A DNA stretch of 64,000 bases from the IMG/VR virus record IMGVR_UViG_3300032236_001530, positions 91,229-155,228 of that record. One strand, written 5' to 3'. Below, one piece after another: positions 1-64,000 of this stretch (position 1 is the stretch's first letter; each line of letters begins with the position of its first letter). Made by a program: the position numbers and the translations under genes. The DNA comes from a virus. A model generated the notes under the pieces. The model saw only the letters and a program-made list of their open reading frames with translations. It ran no database searches and was not told where the DNA came from.

Positions 1-98
1 GAATACATGCCTGTTAAACTATTATCAAGTGTGATTTCTTTTTGAGCGTATGTCTTTATTGTAAGTAGTGTTAGTAAAATAAATAATATTTTTTTCAT
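1..98 (-). CDS. Secreted protein, N-terminal fragment (gene runs off the left edge)
   Basis: An open frame on the minus strand starts with ATG at 98 and is still open at base 1. The 32 residues visible begin with a classical signal peptide: two lysines after the Met, a hydrophobic core (ILFILLTLLTI), then T-Y-A-Q. Cleavage after Y-A before Q is very common in exported Bacteroidota proteins. The rest of the protein lies outside the window, so its function cannot be read. It diverges from the small basic gene at 184. Confidence 0.6.
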   Translation of the reverse strand, partial: MKKILFILLTLLTIKTYAQKEITLDNSLTGMY

Positions 99-183
99 CG
101 TAGTGATTATTTTTGTCTAATTATATATAAATAAAAATTTTTAAAAAAATAGAAAAATATATAAAATAAAAATATTAATCACT

Positions 184-318
184 ATGGCAAAAGCTACTAC
201 ACAACCTGTTAAATCTTTTTCTTCTAAACCTAAGAAAAGAGGCAAGTACTCTAAAAAAGAAAGTTCTAATAAAACATCAAAGAACTATAAGAAAAAATAC
301 AGAGGTCAAGGTAGATAA
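184..318 (+). CDS. Small Lys/Arg-rich protein (44 aa)
   Basis: A 44-residue frame starts with ATG at 184 and ends with TAA. It is very basic (Lys, Arg, Ser, Tyr), with patches KPKKRGKYSKKE and KNYKKKYRGQGR. Short basic proteins ending in K-x-Y-R-G-Q-G-R/K are, as I recall, frequent in phages of Bacteroidota; their role is unknown, with nucleic-acid binding the obvious guess. An AT-rich late-promoter-like stretch lies upstream. It is the first of three short genes that end at the hairpin at 942-970. Confidence 0.65.
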   Translation: MAKATTQPVKSFSSKPKKRGKYSKKESSNKTSKNYKKKYRGQGR

Positions 319-348
319 ACAATTTTGCTATTAGTGTCTATAAACACT

Positions 349-690
349 ATGTTTATTTCACAAATATTTTGGGTTAATTTTATACTATTCATTTGGTTTG
401 AAACTGATGGCTTTATAGAGTATGCAAAAATATTTAAGATAAGTAAGTATTTTAAGATTGATGATTTTGAATTGTATAAAAAAGAATCGAATCCATCAAT
501 TACATATCACTCATATATAAGACAAAAACACAATAGCTTTTTATCGAGATTAGTAACATGTGTGCCTTGTTTTAACTTTTGGGTTGTTCTTATAGTTGCT
601 TTATTTTTTAATAGTTTATCAATTTATCCAATTCTTTACATAATGAGTTATGTAATATATAGATTATTAAAAAAGTATATCTATGGCTAG
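349..690 (+). CDS. Small membrane protein with a CxxC motif
   Basis: Hydrophobic protein of about 113 residues counted from ATG 349; an in-frame TTG at 325 could add eight. One membrane segment lies right at the N-terminus (FISQIFWVNFILFIWF). One or two more follow in the C-terminal half after a T-C-V-P-C-F-N-F-W stretch. A C-x-x-C next to F-W at a membrane segment recalls phage and bacterial DUF1360-like membrane proteins, but I cannot assign a function. The gene overlaps the next one by 8 bases, so the two are probably translated together. Confidence 0.6.
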   Translation: MFISQIFWVNFILFIWFETDGFIEYAKIFKISKYFKIDDFELYKKESNPSITYHSYIRQKHNSFLSRLVTCVPCFNFWVVLIVALFFNSLSIYPILYIMSYVIYRLLKKYIYG

Positions 691-943
691 TATAACCAGA
701 AATCTAAATATTGAATCAAAAAAACATCTTTATAGATTAATTAACACCAATGAAGAGTTGTCATCTAATAAGATTTTTTTACCATTTATGGATTCAATGC
801 AGGATTATTTTTATGGTTGTAAATGTAATATAGATATTTATGAATTAAAATCAAACGAACAATATAATAGTTTATCAAGTAATCAAGAAGCGTTATTAAA
901 ACTAAAAGATTACTTTAGATGTCAAGAGATTATTTTTAACTAA
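683..943 (+). CDS. Hypothetical protein (86 aa)
   Basis: ATG at 683 lies inside the 3' end of the preceding membrane-protein gene, which suggests translational coupling. The product is a soluble, mixed-charge protein with three cysteines and no motif I recognise. The TAA stop runs directly into the hairpin terminator at 942-970. Confidence 0.6.
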   Translation: MASITRNLNIESKKHLYRLINTNEELSSNKIFLPFMDSMQDYFYGCKCNIDIYELKSNEQYNSLSSNQEALLKLKDYFRCQEIIFN

Positions 944-970
944 AAAAGCCACTTAATGAGTGGCTTTTTT
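942..970. terminator. Bidirectional hairpin terminator
   Basis: Perfect inverted repeat AAAAAAGCCACT - TAATG - AGTGGCTTTTTT. It has an A tract on one side and a T tract on the other, so it can stop transcription from both directions. It separates the plus-strand genes before it from the minus-strand FKBP gene after it. Confidence 0.85.
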
Positions 971-987
971 AATTTAGTTTTGATAGA

Positions 988-1404
988 TTATTGAACTGAA
1001 ACAACTTCAATATCAAAAATAAGTTCTTTACCAGCAAAAGGGTGATTGCCGTCAATCACTGCGTGATCTTCATGCACTTCTTTAACCATAACATTAACTG
1101 GCATACCGTTATCAGCTTGTGCTTGTAATGACATACCAACTTCAACTGGTCCAGGTAATTGAGAACTTGGTACCTTTACTACTAAGTCTTCTCTAACTTC
1201 ACCATATGCTTCAGCTGGTGGAATGCTTACAGTTACTTTATCTCCAACATTTTTACCAATAATAGCATTTTCAAAACCAGGAATAATTTGTCCTGTTCCT
1301 ACTGTAAAAGATAAAGGTGCTTTTCCTTCTGATGAGTCGAAAACTTCACCATCAGTGAGTCTTCCTGTGTAATGCACATTTACTGTGCTTCCATTTTGTA
1401 TCAT
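988..1404 (-). CDS. FKBP-type peptidyl-prolyl cis-trans isomerase, SlyD/FkpB-like
   Basis: 138 residues with the hallmarks of the bacterial SlyD-like FKBP family: N-terminal V-N-V-H-Y-T-G-R-L-T-D-G, then F-D-S-S, then Q-I-I-P-G-F-E-N-A-I-I-G in the FKBP core, an inserted flap (about residues 66-120, with the P-P-A-E-A-Y-G motif), and the return strand N-H-P-F-A-G-K-E-L-I-F. The enzyme catalyses prolyl bond isomerisation and acts as a folding chaperone. The His-rich metal-binding tail of E. coli SlyD is absent. It stands alone on the minus strand between a terminator and a divergent gene. A phage-borne copy may help fold abundant virion proteins; that is inference. Confidence 0.92.
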   Translation of the reverse strand: MIQNGSTVNVHYTGRLTDGEVFDSSEGKAPLSFTVGTGQIIPGFENAIIGKNVGDKVTVSIPPAEAYGEVREDLVVKVPSSQLPGPVEVGMSLQAQADNGMPVNVMVKEVHEDHAVIDGNHPFAGKELIFDIEVVSVQ

Positions 1405-1490
1405 TTGATTATTCTTTTTTTATTTGTATATAATAAGTATAATAAAGTTTATCATATTAAACTTTTATTGTAAAATTTGATAAAAATATC

Positions 1491-2168
1491 GTGAGAGAAT
1501 CTTTTACGGAATATAAAAAAACATTAGAACAAAATCTAATGAACATCAGTTATTTATATAACGGTGATGTTATTTCGTCTATAGATTCTAGCTATACTGA
1601 AATTAAAAACTCACCTCTCACATCACCGAGTTTTATGATTAATAGTATAGTTAACATATATCAAGAAAGCTTTGATATAATGGTTGGTAAGTCTAAAGAG
1701 TTTGTGATACCAGAAGAATCTATAGCTGGCTTAGGTAAACAAGGAAATCTATTTGATAAAATATCTGAATTAGGTATAAAAGCAAATTATATTTTTTGTT
1801 CTGATAAAGGTAAAAAGTTATTTGGTTTGAGTAGCAACTTCTCAACAAATACAAGTGCTTTCCCATCATACTTTTATAGTATAGACAAGTATGTTGGTCT
1901 AAATATAGAAGTATTTAATTCACCTCTTATAAAAGAAGACAGTGATGAAATGGTTCTGTATGTTTTTGATAGGTCTATACAGAGTTTAGTATATTCTATA
2001 CAAAATATGGAGTATTCTATTGTTCCAAATGATAAAGATAACTTTGAGTGGAATCACACAATAAGTTATAAATTATATGATTGTAAATTCAACTCATATA
2101 AATTATCAATAAGAAATGTCTCTCGATTGAGGCACGATAAAATTAATAAAATATTAGATGGTAATTGA
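1491..2168 (+). CDS. Hypothetical protein (225 aa)
   Basis: Frame from GTG 1491 (alternative ATG 1539) to TGA 2168. The protein is soluble, rich in Ser, Asn and Tyr, and has mixed alpha/beta character without transmembrane segments or recognisable catalytic motifs. The GTG start is preferred because the frame upstream of ATG 1539 reads as normal protein. It overlaps the next gene by 11 bases, so the two are probably coupled. No function assigned. Confidence 0.6.
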   Translation: MRESFTEYKKTLEQNLMNISYLYNGDVISSIDSSYTEIKNSPLTSPSFMINSIVNIYQESFDIMVGKSKEFVIPEESIAGLGKQGNLFDKISELGIKANYIFCSDKGKKLFGLSSNFSTNTSAFPSYFYSIDKYVGLNIEVFNSPLIKEDSDEMVLYVFDRSIQSLVYSIQNMEYSIVPNDKDNFEWNHTISYKLYDCKFNSYKLSIRNVSRLRHDKINKILDGN

Positions 2169-2544
2169 TTTGTCAGATATACCTTTTGTTCATTCCGGTA
2201 GTTATCGAGACGAGTGTAGAGTAAAAGGTAATAAACTACTAACTGAGCTTAATAGAATAAATATTAATATGTCAACTAAACATAATTATATAATCATACC
2301 GGTTAGTATTTATAATCTTTTAGAGATAAATGATAGTTTTATATCTTTAGAAAAGTCCGCTAATACATATGATGGTCCAATTAAAGTTGGCTTGATTGGT
2401 GAGTTTATTTGCTATTTAGATATACATTTACCGCCAAATGAAATTATTGTTTCTTGGGATAGACAAACATCAAGAAATGTTAAATTAGATTCTATATTAA
2501 ATGATACATTTGAAAAAGAAAAAAGAATTAAGGTTATATCTTAA
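2158..2544 (+). CDS. Hypothetical protein (128 aa)
   Basis: Starts with ATG inside the end of the preceding gene and ends 4 bases into the 3' end of the convergent DHH gene. It contains a YIIIPVSIYNLLEI beta-rich stretch and a Lys/Glu-rich C-terminus. I recognise no family. The tight overlaps on both sides support a real gene in a compact phage genome. Confidence 0.6.
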   Translation: MVIDLSDIPFVHSGSYRDECRVKGNKLLTELNRININMSTKHNYIIIPVSIYNLLEINDSFISLEKSANTYDGPIKVGLIGEFICYLDIHLPPNEIIVSWDRQTSRNVKLDSILNDTFEKEKRIKVIS

Positions 2545-4394
2545 TTCTTTTTGTTTATATAGCTTTCAAATTTTGCTATTATTTTCTTGTTTACATTATC
2601 TATAGTCATTAAACTCTTTCTATCTGGTTTCATGCCTTTTGTAGCACCAGCCTTTAAGAATTCATCTCTTGTCACAGGTACTGGTTGTCCAGTCTTTTTA
2701 TCAACTATATTATATTCAAAGTTTTCATTTGTGTCTTGTCCTAATAATTCAACACCTTTTGTGTCGTATTCAACTTCACCACCTTGGTTAGCTATATCTA
2801 TTTTTGATTTTAATACATTAACAAAATCTTTAGCAACTGTTTTAAGAACATCAACATACTTTTCAGTATTATAAGCTATTTTAAGAGCTGGTTTATTATA
2901 CTTTAAGAAGTTGAAACCAGAGATATTTGTAATTGAAGGGTGACCACCTGAGTTTCTAATAATAAGTTCCCATGCAGGTATTTTGATATTACTTAAATAT
3001 GTTTTTTGGTCAGGAGCTAAATCACTAAACGAAACATCCATATACTCTCTCAACTCTGGATTGTTAATATCAACATTAACAATTTTACCATCTTTCTTCT
3101 CATACATACAATCTTTGTAAAAAGCTTCTAAATCAGTCCATCTAAACCCAACACCTTCATAATCCTCACCTTCTGCTTTTTGCATTGCTTTCCAATCTTG
3201 AGATGTTTCAAATTCTTTTTTAAGAGATTCTAATGAAACATAAAATCTTTTTAATACTGATTCATGTTTTGCTAAAACTTCTTTAGCTATTTCACCTAAG
3301 TTAATTTCTTTTAACTTCTTTTCTTTGAATGGATTACAAGAAACTTGTAATAACCCCATTGGCCAAGCAATACAGTTAAAGTCAGCCTCTGGGTTGTTTT
3401 TGAATACCACATATCTATCATATGAACCAGCTTTAATCATATTACCACCACCATATTGAGTAACGATTTTATAATCAGAGTCAAAGTTAACACCTTTGCC
3501 AATTTTAGCGCCAGTTGATAATAGATTTTTATGTCTCCAATTTGTTGGATCATATTCGGTCACATCACCTGTATTTGGATCTTCAATGAAACTATAATTC
3601 TTCATTCTATCAATGTAAGAGTTTAAGTTATCTGTAATTTCTTCAGGTGTTGCTAATCTTCCTAATTTATCAGAAGTTTTAGCATTACTAATATAATGTT
3701 TAATGTTGTTAAACATTGAGTATAAACTACCTGTAGAATCCAAAGTTAAACATTCAAGAATATTTTTATTAATATGATTTCTCTTACCATCTAAAGATTT
3801 AACAGTGATTCTTTTATTTTTATAAGCCAATAATAATCTATTAACTACAAAACCCATCATAAATCTATTCTTAGCTGGTGTTTCAGCTCTATCTTGTGTA
3901 AAGATTGCTTTTTGTACATCTTCTGGTTTGATATTATATGTTAAAAAGTTAGCTGAGTCAACTGTTTTAATTAGTTCAATATCTTGAGGTGTAAAAATAT
4001 CAGAGTATGATATTTCACCAGAAAGTATCTCAACATTTGAACGAGCATGTTTGAAGTATGTTGATTTAGTATCTTCAGCACCAACTTGTTTATCATGATG
4101 ATCTGATTGAATGTGGAACATTGGCTTACCGTGAGCAAAGTCAACTAGCACACAAAGGTTACCCTCTTGGTGATGCTTAATAGCGTATTCTAAACCACCA
4201 TATTGTATAATATGACAATCAACAGTTTCTATTTGATAGTAATTCTTTAAGAATTCTTTCATAGCAATAGCTGATGTAACACCATCTAAGTCTTTGTGGA
4301 AATAAATCTCTGCAGTTTTATGAAGCTTTGCTATCTTAGAAATGTTTTTAAGACCTACTTCCTCGTTTAGGAAATTTTGATATTTTTTTATCAT
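2541..4394 (-). CDS. DHH-family phosphoesterase with N-terminal capsid-targeting-like tag
   Basis: 617 residues. Residues 1-12 are MIKKYQNFLNEE, the tag shared by many proteins in this window, with a possible L-N-E cleavage site. The DHH (RecJ/NrnA-type) metal-binding motifs follow: H33-K-D35-L-D37-G, D85 in L-V-D-F, and D98-H99-H100-D. A GGHP motif near H485 matches the DHHA1 substrate-binding motif. The family hydrolyses phosphodiesters in single-stranded DNA, short oligonucleotides, cyclic dinucleotides or pyrophosphate; the substrate here is unknown. The C-terminus KFESYINKKN resembles a second copy of the tag. It follows the 4396-4809 gene with a one-base gap and probably forms an operon with the two upstream genes. 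Confidence 0.82.
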   Translation of the reverse strand: MIKKYQNFLNEEVGLKNISKIAKLHKTAEIYFHKDLDGVTSAIAMKEFLKNYYQIETVDCHIIQYGGLEYAIKHHQEGNLCVLVDFAHGKPMFHIQSDHHDKQVGAEDTKSTYFKHARSNVEILSGEISYSDIFTPQDIELIKTVDSANFLTYNIKPEDVQKAIFTQDRAETPAKNRFMMGFVVNRLLLAYKNKRITVKSLDGKRNHINKNILECLTLDSTGSLYSMFNNIKHYISNAKTSDKLGRLATPEEITDNLNSYIDRMKNYSFIEDPNTGDVTEYDPTNWRHKNLLSTGAKIGKGVNFDSDYKIVTQYGGGNMIKAGSYDRYVVFKNNPEADFNCIAWPMGLLQVSCNPFKEKKLKEINLGEIAKEVLAKHESVLKRFYVSLESLKKEFETSQDWKAMQKAEGEDYEGVGFRWTDLEAFYKDCMYEKKDGKIVNVDINNPELREYMDVSFSDLAPDQKTYLSNIKIPAWELIIRNSGGHPSITNISGFNFLKYNKPALKIAYNTEKYVDVLKTVAKDFVNVLKSKIDIANQGGEVEYDTKGVELLGQDTNENFEYNIVDKKTGQPVPVTRDEFLKAGATKGMKPDRKSLMTIDNVNKKIIAKFESYINKKN

Positions 4395-4395
4395 A

Positions 4396-4809
4396 TTATT
4401 TTATATAATTTTGATCTGTTTTTCTATATATTAATATATTCAAGTGTTTATTTTCAATGTATTCTTTATGTATATAATAACCTAAATCATCTAATCTTAG
4501 TGATGCAACTTCCATTATTTCTTTATACTCTTCAGAGTTTTTCAAATTGGTAAGTTCATTATTTATTTTCCAAAGACTCTCTTGAAAAGGTCCCCAGTTT
4601 TTACCAATACTAATTTGAATGTAAGTAATTAAAGCAAATTTTAATGCTGATTCATCGGTGTTTTTAAAATCAAATAGTTTTTTTAAAAATCTAACATCAA
4701 CTATCCAACCGTTATCTGATATATCAGTGAATAAAAATTCAATATCTTCAGGTGTTAACTTAGATTCAGGTGATAGATGTATATTTTCAAACTTTTTTAA
4801 GTATTTCAT
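4396..4809 (-). CDS. Hypothetical protein with tag-like N-terminus (137 aa)
   Basis: The N-terminus MKYLKKFENIHLSPE resembles the shared tag, though without a clean [IL]-x-E site. The rest is an alpha-helical soluble protein without recognised motifs. Its start codon touches the stop of the upstream amidoligase-like gene and its stop is next to the start of the DHH gene, so the three are probably co-transcribed from the promoter at 6208-6221. Confidence 0.65.
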   Translation of the reverse strand: MKYLKKFENIHLSPESKLTPEDIEFLFTDISDNGWIVDVRFLKKLFDFKNTDESALKFALITYIQISIGKNWGPFQESLWKINNELTNLKNSEEYKEIMEVASLRLDDLGYYIHKEYIENKHLNILIYRKTDQNYIK

Positions 4810-6203
4810 TATTTCTTACCAAGCAATCCTTTTCCATAACCTTTTATAGTTCCTTTGGTTTCACCTTTAGTCTCGGTGTCAAATTTCGTATCAAAGAAGT
4901 TATTATTATCTGTAACTATTTTAACATCAGCATCCATAGTAGCATAAGGTCCTAATTTACCTGAACGATAAACACCACCAAACATATCACCATTCAAGTA
5001 ACCTTCCATAAAGTAACAACCTGTTAAATCAGAAGATTCTACTTTACAATTAAGAACTTTTGAGTTTTGTGCTGACGATTGTTGTAATTTACATTTTGTC
5101 ATTTGTGAGTTTTTAATCTCTGACCCTACAAAAAAGCAATCTTCAAATATACCCTCAACTTGACAATTTATTAAATCATATCCTTTTAGTGTTGATGTTG
5201 ATTTTATTTTAGCATCAACTATTTCCATTGTTTGTGTTGATGTTACATAGTTTACTATACATTCTTTTAATTCAGATGTTGAATCTATTAAGTTATAGAG
5301 TTTTGAGTATATACTATTATAATATGATGTTACCATATCATAGTTCATATTTTGGTCAATTTGTAATTGAATGGTTGGAAAGTCTATAATAAAGTTATCA
5401 TACTTTGAGAAATTTTTAAATGTAGAAATATTCTTTTCTAAATGTTCTTCAAGTTTATTAACATCCTCCGCATTAAAATCAACATCAATTGCGTCATAAA
5501 CATTAATGATAAATCTGTCCATGAAGTAAATTAAATTACCTATATTCTTTTCATAATCCTTACCACCAACATATCTTAATTCAAGTCTTTGAGAGTCCTT
5601 ATCGTTATTAATATGTAAGAAGTTGATACCGTAGTATTTATCATTTGGTGTTCTTAAATTATTCTTTACAACACTAATTGGGATATTAAAGAAGTCATAT
5701 TCTTTATAAGGAATCATTTTCTTTACTGACTTAGCGTAAACATTATCTTTTCTTGATGGGTAAACTCTATAAATTTCTTCTTCATCAGTATTTAGAATCA
5801 GTTTAAGAATATTCAAATCATTTAGATTCTTATCATCATCATTAAATGATAAGTTAAAGTGAATAGATGATTTTTCATTAGTTTGACCATGTGTTTGAAT
5901 AAATTTAACTATTTTAACTAAATAGTATTTAGCATCATAGTAGCTTAATGGACCAGTTACTAACTCAACCATGTTTGAACCACCTGATAAATCCGGTTCA
6001 ATTTTGAAATTCTTTTCATCTGGTGTGAAACCAGAGTGGTATTCTCTAAATCCCCAAACTTTCACAGGTGCTAACTCTTGGTTTAATAACTCCATTGCTT
6101 TATAGAAAGATAATTCTTTCATATAAAATTCAAATTCAAAGCCAACACGAGCATGCTTTAATTTATTTGATTGGTTTAGAAATTTATCCGAATACTTCTT
6201 CAT
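4809..6203 (-). CDS. Amidoligase-like protein with pentapeptide-like C-terminal repeats
   Basis: 464 residues starting MKKYSDKFLNQS, a degenerate version of the shared tag. Residues 17-120 look like the amidoligase (COOH-NH2 ligase, glutamine-synthetase fold) family: R-V-G-F-E23-F-E25-F, then E-P-D71-L-S-G, M-V-E80-L-V-T-G-P-L, and S-S-I-H115-F-N. The acidic residues would bind Mg-ATP. The C-terminal third (about residues 335-410) repeats short units of the N-C-x-V/F-x-x type, like a right-handed beta helix of pentapeptide repeats. Members of the family join amino acids or peptides through new amide bonds; the substrate here is unknown. First gene of a three-gene minus-strand operon. Confidence 0.62.
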   Translation of the reverse strand: MKKYSDKFLNQSNKLKHARVGFEFEFYMKELSFYKAMELLNQELAPVKVWGFREYHSGFTPDEKNFKIEPDLSGGSNMVELVTGPLSYYDAKYYLVKIVKFIQTHGQTNEKSSIHFNLSFNDDDKNLNDLNILKLILNTDEEEIYRVYPSRKDNVYAKSVKKMIPYKEYDFFNIPISVVKNNLRTPNDKYYGINFLHINNDKDSQRLELRYVGGKDYEKNIGNLIYFMDRFIINVYDAIDVDFNAEDVNKLEEHLEKNISTFKNFSKYDNFIIDFPTIQLQIDQNMNYDMVTSYYNSIYSKLYNLIDSTSELKECIVNYVTSTQTMEIVDAKIKSTSTLKGYDLINCQVEGIFEDCFFVGSEIKNSQMTKCKLQQSSAQNSKVLNCKVESSDLTGCYFMEGYLNGDMFGGVYRSGKLGPYATMDADVKIVTDNNNFFDTKFDTETKGETKGTIKGYGKGLLGKK

Positions 6204-6207
6204 ATTA

Positions 6208-6221
6208 CTTATATATTAAAA
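6208..6221 (-). promoter_or_regulatory. Late-type promoter candidate (minus strand)
   Basis: On the minus strand it reads TTTTAATATATAAG, 4 bases before the ATG at 6203. It matches the element repeated before many genes in this window. Confidence 0.55.
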
Positions 6222-6252
6222 TCAAGTTCTCAAAATTAAATTACTTAAAATC

Positions 6253-6267
6253 AGGAGGGACAATATG
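6253..6267 (+). promoter_or_regulatory. Isolated strong Shine-Dalgarno with ATG
   Basis: AGGAGGG at 6253-6259 stands five bases before an ATG at 6265 that opens a nine-codon frame (MFFIYISIL, then TAA). Such a site is exceptional here, where real genes lack Shine-Dalgarno sequences. It may be a leader peptide or chance. Confidence 0.25.
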
Positions 6268-6310
6268 TTTTTTATATATATTTCAATATTATAAAAATAA
6301 TTAATAGTAA

Positions 6311-6700
6311 GTGGAGTTCTTTTGTGTTTATTGTAAAACCCGCAAAAAAGTAGATAAGTTTATTAAGGTTAACCGAATAAAGAATAAGTACATTATCGAT
6401 ATAAAAAAGATAATGGAAGAAGAAGAGGTTAGTTTTGAAGACGATAAGATGTATCTGAAGGTGCTAATCTTTCAAAAGATACAGCAGGCAATAGATAAAA
6501 AGAAAGACATCTACTACATACCCGACTTCGAAAACGAGTTTTCAATCGAAAAACTACTCAATCTTAAAAAGATTCTCGGTGAGAATAACTTCAATGTTTT
6601 AATATTTTATAATGAATTCCGAAAAAACCCGGAAATAATCGATGATGTTTTTTCAAACCTTTCCAAATTTTCAAACTCACAAATAATAAGAGATTACTAA
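6311..6700 (+). CDS. Hypothetical protein with N-terminal CxxC (129 aa)
   Basis: Starts with GTG at 6311. The N-terminus V-E-F-F-C-V-Y-C-K carries a C-x-x-C that could be half of a zinc site. The remainder is Lys/Glu-rich with a FNVLIFYNEFRKNPE segment. I do not recognise the family. It precedes the baseplate cluster on the same strand and may be transcribed with it. Confidence 0.55.
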   Translation: MEFFCVYCKTRKKVDKFIKVNRIKNKYIIDIKKIMEEEEVSFEDDKMYLKVLIFQKIQQAIDKKKDIYYIPDFENEFSIEKLLNLKKILGENNFNVLIFYNEFRKNPEIIDDVFSNLSKFSNSQIIRDY

Positions 6701-6734
6701 TAGTTTAATATATAATAAAAATTAAATTATTAAC

Positions 6735-8645
6735 ATGGCTTTTAATAGATCTATTTTAGGTGGCTCTCCTCTTGGTCTCATTGGTGTAAGAAGTTATTAC
6801 GATGCTAATGGATTATCTACATTTAATGCGGGTAAAAGTAGAAATATTAAGGTACCTGATTATAATAAAACATCCAGCTCAGCTGGTATGTTATATGGTA
6901 ATAGTTTATTTTCTGGATATAGAGTTTTAAGAGCTTGGCCAAATGTTAGTACTGATGACCCAAAGGGGTTGAATGATATTGATTATATTAATAAAAAAGA
7001 CAAGTCTACAAGAAGAGAACTACATAACAATTCTGTTTATGATACCAGTGTTCTTAATATAATTGAGAAGCTATCAGGTACAAAAGCTCAATTAAGACCA
7101 GCGGACTTTGCTTATTTGAAAAATATTGGTGTTTATCCAAATAATAGATTAATGATAGCTAGAAGATTTGCTTCTCCTGTTGATGATAATATAATGGTTC
7201 CTAAAAAAGATTCTGAACTATCATCATTTGCTACTTTAATAAGTTGGGTTCCTGAAAATGAAAACTTTTTATCATTTACATTTGGTGAAGAGTGGACTGA
7301 TTCAGAGGCAGATTTCACCAATATACTTACATCATTGGGTCAAGATGTTGGTTTGGGTAATTTAGGTGGTATATCCGGCGCTGCTGGTAATATTCTACCT
7401 TTACCTGGGTTTACTGAAATATTTCAAAGAAATTTTTTAGCTAAATTAGGTCTAATAGAAAATGATGCTAAAAATTCAATACCAGCTGGTAATCCTAACT
7501 TAATTAAACAATCTAAAAGAAGAAAATTAGTGGGTTACTCTGATGCGGGTTCTGGTTTGAAAACCACTGTTAATATTAAAATGACTTGTGAGTATGAATT
7601 AAAATACATATCTGGTATTGATCCTACAATTGTTTGGATGGATTTACTTGGTATGATTACAAGATTTGGTACTTCTAATAGTGAAACATATGGTTTGAGT
7701 AAATCTGCTGGTGCTAAAATGATAACTTGGGCTAATAATCCTAATCAGTTAATAAGTGATGCTGCACAAGCTATATCTGATGCTATAAAAGGAATAGTTG
7801 ATGAAATAAAAGCCGCAATCGAGAAGGCTTATAACGCAACCAAAGAGGCGAATAAATCTCTATCAAATACCGTAAATGATAATACACAGGAGAAACCAGC
7901 ACCTATAAGTGACCAAGCAGCGGCTAATAAAGCAAACGAGGCACAAAAAGCCGAATCCTTAAATGTATTAAAGGGTATAGAAGGTACAATTGGTAAAATT
8001 GGAACTGATATAATTTCTGGCTTACTTCAAAAATATAGGGTTAAGATAATAGGTGTTATTAATTCATTAACTGGTTTACCATCTACACCTTGGCACATAA
8101 CAGTTGGTAATCCAATGAGACCTACATTTTGCTCAGGTGACATGTTAGTTGAGCAAGTTGAAGTAAGATTAGGACCAATATTAGCCTTTAATGATCTTCC
8201 ATCATCTATAAGTGTTGAGTTTAACATGACTAACGCCAGACCTTGGGGTTTGCAAGAGATAATGGCTAAGTTTAATAGTGGTTATTTAAGAACAGTTGAT
8301 GTGCAAAAATCATTCTATGAAACAAATAAAGTAACAGGCGCTGATAATGTTACTTATAATGAGCCTGTTGGTATATTACCACTTAATGATTTTGTCTATG
8401 CGACAGCTAGCACTACCGGTTCAAGTGGATCTAGTGGTGTGTCTGGTTCAAGTGCTGGTCAATCAGGAACAAATGCAAATCCATCAAATAGTGGAACTAG
8501 TGGTGTTGTTAGTACGGATTCTACTACAGGTAATCCAGTTACTACATCAGTAGATCCAAATAATGTTACCAAGGCAAAAGGTGGTAAACAAGTAGATAAT
8601 GCTACTATGAATAAAGATGCTTCACAAAGTATTTATAATAAATAA
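6735..8645 (+). CDS. Baseplate/tail structural protein, possibly gp48/gp54-like
   Basis: 636 residues. The segment around residues 450-520 (T-P-W-H-I-T-V-G-N-P-M-R-P, then L-G-P-I-L-A-F-N-D-L-P-S-S) resembles the tube-like domain of T4-type baseplate proteins that start the tail tube. The middle (about 340-410) is an Ala/Lys-rich helical stretch. The C-terminus is a low-complexity Ser/Gly/Thr linker related to the GSSG repeats of the fibres. It opens a run of structural genes with short gaps (15 bases to the next). Its virion role is supported by context; the exact T4 counterpart is uncertain. Confidence 0.65.
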   Translation: MAFNRSILGGSPLGLIGVRSYYDANGLSTFNAGKSRNIKVPDYNKTSSSAGMLYGNSLFSGYRVLRAWPNVSTDDPKGLNDIDYINKKDKSTRRELHNNSVYDTSVLNIIEKLSGTKAQLRPADFAYLKNIGVYPNNRLMIARRFASPVDDNIMVPKKDSELSSFATLISWVPENENFLSFTFGEEWTDSEADFTNILTSLGQDVGLGNLGGISGAAGNILPLPGFTEIFQRNFLAKLGLIENDAKNSIPAGNPNLIKQSKRRKLVGYSDAGSGLKTTVNIKMTCEYELKYISGIDPTIVWMDLLGMITRFGTSNSETYGLSKSAGAKMITWANNPNQLISDAAQAISDAIKGIVDEIKAAIEKAYNATKEANKSLSNTVNDNTQEKPAPISDQAAANKANEAQKAESLNVLKGIEGTIGKIGTDIISGLLQKYRVKIIGVINSLTGLPSTPWHITVGNPMRPTFCSGDMLVEQVEVRLGPILAFNDLPSSISVEFNMTNARPWGLQEIMAKFNSGYLRTVDVQKSFYETNKVTGADNVTYNEPVGILPLNDFVYATASTTGSSGSSGVSGSSAGQSGTNANPSNSGTSGVVSTDSTTGNPVTTSVDPNNVTKAKGGKQVDNATMNKDASQSIYNK

Positions 8646-8660
8646 AAATAATAAAATAGA

Positions 8661-9146
8661 ATGGACATAACATCACTATCTCAATTAAATTACAACTCAA
8701 CAACTAAGTTGTTTAATGTTTATTATCCTCAATTTATTTATACTAAGAGTAGTCTTTATACATATGTTGTTCAGGGTGGTGAAGAGATGAGAATTGATTT
8801 GGTTATGTTATCTATGTATAACAACGATGATTCGGTTTTGAGTAGCATTGATGTTATATTATTTATTAATGGTATTGATAACCCTTTAAATATTTATGAA
8901 GGTGATACTCTTTACTACCCACCACAAGAATCTTTAGATAGTTATAGATATGTGTTTGAAGAAGGTAGCACACCAGGTCAAAATATTAGACAAGCTCTTG
9001 CTGTTCCTAATAAAACAACGGTTAAGGATAGTAGTAGAAAGAAATTTGTTGATAATGGATTCTCTCTACCACCTGTTGTTTTGGATGAGACCAAATCACC
9101 GGTTAGATTAGAGAATGGTAATATTGTTATCGGTGGATTAAATTAA
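8661..9146 (+). CDS. LysM-like baseplate wedge protein, gp53-like
   Basis: 161 residues. The stretch F-I-N-G-I-D-N-P-L-N-I-Y-E-G-D-T-L-Y-Y-P-P (about residues 73-93) matches the 'N-P-L-x-x-x-E-G-x-x-L-x-x-P' pattern of LysM-like folds found in tail proteins and in T4 gp53. It lies between two structural genes, 15 bases after the first and 7 before the second. A baseplate wedge role is inferred from motif and neighbourhood. Confidence 0.5.
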   Translation: MDITSLSQLNYNSTTKLFNVYYPQFIYTKSSLYTYVVQGGEEMRIDLVMLSMYNNDDSVLSSIDVILFINGIDNPLNIYEGDTLYYPPQESLDSYRYVFEEGSTPGQNIRQALAVPNKTTVKDSSRKKFVDNGFSLPPVVLDETKSPVRLENGNIVIGGLN

Positions 9147-9153
9147 TTAAGTT

Positions 9154-10722
9154 ATGGCAGATCAATTATTAAAAGCGGTTAGAATTACTGATAATATAAA
9201 ACTTGAGGTCTATCAGCAAGGTAGAAAAAGAAAGTACGCACTTTTTTATGATTCGGAAATGACAAAAAGTGAAAAGTATGATGTTTCATTAACAGATGAC
9301 CAAGTTATACAGGAAGCTTTGAGTATTTACAACATTAAATATGCTAATGATAATAAAACATTTAAAGTAATTCAAGATCCTTATAAAGACCCTTTTGTAC
9401 AAAGAACTTATGGTAATGGTGATAAAAGTCCTTACTATATAAATAACGGTTGTGGTATAAATATATTATGGGAAGGATATGCAAATTCAAGTCCAGTTAT
9501 TACTTCACAAAGTGATATTAACGATCCAAATGTTGCTAATAAGGTAGTTACAGTTTATTTACCAAGTGGATTCACTGAAAATAATGGTAAAGGTTATTTA
9601 GTATGGACAACAAATGGTTTTAATTATAGTGATAAGGTTAATATTGGTAATATATCTAACTTTGGAAGTTATGTAGAAGATCATTCAATTGTTGACATTA
9701 TTATATCTAGATTTCAGTCGGATGTAAAAACCTTACATGGTCTAAGTGAATATGATTTAAAACTTTGCTCTCCTGATACAGAGTCTTGTTCTATTATTAC
9801 ATATAAAAGTCCATTAGAAGCCCCAAAGAGTACAAATGCCCAATTAGTAGCTGCTCAGACTCCACCAAGTCCTACACAATCAATACCTAAAATAAAGTTC
9901 ACAATAGATGGTCTTGGTGATACTATACAAGTAAAAGCTAAAACAGACTTAGACACATTTACTGTCTGGACTGGTCCTATACCTAAACCAGCTGACCAAA
10001 TAGATCAATTTGATAACTTAGGTGAGTTAGACCCAGAATATACAGAGTCGAGTTATGCTGGATTTGAAGAAACTGGTATTGATTATCAAACTTGGAAAGT
10101 ACAAGATGCTGTTTCAAATGGTCAGGAAGATTGTAGCCAACCACCTACACAAGTTGGTACTCCTGCTAATGTTAAGCTAACAACAACTTATAACGATTTG
10201 ATGAATTTAGCTGGTAGATGTGCTAGAGAACTTGGTAAAAATAATAGAGTTAATGCTGACAACTTAAAGAAAGGTTATACACCTGGAATACATGGTTTAT
10301 GTCCTCAGGGAACTCAAGCAGTTTTGTATGCTTTAACAGGTATAAAGGCTCTTGGACAACTAGTTGGTAATGCTGACTGGTTCTCATTTAAATCTCCTAC
10401 TCTACCAGGTGGTGGTGATGGTAAAGGAAATTTATCTAACACTGGTTATTATAATCAAAAAGTCAAAATATCACAAAATAGTGGATCATGGAAAGGTACT
10501 TATTTAACAGATTCAAGTCAGTGGCAAGTAGGTGATGTTATAGCTATGGGTTATGTTGGTAAAGAATATGGTCACATTCAATGTTATACTGGATATTGTT
10601 GGCAAAGTGACTTTAAGCAAAATGCTATACAGCAAAATCATGTTGATGTAAATTCTGTTGCTCTTTGGAGACTAAATGATAAAGGCTTACAAGCGATAAA
10701 AAATCTTAGTGCTGTTGCATAA
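9154..10722 (+). CDS. Baseplate protein with C-terminal CHAP/NlpC-like hydrolase domain
   Basis: 522 residues. Residues 1-220 are a structural region. Residues 220-340 are linker-like, with S-P-T-Q-S and an E-Y-T-E-S-x-x-x-G-x-E-E-T motif that recurs in the lysozyme gene at 15164. Residues 345-522 look like a cysteine amidase/endopeptidase of the CHAP or NlpC/P60 type: C383 in G-L-C-P-Q-G-T-Q at a helix start, then G-D-V-I-A-M-G and H474 in Y-G-H-I-Q-C-Y. Such domains cleave peptidoglycan stem peptides or amides. In the baseplate it would open the wall during infection. It ends at a strong terminator. Confidence 0.6.
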   Translation: MADQLLKAVRITDNIKLEVYQQGRKRKYALFYDSEMTKSEKYDVSLTDDQVIQEALSIYNIKYANDNKTFKVIQDPYKDPFVQRTYGNGDKSPYYINNGCGINILWEGYANSSPVITSQSDINDPNVANKVVTVYLPSGFTENNGKGYLVWTTNGFNYSDKVNIGNISNFGSYVEDHSIVDIIISRFQSDVKTLHGLSEYDLKLCSPDTESCSIITYKSPLEAPKSTNAQLVAAQTPPSPTQSIPKIKFTIDGLGDTIQVKAKTDLDTFTVWTGPIPKPADQIDQFDNLGELDPEYTESSYAGFEETGIDYQTWKVQDAVSNGQEDCSQPPTQVGTPANVKLTTTYNDLMNLAGRCARELGKNNRVNADNLKKGYTPGIHGLCPQGTQAVLYALTGIKALGQLVGNADWFSFKSPTLPGGGDGKGNLSNTGYYNQKVKISQNSGSWKGTYLTDSSQWQVGDVIAMGYVGKEYGHIQCYTGYCWQSDFKQNAIQQNHVDVNSVALWRLNDKGLQAIKNLSAVA

Positions 10723-10755
10723 AAAAACCCACTCAATGAGTGGGTTAAATTTTTT
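10721..10755. terminator. Bidirectional hairpin terminator
   Basis: Stem AACCCACT - CAATG - AGTGGGTT with an A tract before and a T-rich tract after. It lies between the convergent baseplate gene and the Lys-rich minus-strand gene. Confidence 0.8.
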
Positions 10756-10765
10756 AATAAAAAAC

Positions 10766-11125
10766 TTACTTATCAGTTTTCTTATTAGAATTTTTTGGCT
10801 TACTAGGCTTACTAGGTTTTTTATCAGTCTTAGTAGTAGTTTTTGCTTTAGTAACTTTTTTCTCTACTGATTTAACTTCTTCAGTTGCTTTTTCAGCTAC
10901 TGATTTAACTTTAGCTTTGATTTCTTTAGCTGTAACCTTTTTTTCTTCAGCAATCTCCGCAAGTCTAGTTTCTATAGCCTTTGTAGCTGACTCAACATCA
11001 ACTTTAGATACTTCAACATCTTTTTTCACTTCCGTTTTTATTTCAGCAATAACCGGAGTAATTTTAGCTTCAACTTGTTCTTCAGCTTTCTTAAACCAAC
11101 CTTTGATTGTGTTCCAAATACTCAT
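10766..11125 (-). CDS. Lys/Ala/Glu-rich coiled-coil protein with basic tail
   Basis: 119 residues. An amphipathic N-terminal helix (SIWNTIKGWFKKAEEQ) is followed by a long Ala/Lys/Glu/Val heptad-like region (about 20-90) and a Lys/Ser/Pro/Thr tail (T-K-T-D-K-K-P-S-K-P-S-K). The composition recalls histone H1-like or DNA-compacting proteins, but similar sequences occur in phasin-like and scaffolding proteins. It is monocistronic; upstream on the minus strand lies a GAATATATAATA promoter-like element. Confidence 0.6.
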   Translation of the reverse strand: MSIWNTIKGWFKKAEEQVEAKITPVIAEIKTEVKKDVEVSKVDVESATKAIETRLAEIAEEKKVTAKEIKAKVKSVAEKATEEVKSVEKKVTKAKTTTKTDKKPSKPSKPKNSNKKTDK

Positions 11126-11215
11126 AGTTTAAATTATTTTTTATTATATATTCACTTTCTTTTCTTCCCTCTATAAAAAACCTCATAAAAACCACAATTT
11201 TAAACAAGAGCCTTA

Positions 11216-11230
11216 TTTTAATATATAATA
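11216..11230 (+). promoter_or_regulatory. Late-type promoter candidate for the helicase gene
   Basis: TTTTAATATATAATA ending 5 bases before ATG 11236. Clear match to the repeated element. Confidence 0.6.
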
Positions 11231-11235
11231 ATAAG

Positions 11236-12846
11236 ATGAAATTTAGATATGACAAAGAAAAAGAAGAAATAGTTGTATCTGAGGCCACAAGAATTGAATA
11301 TCATCAATTAGGTCTTTGGTTAACACGACATGTAAAGGGGTATAGATATATGCCCGCCTTTAAGATGGGTGTGTGGAATGGTCAACAATCTTATTTCAAA
11401 AATGGTCGTATCAACTTAGGTCTTTGGAAAGAAGCAATGAGAGGTTGTAAAGAAATTGATGCTCCTTTTATTTTAGAAAACAAAGATGACTTTCCTCTAA
11501 ATAGAGATGTTACTTTAGAAGGTGTTAGAGAATTTTGTAAAGAGTATTTTAAAACACATAAAGTAAGAACTAAGTCAGGTGAGTGGGTTCCATTTATGCC
11601 GTATGACCACCAAATTGAATCAGCATATAAAATATTAAAAAATAGATACTGTATGGCTGAGGTTGCTACATCAGGTGGTAAATCTCTAATCATATCAATT
11701 GTTATTTTTTACACACTTAAAAATATAAACCCTAAGGCTAAATTTTTAATTATAGTTCCTTCTATTACACTAGTAACTCAATTTTATGATAATATTGTAG
11801 AATATAATATGGGTGTTAATAATATCTTAGAGATGAGAGAAAAGAAAATAGATCATATCTTAAATGATTCTCACTTACCTTGCGATATTAGAATTGAAGA
11901 AGTAATGTCCGAAAGACCTCGTAAGTGGTCTGGTACATTAGATGCTAATGTTTATATTGGTACTTATCAATCTTTGGAGAAATGGCCCAAAGAGTTCTTC
12001 AAACAATTTCACACAGTTGTTACTGATGAGGCTCATGGTGCTAAAGCAAAAACAATAACAACTATTTTAGGTCATACTTTTCATTCAGCTTACTCAAGAT
12101 TTGGTGTTTCTGGTACATTTCCTGAAGAAAACACTTGTGAGATACTAACCATTCAATCTGTTTTAGGTCCTAAGATTACTGAGGTATCTGCTATGGAACT
12201 TAAAGAAAAAGGTATTATCACTCCAATGGATGTTCGTGTTGTTATTATGAATCATGAGGACTTAGAATTTGACGATAGAATGACTCAAATAAGAAAAGGT
12301 GGTTATGGTAAAGAAGCCTTTGAATTGGAAAAAGATTACATACATCAATCCGGTAAAAGATTAGAATTTATTAAGAAGATTGTTAATAAATGTGATTCTA
12401 ATACTCTTTTATTATTTCATACTATTGAGTATGGTCAACAAATATTTAATACCTTGAGTAAGGATTTAACCGATAAAGAGTTTTATTATATTGATGGTGA
12501 GATATCGGGTAAGAAAAGAGAAGAGATTAAGAAACTAATGGAAGTAACTGATGGTAAAGTTAAAGTACTTGTTGCTTCTTATGGCACTTTATCAACCGGT
12601 GTTTCTATCAATGCTATCTTTAATGTAATATTTGCCGACTCATTCAAATCAGAACAAATTATAATTCAATCAATAGGTCGTGCATTACGTTTACATGATG
12701 ATAAAAAGAAAGCAAATATCTTTGACCTTGTTGATGTTTTCTCAAGTAGGGAGATGTCTAATATACTTTACAAACATTTTAAGGAACGTGAGAAGTTCTA
12801 TATCAAGAGAGGATATCCATATAAAATAATTAAAGTTAATATTTAA
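11236..12846 (+). CDS. uvsW: UvsW-like SF2 DNA helicase
   Basis: 536 residues, close in size to T4 UvsW. An N-terminal region of about 120 residues precedes the helicase core: Q-motif like Y-D-H-Q, Walker A A144-T-S-G-G-K149-S, motif II D264-E-A-H, motif III S-G-T-F, and C-terminal helicase motifs S-Y-G-T-L-S-T-G and Q-S-I-G-R-A-L-R. T4 UvsW unwinds branched DNA and R-loops and moves replication from origin-dependent to recombination-dependent initiation. A good late-type promoter lies directly upstream, as expected for the late-expressed T4 counterpart. Next is a baseplate gene on the same strand. Confidence 0.88.
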   Translation: MKFRYDKEKEEIVVSEATRIEYHQLGLWLTRHVKGYRYMPAFKMGVWNGQQSYFKNGRINLGLWKEAMRGCKEIDAPFILENKDDFPLNRDVTLEGVREFCKEYFKTHKVRTKSGEWVPFMPYDHQIESAYKILKNRYCMAEVATSGGKSLIISIVIFYTLKNINPKAKFLIIVPSITLVTQFYDNIVEYNMGVNNILEMREKKIDHILNDSHLPCDIRIEEVMSERPRKWSGTLDANVYIGTYQSLEKWPKEFFKQFHTVVTDEAHGAKAKTITTILGHTFHSAYSRFGVSGTFPEENTCEILTIQSVLGPKITEVSAMELKEKGIITPMDVRVVIMNHEDLEFDDRMTQIRKGGYGKEAFELEKDYIHQSGKRLEFIKKIVNKCDSNTLLLFHTIEYGQQIFNTLSKDLTDKEFYYIDGEISGKKREEIKKLMEVTDGKVKVLVASYGTLSTGVSINAIFNVIFADSFKSEQIIIQSIGRALRLHDDKKKANIFDLVDVFSSREMSNILYKHFKEREKFYIKRGYPYKIIKVNI

Positions 12847-12866
12847 CAGATACCCAGAGTTCATTC

Positions 12867-12880
12867 TTTTTAATATATAA
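12867..12880 (+). promoter_or_regulatory. Late-type promoter candidate for the baseplate hub
   Basis: TTTTAATATATAAA-type element (12867-12880) 22 bases before ATG 12903, after the helicase stop. Confidence 0.6.
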
Positions 12881-12902
12881 ATCAAAATAAAAAGAATGAG
12901 AA

Positions 12903-15149
12903 ATGGCTGTATATAGTGCCAAGTTAATATCAACAGTTGGTGTTCCACCAGTTCAAATAACCTTTGATTTATTCAAAGATAACGTTCTTTTTAAAAACTA
13001 TGCTGATACTTCAGGATTCACATTCAAGAAATCAGATAAACTATTTTACATAGTAGCTGGTGATTATTTTTGGACCGGTGCTGGTAAGTGGATTGGACCG
13101 GGACCAGAGGCTGATATTGCAAAGGATGCTAAAATAAATATTGATGGTTATACATTTTCTGATCCAACACCACCAACTAGTCAACAAGTGGGTGGTTCTG
13201 CTAGTGGTGCTGCAAATGCGGTTGTTCCTAAAAAGCCAATCAATAAATTCATAACAGGTAAAGTAACAATCACAAAGAAAAGTGGACCAGGTGAAATAAC
13301 TGGTGTGACTGAACTTGAACTATCAGATAGTGGTAACACTGGAACAACAAACGTGACGTTCAAAGGTCTACAATTTACCGACCCTGGTGATTATGTTTTG
13401 TCTATAACTTGCACATCAGGTGAAGTAGAACCAATGGAATTAAAAGTTACTGTTCTTAACTCAGATGCTGTGATTGCTCAGCCAGAAAGTAAAGGTAGTA
13501 ATACTGAACAAAAACCAATAGATGGTAACAGACCAATTATAGCTCAAATAGATAAACCAACAATTAAAGTCCCACCTATTACAATTAAACAGGACGGAAC
13601 TGGTAATAGTGGTCAGGGTGCTTATACAAAAGGACTGGGTTATACCCCACTTATTTGGTATAAAGGATTTGCAATAGAAGAAAGATATATTTCTACTTTA
13701 AGATTATATCATGTTGGTTTGGTTCCTAAAATTGAATTTACATTTGAGGATACTAAAGATATATTAAAAGGCACAACAACACCTACTGATGATTCTACCA
13801 TTGATTTATTTTTGAACTCAAGTTCAAAAAACTTAAAGTCGATTCATATGGTCTTCAAAATTGAAAGTTTTGACCAAGGTGCCGAAAAAGCAAGTCAAAA
13901 ATATACTATTGTAGGCACTGTTAATATTCCCAATCTTTATCTTGTTGGTAATAATTCATATAACGATACATCTTTTAATTCTTTGAGAAAGATTTGCGGT
14001 GAATTAGAGATAGGCTTTAATTCAAATATAACAAATACTGATGATAAGATGGCTTGGAGAAATCCAAATAAAAAGATATTCGAATTCATGGATGATATTG
14101 TATCAAGGTCTTATATTTCGGATGAGTCTTTTATGGTTGGTTACATAGACTACTACTACTGTTTTAATTATGTTGATATTGAAAAAGAAATGAATAGAGA
14201 TGCTTCAAATGATGTTGGTATAAACACCGCGGGTCTTTCTGAGCAATCCAATGCTGATGAGACTCAAAGAATTGTACCTTTAAAGTTGACAAATGATCAA
14301 GCACAAACATCATCATCTAATTTTATTGGTTCTGTCGTTAGGGTAAATGATTCAACTAAAAAGTCATTAAAAGAAGGATATGCTACTGTGACCAAGTTTT
14401 ATGATAGGATTAAAAAGCAGTTTTTAGTTTTTACAGTTGACTCAACAACATCAGACGGTAGTAAATCCATAATTCTTAAAGGTGCTGAATATGATGATAA
14501 GTATCAAAAAGCAAATGTTAAGCACAAATTTGCAGGAAAAATAGATACAGATAATGTTCATAATAACTTTAATTATTCAGCTACTCAAAACAGAATAAAC
14601 TTAAATAATTTAAATAAGATTGCACTTAATGTTAATCTACCAAATGCTAATTGGAATTTATATAAATTTCAAAAAGTTGATGTTCAGTTAATTAATAAAT
14701 CATCGACATTTGCTAACCCTAGTATTATGGATCATAGATATTCTGGCTATTATATTATAGCTGATATAGAGTATATTTGGAGTAAGGGTAAGATGTCTCA
14801 AAATTTAAGATTAGTTAGAAAAGAACTTAATAAAACACCGGATGAGATTAAAAATGCACCACCTGTTCAAACAAAACCAGAGGTTAAAGAAAATAACTTT
14901 AACCCAACAGGTACATCATCTGTTGTACCAGCACCAAATTCTGTCTACAATATTGGTCAGACTTATTTAGTACAGGATAAGAATGGTAAGTTGTATAACC
15001 TTACTGTAACTAAACTTTTGGATGATGGTTTACAGGTTACTGGTACATTAAAAGAATCGCCGGTTGGTGCTTCGGCTAGTGGTCCTAATACATCACCGGT
15101 TGGTACAAATACATCAATTAACCCAGCTACACAATCTACTAGCTTATAA
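12903..15149 (+). CDS. Baseplate hub protein, gp27/gpD-like
   Basis: 748 residues. Residues 1-230 are beta-rich, with an Ig-like stretch (G-D-Y-V-L-S-I-T-C-T-S-G) and a Pro/Gln-rich linker. Residues 245-660 resemble the hub domain of gp27 and late-control-D proteins: long beta segments, a helical I-F-E-F-M-D-D-I-V-S-R-S stretch and a G-Y-Y-I-I-A-D-I-E-Y-I-W return strand. The C-terminus is a Pro/Thr/Ser linker ending P-A-T-Q-S-T-S. The following genes encode a lysozyme and an OB-domain spike protein, the expected neighbours of a hub. The T4 counterpart is inferred. Confidence 0.6.
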   Translation: MAVYSAKLISTVGVPPVQITFDLFKDNVLFKNYADTSGFTFKKSDKLFYIVAGDYFWTGAGKWIGPGPEADIAKDAKINIDGYTFSDPTPPTSQQVGGSASGAANAVVPKKPINKFITGKVTITKKSGPGEITGVTELELSDSGNTGTTNVTFKGLQFTDPGDYVLSITCTSGEVEPMELKVTVLNSDAVIAQPESKGSNTEQKPIDGNRPIIAQIDKPTIKVPPITIKQDGTGNSGQGAYTKGLGYTPLIWYKGFAIEERYISTLRLYHVGLVPKIEFTFEDTKDILKGTTTPTDDSTIDLFLNSSSKNLKSIHMVFKIESFDQGAEKASQKYTIVGTVNIPNLYLVGNNSYNDTSFNSLRKICGELEIGFNSNITNTDDKMAWRNPNKKIFEFMDDIVSRSYISDESFMVGYIDYYYCFNYVDIEKEMNRDASNDVGINTAGLSEQSNADETQRIVPLKLTNDQAQTSSSNFIGSVVRVNDSTKKSLKEGYATVTKFYDRIKKQFLVFTVDSTTSDGSKSIILKGAEYDDKYQKANVKHKFAGKIDTDNVHNNFNYSATQNRINLNNLNKIALNVNLPNANWNLYKFQKVDVQLINKSSTFANPSIMDHRYSGYYIIADIEYIWSKGKMSQNLRLVRKELNKTPDEIKNAPPVQTKPEVKENNFNPTGTSSVVPAPNSVYNIGQTYLVQDKNGKLYNLTVTKLLDDGLQVTGTLKESPVGASASGPNTSPVGTNTSINPATQSTSL

Positions 15150-15163
15150 AATAATATAAATAA

Positions 15164-16027
15164 ATGGCAACACAAAGTTTAAATATTACAACACCTGTTA
15201 CAAATCCACCTTTGGATAAGATTCAACAACCTCAAGAAGTTGGCTATACATTTAATGTTGAGAAGAAAGACACATTTGTTATCGTTGGTGGTTCTATGAG
15301 TGGTGTGCAATTCACTATTGTTCCAAATGATGGTGTTGTTTATATAACTAATGATAGTATTAATAATAACACTGAAGATGAGTTAGGAGATGAATATACT
15401 GAGAGTCAATTTTCTGGTGTTGAGGAAACTGCCGTTAAACTAGAATACACCCCAAGTCCTGATGATAAACAAGCTGTTATTACTGATACAAAATCACTAG
15501 ATGGTCCAGTTGAAATAACCAAACCTAAAGATGGTAGTATGACTGTTAGTTTACAAGGTTTGCGTAATTTGAAAAAACATGAAGGATCTAGGAGTACTGT
15601 TTATGATGACAAAACGGGTAAATCAATATCTTCCTGGAATGAATGTATTGGTTTCCCAACTATTGGAGTTGGTCATCTTATCCAAAATAATGAAAAATCA
15701 GCATTTAGTAAATTCCTAAAACCAGGTGCAATGAGTGATAGTGAGATAGATAATTTATTATTAAAAGATTTACAAGAAAGAATTAACGGTTTAAATAAAA
15801 AGCTAAAAGTTAAAGTAAGTCAAAATCAATTCGATTCTCTTTTATCTATGGGATTTAATACAGGTTTTGCTAATCCTAGTTTCTTAAAAGCTATTGATTT
15901 GACAAACCAAGGTAGATTCAAGGATGCTTCTGAACAAATAAGAAGTGGTCCAAAAACTTCTAAAGGTGTTGTCTTGGCTGGTCTAGAGAGAAGAAGAAAT
16001 GATGAAGCTAATACTTATATAGCTTAA
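15164..16027 (+). CDS. Baseplate-associated T4-type lysozyme (GH24)
   Basis: 287 residues. Residues 1-125 are a structural or linker region that includes E-Y-T-E-S-Q-F-S-G-V-E-E-T, also found in the gene at 9154. Residues 130-287 are a GH24 muramidase: catalytic E140 in K-K-H-E-G-S, D149 in V-Y-D-D-K, T166 in F-P-T-I-G-V-G-H, and the helical S-F-x-x-x-x-F-N-x-G region. It cleaves the beta-1,4 bond between MurNAc and GlcNAc. In T4 the tail lysozyme is part of gp5; here it is a separate gene between the hub and spike genes, so it probably joins the baseplate and acts at entry rather than at lysis. Confidence 0.85.
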   Translation: MATQSLNITTPVTNPPLDKIQQPQEVGYTFNVEKKDTFVIVGGSMSGVQFTIVPNDGVVYITNDSINNNTEDELGDEYTESQFSGVEETAVKLEYTPSPDDKQAVITDTKSLDGPVEITKPKDGSMTVSLQGLRNLKKHEGSRSTVYDDKTGKSISSWNECIGFPTIGVGHLIQNNEKSAFSKFLKPGAMSDSEIDNLLLKDLQERINGLNKKLKVKVSQNQFDSLLSMGFNTGFANPSFLKAIDLTNQGRFKDASEQIRSGPKTSKGVVLAGLERRRNDEANTYIA

Positions 16028-16031
16028 TAAA

Positions 16032-16043
16032 TTTAATATATAG
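16032..16043 (+). promoter_or_regulatory. Late-type promoter candidate
   Basis: TTTAATATATAG four bases before ATG 16048. Confidence 0.5.
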
Positions 16044-16047
16044 TTTT

Positions 16048-18015
16048 ATGAGTATTTTTAGTAGTGATTCGGTTAGCTCAATAAGTTCAAATGCAATTGA
16101 TGCCGCAAAAGGCACAGTTACTGGCGTTGTTAGTTCGATAAACGGAATAAGTAAAACTGATGGTATTAGTCCAATCTCACTAATAGGTAGAGGTGGTGTT
16201 AGAGAAAAGCCAGGTTTTACTCCAAATGAATCATATGCTTCTAATTTAGGTAATAAAGGTACATCAAGTGGTCATTCTAATGATACCTGGTTTGGTGTTT
16301 TACTAAGCACTCACCCTGATTACTCTGGTACTAATACCACAAATACAAAACCTTTATCTACAATAGATAGATTTGAAAAGTCAAAATCCTATCCAAATTT
16401 TTCAAGTGAAATAATAGATCCTTCTAATCATTTTTCTACAAGAGACTACTATAATTTATTTGGCGATTTATCAACAGACTATTTTAAACATGGTTTATAT
16501 GAATACACACCATTAAGACCTGATAAAAATAATAGAGAAGTCTGGGATGGTAAAGAAGAATACCCTTTAAGATTAGCTCAGTTTAAGACTACTCCTTTTG
16601 AGAATAACGACCCTGTTTTATTTGGATTTGAAATAGTTATAGACGCTGTTAGTTCACCTTTATTAAATGGTGCAGTTGAAGATTTTATAAATCAATTTAG
16701 TTCAATAAGTGAGGTTGGTGCTAGAAAATATGTTATTGCTGATTTTAAAGAACAATTTAGTAAGTTATTTAAGACTAAGGGTAAAATATTTAGAGATAAT
16801 GGTGTGGATATAAAAACATCAATTAAAAATCAATATGTTGGTGATGATAAACAAACAACCATTTCAATGGCTGGTCATTTATCTTATTTATCTTATTATC
16901 TAAAAAAGGTGGCTGGTTTGGAAATGCTTATAGAGTCAAATACACCATCTAAAAAGAAATATTTAACAGATTATAGAAATGATGTTATTAAAATGACATT
17001 CGCTGAGGATATCTCTTTATCTATGGGTACTTTGGCACATCTTTATAAATTATTATATTGGTCAAAAGCAAATGGTAAGTATGTTATACCAGACAATCTA
17101 TTAAGATTTAATTGTAACATTATAGTATCAGAGGTTAGAAACTTAAATAGAGTTAGAAAAGCATTAGACACTCTTAATTTAGAAGTTGTTAAAGATAATG
17201 TAAGTAGACATGTTTACTCGTTGAAAGAATGTCAGTTATACTTTGACCAACCTGCTCACGAAGGTGAGATTGACCTATCGCAACCTACTAAGGATTTTGA
17301 TCAATTCGTAGTAACTATGGATTATAAATTTGTTAGCTCTAAATTTGAAAGATGGGTACCTAATGGCTTTGGATGGGGTATGTATGCTGGTTATGACAAC
17401 GGTGCAATGTGGAAGATAGGTAATCCTGGATCTAGAGGAACTCAGTCAACTGATAATGCTGGTACGATTAATGATAACTCTGTGCCTAAATTCTTTACAT
17501 CAAATATTAATCAATTTGGTCAAAATGGTGTTAAGATACCTTTAGTTTTAGAAGCATATGGTATATCAGCTGATTCTATATCAAAAGCACAAACTTCCGG
17601 TGCTAATGCAACAGATGGTGGTGCTGGTCCAAATGATACATCTAATACAGCTCCTAAAGATAATAGTAGAACACCTCAAAAGAAAACAGACTTTCAAAAC
17701 TTTATAGACAATTCTAAAAAAGCTAGTATTAAATTAGCAAAAAATTTAGAAAAAGCAGCTATAAAGGAATTACAAGGTCAAGTTAATATAAGACTTAGAT
17801 TGTTAAATAACACCTTAGATAAGCTTAGAAATGAAGCTGGTATAGGTAGAATGAGAGAACCAACTAATGTTTATAAAACATATAGTAATCCATTAGGTAT
17901 TTCATCTAACTTTTTCTTTGATGTTCATAATTCACTAAGAGATTTTGCTGGTGAGTCAGTTGGTGGTGCTTTAGGTGGAATATTAAAAGGTGGTAATAAC
18001 ACTACATTATTTTAA
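16048..18015 (+). CDS. Baseplate/tail-tube-like structural protein
   Basis: 655 residues. The N-terminus is Ser/Gly-rich. The middle (about 320-440) has the alternating pattern of a tail-tube-type domain, including R-F-N-C-N-I-I-V-S-E-V-R-N and F-V-V-T-M-D-Y-K-F-V. The C-terminus (about 560-600) is Lys/Ala-helical. Its position between lysozyme and spike suggests a tube initiator or cap of the gp48/gp54 kind. It was not assigned by homology to a single T4 protein. Confidence 0.58.
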   Translation: MSIFSSDSVSSISSNAIDAAKGTVTGVVSSINGISKTDGISPISLIGRGGVREKPGFTPNESYASNLGNKGTSSGHSNDTWFGVLLSTHPDYSGTNTTNTKPLSTIDRFEKSKSYPNFSSEIIDPSNHFSTRDYYNLFGDLSTDYFKHGLYEYTPLRPDKNNREVWDGKEEYPLRLAQFKTTPFENNDPVLFGFEIVIDAVSSPLLNGAVEDFINQFSSISEVGARKYVIADFKEQFSKLFKTKGKIFRDNGVDIKTSIKNQYVGDDKQTTISMAGHLSYLSYYLKKVAGLEMLIESNTPSKKKYLTDYRNDVIKMTFAEDISLSMGTLAHLYKLLYWSKANGKYVIPDNLLRFNCNIIVSEVRNLNRVRKALDTLNLEVVKDNVSRHVYSLKECQLYFDQPAHEGEIDLSQPTKDFDQFVVTMDYKFVSSKFERWVPNGFGWGMYAGYDNGAMWKIGNPGSRGTQSTDNAGTINDNSVPKFFTSNINQFGQNGVKIPLVLEAYGISADSISKAQTSGANATDGGAGPNDTSNTAPKDNSRTPQKKTDFQNFIDNSKKASIKLAKNLEKAAIKELQGQVNIRLRLLNNTLDKLRNEAGIGRMREPTNVYKTYSNPLGISSNFFFDVHNSLRDFAGESVGGALGGILKGGNNTTLF

Positions 18016-18030
18016 TACCAAAAGTGATAC

Positions 18031-18046
18031 TTTTTTATATATAATT
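18031..18046 (+). promoter_or_regulatory. Late-type promoter candidate
   Basis: TTTTTTATATATAATT just before ATG 18048. The core differs slightly from the consensus. Confidence 0.42.
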
Positions 18047-18047
18047 T

Positions 18048-20153
18048 ATGAAAGTTGAAAGTGGTAAAACTTATGTTGGTGTAGTTGAAGATAACAACGA
18101 TCCTAAAAAACTTGGTAGAGTTAAAGTTAGAGTATTGGATGTTTTTGATAATACACCTATAGCTGATATACCTTGGGCTAATCCTTGGAAGGATTTATCA
18201 GGTGATCATTTTGCACTTCCTGATAAAGGGAAAGTAGTTACCGTTGTTTTTGAAAATGCTAATAGTAATAATCCCGAATTTATTTTTTCGGATCATTATA
18301 ATGTTAATTTAGAAAAGAAATTATCACAATTAGGAGAATCTGATTACTTATCAACGAAGTCCCTTATCTTTGACCATAAGACACAAGTTTATGTTAATGA
18401 TGGTGAAGGTCTTAAACTAGACCATAAGTTCAACCTTATTAATATTAAAGAAAAATCCATTGATATAAATCTTAAAGATAACTTTGGTAAAATCAATTTA
18501 GGTACTGCTAATTCAACTCAAAGAACAATCCTTGGTGATAACTTCTTAAATTGGTTTGATGATTTTGTTAGTATTCTAATGGGTTCTAAAGGTGGTCCTT
18601 TCTTGGGTAACTTGGGTGCTCCTGTTGTGGCAACACCTGCTTTACTTGGTAGTTTACAATTGTATCAACAATTAAAAGATCCTAAATTCTTATCTAAAAA
18701 TGTTTATGCGGTTGATAATGAAAATGTTGCTAAACTAGATAGAATTGCTGAGGGTCAAAAAGGTGACACTTGGGCTTCTACAGTTAAAGATAATGAAGTA
18801 ACATCTAAAGAGCCTGTTAATTTCAAACCAACTGATGGTTCGACAGATACTACTTTTGACCAACCACCAGTTAATGCGCCTTTATCACCTACTCAGTCTG
18901 TTGCTACTGGTTTAACTTCTTCAACTCCTACTCCTAAGCAAAATCCAGATGTTGATATTATTATAGAATTATTAAAGATGAAGAATTACACTCTTTATGA
19001 AGATGTAATGAAAATTAATATAATTGCTATAAGAAATCAATGTCAAGTAATTGGTGATAAATATACTGACTTATTTTCGGATAGATTATACGCTATGTTC
19101 AAAAAAGAAGATGGTTCTTGGGAACTAAAGCAATACATGATTTCAACAGTACCAGGTCTTGAATTTACAGTAACTGATAGTTGGCTATCAGAAAAGAACT
19201 TCACTAATATAAGTCCTTGGGTTGGCTCAACTGGTAAGAAAATATTTATGAAAGAGTATGCTAAAAATGCTGGTACGGTTAATGGTGACCCTAACTTGAA
19301 AAACGGATTACCTATTTTAGTACCTTCTCAATATATTGATTTATATTATTTATCACAATATAAAGGAGCTAAAGCCTTTTTGGTTATAAATGGAGCCAGT
19401 CAGTTAGTCTGGAGAGATAGTGATACTGATAATCCAGATATTTTTAATCCTAATAATTATACAACACCTGAGTTACTAACTCCTAATAACCTTGTTGATA
19501 ATGGTCTTAAATTCCATTTAGGTTATCCGGGAGGTCAAAAAGTTGGAAACTGGTCTGAAGGTTCTCAAGTATTCTCTAATGCTGAAAGCTTAAATGAGTT
19601 CTTTGGATATTGTGAGAAACATAAAGAAAAATATGATAATAAATTTACTTATACTTTAGCAACTAAGAATGATTGGGATGAAGCGGTTAAAGCTATCGAC
19701 TCTAATAAGAAGTCTGATAATTTAAGTCCAACTCAAAGTCAAACAGTTCAATCAGCCACTCAAAGTGTGAATCCTCAACCCGATGCTAGTAATTTAGGTG
19801 GTACTCAAAGTTCTACCGCTACTGCTTCTACCGCTACTCAAAGTTCGGTTATTAATACTAACACTAGTAGTCCAACTCAGTTTACTATTGGTATATTAAA
19901 TCCAACTTCAGAAGCTAGTAAAAAAGTTTCTGGTACGGTTACTATTAGTAGACAAGGTTTATTATATACCGCAACTGGTATAATATCTGGTTTCCCTGAT
20001 GGTAATACAATAGGTCCAATTTCGGGAGCACCACTTTCAGGTGGAACAGATATAATTGACTCATTGGTTAATGAAATGATGATTAATTTAGAAAATTCAA
20101 TAGCATCAAATTATAATGTTAAGGTTAAACTAATTGTTGTTGAGAAAAAATAA
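18048..20153 (+). CDS. Spike/hub protein: gp5-like OB domain fused to an L,D-transpeptidase-like domain
   Basis: 701 residues. Residues 1-85 form the OB-fold start typical of T4 gp5 and VgrG-like spike proteins: Y-V-G-V-V-E-D-N-N-D-P-K-K-L-G-R-V-K-V-R. A beta-rich stretch follows (90-170), then an S-P-T-Q-S linker near 280-300. Residues 305-540 form a second domain ending in F-H490-L-G-Y, then N-W-S503-E-G-S506-Q-V-F, which resembles the H-x(n)-S-x-G-C motif of YkuD-like L,D-transpeptidases. Where Cys is expected there is Ser506. The C-terminal 160 residues are a Thr/Gln/Ser linker and a small beta domain. It probably tips the tail tube and acts on the wall, or only binds it if the Cys change inactivates it. 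Confidence 0.65.
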   Translation: MKVESGKTYVGVVEDNNDPKKLGRVKVRVLDVFDNTPIADIPWANPWKDLSGDHFALPDKGKVVTVVFENANSNNPEFIFSDHYNVNLEKKLSQLGESDYLSTKSLIFDHKTQVYVNDGEGLKLDHKFNLINIKEKSIDINLKDNFGKINLGTANSTQRTILGDNFLNWFDDFVSILMGSKGGPFLGNLGAPVVATPALLGSLQLYQQLKDPKFLSKNVYAVDNENVAKLDRIAEGQKGDTWASTVKDNEVTSKEPVNFKPTDGSTDTTFDQPPVNAPLSPTQSVATGLTSSTPTPKQNPDVDIIIELLKMKNYTLYEDVMKINIIAIRNQCQVIGDKYTDLFSDRLYAMFKKEDGSWELKQYMISTVPGLEFTVTDSWLSEKNFTNISPWVGSTGKKIFMKEYAKNAGTVNGDPNLKNGLPILVPSQYIDLYYLSQYKGAKAFLVINGASQLVWRDSDTDNPDIFNPNNYTTPELLTPNNLVDNGLKFHLGYPGGQKVGNWSEGSQVFSNAESLNEFFGYCEKHKEKYDNKFTYTLATKNDWDEAVKAIDSNKKSDNLSPTQSQTVQSATQSVNPQPDASNLGGTQSSTATASTATQSSVINTNTSSPTQFTIGILNPTSEASKKVSGTVTISRQGLLYTATGIISGFPDGNTIGPISGAPLSGGTDIIDSLVNEMMINLENSIASNYNVKVKLIVVEKK

Positions 20154-20160
20154 ATATCTC

Positions 20161-20173
20161 AATTAATATATAC
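20161..20173 (+). promoter_or_regulatory. Late-type promoter candidate for the metalloprotease gene
   Basis: AATTAATATATAC four bases before ATG 20178. Confidence 0.5.
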
Positions 20174-20177
20174 ATTA

Positions 20178-20870
20178 ATGAAACACTTAAAGAATTTTCA
20201 ATTATTTGAATCTAAAAAAGAAGAGCCTTCTAAAAAGTCTCAAGAAATGATCGATGCTTTTAAGAAAAAGTATGGTACTGAATTAGATGAAAAATTTGAT
20301 GTTGACCAAATAAAATTGATTGAAAGTGCTTTTGAATTTTTTGATAAAAAGTTTATCAAAAATAAAATTGAAAAAATAATACTTGATGACTTGGGTGGTG
20401 TTCATGGTAGATGGTCGGAAACAAAGACTAAAAAACAAATGACACTTAATCCTTCTATATTCAAATTCAAAAAAGAGTTTGAGAATGGTTCTAAAGATAT
20501 CCCTTATAAAGAGTTTGTTATTGTTCATGAGATAGGTCATTGTGTTGACCATGTTGAAAGAGTTTCTTATTCTAAAACATGGCAAGCTATCTCTGGTTGG
20601 AAAAGACTAGATAGAGATAAACCCGTTCCAGAAGGATATGTTAGATATGTGGAAGAAAGAAAAGGTAGAGAAATAGCTGGTCCTAAAAAATCAAACTGGA
20701 TTCATAAAAAAGATGCTTTTTTCTGTAGAAAATATACTTCTAGAAATCCAAGAGAAGATTTTGCGGATTGTTTTGCGTTTGGTGTGTTTGGTGATTGGGA
20801 TAGATTCAAAGGTGAAGGTGGTGAAAAGAAAATGGCTATTATTAAAGCCACATTAAAGAAAGTAGATTAA
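20178..20870 (+). CDS. Zincin-type metalloprotease with capsid-targeting-like tag
   Basis: 230 residues. The N-terminus MKHLKNFQLFESKKEE matches the shared tag, with an L-F-E possible cleavage site. H117-E-I-G-H121 is the zinc-binding and catalytic motif of gluzincin/metzincin-like peptidases (V-I-V-H-E-I-G-H). The third ligand is probably the Glu or Asp of R-E-D-F-A-D-C-F-A-F-G near the C-terminus, an arrangement common in phage and bacterial zincins. Its substrate is unknown. If the tag works as in T4, this protease would be packaged in the head and could reach the host cytoplasm with the DNA. It overlaps the convergent gene by 4 bases. Confidence 0.75.
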   Translation: MKHLKNFQLFESKKEEPSKKSQEMIDAFKKKYGTELDEKFDVDQIKLIESAFEFFDKKFIKNKIEKIILDDLGGVHGRWSETKTKKQMTLNPSIFKFKKEFENGSKDIPYKEFVIVHEIGHCVDHVERVSYSKTWQAISGWKRLDRDKPVPEGYVRYVEERKGREIAGPKKSNWIHKKDAFFCRKYTSRNPREDFADCFAFGVFGDWDRFKGEGGEKKMAIIKATLKKVD

Positions 20871-21517
20871 TCTAAATCAGCGGCTTGAACCGTATCTTTA
20901 TTGTAAATATAGATTATAATATTAGATATCTTTTCACCTTCTAATAAATCCAATAAATCATCAATATCTGTTGAAGTCTTTGTTAATGATATAGTTTCTG
21001 TTTCTCTCATTTCTTTAGATTTTGTTACTTTCATAGTAAACTCAGCATCTAACATTTTTAATTTACCCTGAACATCTAATAAATCCTCAACTATTTCTTC
21101 ATTTGTGTTATATTTAATACTAACTATATCGACAACAAAAGCACCAAAGTCAAAGTTACCAGAATCTTCAACGTCATCTGTTCTATCTAACAAAGGTTGG
21201 ATACAATCCATTATATCTCTATAATCAACATTTATATTAAAAGCTTGTAGGAATGATTCTTGAGAACCGTCGTGTATTTCATATTGGAAATAATCTTTAT
21301 AATCTTCTTCTACTTGGTCAATAAATTGGTCAAGAAGTGATTTTGTTTTACTCGTAAAAACACCATTACCTGGTCCTTGAACATTTGATTGTAGATTAGA
21401 TTCAATATGATCTATTAAAGGTTTGAATATCTCTTCCCAATCAACCGGATTTGTAAGTGGGCTCATTTCACGAGTTTCACTTTTAGTTTCTAATATAAGT
21501 TTAGAGAATTTTTTCAT
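20867..21517 (-). CDS. Hypothetical protein with capsid-targeting-like tag (216 aa)
   Basis: The N-terminus MKKFSKLILETKSE fits the shared tag, with an I-L-E site. The rest is acidic and helical, with runs of Asp/Glu/Leu (D-D-L-L-D-L-L-E-G-E) and no known motif. It has its own promoter at 21521-21534. A packaged head protein is inferred only from the tag. Confidence 0.65.
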   Translation of the reverse strand: MKKFSKLILETKSETREMSPLTNPVDWEEIFKPLIDHIESNLQSNVQGPGNGVFTSKTKSLLDQFIDQVEEDYKDYFQYEIHDGSQESFLQAFNINVDYRDIMDCIQPLLDRTDDVEDSGNFDFGAFVVDIVSIKYNTNEEIVEDLLDVQGKLKMLDAEFTMKVTKSKEMRETETISLTKTSTDIDDLLDLLEGEKISNIIIYIYNKDTVQAADLD

Positions 21518-21520
21518 CTC

Positions 21521-21534
21521 TTTATATATTAAAT
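21521..21534 (-). promoter_or_regulatory. Late-type promoter candidate (minus strand)
   Basis: Reads ATTTAATATATAAA on the minus strand, 3 bases before ATG 21517. Confidence 0.55.
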
Positions 21535-21543
21535 ACTCAAAAG

Positions 21544-21975
21544 CTATTTCTCGTTTAAGATTTGATTTATTATTTGTTCTCTTTTCATTAATGGATCTTC
21601 TACAAAAACGCCTCTAATCATATAGGATTGATTTTGAGAAATATTTGGCGCATTAGAAACAACATCGTTTGTAATCATAATGTTATACAGTACAAAGAAA
21701 TTATTGGGATTATTAGACATTAATATCTTAAAATCACCAATTGTGTCACATTTGTACGATAAACAAGTATAATTTCTTCCTTTGAACTCAAATGCTGGTG
21801 ATTCAGATATGAAATAAACTCTATCTTCTATATAATTAGCTATTTCAAACAAAATAGATGGTTCAATTACAGATTGAAAGGGTGAAAAATTCATACTATT
21901 TGATGTCTTTTTACAAACTTCTTCATTTATTTTTACAACTCTTTCTTCTTTAGTTAAATGTGAAACTTGTATCAT
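21544..21975 (-). CDS. Hypothetical protein (143 aa)
   Basis: Soluble protein starting MIQVSHLTKEERVVKINEEV. It begins two bases after the stop of the clpP gene on the same strand, so the two are probably one transcript. No known motif. Co-transcription with a protease subunit makes an adaptor or regulator possible, but nothing in the sequence proves it. Confidence 0.6.
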   Translation of the reverse strand: MIQVSHLTKEERVVKINEEVCKKTSNSMNFSPFQSVIEPSILFEIANYIEDRVYFISESPAFEFKGRNYTCLSYKCDTIGDFKILMSNNPNNFFVLYNIMITNDVVSNAPNISQNQSYMIRGVFVEDPLMKREQIINQILNEK

Positions 21976-21977
21976 TT

Positions 21978-22634
21978 TTATTTTCTTTTTATCACGATAT
22001 CATCAATCATCCCGTACTTCTTAGCATCAACCGCAGTCATCCAATAGTCTCTATCACCGTCCTTACTAACTCTATCATAAGGTTGACCAGTTCTTTCGGA
22101 AATTATTTCATATAATTCCTTCTTTAATGAGTTGATTTCTTTAGCTTCAATTTCCATGTCAGAAGCTTGCTGCATCCAACCACCAAAACCTAAAGGTTGG
22201 TGAATCATCGTTCTACTTCTTTTAAGTGCTTTTCTTTTTCCTTTAGCCCCTGCGCATAAAATAACAGCTCCCATAGATGCTGCTAGACCAGTATTAATTG
22301 TTACAATATCTGGTGTTACATATTCCATAACATCTAAAAGACCTAAACCAGAGTAAACTGACCCACCAGGTGAGTCTATATAAATTTTAATATCTTCGTC
22401 ACTTTCACTTTCTAAATAAAGTAGTTGAGCTTTGATGATGTTACATACATCCGAATCAATCTCATCGGATAAAAAAATGATTCTATCATCTAATAATTTT
22501 GAAAAGATATCTACTGGTAACCCATTAGATTCTATGAGATGTGAATTTACACTCTTTTTATTTAACTTTCTAAAGTAGTCATCTATCTTTGTCCCACTAA
22601 TACTTTGCATTGCATATTTTCTAAAATCATTCAT
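21978..22634 (-). CDS. clpP: ATP-dependent Clp protease proteolytic subunit ClpP
   Basis: 218 residues of full-length ClpP. The triad is S120 in G-L-A-A-S-M-G-A-V, H145 in R-T-M-I-H-Q-P-L-G and D194 in K-D-G-D-R-D-Y-W-M-T, with the spacing of the E. coli enzyme. The oxyanion motif I-D-S-P-G-G-S-V is intact. The N-terminus F-R-K-Y-A-x-x and the segment L-C-A-G-x-K-G-K-R are typical of Bacteroidota ClpP, which points to acquisition from such a host. ClpP forms a tetradecameric chamber that needs an AAA+ unfoldase; none is in the window, so host ClpX or ClpA may serve. Cargo turnover and capsid maturation are both possible roles. Confidence 0.93.
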   Translation of the reverse strand: MNDFRKYAMQSISGTKIDDYFRKLNKKSVNSHLIESNGLPVDIFSKLLDDRIIFLSDEIDSDVCNIIKAQLLYLESESDEDIKIYIDSPGGSVYSGLGLLDVMEYVTPDIVTINTGLAASMGAVILCAGAKGKRKALKRSRTMIHQPLGFGGWMQQASDMEIEAKEINSLKKELYEIISERTGQPYDRVSKDGDRDYWMTAVDAKKYGMIDDIVIKRK

Positions 22635-22715
22635 TTATCTAAAGAGTTTTTTATTTTTATTCAATAATATAATAAAAGTTTACTATGTAAATAAAAGAGA
22701 AAAATGAGGTTACAT

Positions 22716-22728
22716 ATTTAATATATAC
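22716..22728 (+). promoter_or_regulatory. Late-type promoter candidate
   Basis: ATTTAATATATAC, 19 bases before ATG 22748. Confidence 0.55.
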
Positions 22729-22747
22729 TAAAAAATAATATAATATT

Positions 22748-23083
22748 ATGAAAACTACAATAGAAATTAAAGGTTATCAAATAGTTATTGACGAAACTGA
22801 AGAAATGGTTACCGTTACTGCTATGAAAGATGACGAAACTGTAGAGGAATTTACTTTAGATTTAGGTGAAGAAGCTCAAGGTGAAGAAGAAGCTCAAGGT
22901 GAAGAAGGTATCAAATCATTTGATGATTTTGGTGGTGAAGAAGAAGACTTCGGTGATGAAGAAGATGAAGAAGGAATGGAAGATGAAGAATCTGAAGAAG
23001 GCGCTCAAGAAATGGAAGATGGTGAAGAGGAAGAAGAATCTAAATTAGAATCATTCCAATCTTTTATCAATAAAAAGAAGTAA
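22748..23083 (+). CDS. Highly acidic protein with C-terminal tag-like motif (111 aa)
   Basis: Residues 1-40 form a short beta-rich domain. The rest is dominated by Glu, Asp and Gly. G-I-K-S-F-D-D-F appears in the middle and L-E-S-F-Q-S-F-I-N-K-K-K closes the protein; both look like the tag seen at the N-terminus of other proteins. Very acidic small proteins are typical of phage prohead cores (T4 gp67, for example), so a scaffold or core role is a reasonable guess. It lies 9 bases upstream of the HAD-like gene and shares its promoter. Confidence 0.65.
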   Translation: MKTTIEIKGYQIVIDETEEMVTVTAMKDDETVEEFTLDLGEEAQGEEEAQGEEGIKSFDDFGGEEEDFGDEEDEEGMEDEESEEGAQEMEDGEEEEESKLESFQSFINKKK

Positions 23084-23092
23084 TTTTTAACA

Positions 23093-24142
23093 ATGGTTAA
23101 AAAATTCAATCAATATATTTCAGAAAGTAATTCTGATTACTTGCTATACTATGCCTTTGACTGGGATGATAATATACTTTATATGCCTACTGTAATCCAC
23201 ATGGAAAGAAAAGAAGGTAATGAGTGGGTACCAGAAGATGTTTCTACTTCTAAATTTGCAGAAGTTAGAAATGACAAAGAAAATTATAGACTAACAAATG
23301 ACGCTTTCTCTGACTTTAGAGACACGGGTCCAAAAGGTGGTTCTATCTTTTTAGAAGATGCTAAAAAGGCAATATCCGCTGGTAAGTTTGGTCCAGCTTG
23401 GCATGATTTTATTGAATGTTTATCAAATGGTTCTTTATTTGCTATCATAACAGCTCGTGGTCATGAGTCTGAAACTATGAGAAAAGGAGTAGAGTGGATA
23501 ATAGATAATATTCTAACAGAAGAACAAGTTTATAGTATGTATAATCATCTTATGATGTATGCTTATCATTTTTCTCAGGATAGAGGAGAATCTCAAGAAA
23601 GAGTTTTAGTTGGTAAACCATCTGAAAATAAATTGGTTAAAGAATATTTAGACAATTGTGATTTTATTGGGGTGTCAGCACCTTCAAGAGGTGGTTCGCC
23701 TGCAAATCCGGAAAAGTCTAAAGAAGAAGCTCTTCTTACATTTCAACATAAAATTGATGAATTTGCTGCAAAAAGAGGTCTTAAAGCAAAAATTGGTTTC
23801 TCTGATGATGACTTAAAGAATGTTAAGCACATTGAAGATTTATATGCTAACCTATCAAAAGAAAGATTTCCAAATATTACTGAGTTTATAGTAAAAGGAA
23901 CTAAGGATCCTAAAAATATTACTAAAACTATCAGAACTATGGAATCATCTGAACAAACTCCTGGTTTGGAATCATCAGTTCTTAAATTCACAGAATTTGG
24001 AAATATGACAGGTCAATTATACCCACAAGGCCCTGACCAAAGACAAGATGATTTTGCTAATCAATTCAAAAGACAAACTAAATATCTAACTAAAACATCA
24101 AAGGAAATTTTAGGTGATAAAAAACGTAAAAAAAAAGATTAA
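23093..24142 (+). CDS. HAD-like phosphatase with capsid-targeting-like tag
   Basis: 349 residues. MVKKFNQYISESNS at the start is a good tag with an I-S-E site. HAD-superfamily motifs follow: motif I F-D23-W-D25-D-N, motif II I-I-T-A-R-G-H-E (about 118-125), and motif IV I-G-F-S-D-D-D (about 236-242). The usual D-x-D-x-[TV] reads D-W-D-D-N, as in some phosphatases that act on nucleotides or nucleic-acid ends; the substrate is unknown. The C-terminal 100 residues are Lys/Arg/Gln-rich. It follows the acidic gene in the same operon and ends at the terminator at 24185-24216. Confidence 0.72.
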   Translation: MVKKFNQYISESNSDYLLYYAFDWDDNILYMPTVIHMERKEGNEWVPEDVSTSKFAEVRNDKENYRLTNDAFSDFRDTGPKGGSIFLEDAKKAISAGKFGPAWHDFIECLSNGSLFAIITARGHESETMRKGVEWIIDNILTEEQVYSMYNHLMMYAYHFSQDRGESQERVLVGKPSENKLVKEYLDNCDFIGVSAPSRGGSPANPEKSKEEALLTFQHKIDEFAAKRGLKAKIGFSDDDLKNVKHIEDLYANLSKERFPNITEFIVKGTKDPKNITKTIRTMESSEQTPGLESSVLKFTEFGNMTGQLYPQGPDQRQDDFANQFKRQTKYLTKTSKEILGDKKRKKKD

Positions 24143-24184
24143 CTGAAATCTCAAAAGGTTATAAAGTTAATCCAGTTAATAAAT

Positions 24185-24216
24185 AAAAAAACCCACTCAA
24201 TTTGAGTGGGTTTTTT
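24185..24216. terminator. Bidirectional hairpin terminator
   Basis: A...ACCCACTCAA - TT - TGAGTGGGT...T perfect stem with A and T tracts. It ends both the HAD-like gene and the convergent fibre gene. Confidence 0.85.
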
Positions 24217-24235
24217 GTTTTATTTAATATCAGTA

Positions 24236-26182
24236 TTAGTTTGATACTAATGTTACTGTTATTGGTGATCCAGCTGTAAATGGTGCTCCTGCAGTTTGTA
24301 TTTGTGTAGCACCTGTCATTATAAATTGACCTAGGTTTTGGTAACCCGATGTGTATATTATATTAGCAGCAGGTACCGTATAGATAGCTGAATGTCCTCC
24401 TTGTGTCAATGTTAATGTACCACCATTAGCATCCATGGATGTTAAAACAGATGAAGCATCCGCACTATACATATCATAGCCAAATAGTGAGATATTATAT
24501 GGAGCTCTTACACCATTTTCTGTTCTAAAGTCTGGATTCAATGTATTGACATATCCTATACCTGTAGCCCCATTTTTATTCATAGTCATTTTACCAGCTG
24601 AATTAGGTGTAGTTAATGAGCCACTTTCAGTACCTGATAATAGATAAGTAAATGTTCCAGATGATGCACCACCTCCGCCACCAGAAGCAGATATTATTAT
24701 ATTTAAGTCAATTGATAGTCCATATGTGAATGGAGTTGAAGCACTAGCAACCATAGTAGCATTTTGAGTTGGTATAGCAAGGTAGGATTGAGTTCCAGAT
24801 CCACCAACACTTGCAATGTTTTGTCCAAGTGTATAAACAGCTTGATTTGAACCTTGAGCTATGGATATTGTACCACCATTTGATTTTAAATTATTAAATT
24901 GTGTTGTGTAATCTGTTCCATTATTTCCTATAACATTAAAGTAAAGATTATTATTAGCACCACCAGATATTTTATTTGGACTAAATGTGTTGTAAGAACT
25001 GTATGTACCACCATTGACTACAAATATAGCATTGCTTTTATTAATAGGTGGACCTACTGTTATAATACCCTCAGTTGATTGATAGAAGAACCAAGAACCT
25101 GTAGCACCAGACGAACCACTAGAACCTGATGATCCACTAGATCCCGACGAGCCACTAGATCCTGATGATCCAGCTGAGCCACCAATATGTAGCGTCATTG
25201 ACCCATAGTTAGAACCAGTTCCCCAATGGTAAACATAATCACCATTTGTTACTCCTAGGTCAGATAGTGTTTTATTATTAAATGTTGTGCTACCTGAAAT
25301 TACACCACTTGTATAACCAGTTGGTACAACTAAATATCTATTACTACTAGTAAGCCCATCACCAATCAAACCAAATCCACTTCCCGAACCAGTAGAACCA
25401 CCCATTCCAGAACCTGTACCAAAACTAAATGTACCTAGTGATGGTCCTGTGTATCTATCAACATTATACCAAGATCCACTATAGAATGTTCCTGTGTCAG
25501 GTCCTATACCTCCTTGACCGATTGGAATATTATCAATATATGTTAAATCACCAAGATTAAAACTACCGGTACCTATTAAAATAACATCAGATCCTATTTG
25601 AGTTAATGTTATTATAAAACTAGATGTACCACCTGAACCACTAGATCCTGAAGATCCGCTTGATCCGGAAGATCCACTTGATCCGGAAGATCCTGAAGAT
25701 CCACTTGAACCACTTGATCCGGATGTACCTGAACTACCTGAAGTACCGGATGAACCACTTGAACCACTAGATCCTGAAGATCCGCTTGAACCAGAAGATC
25801 CGCTTGATCCAAGATTTAAGAGTCCAAAATTACCACTATTATTTAGCCAATTTTTTGCTGAATTGATATCAAGAAATGATTGAGTATTACCTGGTAATCT
25901 ATTGATTAGTTCTAATAAAGCAGCATCTGTTTTACCTTTACTTCTAAAAAATGTAGGTTTATAAGCTAATGCTGTGGAATTTCCATTACCAGCTGGTCTA
26001 CCATATAGATTTGTTGAACTTGTATCAGAGTAAATTACATATCCTGCGTCATCACTAACACCTCCATACCAACCACCAGTTGTATAGTCAACTTGTCCTA
26101 TAGCAATAGCTAAGGTTCCTATTTGTGTAGCCCCTGGTATATAAGTACCACTTGGGTTATATTTTACATCATATATAGCCAT
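24236..26182 (-). CDS. Tail-fibre-like protein with two Gly-Ser-Ser repeat segments
   Basis: 648 residues. Residues 1-120 form a head domain. A first G-S-S/G-T-S repeat (about 125-185) is followed by a beta-rich region with Gly/Ser/Thr, a second shorter repeat (about 335-365), and a C-terminal beta-rich region with similar segments ending in 'TAGxPxTVTLVSN'-like strands. The repeats are Gly-X-Y collagen-like triplets without proline, also present in the fibres at 56.7 and 59.4 kb. A receptor-binding or fibre role is inferred. It is monocistronic on the minus strand with its own promoter. Confidence 0.7.
   Translation of the reverse strand: MAIYDVKYNPSGTYIPGATQIGTLAIAIGQVDYTTGGWYGGVSDDAGYVIYSDTSSTNLYGRPAGNGNSTALAYKPTFFRSKGKTDAALLELINRLPGNTQSFLDINSAKNWLNNSGNFGLLNLGSSGSSGSSGSSGSSGSSGSSGTSGSSGTSGSSGSSGSSGSSGSSGSSGSSGSSGSSGSGGTSSFIITLTQIGSDVILIGTGSFNLGDLTYIDNIPIGQGGIGPDTGTFYSGSWYNVDRYTGPSLGTFSFGTGSGMGGSTGSGSGFGLIGDGLTSSNRYLVVPTGYTSGVISGSTTFNNKTLSDLGVTNGDYVYHWGTGSNYGSMTLHIGGSAGSSGSSGSSGSSGSSGSSGSSGATGSWFFYQSTEGIITVGPPINKSNAIFVVNGGTYSSYNTFSPNKISGGANNNLYFNVIGNNGTDYTTQFNNLKSNGGTISIAQGSNQAVYTLGQNIASVGGSGTQSYLAIPTQNATMVASASTPFTYGLSIDLNIIISASGGGGGASSGTFTYLLSGTESGSLTTPNSAGKMTMNKNGATGIGYVNTLNPDFRTENGVRAPYNISLFGYDMYSADASSVLTSMDANGGTLTLTQGGHSAIYTVPAANIIYTSGYQNLGQFIMTGATQIQTAGAPFTAGSPITVTLVSN
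25627..25808 (-). repeat. Gly-Ser-Ser/Gly-Thr-Ser coding repeat
   Basis: About 20 codon triplets of G-S-S or G-T-S in tandem, a nine-base periodic repeat inside the fibre gene. A shorter block of the same kind is at about 25092-25180. Confidence 0.8.
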
Positions 26183-26205
26183 ATATTAAGTTTTAATTTA
26201 TAACG

Positions 26206-26218
26206 TATATATTAAAAA
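26206..26218 (-). promoter_or_regulatory. Late-type promoter candidate (minus strand)
   Basis: TTTTTAATATATA on the minus strand, upstream of ATG 26182. Confidence 0.5.
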
Positions 26219-26222
26219 TCAA

Positions 26223-26236
26223 AACTTAATATATAG
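26223..26236 (+). promoter_or_regulatory. Late-type promoter candidate
   Basis: A-CTTAATATATAG-type element, 5 bases before ATG 26242; it forms a divergent pair with the minus-strand promoter next to it. Confidence 0.5.
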
Positions 26237-26241
26237 TGAAT

Positions 26242-28104
26242 ATGAAATTTTTATCAAGCTACTTAGATTTTATTTTTGAGGCGGTCACTAAACAAGAAAT
26301 GAGACTTTATTTCTCAGATGAGTTTAGAGATATGTTGAGAAGATTTCAAGATAAATCAAGTATTGCACAAGCTTTATTAAGCTCAGAAGATTCTAATCAA
26401 ATGACTGATGTCTATACTCTAATAGATATCACTGAAAAGAATGATACAATTTCATTAATACAAGTAAATAGAATAACCAGAGCCAATCCCGAATTAGGCG
26501 AAACATTACCATATAACATTCGTAATAAGAAAAGAGGAAGTGAATTTTGGACTAAAGCAAGAACTGAAATAGGTATTGGTAGATGGGTTAGAAGAATATT
26601 TACCGAAGTTCATAAATCAACTATACTGGATTCTAAAATTGAAGAGTTTGTTAATTTATACAAGGCGGCCTTTGATGGTGGTGATGTATCAAGGTTTGAA
26701 TTGGTTAGTGGAGAGGATATTAGAAAATGGTATTATGAGAATAATTATGAGGAAAAAAGAGGTCAATTAGGAAACTCTTGTATGAGGTACTTTAGTTGTC
26801 AAAGTTATTTTGATATTTATGTTAAAAATCCTGAAGTTTGTAAATTACTTATTTTAAAATCTGAAAGTGAACCAAATAAAATTACAGGTAGAGCTTTGGT
26901 ATGGAAGTTAATAGATGGATCTTATTATATGGATAGAATCTATACTATAAATGATTCTGATAGATTTCTATTTAAAGACTATGCAAAGAAAAACAATATT
27001 GAGAACTTACACGAAGATAAATTTGATATCACTGTTCAATTAGGGGATCATACATACACTAAATATCCATATATGGATACCTTTGTTGTTTATAATCCAA
27101 AAACTAAAATTTTAAAAGATGATGAGGATTTATGGCCTAATAATGGTTATATTAAACTACAAAGCACGAATGGTGGATTTTCCTCTGATGATGTTGTTTA
27201 TTCAGAATGGCATGGTGAATATATCAATAGACAAAATGCGGTTTATTGTAGTAATGTCGAGGATTGGTTAGACAGAGATGAAGCAAAATATTTAGAATAT
27301 AAAGATATATGGGTAGCACCAAATGATGATGTTGTTTACTCAGAATACCACTCAGAGTATTTCCTTATGGATGATACTGTTTATTCTGATTTAATGAATG
27401 ATACACTATATCCAGATAGTAAAGATGTTATAGATATACAAATTAATTCAGATGGTGATACAGATTGGGGTGTTAAATCAAGAACCGATCTTTATATAAT
27501 AGGATGGGTAGATGAAAGACCTAGATATTACCTAAGAGAAAACTATATTAAAAATCCTTTTACTGGTGAATATCATTTCAAAGATGAAGATATAGATGGT
27601 GTTAAATTTAGTAATTATTTAGATAAAAAAATAGCTGAGAAATTAGATATTGTATTAGATGATAAAAACACTGATAGAAATGGTAAACCACATGATTCAT
27701 TGGTTCAAAAAGTAAGAGTAGAATTAAAAAATCTAATGAAAGATTTTGAAATCACAGACAATATAAAAGAAGCTATTGATAACAATAATATTTGGAATAA
27801 TAGTGTTAGAAATGTTTTTTGGGGATTACATAAAGATAATATGCCAACTGAAGAAGATATGTTTTTGGTAATTAAAGCTTATCCAACAATCTATCCTATG
27901 TCTAATCCATATGTACAATTTATGAGTTTAACTTGGAATAAACTTATGACAACAATAATTGAAGACTTTTCAGGAAGTGAAAAGAAGTTCAATATATTTA
28001 AATCAGAAGGTATATTAAGAAATATGACTAAAGCCGCTTATATCTTTGACTATTCTTTATTTCCTGAAGAAATTTATCTTAGATACTTATTTATCACTAT
28101 CTAA
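26242..28104 (+). CDS. Tagged protein of unknown function, paralogue of 44151-45281
   Basis: 620 residues from ATG 26242; an in-frame GTG at 26236 exists but the tag pattern starts at the ATG. The N-terminus MKFLSSYLDFIFEAVTKQE has an I-F-E site. Residues about 151-252 share a domain with the gene at 44151: G-E-D-I-x-K-x-Y, G-x-L-G-x-S-C-M, x-Y-x-x-N-P, G-R-A-L-V-W-K-L, Y-M-D-R-I-Y-T and D-S-D. Residues 310-400 contain repeats around V-Y-S-E-x-H-x-E-Y. I do not know the function. The invariant S-C-M and D-R residues look catalytic or metal-binding. Confidence 0.65.
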   Translation: MKFLSSYLDFIFEAVTKQEMRLYFSDEFRDMLRRFQDKSSIAQALLSSEDSNQMTDVYTLIDITEKNDTISLIQVNRITRANPELGETLPYNIRNKKRGSEFWTKARTEIGIGRWVRRIFTEVHKSTILDSKIEEFVNLYKAAFDGGDVSRFELVSGEDIRKWYYENNYEEKRGQLGNSCMRYFSCQSYFDIYVKNPEVCKLLILKSESEPNKITGRALVWKLIDGSYYMDRIYTINDSDRFLFKDYAKKNNIENLHEDKFDITVQLGDHTYTKYPYMDTFVVYNPKTKILKDDEDLWPNNGYIKLQSTNGGFSSDDVVYSEWHGEYINRQNAVYCSNVEDWLDRDEAKYLEYKDIWVAPNDDVVYSEYHSEYFLMDDTVYSDLMNDTLYPDSKDVIDIQINSDGDTDWGVKSRTDLYIIGWVDERPRYYLRENYIKNPFTGEYHFKDEDIDGVKFSNYLDKKIAEKLDIVLDDKNTDRNGKPHDSLVQKVRVELKNLMKDFEITDNIKEAIDNNNIWNNSVRNVFWGLHKDNMPTEEDMFLVIKAYPTIYPMSNPYVQFMSLTWNKLMTTIIEDFSGSEKKFNIFKSEGILRNMTKAAYIFDYSLFPEEIYLRYLFITI

Positions 28105-28425
28105 TATATCATCAAGTTTCTTAGCTCTAACTTCTTGAGTGGTGTTATTAGAGCCTGTTTCCCATTTTACTTTATATTCTTGAATGAACTTTTTAGCATC
28201 TTCCAAATTTTTATATTCTTTACCATGTCTAGCAATACTATCAAAAGTTGCTTCTTGCATATAATCACATAACTCAGATGTTAATTTGAGACTATTATTA
28301 TTGGTATTACCATATGAAATAACATAGTACTTCCATTCTACTCTTGTAGTTGAGAATATACCATAAACACCTATGTTTGAATGGTCTTTTATTTTTTCCT
28401 CGTATAAAAATCTACCTTTTTGCAT
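28087..28425 (-). CDS. Hypothetical protein (112 aa)
   Basis: Starts MQKGRFLYEEKIKDHSN, weakly tag-like. The C-terminus E-V-R-A-K-K-L-D-D-I-L-D closely matches the end of the 34099-34329 protein (E-V-R-D-K-K-I-D-D-I-F-D). It overlaps the convergent gene by 18 bases and abuts the upstream gene. Function unknown. Confidence 0.6.
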   Translation of the reverse strand: MQKGRFLYEEKIKDHSNIGVYGIFSTTRVEWKYYVISYGNTNNNSLKLTSELCDYMQEATFDSIARHGKEYKNLEDAKKFIQEYKVKWETGSNNTTQEVRAKKLDDILDSDK

Positions 28426-28667
28426 TATTTTATAAATTGATCTATTTTAATATCTCTTTCGATTGCTTGTTGATTCATATGATACCACCTACGAAAATCA
28501 TGAGAGTAATAAATGAATTCTTTTACTGTACCATCTTCGTTAGTTTCGGCTTGACAAGCTTGACCCATTATAAATTGATTCCAACTTTCTTTCCAGATTT
28601 CCGGAATATCAGAGTCTCTAACGTTTCTACCTTCCTCATAAACTTGTCTTAAATTTTTCATATACAA
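28425..28667 (-). CDS. Hypothetical protein (80 aa)
   Basis: Short soluble protein with a tag-like start M-K-N-L-R-Q-V-Y-E-E, counted from an internal Met at 28661. It contains S-W-N-Q-F-I-M-G-Q-A and Y-Y-S-H-D-F-R-R-W-Y. Its stop overlaps the start of the next gene by one base, so the pair is coupled. No family recognised. Confidence 0.6.
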   Translation of the reverse strand: MYMKNLRQVYEEGRNVRDSDIPEIWKESWNQFIMGQACQAETNEDGTVKEFIYYSHDFRRWYHMNQQAIERDIKIDQFIK

Positions 28668-28672
28668 ATATA

Positions 28673-29578
28673 CTAATTTATTTCAATATTTAATATTTTA
28701 AATATTTTGTTTTTCTTTTTATATGATATTCTTATTAGCTTAATATCATTTTCTAAACACCAATTACTCTTAATATCATCATTTATTTTTATTCTTTTTA
28801 GTGTCAATTCACCACCAAATATTTCAGACGGTCTATAGTGTAGTTCACCATCATATTCTATACATATTTTATAATCAGGTAAATAGAAATCAAATGGTAA
28901 CTCTTTGATATTTTTACAAGTTTCAAATTTCTTTTCTCTTATATAACTAATTGAATTTTTATCTAGAAATTCTTTTATCTTTTTTTCACCAAATGATTTT
29001 CTATTAGTTTCACATCCTAAAAAATCCACATATCCTTTCCAATTGTCTCTATAGACATAATCGGGTCTTTTGGGTAAAAACTCTATATTATTATCTTCTA
29101 TGTAATTTATATACTCAGATTGTTGTGTAAATTTTATATCATTTATAAATTTTTTAGCTTCCTCATATGTTAAAAATAAATTACGTTTATGTATAGGTGG
29201 TGTCTTTTTAATAGATAAGAAATTCTGCCAACCCTCCCATTTATTTTGCTTTTTATAAACATGATCTGGTCTATTTGGTATTTTTTTATCAATATTTACT
29301 TTAGTGAACTCATAAAAGTCTCCCCTATTGCTAAATTTCATCTCACTAATTATTGATTTACAATACTCATAATCATAATACTCTCTATTATTATAACTTT
29401 CAATACCTGAATCTAACCAATCTGACAGTGATACCCATTCATTTTTATAATATACATTAGGATTTGATGGAATTTTATAAATCTTTGACTTACCCTTTAT
29501 CCAATTATCCCATTCTTTTTTACTTTTTAATCTTTGTTTTCTGACAACTTTTCTAGCATCTTTGAATAACAAATACAT
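28673..29578 (-). CDS. Homing-type endonuclease, EDxHD/Vsr-like fold with three N-terminal repeats
   Basis: About 301 residues from ATG 29578 (an upstream TTG at 29584 is possible). Three repeats of about 60 residues each carry a 'P-x-x-P-x-x-x-Y-x-x-x-W-x-x-[WY]-x-x-[FW]-L' pattern, likely for DNA binding. The C-terminal 100 residues (F-G-E-K-K-I..., F-D-F-Y-L-P-D-Y-K, I-E-Y-D-G-E-L-H-Y) match EDxHD homing endonucleases and very-short-patch repair nucleases. It is free-standing and divergent from the primase gene, a usual setting for phage homing nucleases beside replication genes. Confidence 0.8.
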   Translation of the reverse strand: MYLLFKDARKVVRKQRLKSKKEWDNWIKGKSKIYKIPSNPNVYYKNEWVSLSDWLDSGIESYNNREYYDYEYCKSIISEMKFSNRGDFYEFTKVNIDKKIPNRPDHVYKKQNKWEGWQNFLSIKKTPPIHKRNLFLTYEEAKKFINDIKFTQQSEYINYIEDNNIEFLPKRPDYVYRDNWKGYVDFLGCETNRKSFGEKKIKEFLDKNSISYIREKKFETCKNIKELPFDFYLPDYKICIEYDGELHYRPSEIFGGELTLKRIKINDDIKSNWCLENDIKLIRISYKKKNKIFKILNIEIN

Positions 29579-29592
29579 AAACAATCTTGTGT

Positions 29593-29607
29593 TTTTTAAT
29601 ATATATT
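29593..29607 (+). promoter_or_regulatory. Late-type promoter candidate for the primase gene
   Basis: TTTTTAATATATATT, 31 bases before ATG 29639. Confidence 0.5.
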
Positions 29608-29638
29608 AAAATCGTGTGCCCCTATTGTAAAAATAAAT

Positions 29639-30829
29639 ATGGATCAGAATTATATAAAAGATATTATCCAAAGAGTTCTTAATAAGGAATTTTCTTCTAC
29701 ACATAGAAGAAAAATAGTTCCATATACAGATCGTCTGAATATATGTTGTCCATATTGTGGTGATGGAAAATCAGACCATAAAAAAAGAGGTAACTTCTAC
29801 TACAATCGTCTTATTTACATTTGCTTTAACTGTGATAAGAAAACAACCTTTGATAGATTCTGTAAAGACTTCAATGAACAATTAGATCCTGATAAAAAGT
29901 TAGAAATGATTGAACACTTAAATAGTGTTATGACTTACTCTGACTATGAAGGTGATTTTGTTGATGCCAGATTTGAAAATCTAATTGATATGTCCGAACT
30001 TGAAAGAGTATTTAGTCAAGATTTAACCCCCATTTCAGACTTCAAACCAATTCAAGTGAATGGTGGTGTTTATAAATATTTAGTAGGTCGTGGTATTCCA
30101 CCAGAATATCATAAGAATATCTATCAAGCTAAATACTGGAAGAATGAAGATGAATCTGAATGGATTATCGCTCTGTTAAATCGTAGAGGTGATAAAGTTT
30201 TAGGTATGCAGATTCGTAACTTAAAAGAAGGTAAAAGAAGAACATTTAAAATCTATAATTATGAGAATCTTTTAGAGTGGGTTAGTCTTGGTAAAGATTT
30301 ACCTGAGCCGGATATGAATGATTTAGTTATTTATAATAAGCTATCTTATTACTTCAATATACTTAATGTTAATCTTGAAAGTAAAATAACCGTATTTGAA
30401 GGTTATCTTGACTCACTTTTCTTTCCTAACTCAATTGGTCTTGTTGGTGTAAACACTGACTTTAGATTTTTAGAGAATAATAACTTAGATTTACAATATT
30501 TCTTTGATAATGACGAGGCTGGTTATAAGAAATCAGAAGAAAAGCTAAAAGAAGGATATCCTATTTTCTTATGGAAGAAATTATTTGAAGATATTGTTAA
30601 TAAAAAGAATGCACCAGATCCATATAGATTATTACATAGAATTAGTAAGGTAAAAGATATTAATAAATTAGCTGAATTGGTTCCGGAACCTTATAAAAAA
30701 CTTGATTTAGATAGCTTCTTTAGTCAAGATATAATGGATATTAAGTGGATTCCTAAGTTTAGGAGAAGAAAAAAGACAGAGGAAGAAACTGATTACAATA
30801 AGAAGTTTGCCAACTTCAAAAATCTTTAA
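29639..30829 (+). CDS. DNA primase (zinc-ribbon plus TOPRIM)
   Basis: 396 residues. The zinc ribbon is C37-P-Y-C40-G-D-G, then Y-I-C62-F-N-C65. TOPRIM motifs are V-F-E-G-Y-L-D-S-L-F (about 255-265) and F-F-D-N-D-E-A-G (about 290-297). It makes RNA primers for lagging-strand synthesis at the phage fork and would work with the replicative helicase, polymerase and clamp. The arrangement fits a T4 gp61-type or DnaG-like phage primase. The 3' end overlaps a small minus-strand gene by 14 bases, and two HNH-type genes follow. Confidence 0.85.
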   Translation: MDQNYIKDIIQRVLNKEFSSTHRRKIVPYTDRLNICCPYCGDGKSDHKKRGNFYYNRLIYICFNCDKKTTFDRFCKDFNEQLDPDKKLEMIEHLNSVMTYSDYEGDFVDARFENLIDMSELERVFSQDLTPISDFKPIQVNGGVYKYLVGRGIPPEYHKNIYQAKYWKNEDESEWIIALLNRRGDKVLGMQIRNLKEGKRRTFKIYNYENLLEWVSLGKDLPEPDMNDLVIYNKLSYYFNILNVNLESKITVFEGYLDSLFFPNSIGLVGVNTDFRFLENNNLDLQYFFDNDEAGYKKSEEKLKEGYPIFLWKKLFEDIVNKKNAPDPYRLLHRISKVKDINKLAELVPEPYKKLDLDSFFSQDIMDIKWIPKFRRRKKTEEETDYNKKFANFKNL

Positions 30830-30965
30830 GTAATTCTTTTGGCTTTTCTCGACTTCTATATTTTTTTTCATTTCTCTGGTGTTTTATTGAGCAATACTTC
30901 TTTAACTTATCGAAATCGCAGTTTATGACAATCTCTTTATTACAATTTCTGTAATTACACTTCAT
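30816..30965 (-). CDS. Small zinc-finger-like protein (49 aa)
   Basis: Frame from ATG 30965 to TGA 30816. It carries C-N-Y-R-N-C-N-K and K-K-Y-C-S-I-K-H-Q-R, a C-x4-C...C-x3-H pattern typical of small zinc fingers, followed by a basic tail. The ATG overlaps the end of the broken HNH reading frame by 11 bases, so it was probably expressed together with that nuclease. Confidence 0.6.
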   Translation of the reverse strand: MKCNYRNCNKEIVINCDFDKLKKYCSIKHQRNEKKYRSREKPKELLKDF

Positions 30966-31617
30966 AGTTTTGTTTATCTCTTTTTATATCTCTATTTACC
31001 TTACTACAAAGAGGTTGTAGATTTGTATAATGATTTAATCTTATTAAATCTTCTTCTGTAGTAGCCGTTGATAATGGAACTATATGATCGATATCCCAAC
31101 CATAGTCGAATTCACCATTATATAGACCCTTGTTATCTCAATTCATCCAAGGTTCGAATTTGGACTCTATGTGTAATTTAAAATCATCAAATGAGCATCC
31201 TAAAATATCAACAGTTTTTTTAGATTTTTTAAATCCATTTGTTTTAAATAGTGTGTGTATATTCTTTCTTATTCTCTCGGTGAGAAAATATAATATATCT
31301 GTTTTACTTCTTTTTTTCTTATACTCTCTTTTATAATTTCGATATCTAATTTTTACAGATTCTTTTGAGTTATACTCTTTAATTTTATCTTTATTTATCT
31401 CATGGTATAAATTACTTATATCATTTAATCTGTCTTTATTTTCCTTATAAAAATTAGACCTTCTAATTTTAATTTTTAATTTATTTTCTAAATTATACTT
31501 TTTATTAAATTCGCTAACACATTCCTTACATGTGTAATCCAGACCATCTTTAGATTTTTTTCGATTATTAAAATTGGATATATCTTTTTCCAATCCACAT
31601 TTTTTACACTTTTTCAT
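30955..31617 (-). pseudogene. HNH homing endonuclease interrupted by an in-frame TGA
   Basis: The reading frame starts with ATG 31617 and shows a zinc-binding N-terminus (C-K-K-C-G, C-K-E-C), then a long Lys-rich linker. A TGA at 31138-31140 ends it after E-P-W-M-N. The same frame continues for 60 clean codons to TAA 30955 and contains the missing HNH core: G-W-D-I-D-H-I-V-P-L, L-N-H-Y-T-N-L-Q-P-L, and K-V-N-R-D. From homologues I recall, the TGA position corresponds to a conserved Trp (TGG). The product as written (159 aa) lacks its catalytic part, so I call a nonsense-mutated gene; readthrough or a base error is possible. Confidence 0.75.
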
Positions 31618-31623
31618 ATTATA

Positions 31624-31636
31624 TATATATTAAAAA
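31624..31636 (-). promoter_or_regulatory. Late-type promoter candidate (minus strand)
   Basis: TTTTTAATATATA on the minus strand, 6 bases before ATG 31617. Confidence 0.5.
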
Positions 31637-31651
31637 GTGTCCTCCACCTTT

Positions 31652-32125
31652 TTAGATGAATTTATTTTTTAACTTTCTATACTTTTTATTCTTTAATGTT
31701 AAATATTCATCAAAGTCTAAGTTTCCGCGTTCATTATTACAATCTTTACAACAAACAACTAAGTTCACTTGTGTATTATTACCACCTTTTGAAATTGGAA
31801 TTATGTGGTCAGCCGTAGCGTTTTCTTTATCTAACTCTATATCACAATAGATACAATTAGCACCTATATTATCATCTAAGAAATCTTTAGCAAAGCCACT
31901 AGTTCTTCTTTTAACGTTTTTACCATTGTATTTAAGTCCTATAACAACAAAATCTTCCATAACCTTATACTTCTTACGGAATATTTCACAAGACTTGTAA
32001 TTTTTATTTAACCCAACCACTAATTTGATTAAAAATCCCCATCTAAAATAAGTTTCTTTATCAACTGATAAGAAGTGTGGGTGTTCGGCTTTGTATATAA
32101 ATTTTAATATTTTAATCAATCTCAT
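31652..32125 (-). CDS. HNH endonuclease
   Basis: 157 residues. The C-terminal half is an intact HNH/zinc domain: C-I-Y-C-D, A-T-A-D-H-I-I-P-I-S-K-G-G-N-N, N-L-V-V-C-C-K-D-C-N-N-E-R-G. Both C-x-x-C pairs and the H-N-H residues are present. The N-terminal 80 residues are basic and probably bind DNA. It is a free-standing homing-type or McrA-like nuclease, located next to the broken HNH gene and a few hundred bases from the primase. Confidence 0.82.
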   Translation of the reverse strand: MRLIKILKFIYKAEHPHFLSVDKETYFRWGFLIKLVVGLNKNYKSCEIFRKKYKVMEDFVVIGLKYNGKNVKRRTSGFAKDFLDDNIGANCIYCDIELDKENATADHIIPISKGGNNTQVNLVVCCKDCNNERGNLDFDEYLTLKNKKYRKLKNKFI

Positions 32126-32203
32126 AATTTCTTCACGATTTATATATTGAAAAATACCACTTTCCTAAAAAGATATATAAATTATAAAAAATAATTAATC
32201 ACT

Positions 32204-32590
32204 ATGAATTTACCTAAAATTGGAGACATTAAAAAGTGGTCATTTGGTGAAATGACTTCTAACCCTGATGGAAAATCATCAGTAACATCAACATCAGGAT
32301 TTATGATTGTAACTGTTGGTTGCTTATCTTTCTTACTTGGTGTTGTTGATAAAATGTTTATTGATAAATCAATGGATGTTATAAATCAAGCTGTTGCTTT
32401 TACAATGATTGGTGCTGCACTAATTGGTTATAAGAATCTTACAGGTAGTAAAGTAACTATGTCTAAACATCAAGCAGATGCTGCTATTGCTACTAGCAAT
32501 GCTAATACTGACTCGGATACTTCAGCTGATACAACTACGGATACTCCAGTAGATCCTAGCACTTCAACAGATCCTAATGCTACTAAATAA
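32204..32590 (+). CDS. Two-pass membrane protein, holin candidate
   Basis: 128 residues. Two hydrophobic segments (about 33-53, G-F-M-I-V-T-V-G-C-L-S-F-L-L-G-V-V; and 64-82, A-V-A-F-T-M-I-G-A-A-L-I-G-Y) are separated by a short charged loop. A hydrophilic Thr/Asp/Pro-rich tail follows. Size, topology and charge fit holins, which form the membrane lesion at lysis. The endolysin is far away at 51250, so the assignment rests on topology only. Ends at a strong terminator. Confidence 0.5.
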   Translation: MNLPKIGDIKKWSFGEMTSNPDGKSSVTSTSGFMIVTVGCLSFLLGVVDKMFIDKSMDVINQAVAFTMIGAALIGYKNLTGSKVTMSKHQADAAIATSNANTDSDTSADTTTDTPVDPSTSTDPNATK

Positions 32591-32610
32591 TTATAATATT
32601 ATTTAAAATT

Positions 32611-32640
32611 AAAAAAACCACTCAAATTGAGTGGTTTTTT
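32611..32640. terminator. Bidirectional hairpin terminator
   Basis: AAAAAACCACTCAA / TTGAGTGGTTTTTT perfect inverted repeat between convergent genes. Confidence 0.85.
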
Positions 32641-32641
32641 A

Positions 32642-33121
32642 TTATTTACCGAATTTCTTTAGTCTTGTATGTCTGTAACTTTTAGACTCAAACTTTTCTT
32701 CTTCCTCTTCACTATTCATCATCTCTTCTTCATTATCCATCTCGTTTTCTTCAACTTCATGATGACTGTGTGTATGTTCAGGTGTTGTTGATTTCTCTAA
32801 ATAGTTAACAACTTCTTCAGCTGTTTTAAATTTCTTATTATCAACGTGAAAGCTTTCAGTTTCTGAGAAGAAGTTAATAGTCTTACCATCGTGTTCAATC
32901 TTATTATCTATAACTTCAGTACCAAGCATTTCTGCTAACTCAGCCATTTTCTTTTGACCTTCGTATTCACCACCTTCTTCTTCAGGAAGTTCTGATTCTT
33001 CCATTTCAGTGTTATCCATTTCTGTTTCATGCATATCCATTTCTGGTGCTTCAACTTCATGTTCCATTTCGAAGTCCTCATTTACTTTACCTTTTACAAA
33101 GTCTGTATATCTTTTAATCAT
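32642..33121 (-). CDS. Acidic protein with capsid-targeting-like tag (159 aa)
   Basis: Starts MIKRYTDFVKGKVNEDFE (tag, with a possible V-N-E site). It is extremely rich in Glu, Met and His, with a central ordered block (about 58-105: K-M-A-E-L-A-E-M-L-G-T-E-V-I-D, then F-F-S-E-T-E-S-F-H-V-D) and His-rich T-H-S-H-H-E. The C-terminus is basic and contains F-E-S-K-S-Y, another tag-like stretch. Acidic proteins of this type often belong to the prohead core. Own promoter at 33155-33167. Confidence 0.65.
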   Translation of the reverse strand: MIKRYTDFVKGKVNEDFEMEHEVEAPEMDMHETEMDNTEMEESELPEEEGGEYEGQKKMAELAEMLGTEVIDNKIEHDGKTINFFSETESFHVDNKKFKTAEEVVNYLEKSTTPEHTHSHHEVEENEMDNEEEMMNSEEEEEKFESKSYRHTRLKKFGK

Positions 33122-33154
33122 AATAATAATATTATTTTTTGTATATTATAGATA

Positions 33155-33167
33155 GTATATATTAAAT
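33155..33167 (-). promoter_or_regulatory. Late-type promoter candidate (minus strand)
   Basis: ATTTAATATATAC on the minus strand, about 33 bases before ATG 33121. Confidence 0.5.
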
Positions 33168-33679
33168 TATAAATCTTTATTTTTTTCACTTTCTAATTCA
33201 CCTACAACATAATCTAAAAATGAATCTAATTCATATTCCAGGCCATTACAAAACTCAAACACATCATATGATTCTTCATTTGGTTTTTTAGACACTGAAT
33301 AAAAATCTGGTGATATTTGATTACTATTAAAAACAACTATTCTACCCTCTAATCTACCTTCAATTCTTTTACCACTTGGGAATACTAAGTCTGGTACATA
33401 CAAAGTGCCTATATAATGCACCTCATCACCATAATCTTCTGTTTCGGTGTGTTCAAATTTGAAATATCCATTATCATCTTCAAATACTCTCTCACTTTCA
33501 TCAACAATCATCTTATTATGAACTTCTTCTTGATTTCCTGACTTATGCGCATTTAGAAAATCTCTTTCATCATCTCGCAATGAAGACATTCCATATTTAG
33601 ATATTTTATCCAATATGTCATCTACTCTTTGTTGAGCTGTATATCCTTCATATCTCATTAGATGTTTCATAATAATCAT
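33167..33679 (-). CDS. Hypothetical protein with tag-like start and Bacteroidota-type helical motif (170 aa)
   Basis: From ATG 33670 the start is M-K-H-L-M-R-Y-E-G-Y, tag-like. The motif V-D-D-I-L-D-K-I-S-K-Y-G (about 19-30) followed by L-R-D-D-E-R-D-F-L matches a short helical hairpin that I know from C-termini of Bacteroidota rhomboid-type proteins (DUF6576-like) and that is also at the end of the 52338-52970 protein. The rest is beta-rich and ends Lys/Glu-rich. No function assigned. Confidence 0.62.
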   Translation of the reverse strand: MIIMKHLMRYEGYTAQQRVDDILDKISKYGMSSLRDDERDFLNAHKSGNQEEVHNKMIVDESERVFEDDNGYFKFEHTETEDYGDEVHYIGTLYVPDLVFPSGKRIEGRLEGRIVVFNSNQISPDFYSVSKKPNEESYDVFEFCNGLEYELDSFLDYVVGELESEKNKDL

Positions 33680-33698
33680 TGATGTATATATTCAATAA

Positions 33699-34127
33699 TC
33701 AATCATCACTTTTTCTAACCTCAATTTTCCAAGCTCCTCCTGATTTTACAACTCTATTGTCATTATATTCTGTTAATTGTAAATATGGTGCTGTCGGTTT
33801 GTAATTATTTATAACTTTCTCTCTAATAGCTTGATATAATATGTCTATGCCAATTCCATCAGCTTGGTAAATACATATGTAATTATTATCTATATCTTCC
33901 CAGTCAAAATCAGAATATTCTGTGTTATTGATAACTGATTTTATTTTATTATCTCTATTATATTTTTGTACTTCTTTTATCCAACTATCCATAAAACAAT
34001 AAATGAACCCATCGGATCCATCTTTACTATGTTTAATTAAAATATCAAAGTCAACACCGTCGTAAAAACGAATGCTTACTCCTTTTTGTTCTACTTCCTC
34101 AATCAAGGTCATCAAATATATCATCAA
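33699..34127 (-). CDS. Hypothetical protein (142 aa)
   Basis: Overlaps the end of the upstream 34099-34329 gene by 29 bases. Soluble, Asp/Ile-rich, with V-S-I-R-F-Y-D-G-V-D-F-D and G-I-G-I-D-I-L-Y-Q-A-I-R. Ends with TGA. No family recognised. Confidence 0.6.
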   Translation of the reverse strand: MMIYLMTLIEEVEQKGVSIRFYDGVDFDILIKHSKDGSDGFIYCFMDSWIKEVQKYNRDNKIKSVINNTEYSDFDWEDIDNNYICIYQADGIGIDILYQAIREKVINNYKPTAPYLQLTEYNDNRVVKSGGAWKIEVRKSDD

Positions 34128-34329
34128 TTTTTTTGTCTCTTACTTCAGACTTATGCAATTCTATGACTTTTTTATGAAAAAGTTCATCATTTTCAAATCT
34201 GTACTTGAAGTCTTCAAATGAACTACTGCTCATTTTTAATAATGCAAGAGATCCTTTTGATATTTTACTCTCATTTAATCTATCATTTAAGTAGTCTATG
34301 TAATAAGGATATATTTCATCATTTTTCAT
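34099..34329 (-). CDS. Hypothetical protein (76 aa)
   Basis: Short helical protein whose C-terminus E-V-R-D-K-K-I-D-D-I-F-D-D matches the C-terminus of the 28087-28425 protein. Ends in TGA inside the next gene. Function unknown. Confidence 0.55.
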   Translation of the reverse strand: MKNDEIYPYYIDYLNDRLNESKISKGSLALLKMSSSSFEDFKYRFENDELFHKKVIELHKSEVRDKKIDDIFDDLD

Positions 34330-34344
34330 AATTTATATATCTAC

Positions 34345-34358
34345 TTTTAATATATACC
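34345..34358 (+). promoter_or_regulatory. Late-type promoter candidate for the nuclease gene
   Basis: TTTTAATATATACC, three bases before ATG 34362. Confidence 0.55.
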
Positions 34359-34361
34359 ATT

Positions 34362-35141
34362 ATGATTAAAAAATACTCAAGTTATATTAATGAATCTGAT
34401 GACCAAAGAGTTTATTTAGATGACAACCAAAAAGGCCCAGGCTTTTATACCAATAAATATGGTCCTAATTCTATTGCTAATTTGAATCAGAAGATTTATA
34501 ACTATATTCATCAAGTATATGGTCCTTTAGGATTTTCTTATCCTCGTAAAGGTACTGTAGCTAATTATGATGTAACTGTAAATGGTGAGTTAATAAGTGG
34601 TGAGTATATATCTAAAATGGTTAATAACTACACTATATTCAAAACATTTATTAGAGAGAATAAAATCAAAGATGAAAATACATTTTATACCCTTTTAGAA
34701 TCTAAATTTGATGATGTTTATCACTATAATGGTAGTTTCTTCAAAAGACAGACTTTACCTATTTTAATAAACACAACTAGAAAAGGAAATAGTAACGAAA
34801 TTAGATGTAAACAGAAATTTATTGAATTTGCTAATACAAAAAATCTAAATATAGTTATAACAGATCCTACGGTTGCTGAAGATGTTGATGGTGTAGATGC
34901 TAAGTTTGTACACAATGGTAGAACATTCACTATTCAAATCAAACCATTTAGTGAGTACAAAACTATAGGTGATAAATTATACGCTAAGTCAGCTGGTTCT
35001 TTATCAGTTGGTTCTGTTAATTATTTAATGCTTTATTCAGCTACTGAATATTTAATAATTAAAAATGTATCTACAGACCCAATAAAAATAAAAGGTGATG
35101 TTTTCATCGCCTCTTTATCAAGTGTTATTTATAAAGATTAA
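34362..35141 (+). CDS. PD-(D/E)xK-like nuclease with capsid-targeting-like tag
   Basis: 259 residues. MIKKYSSYINESDD at the start is one of the clearest tags, with an I-N-E cleavage candidate. Residues 145-195 fit a restriction-endonuclease-like core: E146 in a helix, D-G-V-D179-A-K-F on a strand, then T-F-T-I-Q192-I-K194 on the next. The usual (D/E)-x-K is Q-x-K here, a known variation. Outside this core I see no specific family. If packaged and injected, it could attack host DNA or another element early. It overlaps the convergent polymerase gene by 4 bases. Confidence 0.62.
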   Translation: MIKKYSSYINESDDQRVYLDDNQKGPGFYTNKYGPNSIANLNQKIYNYIHQVYGPLGFSYPRKGTVANYDVTVNGELISGEYISKMVNNYTIFKTFIRENKIKDENTFYTLLESKFDDVYHYNGSFFKRQTLPILINTTRKGNSNEIRCKQKFIEFANTKNLNIVITDPTVAEDVDGVDAKFVHNGRTFTIQIKPFSEYKTIGDKLYAKSAGSLSVGSVNYLMLYSATEYLIIKNVSTDPIKIKGDVFIASLSSVIYKD

Positions 35142-36574
35142 AAACCACCTTTCCCACCCATACCTGAGAAAATATCCATCACAACACTCAAACGTTTCGT
35201 GATTTCTGGCATTCCCAATGGTTCAATAATTGAGTTAATAGGTGATAAGATTGATTTATCAAACTGCTCGTCATAATCTATAAGTGGTGCGAACTCCATA
35301 GGATAAGAACCCCTGATATAAGCAAACATATCTGTTACTGATTTATCTTTGCAGCAGTAGTATTTAATTTTAGTACCTGATTTAATGAATTCATACTTTT
35401 GTTGATAATCTTTACTCTTCATTAATAAGTAATTATAGTGAGCCGCTGATTTAACAGCAAAGTGAGCACCGCTAACAAATTGTAAAGGTAAAGATTTATC
35501 ATGCAAGACTTTAGTTTCGTAGTTAGAAACAGAAGACTGCATACAAATATCATCAATATCCGCTAATTCAAACTCTTTTCTTAATCCTTTAACCAACTTT
35601 AACAAGTCTTTAATGTTGAATGTATCTGGATGAGAGAATAGATATTTTACAATACTTACAATTTTATCACGAGCAAATGCTGGTGTTGATGAACGAACTA
35701 GTTCTACACCTTTAGGGAATATATAACCAAGTCTTTCAAATGGAATACCATCTTCAAATAAGATATGTTGAATGTATTTCTTTTTAGCAATTGATATAAT
35801 TGATTCTGATATTCTTTCTAATTCAAAATCTTCTTTATTATCAACTCCAAAAGAAGCAGCATAATCTTCAAGACATTTCTTAAAGTAACCACCGTATCTA
35901 AAATGGTCAAGACCATGAATAAAGTCAAGTTCACAAGACCAATTCCATCTTATCTCTCCAGTGAATGCACCGGAAGAAATCATTTTATTTAATTCTCTAT
36001 CTTTAACAAAGTATCCATCTATTAGAACCACTTCATAATCTAATTTAATCAATTCTTTTAACTCATCAATATTATGAGCTTGACTAACAAAATTAGTATT
36101 ATTGACTTTTATTTCTTCTTTGGAAAGAATAATAAATTTCTTGTCAAATGATTCTAAATAATATTTATTAAAAATAAGATTTTTCCAATCACAATGGTCA
36201 ATAGCTGGTTTAAAAGAAACAAATAACGAGTCAGTATCAGCATAGATACTAACATGTTCTTCTTTTGGTATAGGTGTTACGTTTTTAATTCCTACATTAG
36301 AATGTAGTTCAAAGTCATCTTGCCATTGTTTATACCAATAGTCTTCGTTAACTTTATCCATTGTTTTGGTAAGGTCACGACCTTGAGCCGTAATTGTACC
36401 AGCAACGTGATTATTATATAATATGAAATATGAGGTAGCGAATGCACCATAAGAACCATTAAGTACTAATTTTAACGCAAGTTGTAGTGCGTTATAATAA
36501 TCAACTTCCTTTTTAATATCAGAAGCTTTCTTTTTAAGTAATTCAATCTTTTTTAATTTCTCCTCTTTTGTCAT
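35138..36574 (-). CDS. DNA polymerase family B, C-terminal half (split gene 43)
   Basis: 478 residues carrying motif B, K35-L-V-L-N-G-S-Y-G in the fingers, and motif C, Y111-A-D-T-D-S in the palm, followed by thumb-like sequence. Motif A (D-x-x-S-L-Y-P) and the 3'-5' exonuclease, which occupy the N-terminal half of T4 gp43, are missing. The gene upstream is IF-3, so the other half must be elsewhere in the genome. The break is in the fingers just before motif B. A functional enzyme would need the two halves to associate. It starts with a normal ATG, so it is not simply truncated at random. Confidence 0.85.
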   Translation of the reverse strand: MTKEEKLKKIELLKKKASDIKKEVDYYNALQLALKLVLNGSYGAFATSYFILYNNHVAGTITAQGRDLTKTMDKVNEDYWYKQWQDDFELHSNVGIKNVTPIPKEEHVSIYADTDSLFVSFKPAIDHCDWKNLIFNKYYLESFDKKFIILSKEEIKVNNTNFVSQAHNIDELKELIKLDYEVVLIDGYFVKDRELNKMISSGAFTGEIRWNWSCELDFIHGLDHFRYGGYFKKCLEDYAASFGVDNKEDFELERISESIISIAKKKYIQHILFEDGIPFERLGYIFPKGVELVRSSTPAFARDKIVSIVKYLFSHPDTFNIKDLLKLVKGLRKEFELADIDDICMQSSVSNYETKVLHDKSLPLQFVSGAHFAVKSAAHYNYLLMKSKDYQQKYEFIKSGTKIKYYCCKDKSVTDMFAYIRGSYPMEFAPLIDYDEQFDKSILSPINSIIEPLGMPEITKRLSVVMDIFSGMGGKGGF

Positions 36575-36615
36575 AGTAGAGATTATATTAAAAAAAATTA
36601 ATAAAGTTTGTAGGA

Positions 36616-37146
36616 TTATTTCTTAGAAAAAGGCTTCAACATCATGAGCCATCTACCATTTTCTAACTTTGGAAGTGATTCTGGAACACCACAAGCATCA
36701 ACACCTGCGGCATATTTTAACATAACTAACTCGCCTCTTTCGGGTGAGGCTTTCTGTCTACCTTTAAGTTGTAAAACACATTTGATTTTATCACCATGTT
36801 GTAAAAACTCAATACCTTTTTTAATTTTAGTATTTAAGTCATTATCTGATATTTCAGATGAAAGTTGAATTTCTTTAGTAACTGATTTAACAGAGTTCTT
36901 TTTCTTTTCTTTCTCTGATTTTTCTAAATGGTAAAGAAATTTTTTGTAATCTTCTATTTTTACAATAGGTGGGTTTTGATTCTCGTTAATGAGAATTAAA
37001 TCTAACCCTTGTGATTCTGCTAATTTAGATGCTTCATATGAAGTCATTATTTTTGGTTCATCGTAGAACCCGATTAGCCTTACTTGTGGAAAACGGACAT
37101 CACCGTTAATCTTGTGTCTTGTTGTTTTGTTTCTGTTAATTTTCAT
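36616..37146 (-). CDS. infC: Translation initiation factor IF-3
   Basis: 176 residues, the usual IF-3 length. The N-terminal domain has I-N-G-D-V-R-F-P-Q-V-R-L-I, D-L-I-L-I-N-E-N-Q-N-P-P-I-V-K-I and D-Y-K-K-F-L-Y. A Lys/Glu-rich linker helix (about 74-85) leads to the C-terminal domain with K-E-I-Q-L, I-K-K-G-I-E-F-L-Q-H-G-D-K-I-K-C and G-R-Q. IF-3 binds the 30S subunit, blocks 50S joining and checks start codons. A phage copy may bias the host ribosome toward phage mRNAs. It is 41 bases upstream of the polymerase gene on the same strand. Confidence 0.9.
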   Translation of the reverse strand: MKINRNKTTRHKINGDVRFPQVRLIGFYDEPKIMTSYEASKLAESQGLDLILINENQNPPIVKIEDYKKFLYHLEKSEKEKKKNSVKSVTKEIQLSSEISDNDLNTKIKKGIEFLQHGDKIKCVLQLKGRQKASPERGELVMLKYAAGVDACGVPESLPKLENGRWLMMLKPFSKK

Positions 37147-37186
37147 GTATAAAAAACATGAGTTTTATAATAATAATTAAAAAAGT

Positions 37187-37585
37187 TTATTTAATTTGAT
37201 TTAAAACAGGAACAAATGGCACAACTATTGGTTTTAAAGTATCTTTTGTAGAGGAATCTTTAATTTTTACCGGATGTTGTGTATGTAATAAAGAAGAATC
37301 AAATCTATGAAAGTTATCTTTTTTGATAAGAATTTTAGATGTTGTGTCTGGTTGATTAATATCTTTAATAACCTTGTTCAAAGAGTCTATAATAGAATTT
37401 CTTCTGATAGCGATTTCTTGTGTATTTGATAAATCCTGTCTGATGGTTGTTATCATTTCATGATTATAAGAAATATCATTATATAAATTAGTTATCCAAA
37501 CCGATAAACCTATACATAAAAAAAATAACCAAGAAACTGCACTTCTGTTTCTTTTAAGAGCTTTTCTGTCGTTTCTGCCTAACAT
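37187..37585 (-). CDS. Single-pass membrane protein, possible i-spanin
   Basis: 132 residues. A basic N-terminus (R-K-A-L-K-R-N-R) precedes one membrane segment (about 18-33, S-W-L-F-F-L-C-I-G-L-S-V-W). An outside helical region and a Pro/Val-rich tail follow. This N-in topology with an outer coiled region is like inner-membrane spanins, but no spanin partner is adjacent, so the role is a guess. It overlaps the upstream gene by 7 bases. Confidence 0.55.
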   Translation of the reverse strand: MLGRNDRKALKRNRSAVSWLFFLCIGLSVWITNLYNDISYNHEMITTIRQDLSNTQEIAIRRNSIIDSLNKVIKDINQPDTTSKILIKKDNFHRFDSSLLHTQHPVKIKDSSTKDTLKPIVVPFVPVLNQIK

Positions 37586-37947
37586 AGTATATTATTAATT
37601 ATTGTTTCTCTATTTTCTAATTTCAAGAAGTTAATAAAATCTTCTAACCACATTTGTTTACCTTCAATTCCACTATCCATTCTAAATCTAAAGTCAGAAG
37701 ACTTGAATAGTTCAAATTTAGATCTTAAGTATTTACCAATATGGTTTGAATATTTAAATGGATCATCTGGATTATCAGAATAGATAAAATCAATCTCATT
37801 AAATCTTTCATCAAATAACATTTGAAATGATGAATGATCAGTTTCCACTAAACATCTTCTTACCTCACGAACTTCTTGGCCACCACCATCATTATAAAAA
37901 ATAGTAGTATTACCTTCCGATATGTGAAATTTGTGTTTATAATCCAT
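37579..37947 (-). CDS. Hypothetical protein (122 aa)
   Basis: Soluble protein, Phe/Asp/Glu-rich, starting MDYKHKFHISEGN. No motif recognised. The next base region upstream holds a remnant of the clamp gene end (37968-38000). Confidence 0.58.
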   Translation of the reverse strand: MDYKHKFHISEGNTTIFYNDGGGQEVREVRRCLVETDHSSFQMLFDERFNEIDFIYSDNPDDPFKYSNHIGKYLRSKFELFKSSDFRFRMDSGIEGKQMWLEDFINFLKLENRETIINNILC

Positions 37948-37967
37948 TTTACAAATATAAGGAAAAA

Positions 37968-38000
37968 TTAATCATCTGAAAAATCTTGCTCAAAAATGAT
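37968..38000 (-). pseudogene. Remnant copy of the sliding-clamp 3' end
   Basis: On the minus strand the frame reads I-I-F-E-Q-D-F-S-D-D then TAA, almost the same as the clamp C-terminus S-F-E-Q-D-F-S-D-Q-D then TAA. A 15-base exact repeat (37980-37994 and 38122-38136) underlies it. It looks like the old 3' end of the clamp gene, separated from it by an insertion or produced by a duplication. Confidence 0.6.
37980..37994. repeat. 15-bp direct repeat, copy 1
   Basis: AAAATCTTGCTCAAA on the plus strand, identical to 38122-38136 with 142 bases start to start. Confidence 0.8.
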
Positions 38001-38106
38001 TTTTTATTATTTAATGTGAGGAAGATGTTTATAAACTAAATCATTATACTAACTTTCAACCTCTTTTTTGGAAAGAAAACATTTCAAAAGGCAATAGATG
38101 GAAGGA

Positions 38107-38889
38107 TTAATCTTGATCACTAAAATCTTGCTCAAACGAGAGCATGAGATTTGAATTATCATCTCTAACTAACATAAATGTTTCAAAAATACTAAATTCA
38201 ATATTATCCATTTCATTTATACAACTCAAGAACTTTTTATTTAGCATTAAACTAGCATTTCTATCATCATCAATAGACTCGATTTCTAACTCCCAAGCGG
38301 CTCTTTCTGATAAAGTAACTTTACCTTCCAAAATACCAATATTGATAATTCTTTCTGAGTTAATACTTGATAGCTTCTTAACATCAGAGAATTCTGATTT
38401 GTTGATATTAAAGTACCATTTTCTATTTTTAAGATTTAATCTTTGAGCTAAAGCACCTTTATTAATATCTCTCATTTCATAATGCTCACCTGCAATCCAA
38501 TTGACTTTTAACTTACCACCAACAATTTGCAAAGAACGACCATTCATAATAGTGTCATCATCTGGTGATTCTTTATATGATATCTCTAAAGTTATCTTTT
38601 CTGAGTCTTTAACAAAGTTAAGATTCTTAACAAACTTTTTAGCATTAGCAATAATTACATCCATTGAGTAGTCCAAATCGTCAGCATATTCTAAATACTC
38701 TCTTGTGTTTACCAAGTAATTCTTAAAAGCTAACATGGTTTGACCACTACTTAACATAGAATACATTAAAATATTATCATTATCAATTTTTAATTTGATA
38801 GTGTCTTCGATTTTGGTCAAATCATCTAATTTAGAGATAAAGTCTGAGAACTTATCACTATTGATTTTGAATTTTACTTTATTTGCCAT
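38107..38889 (-). CDS. Sliding clamp (gp45-like)
   Basis: 260 residues with alternating beta strands typical of clamps. The C-terminal strands N-L-M-L-S-F-E-Q-D-F recall the T4 gp45 end (V-V-A-L-E-A-D), and I-L-M-Y-S-M-L-S-S-G-Q-T-M-L-A-F recalls the start of a clamp domain. T4-type clamps are trimers that tether the polymerase and also drive late transcription. The location near the polymerase half fits. Homology is weak by eye, so the call rests on fold pattern and neighbours. Confidence 0.6.
   Translation of the reverse strand: MANKVKFKINSDKFSDFISKLDDLTKIEDTIKLKIDNDNILMYSMLSSGQTMLAFKNYLVNTREYLEYADDLDYSMDVIIANAKKFVKNLNFVKDSEKITLEISYKESPDDDTIMNGRSLQIVGGKLKVNWIAGEHYEMRDINKGALAQRLNLKNRKWYFNINKSEFSDVKKLSSINSERIINIGILEGKVTLSERAAWELEIESIDDDRNASLMLNKKFLSCINEMDNIEFSIFETFMLVRDDNSNLMLSFEQDFSDQD
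38122..38136. repeat. 15-bp direct repeat, copy 2 (inside clamp 3' end)
   Basis: AAAATCTTGCTCAAA on the plus strand, encoding F-E-Q-D-F on the minus strand. Partner of 37980-37994. Confidence 0.8.
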
Positions 38890-38946
38890 AGTTAAGGTAT
38901 AATTTACTACATGATATATTCAAAAATATCAATTTTGTTTATTTAG

Positions 38947-38960
38947 TTTTAATATATAAG
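38947..38960 (+). promoter_or_regulatory. Late-type promoter candidate
   Basis: TTTTAATATATAAG two bases before ATG 38963. Confidence 0.55.
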
Positions 38961-38962
38961 GT

Positions 38963-39526
38963 ATGATTAAAAAATGGAATGAGTTTATTAGAGAATTTGT
39001 AGAAAGTGAAAGTTATATTGATGCTAAAATGCAAGAGTTGAAAGACCTTGTTGACGGCGCAACTGATGGTAATAACATAATCTACGAATGGGAAAATAAA
39101 AATGACCACGAATTAACGGTTACTTTTTCAATGGGTGAATTATCTATCAGATATGACTTTGACATTGATGATTTACATGTAACTAAAACAGCTGGTGGTA
39201 AAATAGACTTTCAGAATAATGTTGAGTCTATTGATGAAGGCTTGGAAATCATAGAAAAGGATATTCAATCTATTTTAGGTATATCAGAATCAAGAAAGGG
39301 TAGACCAAAAGCTCAAAGATATAAGGGTCGCAAAATACCTGGAAAATATCTAACTAAGAATCCTGGTAAAATGAAAAAAGAAATTGACACATTCAGAGGT
39401 AAGAAAGAATATAAAAAAGACTGGGATGCCGACTACACATCTGGTAAAGGTGGAGAAGGCAAAAGAGTTAAAACTAAAAAATCTGCTGCTACAAAAGCAT
39501 ACCAAAGAATGTTTGGTGATAAATAA
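38963..39526 (+). CDS. Tagged protein with basic C-terminal half (187 aa)
   Basis: MIKKWNEFIREFVESES is a clear tag (F-I-R-E). Residues 20-105 form a mixed alpha/beta domain. Residues 110-187 are highly basic (G-R-P-K-A-Q-R-Y-K-G-R-K and K-R-V-K-T-K-K-S-A-A-T-K-A), as expected of a nucleic-acid-binding tail. T4 internal proteins are likewise small and basic and travel with the DNA. Function unknown; it forms an operon with the next gene (14-base gap). Confidence 0.65.
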   Translation: MIKKWNEFIREFVESESYIDAKMQELKDLVDGATDGNNIIYEWENKNDHELTVTFSMGELSIRYDFDIDDLHVTKTAGGKIDFQNNVESIDEGLEIIEKDIQSILGISESRKGRPKAQRYKGRKIPGKYLTKNPGKMKKEIDTFRGKKEYKKDWDADYTSGKGGEGKRVKTKKSAATKAYQRMFGDK

Positions 39527-39540
39527 AAAATAAAAATAAT

Positions 39541-39870
39541 ATGAAATACTTATTAACATTTGAATCTTTATTTGAAGATTACTCAAAGTTTATAACCGAA
39601 GAAGATATTAATGAATCTAAAGATTCTGGTGTAACTGCTTCATTAAAAAAGAAATCAAAAGCATCTGGAATTCCAGTTGGTATTTTAAGAAAAGTATTTT
39701 CTAAAGGAATGCAAGCTTGGAACGCTGGTCACAGACCGGGTGTAGCTCAACACCAGTGGGCTTTTGGAAGAGTAAACTCATTTATTACTGGTGCTGGTGG
39801 TGCTAGAAAAGCTGACGCTGATTTATGGACTAAAGCGAAAGCCGCAAAAGCTAGAAAGAAAAAGAAATAA
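39541..39870 (+). CDS. Tagged DUF5824-like basic protein (109 aa)
   Basis: The N-terminus MKYLLTFESLFEDYSKF and the following F-I-T-E-E-D-I-N-E contain several possible [IL]-x-E sites. Residues 30-100 (S-L-K-K-K-S-K-A-S-G-I, then G-M-Q-A-W-N-A-G-H-R-P-G, Q-W-A-F-G-R-V-N-S-F, K-A-D-A-D-L-W) match a small conserved phage domain that I believe is DUF5824. The tail is Lys/Ala-rich. Unknown role; basic charge and tag suggest a head protein that binds DNA. Ends at a terminator. Confidence 0.7.
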   Translation: MKYLLTFESLFEDYSKFITEEDINESKDSGVTASLKKKSKASGIPVGILRKVFSKGMQAWNAGHRPGVAQHQWAFGRVNSFITGAGGARKADADLWTKAKAAKARKKKK

Positions 39871-39873
39871 TAA

Positions 39874-39903
39874 AAAAACCCTCTGAGAAATCAGAGGGTT
39901 TTT
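39874..39903. terminator. Bidirectional hairpin terminator
   Basis: AAAAACCCTCTGA - GAAA - TCAGAGGGTTTTT with a GNRA-type loop, between convergent genes. Confidence 0.88.
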
Positions 39904-39907
39904 AGTT

Positions 39908-41338
39908 TTAAGCCATTTCTTCAATTTGAATTTCGACTTGAGCACGTTCACGAACTTCCTCAAACGTCCATTCTTTCATGACTTTACCATTTAAGAATAC
40001 TTCAACCAATTCGTCTCCATCTTCATCATGTGAATGTTCAACGGTTTGACCATTTACTAATTTCAAACGACCAGCTTTTGACTTTTTGAAAGACTGTACT
40101 CTTTCGCCTTTCTCGTTAATCTCAATTGGATTTTTACGAACTTCGGCTTCTTCACCGTTGATAGTGATAGAAGAACATTTGAAGGCGAATTTTTGAGTAT
40201 CTCTATCTACTTTTTGTAGAAGAGCACCACCCATTCCAAATGCGATGTTTTCAATTGAGAATCCTTCTTCAATCATCATATTACAGATGTCTGAGATTGA
40301 TTCATAGTTAACACCATCACCTTGGATTACTCTAACATGTGGGTCAAGTACTTTGAACCCTTTGTCGTTAGTTGTTCCACCAAACTTATCCCATAAAATA
40401 TGGAAGATTTGTTTTAGCGTTTGTACTGGATCACCTGAGTCAGGACGAATTACTAAACGTCCATCACGAGATAAGATTTTATCTCTTAAAGCTGTTCCCC
40501 AATAATCTCTACAAGCACGAATGATATCGAAAGAGTCAGATACACAAGCAACTAAGCCAGTAGGATATGAATCTAACATATTTTCCATTGCTTTGACTTC
40601 GAATGGTTCGCCCCAAGAAGTCATTGTAGAATGCTCAGAAGCTGGAATTGAGAAAGCTAGTGGATTCTCAGTATTGTAGAACTCTTGAGCGAACAAGATA
40701 GCAGGTACAGTGTCAGTTCCCATAAAGTTGATGATATGAGAAGATCCACCTAAACCAGCAGATTCTACAGAACTTACACCTCTGAAACCGAAATCATGTA
40801 ACATGAAAGCTACCACACCACTAATTTCTTCTGGGTTGTAAGATGTTGTTTTTTTAAGATAGTTGATAAGATTTTTCTTAACTTCTCTTGAAAGTGTACC
40901 AACTGTAATTGGGTACCAAACTTGTAGTAAGATACTTTCTAAGAAGTTAGTTAACCAAGGAACTTCTGGGTCAGTGTTTTCAACTGTAACAAGAACGTTT
41001 CCTGTTTTAACTACGGTTCCTTCTGGAACAGCTTTGATGCGAACTGGTAAATGTCCGTTGTGTTTGTCTAGGATATGTCTCCAACCAGATTCATTGAAGA
41101 GACCTGGTCCTAAATGGGCATCCCAAAGTTTTTTAGCTTGTTGAATTTTTTGTTCTGTTACAACTTGACCAGACAAATATTGTTTGATAAAGTATTGTAA
41201 GCCATAGAACATTGTGTTGTTAAATTTACCACCTCTTGATTCAAGATAAGAGTAAACTTTTGTTGATCCTTTCGGATACTGCTTCCAGTGTGTGGCTTTG
41301 TAACTGTCAGTCAGTGTTAAAATGTTATTGTTATACAT
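39908..41338 (-). CDS. nadV: Nicotinamide phosphoribosyltransferase (NAMPT/NadV)
   Basis: 476 residues, the usual NAMPT length. Recognisable features are L-T-D-S-Y-K-A-T-H at the start, Y-L-E-S-R-G-G, D-F-G-F-R-G-V-S-S, V-I-R-P-D-S-G-D-P and G-G-A-L-L-Q-K-V-D-R-D-T-Q near the substrate pocket. The enzyme makes nicotinamide mononucleotide from nicotinamide and PRPP. With the NMN adenylyltransferase at 43153 it would rebuild NAD+ from nicotinamide in two steps. Such phage pathways counter defence systems that destroy NAD+ or raise NAD+ for replication. Last gene of the cluster on the minus strand, ending at the terminator. Confidence 0.95.
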   Translation of the reverse strand: MYNNNILTLTDSYKATHWKQYPKGSTKVYSYLESRGGKFNNTMFYGLQYFIKQYLSGQVVTEQKIQQAKKLWDAHLGPGLFNESGWRHILDKHNGHLPVRIKAVPEGTVVKTGNVLVTVENTDPEVPWLTNFLESILLQVWYPITVGTLSREVKKNLINYLKKTTSYNPEEISGVVAFMLHDFGFRGVSSVESAGLGGSSHIINFMGTDTVPAILFAQEFYNTENPLAFSIPASEHSTMTSWGEPFEVKAMENMLDSYPTGLVACVSDSFDIIRACRDYWGTALRDKILSRDGRLVIRPDSGDPVQTLKQIFHILWDKFGGTTNDKGFKVLDPHVRVIQGDGVNYESISDICNMMIEEGFSIENIAFGMGGALLQKVDRDTQKFAFKCSSITINGEEAEVRKNPIEINEKGERVQSFKKSKAGRLKLVNGQTVEHSHDEDGDELVEVFLNGKVMKEWTFEEVRERAQVEIQIEEMA

Positions 41339-41362
41339 AACTTATAGATTTATTATACAAAT

Positions 41363-42469
41363 TTACGACTTTTTTAATAATCTGTCAAAATATTCCACAA
41401 ATATTTCATGGTCTACTGATACAGAAATTCTTGATACGTTTTTCAACTTTTCTTCTGTGTTTTTGAATGTGAATTTATTCAAAGGTACACTTGAAATTTT
41501 AGCTGAAAGTAATTCATCAAATGTTTTATTGATGATAGCAAATGGTCCAGTTGGAATATCGGTATATTCATCAAATAACAAACCATTATCAGAAAGATAT
41601 TGAATGTTCTTTGTGATATGATGTTTTGTTTTCATTCTATAATTATCAAAAGCCATCTGTCCTTGATTAGAAGTAAGAAGTTGATTGATAATCTCTTGAG
41701 GCACTGTTGAAATAGAGTTATACTTATACAAAGAACGAATCTTCATTGTGTCGTACAATTCTTTATTCTTAGTAGCAATGTAACCAATTCTTAATCCCGA
41801 TAAACCAACTGATTTAGAGAATGAAGAAATAACAATTACGTTATCTGAATAAAGTTCATATATCTTATCAGACATTTCATTGAATAAATAATAGTAAGGT
41901 AAGTCAAGAATAAGAGTTTGATTTCTTTCTTTACAAATATCAGCAAAAGCTTTTAAGTCCTCAAATTTAGGCGCGTACCCTGTTGGATTTGATGGGTAAC
42001 ATAACATTACAACACCGCTAAATCCTTCAATTGGATCAACACATCTAACATTCTTGATATCAAAGTCATTAAATGTTTTGATTTCTTTACCATGAATAGT
42101 AAGAATTTTATTCCAAGAACCCCAGTGATATTTAGGAACCCAGAATGTTTTATCTGATAGTGAATTAATAACAACATCTAATGTAGCCATTCCACCTGGA
42201 ACAGTCATTACATAGTGTTCTTTAAGATGGAATTTATCTTTTATGGTTTCAATAAGGTTGGCATCACCATCATTACCACCATATTGTTGAATTTTCTTTT
42301 GATTGAAGTCAATGTTTTGAGCAAATGAATTCAAATCGATTGTTGTGACATCCATAACTCCGCGATGAAGTTTAAGATATTTATCACCTGTTTCTTTTTC
42401 TAATTTTGCCGCCAATTCACCAATCTCAACAATGGATGAATAAGTGACAGGAGAAGTGTTTACGTTCAT
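41363..42469 (-). CDS. PLP-dependent aminotransferase, class I/II
   Basis: 368 residues. The fold-type I features are all present: G-G-M-A-T after the first strand, N161 in Y-P-S-N-P-T-G, D189 and Y192 in L-D-L-P-Y-Y-Y, the PLP lysine K219 in S-S-F-S-K-S-V-G-L-S-G, and R227 in L-R-I-G-Y. The substrate amino acid cannot be told from sequence. It lies between NAMPT (24-base gap) and a GIY-YIG gene, inside the NAD+ salvage cluster, which is unusual. Either it joins a modified NAD-linked pathway or it is an independent passenger. Confidence 0.88.
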   Translation of the reverse strand: MNVNTSPVTYSSIVEIGELAAKLEKETGDKYLKLHRGVMDVTTIDLNSFAQNIDFNQKKIQQYGGNDGDANLIETIKDKFHLKEHYVMTVPGGMATLDVVINSLSDKTFWVPKYHWGSWNKILTIHGKEIKTFNDFDIKNVRCVDPIEGFSGVVMLCYPSNPTGYAPKFEDLKAFADICKERNQTLILDLPYYYLFNEMSDKIYELYSDNVIVISSFSKSVGLSGLRIGYIATKNKELYDTMKIRSLYKYNSISTVPQEIINQLLTSNQGQMAFDNYRMKTKHHITKNIQYLSDNGLLFDEYTDIPTGPFAIINKTFDELLSAKISSVPLNKFTFKNTEEKLKNVSRISVSVDHEIFVEYFDRLLKKS

Positions 42470-42475
42470 ATATGT

Positions 42476-43123
42476 TTATTTTTTTAAGTCTTCAGTTTCG
42501 TATTTCCAAATGTAATCTTTATAGTATTTTTGTGTATTATTTAAACATCTTATAATTCCTTCATGTTTGATATTTAATTCACGAGCACACATTCTTATAC
42601 CATCCCATATTTTTATAAAATTACCATCTTTATCATACTGTACTATTTTTTTCTTTTTTCCTTCACCATAAGCGGTTAATTTATCTGAATGATCTTTACT
42701 CAATTTTTTACCTTTATGTGATTCTGATATTCTTTTTCTACATTCATCACTTCTGGTAAGTGTGCCATTTTTCCTTTTTATATCAATAAGCCTTTCAATG
42801 TAATCTTTTGATCTTTTAGCTCCGTTTCCACCATCACCTCCATTTGTACCGTTTGTTAGATTATTTCCTATATTTTTATAAAATTCAATCCAATATATTT
42901 CTCTTTCTTGCCAATCAGAATCAACCACTTCTTCTATAAGAATGATAACTGGTCTGTGATTTAATTTTAATAAAGATTTAATCCAATTATTTTTATGATT
43001 TTTTTCTTTTAGATTTCTAATTGTACAATGTTCATATAATCTTTTCTTTAGATCATTTTTTGTTTTACCAATGTATCTTATATCATCAGATATTGGGTCT
43101 TTTAGTGCGTATATTTTATTCAT
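42476..43123 (-). CDS. GIY-YIG homing endonuclease with NUMOD repeats
   Basis: 215 residues. Residues 1-95 are the nuclease: I-Y-A-L-K, then R-Y-I-G-K-T, H32 region, and E in Q-E-R-E-I-Y-W-I. C-terminal DNA-binding modules follow: S-E-S-H-K-G-K-K-L-S-K-D-H (NUMOD3) and K-K-K-I-V-Q-Y-D-K-D-G-N-F-I-K (NUMOD1). It is free-standing between the aminotransferase and the adenylyltransferase and probably invaded the cluster. Confidence 0.88.
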   Translation of the reverse strand: MNKIYALKDPISDDIRYIGKTKNDLKKRLYEHCTIRNLKEKNHKNNWIKSLLKLNHRPVIILIEEVVDSDWQEREIYWIEFYKNIGNNLTNGTNGGDGGNGAKRSKDYIERLIDIKRKNGTLTRSDECRKRISESHKGKKLSKDHSDKLTAYGEGKKKKIVQYDKDGNFIKIWDGIRMCARELNIKHEGIIRCLNNTQKYYKDYIWKYETEDLKK

Positions 43124-43152
43124 ATTATATATATAAAATATACTAAACCATT

Positions 43153-44055
43153 TTATTTCTCTTTTACATCTTCTAAAAACATTTTTAATAATATTTTGTG
43201 TTCATTTACAATCATATCATCATTCAATTCTTCTATTTTAAAAAACTTCAACTCAGAAACATCATCAGATGGTTCAATTCTACCCCAACCTTTAGTTCCT
43301 TTGTAAAGAATTGTCATAATTTTATCTTCTTCACTTTGATATCTCCAATCTGGTACTTGAGCACTACCAATATATTCAAGACCTGTTATTACTAAGTTTA
43401 CACCCGCATCATCACTAACTTTCCTACGAGCTGTATGTTCATAACTTGTATCTGTTGGTTTAGAAAAACCACCAATAAATCTCCAAGCATCTTCATAAGG
43501 CCTTTTGGCTAAAAGAACTTTATCATTTTCCACAACAGCAACATCCACACAAGGATGTACTTTAGGATATTGATTATAAGCTTGGTAGATAACACCAGCT
43601 CTAAAGTCGGAAGAATCTTTAACCTCTGATGAAACCATTTTTCTAACTTCTGTACCGGATACAAAAGTATATTGGTCTAACTCTTGACAATCAAACTGAC
43701 CGCCACCATTTTTATAATAAGGAATAAATGAATCTCTACCACCATACATAAGAACATCACCTACAGCATACACTTCACGAATTCTTTTATCTAATTCATG
43801 TGACCATCTTTTATCATCACCGAAGTCTGGTAAAGCAAGAATAACAATATCTGGGTAGTGATGTTGAATCATCTTTTTACGGGAATCGTAATCTAGTGGA
43901 TTCTTTTTAGTACCAACAACTTTTGGTACACCTAAAAACAAAATAACTTTTTTATGATTTTTAACTACTTGGTCAATTAAGTAGTGATGAGCTTCGTGTA
44001 GTTCATGAACTTGAAATCGTCCTACTAAGGCTCCTATTGTATAGTTTTTATCCAT
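43153..44055 (-). CDS. nadM: Bifunctional NMN adenylyltransferase/Nudix-like protein (NadM-Nudix type)
   Basis: About 300 residues from ATG 44055; an upstream TTG at 44085 is in frame. The N-terminal domain is a nucleotidyltransferase: A-L-V-G-R-F-Q, then H20-E-A-H23, where the usual H-x-G-H has Ala for Gly, and V-S-G-T-E-V-R-K. It joins NMN and ATP to give NAD+. The C-terminal domain is a Nudix fold, but its box (G-G-F-S-K-P-T-D-T-S-Y-E-H-T-A-R-R-K-V-S-D-D-A-G) lacks the canonical R-E-x-x-E-E residues, so ADP-ribose hydrolysis is doubtful. It is the second enzyme of the salvage pathway with NAMPT. Confidence 0.88.
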   Translation of the reverse strand: MDKNYTIGALVGRFQVHELHEAHHYLIDQVVKNHKKVILFLGVPKVVGTKKNPLDYDSRKKMIQHHYPDIVILALPDFGDDKRWSHELDKRIREVYAVGDVLMYGGRDSFIPYYKNGGGQFDCQELDQYTFVSGTEVRKMVSSEVKDSSDFRAGVIYQAYNQYPKVHPCVDVAVVENDKVLLAKRPYEDAWRFIGGFSKPTDTSYEHTARRKVSDDAGVNLVITGLEYIGSAQVPDWRYQSEEDKIMTILYKGTKGWGRIEPSDDVSELKFFKIEELNDDMIVNEHKILLKMFLEDVKEK

Positions 44056-44132
44056 GATATGATAAATTTGTTTACAAATATACAACTTTTTTAAGAATTG
44101 TTTATTTGAATTTTATTTTTTGTATAAATAAA

Positions 44133-44146
44133 TTTAATATATATAC
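44133..44146 (+). promoter_or_regulatory. Late-type promoter candidate
   Basis: TTTAATATATATAC, four bases before ATG 44151. Confidence 0.55.
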
Positions 44147-44150
44147 TTAT

Positions 44151-45281
44151 ATGATAAAAGGGTATAATGGTTTTTTATTACAACAATTAAAGGCAGAGTT
44201 ATTTTCATTAAATGAAGACATCTTGTATGCATCTAGCGAGCTTATGGTAAAATTAAAAAAGATGGCTGAGATGGATGATAAAGTTGGTGAAATAGCAAAT
44301 GCTATTGTTGATACTATTGAGTCCGAAGATTGGTTTCCAGATGTCGATACTAAACAGAACTTTTTTGATGTAACTGATAAAGAAGATTTTATATCTTTTT
44401 TACCATCTAATAAAGTACCAAAAGATTGGGACCAAGATGATGATCCTGCTTTACCATATAACTCAAAAGGTAGAAGTGAAGTTAAAGTTGGTAAACTTGT
44501 AAGAGCTTTACTTAAAATTGCTGATATTTCAGATAGAGTAGATTCTTCTATAAATGATAAAGATTATGAGGATTTTGTAAATGCTTTCAAATCTCTTAAA
44601 GTTGATACATCTAGAGAATTTAGATTAGTTAACGGTGAAGATATTCACAAATATTATCAAATGAAGAACTATTATTCAAGTCATGGTTCTTTAGGTGGTT
44701 CTTGTATGGCTGATGAAGGTAAAAATACATTCAGAGTTTATACAGAAAATCCAAGAAAAGTTCAATTACTTATTTTAATTGATAGTGATGATAAAATACA
44801 CGGTCGTGCTCTTGTTTGGAAGTTAAAAGAATCTCCTTGTGAAGCTAAATACTTTATGGATAGAGTTTATACTAATGCTGACTCTGATGTAATTAAATTC
44901 AAAGCTTTTGCTGAAGAAAAAGGATTCCTTTATAAACAAAAGAATAATAGTTATGTTGAAGATAACATTAAGTTTATGTATAAAGGCAAACCTTTAATGG
45001 GTGAAGTCAAAGTGAAATTAGACGGTGACTTCAAGAATTATCCATTCATTGATACTATGTGCTTCTTGAGTAAGAAAATGGGTGATTTATCAAATATACC
45101 ATCAAAAGATTGTTACTTCTTACATTCTGTTTCTGGTGATTGTGAAGTGTGTGATAGATGTAATGGTAAGATAATAGAAGAAGATGGAGATTTCTGTAGT
45201 GAATGTGGTTCAGGTATCGAACAGTTAGAAAAATCTGGTATCAAAACTAAAATTGGTGAGAAATTAAAAGATAAAGAATAA
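44151..45281 (+). CDS. Tagged protein with zinc ribbon, paralogue of 26242-28104
   Basis: 376 residues from ATG 44151, chosen over the TTG at 44106 because the tag starts there and the promoter lies between. MIKGYNGFLLQQLKAELFSLNED is a looser tag with an L-N-E site. Residues about 155-255 form the domain shared with the 26242 protein (G-E-D-I, L-G-G-S-C-M, N-P-R, G-R-A-L-V-W-K-L, F-M-D-R-V-Y-T). A C-terminal four-cysteine zinc ribbon (C-E-V-C-D-R-C, F-C-S-E-C-G-S-G) is unique to this copy. Function unknown. Confidence 0.66.
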   Translation: MIKGYNGFLLQQLKAELFSLNEDILYASSELMVKLKKMAEMDDKVGEIANAIVDTIESEDWFPDVDTKQNFFDVTDKEDFISFLPSNKVPKDWDQDDDPALPYNSKGRSEVKVGKLVRALLKIADISDRVDSSINDKDYEDFVNAFKSLKVDTSREFRLVNGEDIHKYYQMKNYYSSHGSLGGSCMADEGKNTFRVYTENPRKVQLLILIDSDDKIHGRALVWKLKESPCEAKYFMDRVYTNADSDVIKFKAFAEEKGFLYKQKNNSYVEDNIKFMYKGKPLMGEVKVKLDGDFKNYPFIDTMCFLSKKMGDLSNIPSKDCYFLHSVSGDCEVCDRCNGKIIEEDGDFCSECGSGIEQLEKSGIKTKIGEKLKDKE

Positions 45282-45776
45282 TTATCTACCAAGATAATTC
45301 ATCAACTCAATCATATTCTTAATAGAGAATCCTAATGACTCTAAGTTTCTAACTGTATCTCTTAAAAATTCAATATAAGATTCAATTAATTCGATACATC
45401 TATCATTTTCTGCGATATGACCGTCAATTAAAATACCTTTTTCACCTAAATTTGTTTTAATACCAAATCCAGTTGCATAGAATACAAACTTATCTTGTCT
45501 TAATTTCTTAATCTTGGTAGTTTCTTTACTTCTTTTATTTAAGAAAAAGTTAATTTGCTCATTAATTTGTTGTCTAAACGACAAAGCAATAGATTGAGCT
45601 TCTAAAATTTGTTTAGAGTTTGATGGGTTACTTAAATCAACAGCTAAAACCTTAAATAACGGCTCAACATTTTTATTCCAATCAGCTCTTTTATCATTAA
45701 AAAATTCTTCTAACTTATCGTTAGTTTCTTTAACCTTGGTTATTCTATCTATTTCTTCTTGATTATAAAGATTCAT
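45282..45776 (-). CDS. UvsY-like recombination mediator
   Basis: 164 residues, helical throughout. The end, I-E-L-I-E-S-Y-I-E-F-L, then L-G-F-S-I-K-N-M-I-E-L-M, follows the pattern of the T4 UvsY C-terminus (…G-F-A-I-K-H-I-Q-D-M). UvsY loads the UvsX recombinase on single-stranded DNA coated by gp32. No uvsX or gp32 is visible in the window. The call is based on this pattern and on size. Confidence 0.5.
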   Translation of the reverse strand: MNLYNQEEIDRITKVKETNDKLEEFFNDKRADWNKNVEPLFKVLAVDLSNPSNSKQILEAQSIALSFRQQINEQINFFLNKRSKETTKIKKLRQDKFVFYATGFGIKTNLGEKGILIDGHIAENDRCIELIESYIEFLRDTVRNLESLGFSIKNMIELMNYLGR

Positions 45777-46203
45777 TATCTGGTAGTATTTTTTTCATTT
45801 GATATGTTCTGTGTAAATTCTTATTATAACAAGAGCTTAAAGCATTTTCTATAACATCTTTTACTTTTGTAGAAACATCTTTGTTTATATATTCTTCTAA
45901 TATACCACTCCATTTATCTACTAACTGTTTATCTTCAATTATAATGTTTTCCATTCCATTATCATGTATCAATTCAATACAAGTATTTCTATTATCAACA
46001 ACTACTTCAATTGAATCTGAGATTCTATAACCTCTTATAGAACCATAGGATTGATTTTTATTGTTATCTTCTTCTGGTTTATCATCAATATTAAAGCTGA
46101 TATAGTAGTATCTATAACCATATTTCATCTTTTTAGTGAAACTGATTCTTTCATCGGATTCATGCTCTAATAGGAAGTGTAAAAATTCATCAATTTCCTT
46201 CAT
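45763..46203 (-). CDS. Hypothetical protein (146 aa)
   Basis: Overlaps the UvsY-like gene by 14 bases and precedes it on the same strand. Mixed alpha/beta, with K-Y-G-Y-R-Y-Y-Y-I-S-F-N and an I-E-L-I-H-D-N-G segment. No family recognised. Confidence 0.6.
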   Translation of the reverse strand: MKEIDEFLHFLLEHESDERISFTKKMKYGYRYYYISFNIDDKPEEDNNKNQSYGSIRGYRISDSIEVVVDNRNTCIELIHDNGMENIIIEDKQLVDKWSGILEEYINKDVSTKVKDVIENALSSCYNKNLHRTYQMKKILPDNESL

Positions 46204-46245
46204 ATTACTTTTATGAAATAAATTTGTATTTGTTTATACTGTATA

Positions 46246-46276
46246 AAAAAACCTCTTAGATTTCTAAGAGGTTTTT
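46246..46276. terminator. Hairpin terminator
   Basis: AAAAAACCTCTTAGA - T - TCTAAGAGGTTTTT, placed just downstream of the 46294-46902 gene. Confidence 0.85.
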
Positions 46277-46293
46277 ATTATAATTTTATATTA

Positions 46294-46902
46294 TTAGTTT
46301 TGAAAGTTATTGAAGCTTTTTATACCACTCATTTCTTCTTCATCTTGCATTTCTTCAGATTCTTCTTCATCTTGCATTTCTTCTTCCATTTCATTATCAT
46401 CCATCATTTCATGTTCGTCCATTTCGTGCTCCATATCGTGTTCAGGATTTTCATGACCAGCTAAGAAATCAAATACTTGCTCTAAGTTTTCAGTAGCAAC
46501 AGAGATATGATCAGAAGCCCAATCATGTTCCATTAAGATAGCATCGATATCTTCACGATCCATAGCTAACAACTCATCAACAAGTCTTTTCATTGTTTCT
46601 AAGTTACCAAAAAACATATAGTTACCTTCTTCTTGGTGTTCTTTTAATGATTTTAATGTTTTAGCTAAATTTAATCTCTTATATTTAGTAGCATCTTTTT
46701 TACCTAATTGAGCACCTGGCTTATTAGGATCTTTATCTTTAGCTTTTAATTTAGCTAATTCGGCATTAATCTCTGATTTAGAGATTTTCTCACCTTCTTT
46801 TTTACCCATAGACTTTTTCAAAGCACCTGGATTTTTGATAGCATCTTGGATCCATTTTTCACCTTTTGCTTCATTAAATGAATTAAATGATTTAATACTC
46901 AT
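46294..46902 (-). CDS. Tagged KWIQ-domain protein with acidic C-terminus (202 aa)
   Basis: The N-terminus M-S-I-K-S-F-N-S-F-N-E-A is a short tag with F-N-E. Residues 15-85 contain E-K-W-I-Q-D-A-I-K-N-P-G-A-L-K-K and a basic helical stretch R-L-N-L-A-K-T-L, a pattern found in many small phage proteins. Residues 150-195 are almost only Glu, Asp, Met and His. The last ten residues, G-I-K-S-F-N-N-F-Q-N, repeat the N-terminal tag, so the protein has tag copies at both ends. Confidence 0.65.
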   Translation of the reverse strand: MSIKSFNSFNEAKGEKWIQDAIKNPGALKKSMGKKEGEKISKSEINAELAKLKAKDKDPNKPGAQLGKKDATKYKRLNLAKTLKSLKEHQEEGNYMFFGNLETMKRLVDELLAMDREDIDAILMEHDWASDHISVATENLEQVFDFLAGHENPEHDMEHEMDEHEMMDDNEMEEEMQDEEESEEMQDEEEMSGIKSFNNFQN

Positions 46903-46923
46903 ATTCAGTTTTTAATTTTTTTT

Positions 46924-46937
46924 TTATATATTAAATT
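46924..46937 (-). promoter_or_regulatory. Late-type promoter candidate (minus strand)
   Basis: AATTTAATATATAA on the minus strand, 21 bases before ATG 46902. Confidence 0.55.
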
Positions 46938-46952
46938 TATATATTGATTTTT

Positions 46953-48113
46953 TTACTTTAATACTGTAACTACTTCTGGGTAGTATTCTGCAATTTCTGG
47001 ATTTTTACCATCATAGTTTATATCAGAAAGTACATACCTCATAGCATTTAATCTACCTATCTTTTTATCATTTGAGTTAATAATAACCCAAGGTGACATT
47101 CTACTTGATGTTTTTGTAAACATTTGGTTTTTGAAGTTACCTATTACTTCCCACTTGTCTAATACTTTAGCATCATTTGGTGAGAATTTCCAATACTTTA
47201 AAGGACTTTGTTGTCTTAGCTCAAATCTTTTGATTTGTTTTTCCTGTGTGATAGAAAACCAGAACTTAATTAGTATTAAACCATTACTTATTAAATCTTC
47301 TTCCCAATCAACAACTTTATCCATAAAGTCTTTATATTGTTCTTCTGTGCAGTAACCCATAGCGGGTTCAACAACAGCTCTATTATACCAACTTCTATCA
47401 AAGAAAACTATTTCACCTGGTTTAGGTAAATGCTTTTCATATCTTCCAAACCAATTTTTCTTTTCTTCTTCGGTTGGTAGACCTAAAGCCACAACTTTAA
47501 ATCCTTTTGGATTCAAATATTCTGTAAATCTTTTAATTGTTGAGCCTTTACCAGCAGAATCTCTACCTTCAAATACAATAGCTACTCTTTTTTGGTTCTT
47601 AATAACCCATTCTTGTAATTTTAATAACTCAACTTGTATTTGGTATTTTTCAGATTCATATTGTTTTCTTGGAAGAATCGAGCCTTCACCACCTGGTATC
47701 TCAAATTGTTCACCAGATTCAGGTTCACCAGCATTTTTTACTTGTTGAATTCTTTCTTCAATTGATTGATAATACTCATCAAATGCTTCTCTTACTTTTC
47801 TTTTAGTATTTCTTTTTCTTAGTTCTAAAATCTGATTTACTTTTCTAAGAAATGCTTCTACGTTTAACTCTTGAATAAATTCTAATGTATATTCATTTGT
47901 TAATTCTCTCATTATAACTTTAATATCAATTTTATCAAAGTTTTTATATTCTATTTTATTAGTAAGTGTGTTATAATGTATATTGGCTAATATGTATGTA
48001 CGATATTCATTAAGTCTAAACATAAAATGTTCTTTTGTAGACTTTAAAGTTGCATCATCTAGTTTAGAGATACTTATTTCTTCATTAATAAATTTATTAA
48101 AATCGAATATCAT
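46953..48113 (-). CDS. ppk2: Polyphosphate kinase 2 (PPK2) with capsid-targeting-like tag
   Basis: 386 residues. MIFDFNKFINEEIS is a clear tag with F-I-N-E. Residues 13-150 are a helical extension not found in typical PPK2. The core has Walker A G183-R-D-S-A-G-K-G190, the E-E-K-K-N-W-F lid, F-F-D239-R-S-W-Y-N-R-A-V-V-E-P and G-Y-C-T. PPK2 enzymes transfer phosphate between polyphosphate and nucleotides, for example to make GTP or ATP from diphosphates. Whether the phage copy makes nucleotides or polyphosphate is unknown. Own promoter at 48132-48143. Confidence 0.92.
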   Translation of the reverse strand: MIFDFNKFINEEISISKLDDATLKSTKEHFMFRLNEYRTYILANIHYNTLTNKIEYKNFDKIDIKVIMRELTNEYTLEFIQELNVEAFLRKVNQILELRKRNTKRKVREAFDEYYQSIEERIQQVKNAGEPESGEQFEIPGGEGSILPRKQYESEKYQIQVELLKLQEWVIKNQKRVAIVFEGRDSAGKGSTIKRFTEYLNPKGFKVVALGLPTEEEKKNWFGRYEKHLPKPGEIVFFDRSWYNRAVVEPAMGYCTEEQYKDFMDKVVDWEEDLISNGLILIKFWFSITQEKQIKRFELRQQSPLKYWKFSPNDAKVLDKWEVIGNFKNQMFTKTSSRMSPWVIINSNDKKIGRLNAMRYVLSDINYDGKNPEIAEYYPEVVTVLK

Positions 48114-48131
48114 AATATAATAAGGTTTGAA

Positions 48132-48143
48132 TTATATATTAAA
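48132..48143 (-). promoter_or_regulatory. Late-type promoter candidate (minus strand)
   Basis: TTTAATATATAA on the minus strand, 18 bases before ATG 48113. Exact consensus. Confidence 0.6.
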
Positions 48144-48151
48144 GTTGAAAA

Positions 48152-49054
48152 TTATATTTTCTTATCGAATAAGTAAAGGTCATAAACAGCATTGCCTTTA
48201 ACTTTCTTAATACTTTTAAGAACTTGACCTGTTGTTGAATCTAAAACCTTATAAACACCGATATTTATACCTTTATCATCTAAAACCTTAACTGTGTTAC
48301 CTGGTTGACCTAAAGCACCTAACACTGCAATATATTTATTACCATAAATACTTTTTAGAAATGATATCTTGGCTGTAGCTATGTCTTTTATATTATTCAC
48401 ATAAGCATTCTCTAATGGTTTGTTTAAGTCTAAAACTGATTCTGTATTTTTTGTTCTAATAGTTACCGATTTTCTTTCCTCATCACCTAAAGTAACTTCT
48501 TCTCTGTTTTGAATTTTATTCTGTGTTAATAATGATTGTTGATTTCTTCTAATTTCATTGAAATCAGCCTTAGCTATGATACCACCTCTCATACCTTTAT
48601 CATTCATGTTATAACCAACCGGTGCTAATCTATAGAATGAACCAGTGAAAGTCATAGAAAGAATTCTATCTGTTCTAAATAAACGCCAGATTTTTTCAGT
48701 GTGTCTCTTTTGTGATACAGACCAACCATTTAAGTGCCAACCTCTTAAAAGTGTTTTACCTTTGGTTGAACGACCTAAAACCATGAAATAGACGGCTCTC
48801 TCATGACCAGCAAAGTGATTATCTTCAGCACCTTTATAGTTAATAAGGAAAATCATACCATATTTAATGGCCTTTATAGCAATCGAATCAGAATATTTTA
48901 TTGGCTCGTTGATTGGAATGTTAGCAATATCCTTTACATTTTTCAATGTAAATCTTGGGATATATTCTTTATCCTCTACTAATTCATAGTTTTCTCTTAC
49001 TATGAACTCAACATCTTTCTTATTATAGTAATCTTTTAATTGAGACAAATTCAT
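48152..49054 (-). CDS. WYL-domain-like protein
   Basis: 300 residues. Residues 65-145 follow the WYL pattern: a strand with I-F-L-I-N-Y-K-G, an R-A-V-Y-F-M-V-L-G-R strand, L-L-R-G-W-H-L-N-G-W, and F-R-T-D-R-I-L-S-M. The C-terminal half is beta-rich (V-L-G-A-L-G-Q-P-G-N-T-V). WYL domains bind ligands or nucleic acid and often regulate defence genes in bacteria. No DNA-binding HTH is visible at the N-terminus, so a role as transcription factor is not supported. Confidence 0.5.
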   Translation of the reverse strand: MNLSQLKDYYNKKDVEFIVRENYELVEDKEYIPRFTLKNVKDIANIPINEPIKYSDSIAIKAIKYGMIFLINYKGAEDNHFAGHERAVYFMVLGRSTKGKTLLRGWHLNGWSVSQKRHTEKIWRLFRTDRILSMTFTGSFYRLAPVGYNMNDKGMRGGIIAKADFNEIRRNQQSLLTQNKIQNREEVTLGDEERKSVTIRTKNTESVLDLNKPLENAYVNNIKDIATAKISFLKSIYGNKYIAVLGALGQPGNTVKVLDDKGINIGVYKVLDSTTGQVLKSIKKVKGNAVYDLYLFDKKI

Positions 49055-49057
49055 ATC

Positions 49058-49070
49058 GTATATATTAATT
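49058..49070 (-). promoter_or_regulatory. Late-type promoter candidate (minus strand)
   Basis: AATTAATATATAC on the minus strand, 3 bases before ATG 49054. Confidence 0.5.
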
Positions 49071-49109
49071 TGTCTTTGTCTAATTATGAGAAATTAAACT
49101 CATATAATG

Positions 49110-49847
49110 TTATTTTTTCAAAAATTTTGATAGTCTTTTTATTCCGATTTCTAAACTTCTTGGATTTATATCACATCCAATATACCTTCTGTTCAAACCT
49201 AGAGCGGCTTCTCCTGTAGTATGTGATCCGGCATAAAAATCGGCTACTAAGTCTCCTTCATCTGAAGATGATTTGATAATTCTTTCTATTAAAGACTTTG
49301 GTTTCTGAGTATCATAACCAACTCTTTCCTTTTTATCATTTTGACCTAATATATTCATTTGCCAAACATCACCAATTACTTTGCCTTCTGGGTGGTAGTA
49401 TTTTTCTTTCTCATAGCCTCTTGGTGCGGTTAAAGAGTAAGGTTCTCTAACTGGATTGAATTTATACTTATCAGTTTTTGAATATCGATAAATTATATCG
49501 TGTCTTTTACCAAAGTCGGACTTTTTTCTTGGTGCTGTATTATAAAACCAAATGATTTCATTTCTCATATTATCATATCCAAAGATATCATCCATAATAC
49601 AACGAATCCAATGATTAATTTTAGTATCCATTTGTAAATAGATTGTACCGGTGCTTTTTAAAATACGGTGCATTTCTTTTATACGGGGTATATAATGTTC
49701 ATCTATATCTGATTTAATTGGCTTTAAGTCTTGATAGTCAGAAAATTTACGACCAGTACCATATAGAATATCACAGTATATAAGATCAATAGAATTATCC
49801 TCTATTGATTTCATAAATTCTAAATTATCTTGGCATTCTATTCTCAT
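49110..49847 (-). CDS. DNA methyltransferase (amino-MTase) with non-canonical motifs
   Basis: 245 residues of the beta-type order: catalytic motif I-Y-C-D-I-L-Y-G-T-G near residues 23-32, where most N6A/N4C enzymes have D-P-P-Y, then a target region with W-F-Y-N-T-A-P-R-K, T-Q-K-P-K-S-L-I-E-R-I, and the SAM motif D-F-Y-A-G-S-H-T-T-G-E-A-A in place of D-x-F-x-G-S-G-T. A R-R-Y-I-G-C-D-I-N strand follows. It probably methylates adenine or cytosine at specific sites to protect the phage DNA. No restriction partner is next to it. Confidence 0.82.
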   Translation of the reverse strand: MRIECQDNLEFMKSIEDNSIDLIYCDILYGTGRKFSDYQDLKPIKSDIDEHYIPRIKEMHRILKSTGTIYLQMDTKINHWIRCIMDDIFGYDNMRNEIIWFYNTAPRKKSDFGKRHDIIYRYSKTDKYKFNPVREPYSLTAPRGYEKEKYYHPEGKVIGDVWQMNILGQNDKKERVGYDTQKPKSLIERIIKSSSDEGDLVADFYAGSHTTGEAALGLNRRYIGCDINPRSLEIGIKRLSKFLKK

Positions 49848-49860
49848 ATTAAAATTATTT

Positions 49861-49890
49861 AAAACAAAAAGAGAGACTCTAAGTCTCTCA
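49861..49890 (-). terminator. Hairpin terminator (minus strand)
   Basis: Stem GAGAGACT - CTA - AGTCTCTC with a T tract on the minus-strand side, downstream of the lipoprotein gene. Confidence 0.75.
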
Positions 49891-49911
49891 GTTTTTTAGT
49901 TAGTCAGCTAA

Positions 49912-50091
49912 TTACTTAGCAGCTTTAACAGCTGTATCAACTGCTTTTGTAGCTGTTGTATCAACAGATTTTGCTGTTGTGTCAACTGCTACCTTAGTAG
50001 AGTCAGATGTTGAAGTTGAAGTTTTTTCAGCTCCGCTACCGCAAGAAGCTAAAATTGCTGATGCTAAAAGCACGAACGCGATTTTTCTCAT
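49912..50091 (-). CDS. Small lipoprotein (59 aa)
   Basis: Frame from ATG 50091. The signal peptide M-R-K-I-A-F-V-L-L-A-S-A-I-L-A-S-C ends in a lipobox (L-A-S-C17), so the mature protein is lipid-anchored. The rest is Thr/Ala/Ser/Lys-rich with repeats of the V-D-T-T/A-V-K type. It could be an outer-membrane spanin partner, a superinfection-exclusion lipoprotein or a surface decoy. Ends at the terminator. Confidence 0.7.
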   Translation of the reverse strand: MRKIAFVLLASAILASCGSGAEKTSTSTSDSTKVAVDTTAKSVDTTATKAVDTAVKAAK

Positions 50092-50224
50092 AATTGTTGT
50101 TTTTTTTGTTTTGTTTTTAATTATTAAAGTTATTGAATATTATATATCATTTTTTTATTCTTTTGTTTTAAAAAGTAGTAAAATATTTTTTATATATACT
50201 ACAATACAAATATACAAAAGATTT

Positions 50225-50425
50225 ATGAAACACCTAAAAAAATATGAAAGTTTTGAATTGGCTCAAGAAGAAATTGATCCAAAACCAAGCTATTACTACA
50301 GTTGTGATGAATGTGATAACATCTGGAAAGATGACGAAGAATGTAAGTCTTGTAAACACTGTGATTCTGATGAAATAGAGGAATTACATGAAGAAGAGTG
50401 GAATGAATTAAATAAATCAAAATAA
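50225..50425 (+). CDS. Tag-like small zinc-ribbon protein (66 aa)
   Basis: From ATG 50225: M-K-H-L-K-K-Y-E-S-F-E-L-A-Q-E-E is tag-like. Two cysteine pairs (C-D-E-C and C-K-S-C-K-H-C) form a zinc ribbon. The C-terminus is acidic. It lies in the same frame as a longer open frame that starts in the lipoprotein region, but the ATG with the tag is the likely start. The next gene starts one base after its stop. Confidence 0.6.
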   Translation: MKHLKKYESFELAQEEIDPKPSYYYSCDECDNIWKDDEECKSCKHCDSDEIEELHEEEWNELNKSK

Positions 50426-50426
50426 T

Positions 50427-51137
50427 ATGTCAATTAACAATAGAGAAGATGCTAATAAGTATTACCAAATGATTAATGATTTGGTGGATGAATATACTGA
50501 AAAGAATAAGATTAGACCTTCTAACCTTAAAAGATACTTACAACCTGGTTCTGAAAGATTTAATAGATTCTTAGAAAGAAATAAACTTAAAGATATCAAA
50601 GGTGCTTCTATTATATTAAAAGATATAATTGAAGATAGAGAAAGTATGGAAAAGGATGGTGTTATTACTTTTGAATCTTTTAAAATGTTTGAGTCAGAAG
50701 AATTCAAAATTCATTCTATGAAACAGTGTCTTTATAAAGGTATTGAAAAGGCTACTCAACAAATGGAAAAAGTATTAGCCGATCATTTTGATACTAATTT
50801 AGGTGATATTGATATTGTTGACGCTGATAAACACATATTCAAAATTAGCGATTGGAATAATCATGATGTTCAAGTTGTTATTTATTCTAAAGAAGAAATG
50901 GATGTTATTTTAACAAATATAGTTGAGCATTTATATGGTGAGCTTTCTAAAAAGAAAATTGAATTATCTCAACACATTTCTATTGAACTTTCTGATTTAA
51001 TTAAAGAAGACGCTTTTACTACTAAAATTGAAAATATCTTAACAGGAGATTTAGCTAAAAAACTTATAAGTGATTGTTTAGACAATGGTTTCAATTTCAA
51101 AGATGAGTTTAAAGGTTATTTTATCTGGATTTCTTAA
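50427..51137 (+). CDS. Hypothetical protein with internal tag-like motif (236 aa)
   Basis: Helical N-terminal 75 residues (Y-Y-Q-M-I-N-D-L-V-D-E-Y, R-Y-L-Q-P-G-S-E-R-F), then I-T-F-E-S-F-K-M-F-E-S-E-E-F at about 79-92, which looks like the tag in an internal position. A second domain with beta strands and helices follows (about 95-236). If the protein is cut after an F-x-S-E type site, the C-terminal domain would be released. Coupled to the zinc-ribbon gene upstream. Confidence 0.6.
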   Translation: MSINNREDANKYYQMINDLVDEYTEKNKIRPSNLKRYLQPGSERFNRFLERNKLKDIKGASIILKDIIEDRESMEKDGVITFESFKMFESEEFKIHSMKQCLYKGIEKATQQMEKVLADHFDTNLGDIDIVDADKHIFKISDWNNHDVQVVIYSKEEMDVILTNIVEHLYGELSKKKIELSQHISIELSDLIKEDAFTTKIENILTGDLAKKLISDCLDNGFNFKDEFKGYFIWIS

Positions 51138-51249
51138 ATCATGTAACATCATGATAATCTCTTAACACTAATTATAATTACTTTATAATCTGAATGGATT
51201 TTTTTTAATTCCTTATTGTAATATATAAATCAAAATAAAATAAAAATAT

Positions 51250-52083
51250 ATGTTACTAAAAGTAGGATCTAAAGGAAATGAAGTGAAACAACTTCAAGAA
51301 AAATTAGGTTTAGCAGCGGATGGTTCTTTTGGACCTGGAACAGAAAAAGCTGTTAAAGAATGGCAATCGGCTAATGGATTAACAGCTGATGGTCTAGTTG
51401 GTGATGGAACTTGGAGTAAAATGTTCGGTGGTGTTTCTGCACCAGTTGCGGCTCCTGTTTCTAATGTTGTTATTCCACCAAGTGAATTTAAATTAGAAAA
51501 TCTAAAAGGACACGTTCCTGACGCTGTTATCGCTCAAATCCCTGATACAGCAGCAAAATTCAACATTACTAATCCATTAAGATTAGCTCACTTCTTGGCT
51601 CAGTGTGGTCATGAGAGTGGTGGTTTCAAAGCAATTTCTGAAAACTTAAATTATTCTGCTGATGGTCTTGTTAAGATATTTGGTAGATATTTTAATTCAG
51701 CTACAGCGCCTTCTTATGCTAGAAATCCTGAAAAAATTGCTTCTAAAGTATATGCTGATAGAATGGGTAATGGTTCAGAATCAACGGGAGAAGGATTTAA
51801 ATTTAGAGGTAGAGGTTATATTCAATTAACTGGTAAATCAAACTATACTGGATTTACTAAGTTTATTGGTGAAGATTGTGTTGCTAATCCAGATTTAGTT
51901 GCTACTAAATACCCATTAGCTTCTGCTGCTTATTTCTTTGATTCAAATAAACTTTGGGCTATCTGCGATAAAGGTGCTGATGTTGCTACTGTAACAGCTG
52001 TAACAAAAAGAGTAAATGGTGGTACTATTGGTTTAGATGATCGTATTAAACACTTTAATGAGTTTTATGCTTTATTGAAATAA
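51250..52083 (+). CDS. Endolysin: peptidoglycan-binding domain plus GH19 chitinase-like lysozyme
   Basis: 277 residues. Residues 1-58 are a PG_binding_1 domain (G-S-K-G-N-E-V-K-Q-L-Q-E-K-L, D-G-x-F-G-P-G-T, W-Q-S-A-N-G-L). Residues 75-277 are a GH19 glycosidase with catalytic E122 in A-Q-C-G-H-E-S-G-G-F, then G-R-G-Y-I-Q-L-T-G and S-A-A-Y-F-F. GH19 enzymes of phages cut peptidoglycan and serve as endolysins. No signal peptide is present, so release depends on a holin. Preceded by GTAATATATAAATC, a promoter-like element. Confidence 0.9.
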   Translation: MLLKVGSKGNEVKQLQEKLGLAADGSFGPGTEKAVKEWQSANGLTADGLVGDGTWSKMFGGVSAPVAAPVSNVVIPPSEFKLENLKGHVPDAVIAQIPDTAAKFNITNPLRLAHFLAQCGHESGGFKAISENLNYSADGLVKIFGRYFNSATAPSYARNPEKIASKVYADRMGNGSESTGEGFKFRGRGYIQLTGKSNYTGFTKFIGEDCVANPDLVATKYPLASAAYFFDSNKLWAICDKGADVATVTAVTKRVNGGTIGLDDRIKHFNEFYALLK

Positions 52084-52100
52084 GATAATAAAAAATATAA

Positions 52101-52131
52101 AAAAATAGGGAAGATAAACTTCCCTATTTTT
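52101..52131. terminator. Bidirectional hairpin terminator
   Basis: AAAAATAGGGAAG - ATAAA - CTTCCCTATTTTT between convergent genes. Confidence 0.85.
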
Positions 52132-52345
52132 ATTTTAAATAATCACCTCCGTGTTTAAATTGCTTATTAATAAACTCATTTAATACCTGACACTTTTCAT
52201 AATCTTCTTTATACTCAAAGAAATCTAAAGCCATTTTAACTTGTTCATGAGAAAAAGGTTTTAGATTGTTATCAAATGGTTTGTTTTCCTTAATTCTTTT
52301 ATAGATTTCATTTACTAATGAATCTACTGATATGAGTCTAATCAT
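52130..52345 (-). CDS. Hypothetical protein (71 aa)
   Basis: Short helical protein (V-N-E-I-Y-K-R-I-K-E-N, H-E-Q-V-K-M-A-L-D-F-F-E-Y). Its start overlaps the end of the upstream membrane-protein gene by 8 bases. No family recognised. Confidence 0.55.
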   Translation of the reverse strand: MIRLISVDSLVNEIYKRIKENKPFDNNLKPFSHEQVKMALDFFEYKEDYEKCQVLNEFINKQFKHGGDYLK

Positions 52346-52970
52346 TTTTATTGTAATTTTTCAAGAATTCCTTTTCTTCTTTTGTTAAATTATCAATACC
52401 TACTTCATTAATTCTATCAAGAATTTCATTTATATCTAATCTAGTACTATTCTTTTTAATAATGTTACTAACATCAGAAATATCCGAGTTCATTGATTTC
52501 ATATTATCTATTCTTTGGTTCAACTCTTGAACTGTTATACCAAATGACTTTTCAAAATCTTCTCTTGAGAATGTTAATCCTAATACATTAACAACATCTT
52601 CTATTTTATGATAATGTACTTTATAGATTGACTCTACTACTTTAGATAGTAATTCTTTTTCAACTAAATCAGAAGTCATTATACACTTATCATTCTTAAA
52701 AATAACCAAGTCATTTTTATCTAAAAAAAGAATAACATCTACTTTGCCGTAGTCCTCTAGCTTAACACCAATATAAACAGTATTGTTTATACGATTTTTA
52801 AATCTAGATCTTTTTGTATTAACCTTTTCTAAGATTTGTCTGAATTGCTTATTCTTATCAAGAATGATTTTATTATGTGATATCTTTTCGGATAGTTTAT
52901 TTGACCACTTAGCTAATAGACCACCCAGAAAAACACCAATAAAAAGGACTAATAAGTAATTAACTATCAT
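52338..52970 (-). CDS. Membrane-anchored protein with C-terminal helical motif (210 aa)
   Basis: Residues 5-20 are a single hydrophobic N-terminal segment (Y-L-L-V-L-F-I-G-V-F-L-G-G-L-L) that can anchor it. A helical and beta middle part follows. The last 30 residues (I-L-D-R-I-N-E-V-G-I-D-N-L-T-K-E-E-K-E-F-L) match the motif at the start of the 33167 protein and at the ends of Bacteroidota rhomboid-like proteins. ATG overlaps the TGA of the nucleotidyltransferase gene (ATGA). Confidence 0.6.
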   Translation of the reverse strand: MIVNYLLVLFIGVFLGGLLAKWSNKLSEKISHNKIILDKNKQFRQILEKVNTKRSRFKNRINNTVYIGVKLEDYGKVDVILFLDKNDLVIFKNDKCIMTSDLVEKELLSKVVESIYKVHYHKIEDVVNVLGLTFSREDFEKSFGITVQELNQRIDNMKSMNSDISDVSNIIKKNSTRLDINEILDRINEVGIDNLTKEEKEFLKNYNKND

Positions 52971-54154
52971 AGTTTATATATTTGTTTTCTAATTTTTACA
53001 ATTAAATTATGAATAAATTTTAATTCTACATTATCTGGTAGTGAAGAATTATCAAAAAGTTTATCAATTTCAACAATCTCTTTTTCCACATTATCAATTA
53101 GTGTTTGTAGATCAACCTCTCCTTTTCTAATAGCAATTAGTTCTTTAGCATTTGGTCTACGAACATTAATTCCTTTTCCTTCTGCAATTTCACGAGCCAT
53201 TTCCATTAGACGTTTACAATGAAGCATATTCTTACCGTCAATTTTTTGACCGTGTGATTTCACATCTACCCAACGAGCATCATTTTTATTCTCTAACCAA
53301 GTTTGGTAAGATTTATAATCATTACAGTGTTGAGTATAACCATCTTTGTTATAAGTAACAACACAGATAGGAGTTTCACCTTTTGGAATAGAAGAAAGTC
53401 TTAGTTGATTTGATTCGGCTGAGTTAGCACCTTCACCAGTTTTAACAAGACCTTTATAACCAAATCCCATTGGTTGACCAGATTCCTTTTGAAGTTTAAT
53501 TAGACCATTTCTATCTTGTTCTGAAATACTTTCAGAAAACATATTTCTAGCAGCGTTATCATAATAAACTGCATAAATATCTCTAGCATTTGGAACATTA
53601 ACAACACCAATGAATTTTTCTTCATATCTACCATCGCTATTCCAAACTTTCCAAGGAATGGATTTTTCACCTTCAATTACATAAACAAAGTCAAGTACTT
53701 CTTTACGAGTTACTTTATCTTTTTCCCAGTTTTGTTTTTTATTTTGACCTTTTGCTTTTTGAATTTGCATTTTAGCATAACCACCAAAAGATTTAGCACA
53801 GATTTTAGTGATAAAATTTTCACGATTTTCTAGAATTATATCAAAAGCAGGGTCTTTATAGATAATACAATCTTCAGGAGTATTGAGTAATTCAAGTACA
53901 GTAGGATTGTTACTTCCTAAAAGTTCAAGAAATCTACGAACTTCATAAATAACAGTATCATTATTATCATCGTTTATTTGTTCTCGATATTTATTTCCTA
54001 AGATATCATCAATTGATTGTATAAAAACACCAGCATAGTCAGTATCTGATGTTTCAACATTTGTTCCATAGGCATGTGATCCTCTAATAACAAGATATAG
54101 AGGTTTAGCACCTGGTGATTTTTCCTCAATTAATTTAAGTAATTCGTCTTTCAT
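52967..54154 (-). CDS. Predicted nucleotidyltransferase (RlaP/YcgL-like)
   Basis: 395 residues. The N-terminus has the polymerase-beta-type motif R-G-S-H-A-Y-G-T-N-V-E-T-S-D-T-D-Y-A-G-V-F-I. Its G-S and D-x-D residues bind metal and nucleotide, and V-I-Y-E-V-R-R-F adds the third carboxylate. The family is often linked with RNA ligases in phages and is thought to add nucleotides to RNA ends. No RNA ligase gene is in the window. Residues 180-300 form an unusual middle insertion rich in Gly/Asn/Lys. Confidence 0.78.
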   Translation of the reverse strand: MKDELLKLIEEKSPGAKPLYLVIRGSHAYGTNVETSDTDYAGVFIQSIDDILGNKYREQINDDNNDTVIYEVRRFLELLGSNNPTVLELLNTPEDCIIYKDPAFDIILENRENFITKICAKSFGGYAKMQIQKAKGQNKKQNWEKDKVTRKEVLDFVYVIEGEKSIPWKVWNSDGRYEEKFIGVVNVPNARDIYAVYYDNAARNMFSESISEQDRNGLIKLQKESGQPMGFGYKGLVKTGEGANSAESNQLRLSSIPKGETPICVVTYNKDGYTQHCNDYKSYQTWLENKNDARWVDVKSHGQKIDGKNMLHCKRLMEMAREIAEGKGINVRRPNAKELIAIRKGEVDLQTLIDNVEKEIVEIDKLFDNSSLPDNVELKFIHNLIVKIRKQIYKL

Positions 54155-54217
54155 ATGATTATTATAGATGGCAAAGATAATATATTTTTAATTAAATAAC
54201 AAATAAAGATTCTTAGG

Positions 54218-54231
54218 ATTTAATATATAAG
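54218..54231 (+). promoter_or_regulatory. Late-type promoter candidate for the fibre cluster
   Basis: ATTTAATATATAAG, 18 bases before ATG 54250. Confidence 0.55.
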
Positions 54232-54249
54232 AAAAATAGATAGATTTAA

Positions 54250-55176
54250 ATGATAATAGGTACATATAGTGGAGGTAGTGCATCAGCTAATGAATATTCA
54301 ACTCTCCCTGAGTTACTAAACCAATTACCAGATAATACCGCTAATCAAATTGACGCTATTAATGTTAGAAACTCGGTTTATACTTTATGGGAAAGAATAT
54401 TAGATGTTCAGATGGTTGCTAGTCAATCAGCCTCAGCTTCTTCTGTTTACTCTAATTCTACACCTACTCCTTATACTATTGGTGGTATACCAGCTGGTAC
54501 TACATTTAGTAATCAAACAATGCAACAAATGTGGGATGCTTTGCTTTACCCTTATATAGCCCCTTCTGCTTCTTTAGGTGGTGGAGGTACGAGAGAATTT
54601 GGTGGTAGTAATGTTTTAACATTAAGTTGGTCAGCTACCAAGGGTAGTAAATCTATAACATCTATTATTGTTAACGGTACACCTATTTCGGTTACTGGTA
54701 ATAATCAATCAGGCACACAAGCTGCTACAGCTACACAAAACGTAAATACAACATTTTCTATGACAGTTTCAGATATACCTAATGGTACAAGTACCGTTTC
54801 ATCATCAACATCACTTAATTGGAGTTCAGCAGTTTATTGGGGTAAAACACCAACTTTTGCTTTACCTAGTATGACTATTGTTGGTACTCAACCAGCTTGG
54901 GCAACAGGTGCCGGTGTTGGTTCTGGTAAGGCATTATCTACATCAAGAGCTGGTACTTATAATGGTATTAATGGTGCGGGTCAATATTTAGTATTTGCTT
55001 GGCCTTCTTCTTATGGAGCGCCATCATTTACAGTTAATGGTTTGCCAAATACTGCATTTACTAAGATAGGAAGCGGAGTTTCACATACAAATATGTATGG
55101 TTATGTTGTAAATTATGACGTTTGGATATCCAATACGGCACAAAATTCACCAATTGCTAGTTTTGTAATAAGCTAA
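54250..55176 (+). CDS. Virion fibre/structural protein (308 aa)
   Basis: Ser/Thr/Gly-rich beta protein. Its N-terminal 50 residues include L-P-E-L-L-N-Q-L-P-D-N-T, similar to other Bacteroidota-phage fibre heads. The rest has Ig-like strands (S-I-T-S-I-I-V-N-G-T-P). First gene of the fibre operon under the 54218 promoter. The receptor-binding or attachment function is inferred from composition and position. Confidence 0.6.
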   Translation: MIIGTYSGGSASANEYSTLPELLNQLPDNTANQIDAINVRNSVYTLWERILDVQMVASQSASASSVYSNSTPTPYTIGGIPAGTTFSNQTMQQMWDALLYPYIAPSASLGGGGTREFGGSNVLTLSWSATKGSKSITSIIVNGTPISVTGNNQSGTQAATATQNVNTTFSMTVSDIPNGTSTVSSSTSLNWSSAVYWGKTPTFALPSMTIVGTQPAWATGAGVGSGKALSTSRAGTYNGINGAGQYLVFAWPSSYGAPSFTVNGLPNTAFTKIGSGVSHTNMYGYVVNYDVWISNTAQNSPIASFVIS

Positions 55177-55201
55177 TGAAAAAAATATAAGATAAGATAA
55201 T

Positions 55202-56689
55202 ATGTCACAAAATATAGGAACACTTGTAACCGCGGCGATTAGACCCAATGACTCATTGGATTTGATAGCATCGGCATTTGCAAATGAGATAATGGGTGGT
55301 TTACACACCGCTACTTCAAGTACAGATAGAGATGCTATTATGACTGCTAGAAGAGAGTGGGGTATGATGTGTTATGTTATTAATGATAATAAAACATATC
55401 AGTTATCTTATGGGTATAGTTCAAATGTTATAACTGATAATCTAAACTGGAAAGAGTTTAGTGGTTCAGGTGGTTCAGGTGGTGGTGATTGGTTAAATCC
55501 TGTTATAACTGTTTTAACTACTGAGCCTATAAGTAATAGTGATGGTGATAGATATTTAGTTGGTAGAAAACCTTCAGATGTTGTTAGTGGTACAAACTGG
55601 TCATCTAATGCACCTGGATTTGTTGCTCAGTGGAGTTCAGTATTAAATAATTGGAATTACACTCTTCCTGTAGATGGTATGTCTGTTAGAGTTAATGATG
55701 AGGATAATGCTATTTATAGATATGAGGGTTCTTATTCATCAGGTTCTTGGCAAAAAGAAAAAGAAAGTCAAGTTAGATATTTAGCGGCATCTGCATCAAA
55801 TGGTGCTAGTTACTCAGCTGTTAGTAGTCCTTATTTTAATGCTTATGACCAAGAAACATTATACATTGTTAAGTTTGCTACAACAAATACTGGCGCAAGC
55901 GTTTCATTAAGTATAAATGGATTACCTCATAAGTCGTTAAGAAAGACAGATGGTGTTTCTTTAACAGATATTATAACTAATGAATTAACTACAAATTATC
56001 AATACTTTGTTACTTATGATGGAACTGGATTTGAGTTATTAAACCCTTCTTCAAGTGGTTCAGGTACTGGTTTGAGTAATAAGTATTATATAGCTAGTGG
56101 TGAGACTATTACAGTTCCGCCTAGCACTCAATATTGGATTTATGGTAATATGGATATTGAAGGTACTTTGAATAACTATGGTGAAGTAGTTGTTGCTAAT
56201 GGTTCTTTAACAGTTGGTTCAGGTACCTTTAACGATTATGGTACTTATTCAAATATTTACTTTGCCCAGATAAATGGATTAGGTCAACCTAATTATGTTC
56301 CAAGATGGCAGACATCTTATATGTTGACTGCTACATCATCAATATATGATGATGGTTCACAAGTTATTGTTTCTTCTCCGACATTTTCGGTATTAAATAA
56401 TTTAGTTTTACCTAGTGGTGCTTCAGCTGGTTATGTTTTAACATCAGATTCAAACGGTCATGCTACTTGGCAACATGGAGTTAGTAAATATACAGCAACT
56501 CAATCATTTAATGCTAATGCTACATATTCAATATCACATAATCTTAATACAAGTGCTATAATATTTAACTTCTGGGATGAAAATACAGGAGATATAATTA
56601 TACCTTCTATTAGAAAAACATCATTGAATACAATAGATGTTATGACGACTGCTACTTTTTCAAATGGTAGAGTTGTTATAATGTCATAA
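55202..56689 (+). CDS. Virion fibre protein (495 aa)
   Basis: Beta-rich protein with an N-terminal structural domain, a G-S-G-G-S-G-G-G linker near residue 88 and a second one near 285. The C-terminal region A-S-A-G-Y-V-L-T-S-D-S-N-G-H-A-T-W resembles a motif in the next two fibres (A-G-Y-x-L-S-x-T-x-D-G-x-F-x-W). It is therefore part of the same fibre family, perhaps a stacking segment. Confidence 0.62.
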   Translation: MSQNIGTLVTAAIRPNDSLDLIASAFANEIMGGLHTATSSTDRDAIMTARREWGMMCYVINDNKTYQLSYGYSSNVITDNLNWKEFSGSGGSGGGDWLNPVITVLTTEPISNSDGDRYLVGRKPSDVVSGTNWSSNAPGFVAQWSSVLNNWNYTLPVDGMSVRVNDEDNAIYRYEGSYSSGSWQKEKESQVRYLAASASNGASYSAVSSPYFNAYDQETLYIVKFATTNTGASVSLSINGLPHKSLRKTDGVSLTDIITNELTTNYQYFVTYDGTGFELLNPSSSGSGTGLSNKYYIASGETITVPPSTQYWIYGNMDIEGTLNNYGEVVVANGSLTVGSGTFNDYGTYSNIYFAQINGLGQPNYVPRWQTSYMLTATSSIYDDGSQVIVSSPTFSVLNNLVLPSGASAGYVLTSDSNGHATWQHGVSKYTATQSFNANATYSISHNLNTSAIIFNFWDENTGDIIIPSIRKTSLNTIDVMTTATFSNGRVVIMS

Positions 56690-56704
56690 AAATAAAAACA
56701 AGAA

Positions 56705-59155
56705 ATGTCTCAAAAGATACAAACTAGTCTAATTGTTCAGGGTCAGCAAGGTTTACCTCCGTTTAGAGCCCTTAATAATAACGGATCCGATGCTTTTGTT
56801 GTTGGTTCAGATGGTTATGTTTACATTTATAATGTAAGCTTAACATCAACTTCACCAACTTATAGCTTTCTTGTATTAAATTCCAATGGTAGCATTGGAT
56901 ATACAAATATTGTCGGACTAACAGGCCCATCCGGTTCTTCTGGTATATCAGGTTCTTCAGGTTCTTCAGGTACTAGTGGTGTATCGGGATCATCCGGTTC
57001 GAGTGGCACATCTGGTAAAGATGGTACATCTGGTATTGATGGTACATCCGGTATTAATGGTACTTCTAATATAGTTAGTTTTAATGATACTACTACTATT
57101 GGATTCATAACACAGAGTGTTCCTGGTGGTCTATCGGCATCTGCTTATGTAAAACCAGGAAGTTTAACAGCTTCTGCCTTAAATACTGGTTCAAATGGAG
57201 GTGCTACTGCGGGTTATATTTTATCAAATACAAATGATGGTAGCTTTTCATGGGTACCTGCTAGTACGGGCGCTGCTATATCAGTTAGTGATTATAATCA
57301 AGGTTTAACATTTAGTAATGTTGAACATATTATATTTAGAGGTGGTATTGTGGATGTACCTGTTAGTGGTTCTAATCCTGGTGGTACAGCTACTGGTGAA
57401 TTAGTTAGTGGTGTTTCGCCTACTGTAACTGTTTGGATTCCAGCTCCTACTTATGTTGGATATTTTACCCCTACTTTATATAATGCTCCTTATACAAGAT
57501 ATGTGTCTACACCTACTACAAATGGTTATAATGCTATACCTGGTTTTAGTGGTCACTATGGTACTGGTACTTGGGTTACTACAACAGATTTTACAAATGG
57601 TACAACAAGAGATGTTTTAAATTCCTCATCATCTATAACAGCTTTCACATCAACAAGTTTTGGTTGTTTTAGTACAGGTACAACAATGAGTTTTTATCTT
57701 TATAATCATGATGGATCTACTTTAGCTTCTATAATTGGTTATGTTATAAGTGGTATTGGTTCTACATCTTCAAATGGATTAACTATAAATGTTACAGGAT
57801 TTTCTCCTGATAATGATAGATATCAAGCAACTATCAATGGTACAATTGATGTTGGTACTTTATTTCCTAATGGTGGTAAGTTTAACTGGCGTGTTGTACA
57901 TTATAATGGATTTGGTGCTGGTTATAATAATAATGGTTCAGCAACATCTGGTGTTTATGACTATACTAAGGTAACTCCAGTTTTCTATGATAATGATGGT
58001 GCTGTTTCAAGTGCTAATATAGCAGGTGGTGTTAACTTTGATGAGTTATCTGCTACTAAAGTTTATTATTCAGGTGTTGCTTTTTATGCTATTAATTCAA
58101 CATTTGCTTTTACTGCTTCAAATATTAATTTATTAAATGATATTACAATACCAACAACTAATCAAATTACATTAGCTTGTACAAATCTTGCTACTTCTGG
58201 TAGTTATGCTGGTTATGCTGATGGTAGTAAACCAGGTGTTGGTGCTACTATTAGTGGTTGGACATTAGATTGGAATAAATCGGGTTTAACTTATTCAAGA
58301 ACATTGACATCAAATGTTGGTAGCTCATATGTTCCAGGATTTTCAACTAATAATACAATAAGTAATACTCCAACATCATATGTAACTGCTACAATTTATG
58401 ATTATGGTGCTGTTGGTACAAGTCAATCTGTTAGTAGATTGATGTTATTTGACACTTATACTCCTGGTTCAGTTGCTTATAATGATAATCCATTGGATAG
58501 TGAGAATAGTAGATTATCAACTACTGGTGTTTTGACTAGTGGTACATCTTCATTTAATTCAAGTGTTGTTTTACCATCGGATGAGTTGCAATATATTTTT
58601 GGTAGAGTTATATTTCCTCAAACCAATTTTACGCAATTTTATCCAAAAGTAAATGGTACAGCTTCTATTGATTATTCTGGTTTAACAGGTTCTAATAAGA
58701 CATTTACCGTTTATACAAATATTAACACAGGTGCTACTACATCGTTAGTTGCTAATGGTTATAGATGGCATGTTACCTCATATGGTAAAGATGCTGCTTA
58801 TTCTTCATCATTTACAAATGGTATTTTTACTTTCATAAGTAATTTCACAGAAGCTGACTTGGAATACAATGGTGTTTTGAGTAGTGCTGGTACAAATGAT
58901 TTAGCAATATTGGTTGGTATTGATTCAAGTGGTTCAAGTAATACACCTGATAAGTTTTTATATGTTTCTGGCGATCCGGTTACATATGCGACTAGACAAG
59001 TTCCAGGTACTTACAATTTAAATAATGGTACACAACAGATACAATGGTCGAAAGGTACTTTACCAGCAACGGTTAAAAAGGTTTGGTTATTTATTGGTTA
59101 TAAAAGTACTACAAGAGGTAAAAATTTGAATATGACAAATATTCACTTATCATAA
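56705..59155 (+). CDS. Tail-fibre protein with Gly-Ser-Ser repeats (816 aa)
   Basis: The first 70 residues form a beta domain. A G-x-x repeat (about residues 77-118, G-S-S-G, G-T-S-G and G-I-D-G units) follows. The S-N-G-G-A-T-A-G-Y-I-L-S-N-T motif and a long beta region then extend to the end. The motif after the repeat occurs again in the next fibre, so both share modules. A trimeric fibre with a receptor-binding C-terminus is inferred. Confidence 0.68.
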   Translation: MSQKIQTSLIVQGQQGLPPFRALNNNGSDAFVVGSDGYVYIYNVSLTSTSPTYSFLVLNSNGSIGYTNIVGLTGPSGSSGISGSSGSSGTSGVSGSSGSSGTSGKDGTSGIDGTSGINGTSNIVSFNDTTTIGFITQSVPGGLSASAYVKPGSLTASALNTGSNGGATAGYILSNTNDGSFSWVPASTGAAISVSDYNQGLTFSNVEHIIFRGGIVDVPVSGSNPGGTATGELVSGVSPTVTVWIPAPTYVGYFTPTLYNAPYTRYVSTPTTNGYNAIPGFSGHYGTGTWVTTTDFTNGTTRDVLNSSSSITAFTSTSFGCFSTGTTMSFYLYNHDGSTLASIIGYVISGIGSTSSNGLTINVTGFSPDNDRYQATINGTIDVGTLFPNGGKFNWRVVHYNGFGAGYNNNGSATSGVYDYTKVTPVFYDNDGAVSSANIAGGVNFDELSATKVYYSGVAFYAINSTFAFTASNINLLNDITIPTTNQITLACTNLATSGSYAGYADGSKPGVGATISGWTLDWNKSGLTYSRTLTSNVGSSYVPGFSTNNTISNTPTSYVTATIYDYGAVGTSQSVSRLMLFDTYTPGSVAYNDNPLDSENSRLSTTGVLTSGTSSFNSSVVLPSDELQYIFGRVIFPQTNFTQFYPKVNGTASIDYSGLTGSNKTFTVYTNINTGATTSLVANGYRWHVTSYGKDAAYSSSFTNGIFTFISNFTEADLEYNGVLSSAGTNDLAILVGIDSSGSSNTPDKFLYVSGDPVTYATRQVPGTYNLNNGTQQIQWSKGTLPATVKKVWLFIGYKSTTRGKNLNMTNIHLS
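56932..57063 (+). repeat. Gly-X-Y coding repeat
   Basis: Tandem nine-base units coding G-S-S, G-I-S, G-T-S and G-I-D triplets, like the larger array downstream. Confidence 0.75.
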
Positions 59156-59186
59156 ATAAAAAAAATAAAAAATAAGATAATATAAA

Positions 59187-59360
59187 ATGACAGATATCAA
59201 AATTACTAAGTTATTTAAGGATCCAAACACTGGCACTGATATTTTTATTCTTTCGATTCAATTAGGTACAGAATATTTTAATATTCCTGTAACAAAAACC
59301 CAGTTTGAAGAAATTTTTTTCAAATTAAGAGGTATATATGATAATATCGAGTTGGAATAA
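59187..59360 (+). CDS. Small protein between fibre genes (57 aa)
   Basis: Frame from ATG 59187 to TAA 59360 (M-T-D-I-K-I-T-K-L-F-K-D-P-N-T-G-T-D, then I-L-S-I-Q-L-G-T-E-Y-F). It has a compact beta-strand pattern and starts 31 bases after the fibre gene. It could be a small virion protein or fibre-assembly factor. Confidence 0.55.
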   Translation: MTDIKITKLFKDPNTGTDIFILSIQLGTEYFNIPVTKTQFEEIFFKLRGIYDNIELE

Positions 59361-59373
59361 AAATATATAGAGT

Positions 59374-62300
59374 ATGTCTAATCAAAATACAAACTTACAA
59401 AGAACCGCAGCATTTTATCACTCATTAGGAAAGGTACAAACTGAAATTAATAACCTTGTAGGAAATGAGCTATATAAAAGTGCGCATAATGTCAGATCCA
59501 CTGAAGTATGGATGGATTCGATATCTTATGCTCCTACTACAGCATCGGCTTCTCAATATTCAAACGGTATTGTTGTTAGACAAGTTGGTAGTTCATCAAC
59601 TGCTCCTGATTACACAGGTATATTTTCTACTCCTGTATATCTTTATCCTTTAACACAAACAAACTATGAAACATGGTTTATAGATACTGGTACTCCGAGT
59701 GCTGCTATTGATGGTTTCGTTCCATCTAGCAATTGGGTTAAACCTTTAATAAATCCTTCTGACGTTCCTAACGCGGCGGGTGCTCCTTCATTTGGTTATG
59801 AGTTAATAATGTATAATCGTAATGGTACTACACCAATTTCTTATGGTAGTGCTTATTATGATGTTGATTATTTTGCGGGTTTGATTAGATTTGATATTGG
59901 TAAAACACCAATTGATACCGCATTAAATAGTGGTTTAGGTTTTCAATTTAGTCAATCGACTTTTGAGGCTTTACCAGTTAATGATGCTACAAGAAAAGCT
60001 TATATACAAAGTGTTACAACGGGTGGTCCTCGTGCTGTAGCTTGGCAATATGTAGGTCAAAAGTTAAGTAATTTTAATGCAAATGTTGCTTTTAATAGCA
60101 CATCTACAATAGGTTTTACACAAAGTGGTGTAACTTATTCATTTTATATTGAACCAAATAGTTTAACAGCTTCTATGTTAAATACTGGTTCAAATGGTGG
60201 TGCTACTGCCGGTTATGTTCTTTCTACTACATCAGATGGTAATTTTGCTTGGGTTCCTGCGGGAAGTGGAAGCAGTGGAAGTACTGGTACAAGTGGTACT
60301 TCAGGTACTAGTGGATATTCAGGAACATCCGGTACATCCGGAACATCCGGTATTTCAGGATCAGATGGTGTTGATGGTACATCAGGTACTTCAGGTACAA
60401 GTGGTACTTCTGGTATAAGTGGTGTTGATGGTGTTGATGGTACTTCCGGTACAAGTGGTTCTAATGGTACATCAGGTACTTCTGGTATCAGTGGTTCTGA
60501 TGGTGTTGATGGCACATCGGGTACAAGCGGATTAAGTGGTACTAATGGAACATCCGGTATAAGTGGTGTTGATGGTGTTGACGGTACTTCCGGTACAAGT
60601 GGTTCTAATGGTACATCCGGTACATCTGGTATTAGCGGTTCTGATGGTACTTCAGGTACTAGTGGATTAAGTGGTACCAATGGTACTTCCGGTACATCAG
60701 GTGTTGATGGGACTTCAGGCACTAGTGGACTAAGTGGTACATCCGGAACCTCTGGTGTATCCGGGTCTGATGGTGTTGATGGTACTTCCGGTACATCTGG
60801 TAATTCTGGTACAAGTGGTACTTCTGGTATAAGTGGTGTTGATGGTGTTGATGGTACTTCTGGTTCAAGTGGATTAAGCGGTACATCAGGAACCTCTGGT
60901 ATTAGTGGTTCTGATGGTGTTGATGGTACGTCAGGTACTTCCGGTACAAGTGGAACTTCCGGTACATCGGGTATAAGTGGTGTTGATGGTGTTGATGGTA
61001 CTTCTGGTTCAAGTGGATTAAGTGGTACATCTGGTACATCAGGTACTTCCGGATCTGATGGTGTTGATGGTACTTCGGGTATAGATGGTACTTCAGGTAC
61101 TTCCGGTACAAGTGGTACATCGGGTGCCTCAGGTTCAAGTGGATCTGATGGTTCAAGTGGTACTTCTGGTACATCAGGTATTTCAGGATCTGATGGTGTT
61201 GATGGTACATCGGGTGTTGATGGTACTTCAGGATCAAGCGGATCAGATGGTTCAAGTGGTACTTCAGGTACCTCAGGATCAAGTGGTTCGGATGGATCAA
61301 GTGGATCAAGTGGTACATCTGGTGTTTCAGGTTCCGATGGTGTTGATGGTACTTCAGGTACATCAGGTACAAGTGGTACATCGGGATCAAGTGGATCAGA
61401 TGGTTCAAGTGGTACATCAGGTACTTCTGGATCTAGTGGATCAGATGGTTCTTCTGGTACAAGCGGTACATCAGGTACAAGTGGCTCATCCGGAACATCT
61501 GGTTTATCATTAAATTGGGTAGGTACTTGGGTTAATACAACTCCTTATGGTGTTTTTGATGTTGTTAAATATGGTTATCCTTATAAAGTTTATATAGCTA
61601 ATACAAATATAGCTATTGGTGCTACTGCGCCTGATGCTAATCCTGATTGGGAAGTTTTAGTTATATCAGGTGAAAATGGTACTTCCGGTACATCAGGTTC
61701 AAGTGGATCAGATGGTTCAAGTGGAACATCAGGTACTTCCGGTGTTTCAGGTTCTGATGGTGTTGATGGTACTTCCGGTACTTCCGGATCAAGCGGATCA
61801 GATGGTTCGAGTGGTACAAGTGGTACATCTGGATCAAGTGGATCAGATGGTTCGAGTGGTACTTCTGGTACATCAGGATCAAGCGGATCTGATGGTTCAA
61901 GTGGAACTTCAGGAACTTCTGGATCTGATGGATCTTCTGGTACAAGTGGTACTTCAGGATCAAGCGGATCTGATGGATCTTCTGGTACAAGTGGTACTTC
62001 AGGATCAAGCGGATCTGATGGTTCAAGTGGAACTTCGGGAACTTCAGGATCAGATGGATCTTCTGGTACATCAGGTACTTCTGGCTCAAGTGGATCAGAT
62101 GGTTCGAGTGGTACTTCCGGTACATCAGGTATTAGTGGTTCTGATGGTGTTGATGGTACTTCAGGAACTTCTGGTTCAAGTGGATCAGATGGTTCAAGTG
62201 GAACTTCTGGTACATCGGGATCAAGCGGATCAGATGGTTCGAGCGGTACTTCAGGTTTAAGTGGTGTTGATGGATCTTCCGGTTCAAGTGGAACTTCTGG

Positions 62301-64000
62301 TACAAGTGGATCAGATGGATCAAGCGGAACTTCAGGTACATCAGGATCAAGTGGATCAGATGGATCTTCTGGAACTTCTGGTATTAGTGGTATTGATGGT
62401 GTTGATGGTACATCTGGTAGTGATGGTTCAAGTGGAACTTCCGGTACAAGTGGCACATCGGGATCAAGTGGATCAGATGGTTCAAGTGGAACTTCGGGAA
62501 CTTCAGGATCAAGTGGATCAGATGGATCTTCTGGAACAAGTGGTACATCGGGATCAAGTGGATCAGATGGTTCTTCGGGTACATCAGGAACTTCCGGATC
62601 AAGTGGATCGGACGGCTCTTCAGGTACTAGTGGTACATCAGGTATTAGTGGTATTGATGGTGTTGATGGTACTTCAGGTGTTGATGGTACAAGTGGTACA
62701 TCAGGTAATAGTGGGACCTCAGGGACTTCAGGATCAAGCGGATCAGATGGTTCAAGCGGAACTTCTGGTACATCAGGTATTAGTGGTATTGATGGTGTTG
62801 ATGGTACATCAGGATCAAGTGGGTTAGATGGTACAAGTGGTACATCGGGTACTTCTGGATCAAGTGGCTCTGATGGTTCGTCAGGTACTTCTGGTACAAG
62901 TGGTGTATCTGGTTCATCAGGTTCTGATGGTTCATCAGGTACAAGTGGTACATCGGGTTTTAGTGGTGTTAATGGTGAAGATGGTACATCAGGTACATCA
63001 GGATATTCTGGTACATCAGGTACTTCCGGTTCAAGTGGATCTGATGGTTCTTCTGGAACTTCTGGTACATCGGGTTTAAGTGGTTCAGACGGTGTTGATG
63101 GTACATCAGGTACTTCCGGTACATCAGGTTCAAGTGGTACTTCCGGATCAAGTGGTACATCAGGAACATCAGGTATTTCAGGTTCAGATGGTGTTGATGG
63201 TTCTTCCGGCACTAGTGGTACATCAGGTTCAAGCGGATCCGATGGCTCTTCTGGTACTTCAGGAACTTCTGGGTCTAGTGGTTCCGATGGTTCATCTGGT
63301 ACTTCAGGAACTTCAGGAACTTCAGGATCAAGCGGATCAGATGGATCTAGTGGTACTTCCGGTATTAGTGGATCTGATGGTGTTGATGGTACTTCAGGTA
63401 CTTCAGGAACATCAGGATCAAGTGGATCAGATGGTTCTTCTGGAACAAGCGGTACTTCCGGTACATCAGGATCAAGTGGTTCTGATGGTTCAAGTGGAAC
63501 TTCAGGATCAGATGGTTCAAGTGGCACATCGGGAACTTCAGGATCAAGTGGATCAGATGGTTCTTCCGGTACATCAGGTTTTAGTGGTATTAATGGTGAG
63601 GATGGTACATCAGGTACATCAGGCTCAAGTGGATCTGATGGATCTTCTGGAACAAGTGGAACATCAGGCTCAAGTGGGTCCAATGGTTCTTCTGGTACAT
63701 CAGGTACATCAGGCTCTAGTGGATCAGATGGTTCAAGTGGCACATCGGGAACTTCAGGATCAAGTGGATCAGATGGATCTTCAGGGACATCAGGAACAAG
63801 TGGTACTTCAGGATCGAGTGGATCTGATGGATCTTCGGGTACTTCCGGTACATCTGGATCAAGTGGATCAGATGGATCTTCTGGTACTTCAGGATCGAGT
63901 GGATCTGATGGTTCAAGTGGTACTTCAGGTACGTCAGGTACAAGTGGTACTTCAGGAACTTCCGGCTCTAGTGGATCAGATGGTTCTTCCGGTACATCAG
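59374..64000 (+). CDS. Giant collagen-like tail fibre, incomplete at window end
   Basis: ATG 59374 opens a frame of 1,542 codons with no stop before the window end. Residues 1-285 are a structural head with I-S-Y-A-P and S-N-G-G-A-T-A-G-Y modules. Gly-X-Y triplets (X mostly Ser/Thr/Val/Ile, Y mostly Ser/Asp, no Pro) fill about 297-710. A globular insert of about 57 residues (about 711-767: W-V-G-T-W-V-N-T-T-P-Y-G-V-F-D-V-V) looks like a CBM5/12-type sugar-binding module. A second triplet array runs to the window edge. Probable long receptor-binding fibre. Confidence 0.82.
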   Translation, partial: MSNQNTNLQRTAAFYHSLGKVQTEINNLVGNELYKSAHNVRSTEVWMDSISYAPTTASASQYSNGIVVRQVGSSSTAPDYTGIFSTPVYLYPLTQTNYETWFIDTGTPSAAIDGFVPSSNWVKPLINPSDVPNAAGAPSFGYELIMYNRNGTTPISYGSAYYDVDYFAGLIRFDIGKTPIDTALNSGLGFQFSQSTFEALPVNDATRKAYIQSVTTGGPRAVAWQYVGQKLSNFNANVAFNSTSTIGFTQSGVTYSFYIEPNSLTASMLNTGSNGGATAGYVLSTTSDGNFAWVPAGSGSSGSTGTSGTSGTSGYSGTSGTSGTSGISGSDGVDGTSGTSGTSGTSGISGVDGVDGTSGTSGSNGTSGTSGISGSDGVDGTSGTSGLSGTNGTSGISGVDGVDGTSGTSGSNGTSGTSGISGSDGTSGTSGLSGTNGTSGTSGVDGTSGTSGLSGTSGTSGVSGSDGVDGTSGTSGNSGTSGTSGISGVDGVDGTSGSSGLSGTSGTSGISGSDGVDGTSGTSGTSGTSGTSGISGVDGVDGTSGSSGLSGTSGTSGTSGSDGVDGTSGIDGTSGTSGTSGTSGASGSSGSDGSSGTSGTSGISGSDGVDGTSGVDGTSGSSGSDGSSGTSGTSGSSGSDGSSGSSGTSGVSGSDGVDGTSGTSGTSGTSGSSGSDGSSGTSGTSGSSGSDGSSGTSGTSGTSGSSGTSGLSLNWVGTWVNTTPYGVFDVVKYGYPYKVYIANTNIAIGATAPDANPDWEVLVISGENGTSGTSGSSGSDGSSGTSGTSGVSGSDGVDGTSGTSGSSGSDGSSGTSGTSGSSGSDGSSGTSGTSGSSGSDGSSGTSGTSGSDGSSGTSGTSGSSGSDGSSGTSGTSGSSGSDGSSGTSGTSGSDGSSGTSGTSGSSGSDGSSGTSGTSGISGSDGVDGTSGTSGSSGSDGSSGTSGTSGSSGSDGSSGTSGLSGVDGSSGSSGTSGTSGSDGSSGTSGTSGSSGSDGSSGTSGISGIDGVDGTSGSDGSSGTSGTSGTSGSSGSDGSSGTSGTSGSSGSDGSSGTSGTSGSSGSDGSSGTSGTSGSSGSDGSSGTSGTSGISGIDGVDGTSGVDGTSGTSGNSGTSGTSGSSGSDGSSGTSGTSGISGIDGVDGTSGSSGLDGTSGTSGTSGSSGSDGSSGTSGTSGVSGSSGSDGSSGTSGTSGFSGVNGEDGTSGTSGYSGTSGTSGSSGSDGSSGTSGTSGLSGSDGVDGTSGTSGTSGSSGTSGSSGTSGTSGISGSDGVDGSSGTSGTSGSSGSDGSSGTSGTSGSSGSDGSSGTSGTSGTSGSSGSDGSSGTSGISGSDGVDGTSGTSGTSGSSGSDGSSGTSGTSGTSGSSGSDGSSGTSGSDGSSGTSGTSGSSGSDGSSGTSGFSGINGEDGTSGTSGSSGSDGSSGTSGTSGSSGSNGSSGTSGTSGSSGSDGSSGTSGTSGSSGSDGSSGTSGTSGTSGSSGSDGSSGTSGTSGSSGSDGSSGTSGSSGSDGSSGTSGTSGTSGTSGTSGSSGSDGSSGTS
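60262..61503 (+). repeat. Collagen-like Gly-X-Y coding repeat, block 1
   Basis: About 1.2 kb of nine-base units coding G-T-S, G-S-S, G-S-D, G-V-D and G-I-S triplets. Higher-order sets such as G-V-D-G-V-D-G-T-S recur. Confidence 0.88.
61675..64000 (+). repeat. Collagen-like Gly-X-Y coding repeat, block 2 (continues off the window)
   Basis: About 2.3 kb of the same repeats, dominated by the set G-S-S-G-S-D-G-S-S-G-T-S-G-T-S, in frame with block 1. It still runs at the last base. Long antisense frames inside it are by-products of the composition. Confidence 0.88.

What the first reader, a model, noticed from the sequence alone, without database searches (positions are those of the whole stretch)
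2541..51137. About sixteen unrelated proteins share a T4-like capsid-targeting N-terminal tag
Seen: proteins at 4394-, 4809-, 6203-, 20178+, 21517-, 23093+, 26242+, 33121-, 33670-, 34362+, 38963+, 39541+, 44151+, 46902-, 48113- and 50225+ begin with variants of M-[IKV]-K-[KRHY]-[YFWL]-x-x-[FY]-[IL]-x-E, then unrelated domains. Clearest are MIKKYQNFLNE, MIKKYSSYINE, MVKKFNQYISE, MIKKWNEFIRE, MIFDFNKFINE. Known: T4 internal proteins carry a ~10-residue capsid-targeting sequence (M-K-T-Y-Q-E-F-I-A-E type) cleaved by the prohead protease after [IL]-x-E. Inference: a large cargo set packaged into the head and possibly injected with the DNA.
Basis: partly seen in the sequence, partly recalled or inferred. 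Interest (0 to 1): 0.92.

Follow-up and report, generated by a model that had tools for sequence, protein, structure and literature searches.

The report
Mahaphages tag dozens of capsid-cargo proteins
Some of the largest known bacterial viruses put the same short tag, ending in what looks like a protease cut site, on the front of dozens to about a hundred unrelated proteins, most likely to load them into the virus head; this is the phage T4 packaging signal used on a scale not seen before.

Summary
The window lies in a 155-kb fragment of a Mahaphage-clade huge phage. About 29 of 230 proteins in the fragment start with the tag (1.2 expected). Its 462-735 kb relatives carry 34-94 tagged proteins each, against 6.5-10.7 expected. 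The protein bodies are mostly unrelated: 338 tagged proteins fall into 293 sequence clusters.

Four lines of evidence support a T4-like capsid-targeting sequence cut after [I/L]-x-E. (1) The tag keeps the register of T4's IPII/IPIII signal (MKTYQEFIAE|A) and of the T4 gp23 maturation site (FGSFLTE|A). (2) Relatives encode a gp21-type protease near gp23; in three genomes and 53 metagenomic sequences it is fused to a scaffold with roughly ten or more repeats of YxEY[ILV]AE, the same motif. (3) Tagged genes share the late-promoter-like element TTAATATATA with tail genes; polymerase, clamp and NAMPT genes lack it. (4) Recognisable core replication, terminase, portal and tail-sheath proteins are untagged.

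Packaging, cleavage and injection are inferred; no virion data exist.

Seen in passing: a second, C-terminal tag on about 12% of proteins, rarely found together with the N-terminal tag.

The parts
2541..4394 (-). Tagged DHH-family phosphoesterase, MIKKYQNFLNE|EVG; also a tag-like C-terminus (KFESYINKKN)
   Evidence: Pfam DHH E=4.7e-5, just under the curated cut-off; ortholog in LR756502 MLRKYGQFINEEV; TTAATATATA at 4425-4434 (-)
4396..4809 (-). Weak tag, MKYLKKFENIHLS (no Glu); second gene of the 4809-6203 unit
   Evidence: sequence; p=0.009 in cross-trained profile; ortholog in LR756502 MRYLKYFEDLEEN
4809..6203 (-). Weak tag, MKKYSDKFLNQ; pentapeptide-repeat-like C-terminal part
   Evidence: LR756502 protein of the same length starting MKKYSEKFLNQ; TTAATATATA at 6210-6219 (-)
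20178..20870 (+). Tagged metalloprotease-like protein, MKHLKNFQLFE|SKK
   Evidence: weak PHROG metallo-protease match; profile p=0.0003; TTAATATATA at 20163
20867..21517 (-). Tagged unknown protein, MKKFSKLILE|TKS
   Evidence: TTAATATATA at 21523-21532 (-)
22748..23083 (+). Very acidic protein with tag-like motifs inside (IKSFDDFGGEE) and at the C-terminus (LESFQSFINKKK); candidate prohead-core protein in one unit with the tagged 23093 gene
   Evidence: sequence; a similar C-terminus upstream of the HAD-like ortholog in related contigs, read from the nucleotides; TTAATATATA at 22718
23093..24142 (+). Tagged HAD-like protein (DWDDN motif), MVKKFNQYISE|SNS
   Evidence: tagged in LR756502, LR756501 and 6 IMG/VR contigs; LR756504 homologue starts MKNYLIYDWDDN without the tag
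26242..28104 (+). Tagged member of a 16-member cargo family (weak GNAT-like fold), MKFLSSYLDFIFE|AVT
   Evidence: cluster of 16; Foldseek GNAT, E about 0.02, on a low-confidence model of its paralog; TTAATATATA at 26226
32642..33121 (-). Acidic protein, MIKRYTDFVKGKVNE|DF
   Evidence: sequence; TTAATATATA upstream, at 33156-33165 (-)
33167..33670 (-). Weak tag, MKHLMRYEGYTA; DUF6576
   Evidence: Pfam E=2.1e-7; profile p=0.003; AATATATA upstream
34362..35141 (+). Tagged protein, MIKKYSSYINE|SDD
   Evidence: TTAATATATA at 34347
38963..39526 (+). Tagged protein, MIKKWNEFIRE|FVE
   Evidence: ortholog MIKKWGDFIREFV in LR756502; TTAATATATA at 38949
39541..39870 (+). Tagged DUF5824 protein, MKYLLTFESLFE|DY, second gene after 38963
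   Evidence: Pfam E=2.3e-14; DUF5824 region found in Kyanoviridae phages
44151..45281 (+). Decayed tag, MIKGYNGFLLQ; paralog of 26242-28104
   Evidence: related contig L281 reads MIKKYNSFLLES; TTAATATATA at 44134
46294..46902 (-). Acidic protein with the tag at the N-terminus (MSIKSFNSFNE|AKG) and a tag-like C-terminus (SGIKSFNNFQN)
   Evidence: sequence; TTAATATATA at 46925-46934 (-)
46953..48113 (-). Tagged polyphosphate kinase 2, MIFDFNKFINE|EIS, then a linker before the kinase domain (149-370)
   Evidence: Pfam PPK2 E=7e-79; tag kept in LR756502 and LR756501; TTAATATATA at 48133-48142 (-)
50225..50425 (+). Tagged small protein, MKHLKKYESFE|LAQ, from an internal ATG of ORF 49979-50425
   Evidence: sequence

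Best explanation
The tag is a capsid-targeting sequence of the phage T4 type, used here for a very large cargo set. Late in infection, tagged proteins are made from genes with a late-promoter-like element. The tag (forms K-x-[FY]-x-x-[FY]-[IL]-x-E, L-K-x-[FY]-x-[IL]-F-E and L-K-x-[FY]-N-E) brings each protein into the prohead core. The likely docking site is the repeat region of the gp21-gp22 fusion protein, whose 14-residue units (NIAYSEYIAENLDK) carry the same motif, so the tag would co-assemble as a stray scaffold unit. The gp21-type protease then cuts after the Glu of scaffold, major capsid protein and cargo; the scaffold is destroyed and the freed cargo stays with the DNA. Cargo is probably delivered to the next host cell. 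Shown here: tag, enrichment, unrelated bodies, scaffold motif, protease presence in relatives, shared promoter-like element. Inferred: docking, cleavage, packaging, injection.
For: N-terminal enrichment: 29 of 230 here (1.2 expected); relatives 94/974 vs 8.8, 80/1020 vs 10.7, 37/671 vs 6.5, 34/927 vs 7.8. Bodies mostly unrelated. The T4 positive control recovers ipII and ipIII, MKTYQEFIAE|A. Residue after Glu most often Ser, Ala or Asn. gp21-type protease and gp23 in all six relatives searched; His/Ser/Asp columns invariant in four. The protease-scaffold fusion is the top protein of its genome for internal tag motifs in three genomes: 11, 11 and 14 copies, next best 2, 2 and 7; 11-13 matches per protein, including one or two outside the regular array, in 53 distinct metagenomic sequences. 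A profile built from scaffold repeats alone enriches N-termini: this contig 9 vs 2.3, LR756500 25 vs 6.7, LR756501 25 vs 10.2, LR756502 21 vs 9.7. Capsid protein N-termini carry ..SINE|N. TTAATATATA: 22 window sites vs 1.85 expected; by my reading 12 lie in front of units with a tagged gene and 5 in front of structural genes. In LR756502, AATATATA lies upstream of 77% of tagged, 29% of other and 4% of C-tagged promoter-proximal genes. Homologues without the tag: HAD-like protein, RNA ligase, a nucleotidyltransferase-like protein. Tagged proteins have fewer hydrophobic (TM-like) segments.
Against: No virion proteome was found for any phage of this clade. The contig lacks its own head genes, so the protease is known only from relatives. 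The short form (FNE|S) has Phe/Tyr, not Ile/Leu, at P3. A few tagged proteins are odd cargo: a T4-type lysozyme and a PQ-loop membrane protein in LR756502. Scaffold repeats arose by tandem duplication, so their copies are not independent, and tape-measure-like repeats of LR756501 match the same pattern 7 times. Profile overlap between scaffold repeats and tags is modest (2-4 fold) and weak in LR756504 (14 vs 9.3). Tenacibaculum phage PTm1 and Cronobacter phage GAP32 have gp21-type proteases but no clear tag set. TTAATATATA also precedes a few non-structural genes (UvsW, primase).
Confidence: 0.8

Rival explanations
1. The tag is a docking peptide for another late-infection structure (tail, baseplate, membrane or a replication body), and its resemblance to T4 cleavage sites is coincidental.
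For: No virion data. Some tagged genes are enzymes (PPK2, RNA ligase, methyltransferase) that could act in the infected cell; a lysozyme and a PQ-loop protein are tagged.
Against: Near-invariant Glu followed most often by Ser, Ala or Asn, register of T4 IPs and gp23 site, same motif repeated in the protease-scaffold fusion, fewer TM-like segments.
Confidence: 0.12
2. The shared start is a gene-expression cassette (late promoter, start region and first codons copied together by recombination) with no function at the protein level.
For: AATATATA often lies 12-18 nt before the ATG of tagged genes, and several tags in one genome are near-identical.
Against: Codons vary synonymously while residues are kept; structural genes use the same element without the tag; orthologs keep the tag while flanks differ.
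Confidence: 0.04
3. The tagged proteins are diverged paralogs of one family and the tag is what remains of common ancestry.
For: A few small families exist, the largest of 16 members; runs of MKHLKxYNES genes look duplicated.
Against: 338 bodies form 293 clusters at E<1e-4; domains include PPK2, DHH, RNA ligase, methyltransferase, lysozyme; several have homologues without the tag.
Confidence: 0.04

Closest known systems
Phage T4 capsid-targeting sequence of internal proteins (IPI, IPII, IPIII, Alt) with gp21 protease and gp22 core
   Same: Short N-terminal peptide on unrelated soluble proteins, ends in [IL]-x-E before Ala/Ser, S77-type protease encoded between portal and major capsid genes; T-even internal proteins are likewise diverse with only the targeting sequence in common (PMC3012670, PMC5694885).
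   Different: T4 uses it on a handful of proteins; here roughly 25-85 true cases per complete genome. Protease and scaffold are fused, the scaffold contains a tandem array of the tag motif, and there are three tag forms.
Head propeptides of giant phages SPN3US and phiKZ (SPN3US protease gp245, motif A-x-E)
   Same: Prohead protease removes N-terminal propeptides from internal head proteins; many ejection proteins (PMC5694885, PMC10052503).
   Different: SPN3US propeptides are mostly 111-254 residues on about eight proteins; no short common tag.
Kyanoviridae phages such as Methylophilales phage Melnitz-3
   Same: Neighbouring genes start MQGFKTFLSEA, MINFSKYITED, MKKFSELTSEL, with DUF5824 and a deoxyribonucleotidase-like gene nearby.
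   Different: Only a few tag-like starts seen in the 10 kb read; not analysed genome-wide.

Membership tests
T4-type capsid-targeting sequence | Short (about 10-20 residues) N-terminal peptide shared by otherwise unrelated proteins | tested here: met
   29 of 230 here; 34-94 per relative, far above internal-Met control; 293 body clusters
T4-type capsid-targeting sequence | Ends in the gp21 recognition sequence [IL]-x-E, small residue at P1' | tested here: met
   Met for long and mid forms (P3 mostly Ile/Leu/Val, P1' often Ser/Ala/Asn); short form has Phe/Tyr at P3. The search patterns themselves require the Glu, so its frequency is not independent evidence; P1' was not selected for in the long and short forms
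T4-type capsid-targeting sequence | Phage encodes a gp21-type (S77) prohead protease in the head gene block | tested here: inconclusive
   Not in this 155-kb fragment; present near gp23 in all six relatives, His/Ser/Asp columns invariant in four
T4-type capsid-targeting sequence | Core scaffold and major capsid protein carry sites of the same type | tested here: met
   In relatives: YxEY[ILV]AE repeats in the scaffold and SINE|N in the capsid protein
T4-type capsid-targeting sequence | Tagged proteins are inside the virion and trimmed after the Glu | not testable with these tools
   No proteome of a phage of this clade was found
T4-type capsid-targeting sequence | Tag alone directs a foreign protein into the head | not testable with these tools
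   Needs a reporter experiment
Injected internal (ejection) proteins | Protein enters the host with the DNA | not testable with these tools
   Inference from T4 IPI and Alt only

The most novel reading that the evidence does not exclude
These phages sort about a fifth of their proteome with two largely exclusive terminal peptide tags: an N-terminal one for late-expressed head cargo that mimics a unit of the scaffold repeat, and a C-terminal one (R[DE]xK[LI]xx[IL]) on about 12% of proteins from genes without the late element, which marks proteins for a different, unknown destination in the infected cell.
Probability: 0.4. Interest if true: 0.92.

Novelty: new variant of a known kind. Interest (0 to 1): 0.82.

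Why it matters
If right, virions of some of the largest known phages carry dozens to about a hundred different cargo proteins, a larger set than the roughly 50 head proteins of giant phages such as SPN3US. The tag turns a genome sequence into a predicted list of packaged proteins, giving a function class to many proteins of unknown function and pointing to where counter-defence and host-takeover enzymes of huge phages should be sought. The scaffold made of tandem copies of the tag motif suggests a simple, testable rule for how cargo is recruited, and could be used to load enzymes into phage heads.

Tried and rejected
Chance or start-codon artefact: rejected by internal-Met and shuffle controls and a cross-trained profile. 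One paralogous family: rejected by clustering. DNA-level cassette only: made unlikely by codon variation.

Direct test against virion proteomics in a cultured relative: PTm1 shows no tag enrichment (3 vs 1.5) and GAP32 none convincing (11 vs 5.4), so the published virion proteome of the GAP32-like phage CBB (PMC5259590) could not be used.

Cellulophaga phi38:1 has a homologue of the 16-member cargo family; its protein has no tag and the paper consulted did not settle whether it is a virion protein.

T4 late promoter TATAAATA: not enriched before tagged genes; the AATATATA element was found instead. AlphaFold of the 44151 protein was poor (mean pLDDT 55), so the GNAT match is weak. A search with a distant 12-sequence alignment of that family failed. 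Gene calls in relatives are simple ORF calls, not curated annotation. The AATATATA element was picked after looking at upstream sequences, so its P values are descriptive.
Full report
WHAT THE WINDOW IS. The window is bases 91,229-155,228 of a 155,228-bp viral contig. A UvsW-like helicase in it is 81% identical to proteins of LR745206 (634,780 bp) and LR756502 (642,428 bp), 52% to LR756504 (636,363 bp), 44% to LR756501 (735,411 bp) and 36% to LR756500 (462,018 bp). The four largest sizes match the 634, 636, 642 and 735 kb genomes of Al-Shayeb et al. (PMC7162821), which place their largest genomes in the Mahaphage clade with predicted Bacteroidetes hosts. The window holds tail and fibre genes but the contig gives no match to gp21 or gp23 profiles, so it is a fragment, about a quarter of a genome if its size resembles its closest relatives.

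THE OBSERVATION. All 16 listed starts exist. Seven match the strict form, about five are variants and about four lack the terminal Glu. Three related forms recur: long (K-x-[FY]-x-x-[FY]-[IL]-x-E), mid (L-K-x-[FY]-x-[IL]-F-E|S) and short (L-K-x-[FY]-N-E|S). Fixed patterns hit 29 of 230 N-termini in this contig; the same patterns at internal methionines predict 1.2. In the relatives the counts are 94 of 974 (8.8 expected), 80 of 1020 (10.7), 37 of 671 (6.5) and 34 of 927 (7.8); Tenacibaculum phage PTm1 shows 3 of 310 (1.5) (Poisson tails). Subtracting expectation gives roughly 85, 70, 30 and 26 true cases per genome. A cross-trained profile (long form from other genomes, mid and short forms from LR756502) puts 26 of 233 N-termini of this contig above the 99.9th percentile of the null (0.23 expected). 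T4 as positive control yields IPII and IPIII, both MKTYQEFIAEA.

UNRELATED BODIES, SEPARABLE MODULE. Without the tag, 338 proteins fall into 293 BLAST clusters, the largest of 16; the set includes some chance pattern hits. Recognisable domains include PPK2, a DHH phosphoesterase, RNA ligase of the T4 Rnl1 type, a methyltransferase and a T4-type lysozyme, and a HAD-like protein recognised by its DWDDN motif. The same protein occurs with and without the tag: the HAD-like protein starts MVKKFNQYISESNSDYLLYYAFDWDDN here, is tagged also in LR756502, LR756501 and six IMG/VR contigs, but starts MKNYLIYDWDDN in LR756504. RNA ligase is tagged in LR756502 and untagged in LR756504 and LR756501. Residues are conserved while synonymous codons vary, so selection acts on the peptide.

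LINK TO THE HEAD. All six relatives searched encode a gp21-type S77 protease near gp23; the His, Ser and Asp columns expected for the catalytic residues are invariant in the four huge phages aligned. T4 has the order portal, 67, 68, 21, 22, 23. In these huge phages 21 and 22 appear as one protein whose central part, in LR756502, LR756504 and LR756501, is an array of 14-residue units such as NIAYSEYIAENLDK; in LR756500 the array is degenerate. Among all proteins of LR756502, LR756504 and LR756501 this one has the most internal copies of [FYW]xx[FYW][ILV]xE (11, 11, 14; next best 2, 2, 7). Fifty-three distinct metagenomic sequences have 11-13 matches each by a slightly looser pattern. The aromatic residues and Glu stand in the same register as in T4 IPs (TYQEFIAE|A) and in the T4 gp23 site FGSFLTE|A, which from my own knowledge is the maturation site after residue 65; T4 gp22 has DSIFE|S and AELFE|S, which resemble the mid form. 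Capsid proteins of the relatives carry SINE|N near the N-terminus. In tags the residue after Glu is most often Ser, Ala or Asn. A profile from scaffold repeats alone enriches N-termini about two to four fold in four genomes, but only 14 vs 9.3 in LR756504. Cautions: repeats are copies of one ancestor and so not independent, and tape-measure-like repeats of LR756501 also match the pattern 7 times.

LATE EXPRESSION. TTAATATATA occurs 22 times in the window against 1.85 expected. By comparison with the gene list I read 12 sites in front of units that contain a tagged gene, 5 in front of tail or fibre genes (6735, 12903, 16048, 24236, 54250) and 5 in front of others, among them UvsW and primase genes. 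The polymerase, clamp-like, NAMPT and 43153 genes do not have it. In LR756502, AATATATA lies upstream of 77% of tagged promoter-proximal genes, 29% of other genes and 4% of C-tagged genes (tagged vs others P about 1e-6 with a slightly shorter upstream stretch). ATATATA-type sequences also precede the portal, protease and capsid genes of LR756502. Calling the element a late promoter is an inference, and it was chosen after inspection of the data.

WHAT IS NOT TAGGED. Of LR756502 and LR756501 proteins with T4 homologues, almost all core replication, terminase, portal and tail-sheath proteins are untagged. Exceptions are the RNA ligase and lysozyme of LR756502 and a Nudix-like protein of this contig; the hits on the LR756501 helicase and the 144195 protein of this contig look like chance matches; an AAA ATPase of LR756502 (183589) also starts tag-like, MKIKKYQAFYEAF, without counting as a hit in that table. 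Tagged proteins have fewer strongly hydrophobic segments than the others (2-6% vs 9-18%).

MECHANISM. The best reading is a T4-type capsid-targeting sequence. T4 internal proteins enter the prohead core through a 10-20 residue sequence that is removed by gp21, and T-even internal proteins are a diverse set of defence proteins that share only this sequence (PMC3012670, PMC5694885). Here I add, as inference, that the tag imitates one unit of the scaffold repeat and so co-assembles with it. Injection with the DNA is a further inference from T4 IPI and Alt.

CARGO. The largest cargo family includes window genes 26242-28104 and 44151-45281. An AlphaFold model of the latter is poor (mean pLDDT 55) and its best PDB matches are GNAT acetyltransferases at E about 0.02, a lead only. 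A homologue in Cellulophaga phage phi38:1 has no tag. Very acidic proteins with tag-like motifs (22748, 32642, 46294) may be core components comparable to T4 gp67; this is a guess from composition.

NOVELTY. The mechanism class is known. What is new is the scale, the protease-scaffold fusion built from repeats of the tag motif, and the possibility of reading a packaged proteome from sequence. I found no paper describing this (open-licence full texts only).

SECOND TAG. A C-terminal motif R[DEQN]x[KRI][LI]xx[ILFM] ends 27 of 230 proteins here (0.3 expected), 114 of 974 in LR756502 (1.3) and 27 of 927 in LR756504 (0.9), on unrelated bodies in the first two. It overlaps the N-terminal tag in 2 cases where 12.8 are expected in LR756502 (P=8e-5), and 0 where 4.0 are expected here (P=0.01). 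Its function is unknown.

Noticed in passing
window 21544-21975 (-), 28425-28661 (-), 34099-34329 (-), 37579-37947 (-); whole contig and LR756502, LR756504: A second, C-terminal tag R[DEQN]x[KRI][LI]xx[ILFM]: 27/230 proteins here (0.3 expected), 114/974 in LR756502 (1.3 expected); bodies unrelated, rarely on N-tagged proteins, and the genes lack the AATATATA element.
   Followed up: partly
LR756501.1 (735 kb), whole genome: The motif DPYGEE, mostly followed by one residue and W, occurs in 90 different proteins at N-terminal, internal or C-terminal positions; 27 of them are N-tagged. Function unknown.
   Followed up: partly
LR756500.1 (462 kb): Eleven proteins end in or near NADDFGFFDN or a variant, seven of them N-tagged.
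   Followed up: no
window, 22 sites (for example 6705, 20163, 34347, 48133): TTAATATATA, a likely late-promoter element of this clade, 22 copies vs 1.85 expected, at two preferred distances from the start codon, about 13 and about 30 nt.
   Followed up: yes
window 26242-28104 (+) and 44151-45281 (+): Two members of a multi-copy family (a cluster of 16 tagged members in the genomes scanned, up to 15 places in one genome) with an invariant Cys in an S-C-M motif and a weak GNAT-like fold; homologue in Cellulophaga phage phi38:1.
   Followed up: partly
window 22748-23083 (+), 46294-46902 (-), 2541-4394 (-): Tag-like motifs at C-termini, two with Lys in place of the cleavable Glu (LESFQSFINKKK, KFESYINKKN) and one ending SFNNFQN; possibly uncut core-binding versions.
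   Followed up: no
window 21978-22634 (-): ClpP-like serine protease gene, untagged and without the TTAATATATA element.
   Followed up: no
L183 (Methylophilales phage Melnitz-3): Consecutive genes in a Kyanoviridae phage begin with T4-tag-like peptides (MQGFKTFLSEA, MINFSKYITED), next to DUF5824 and deoxyribonucleotidase-like genes.
   Followed up: partly
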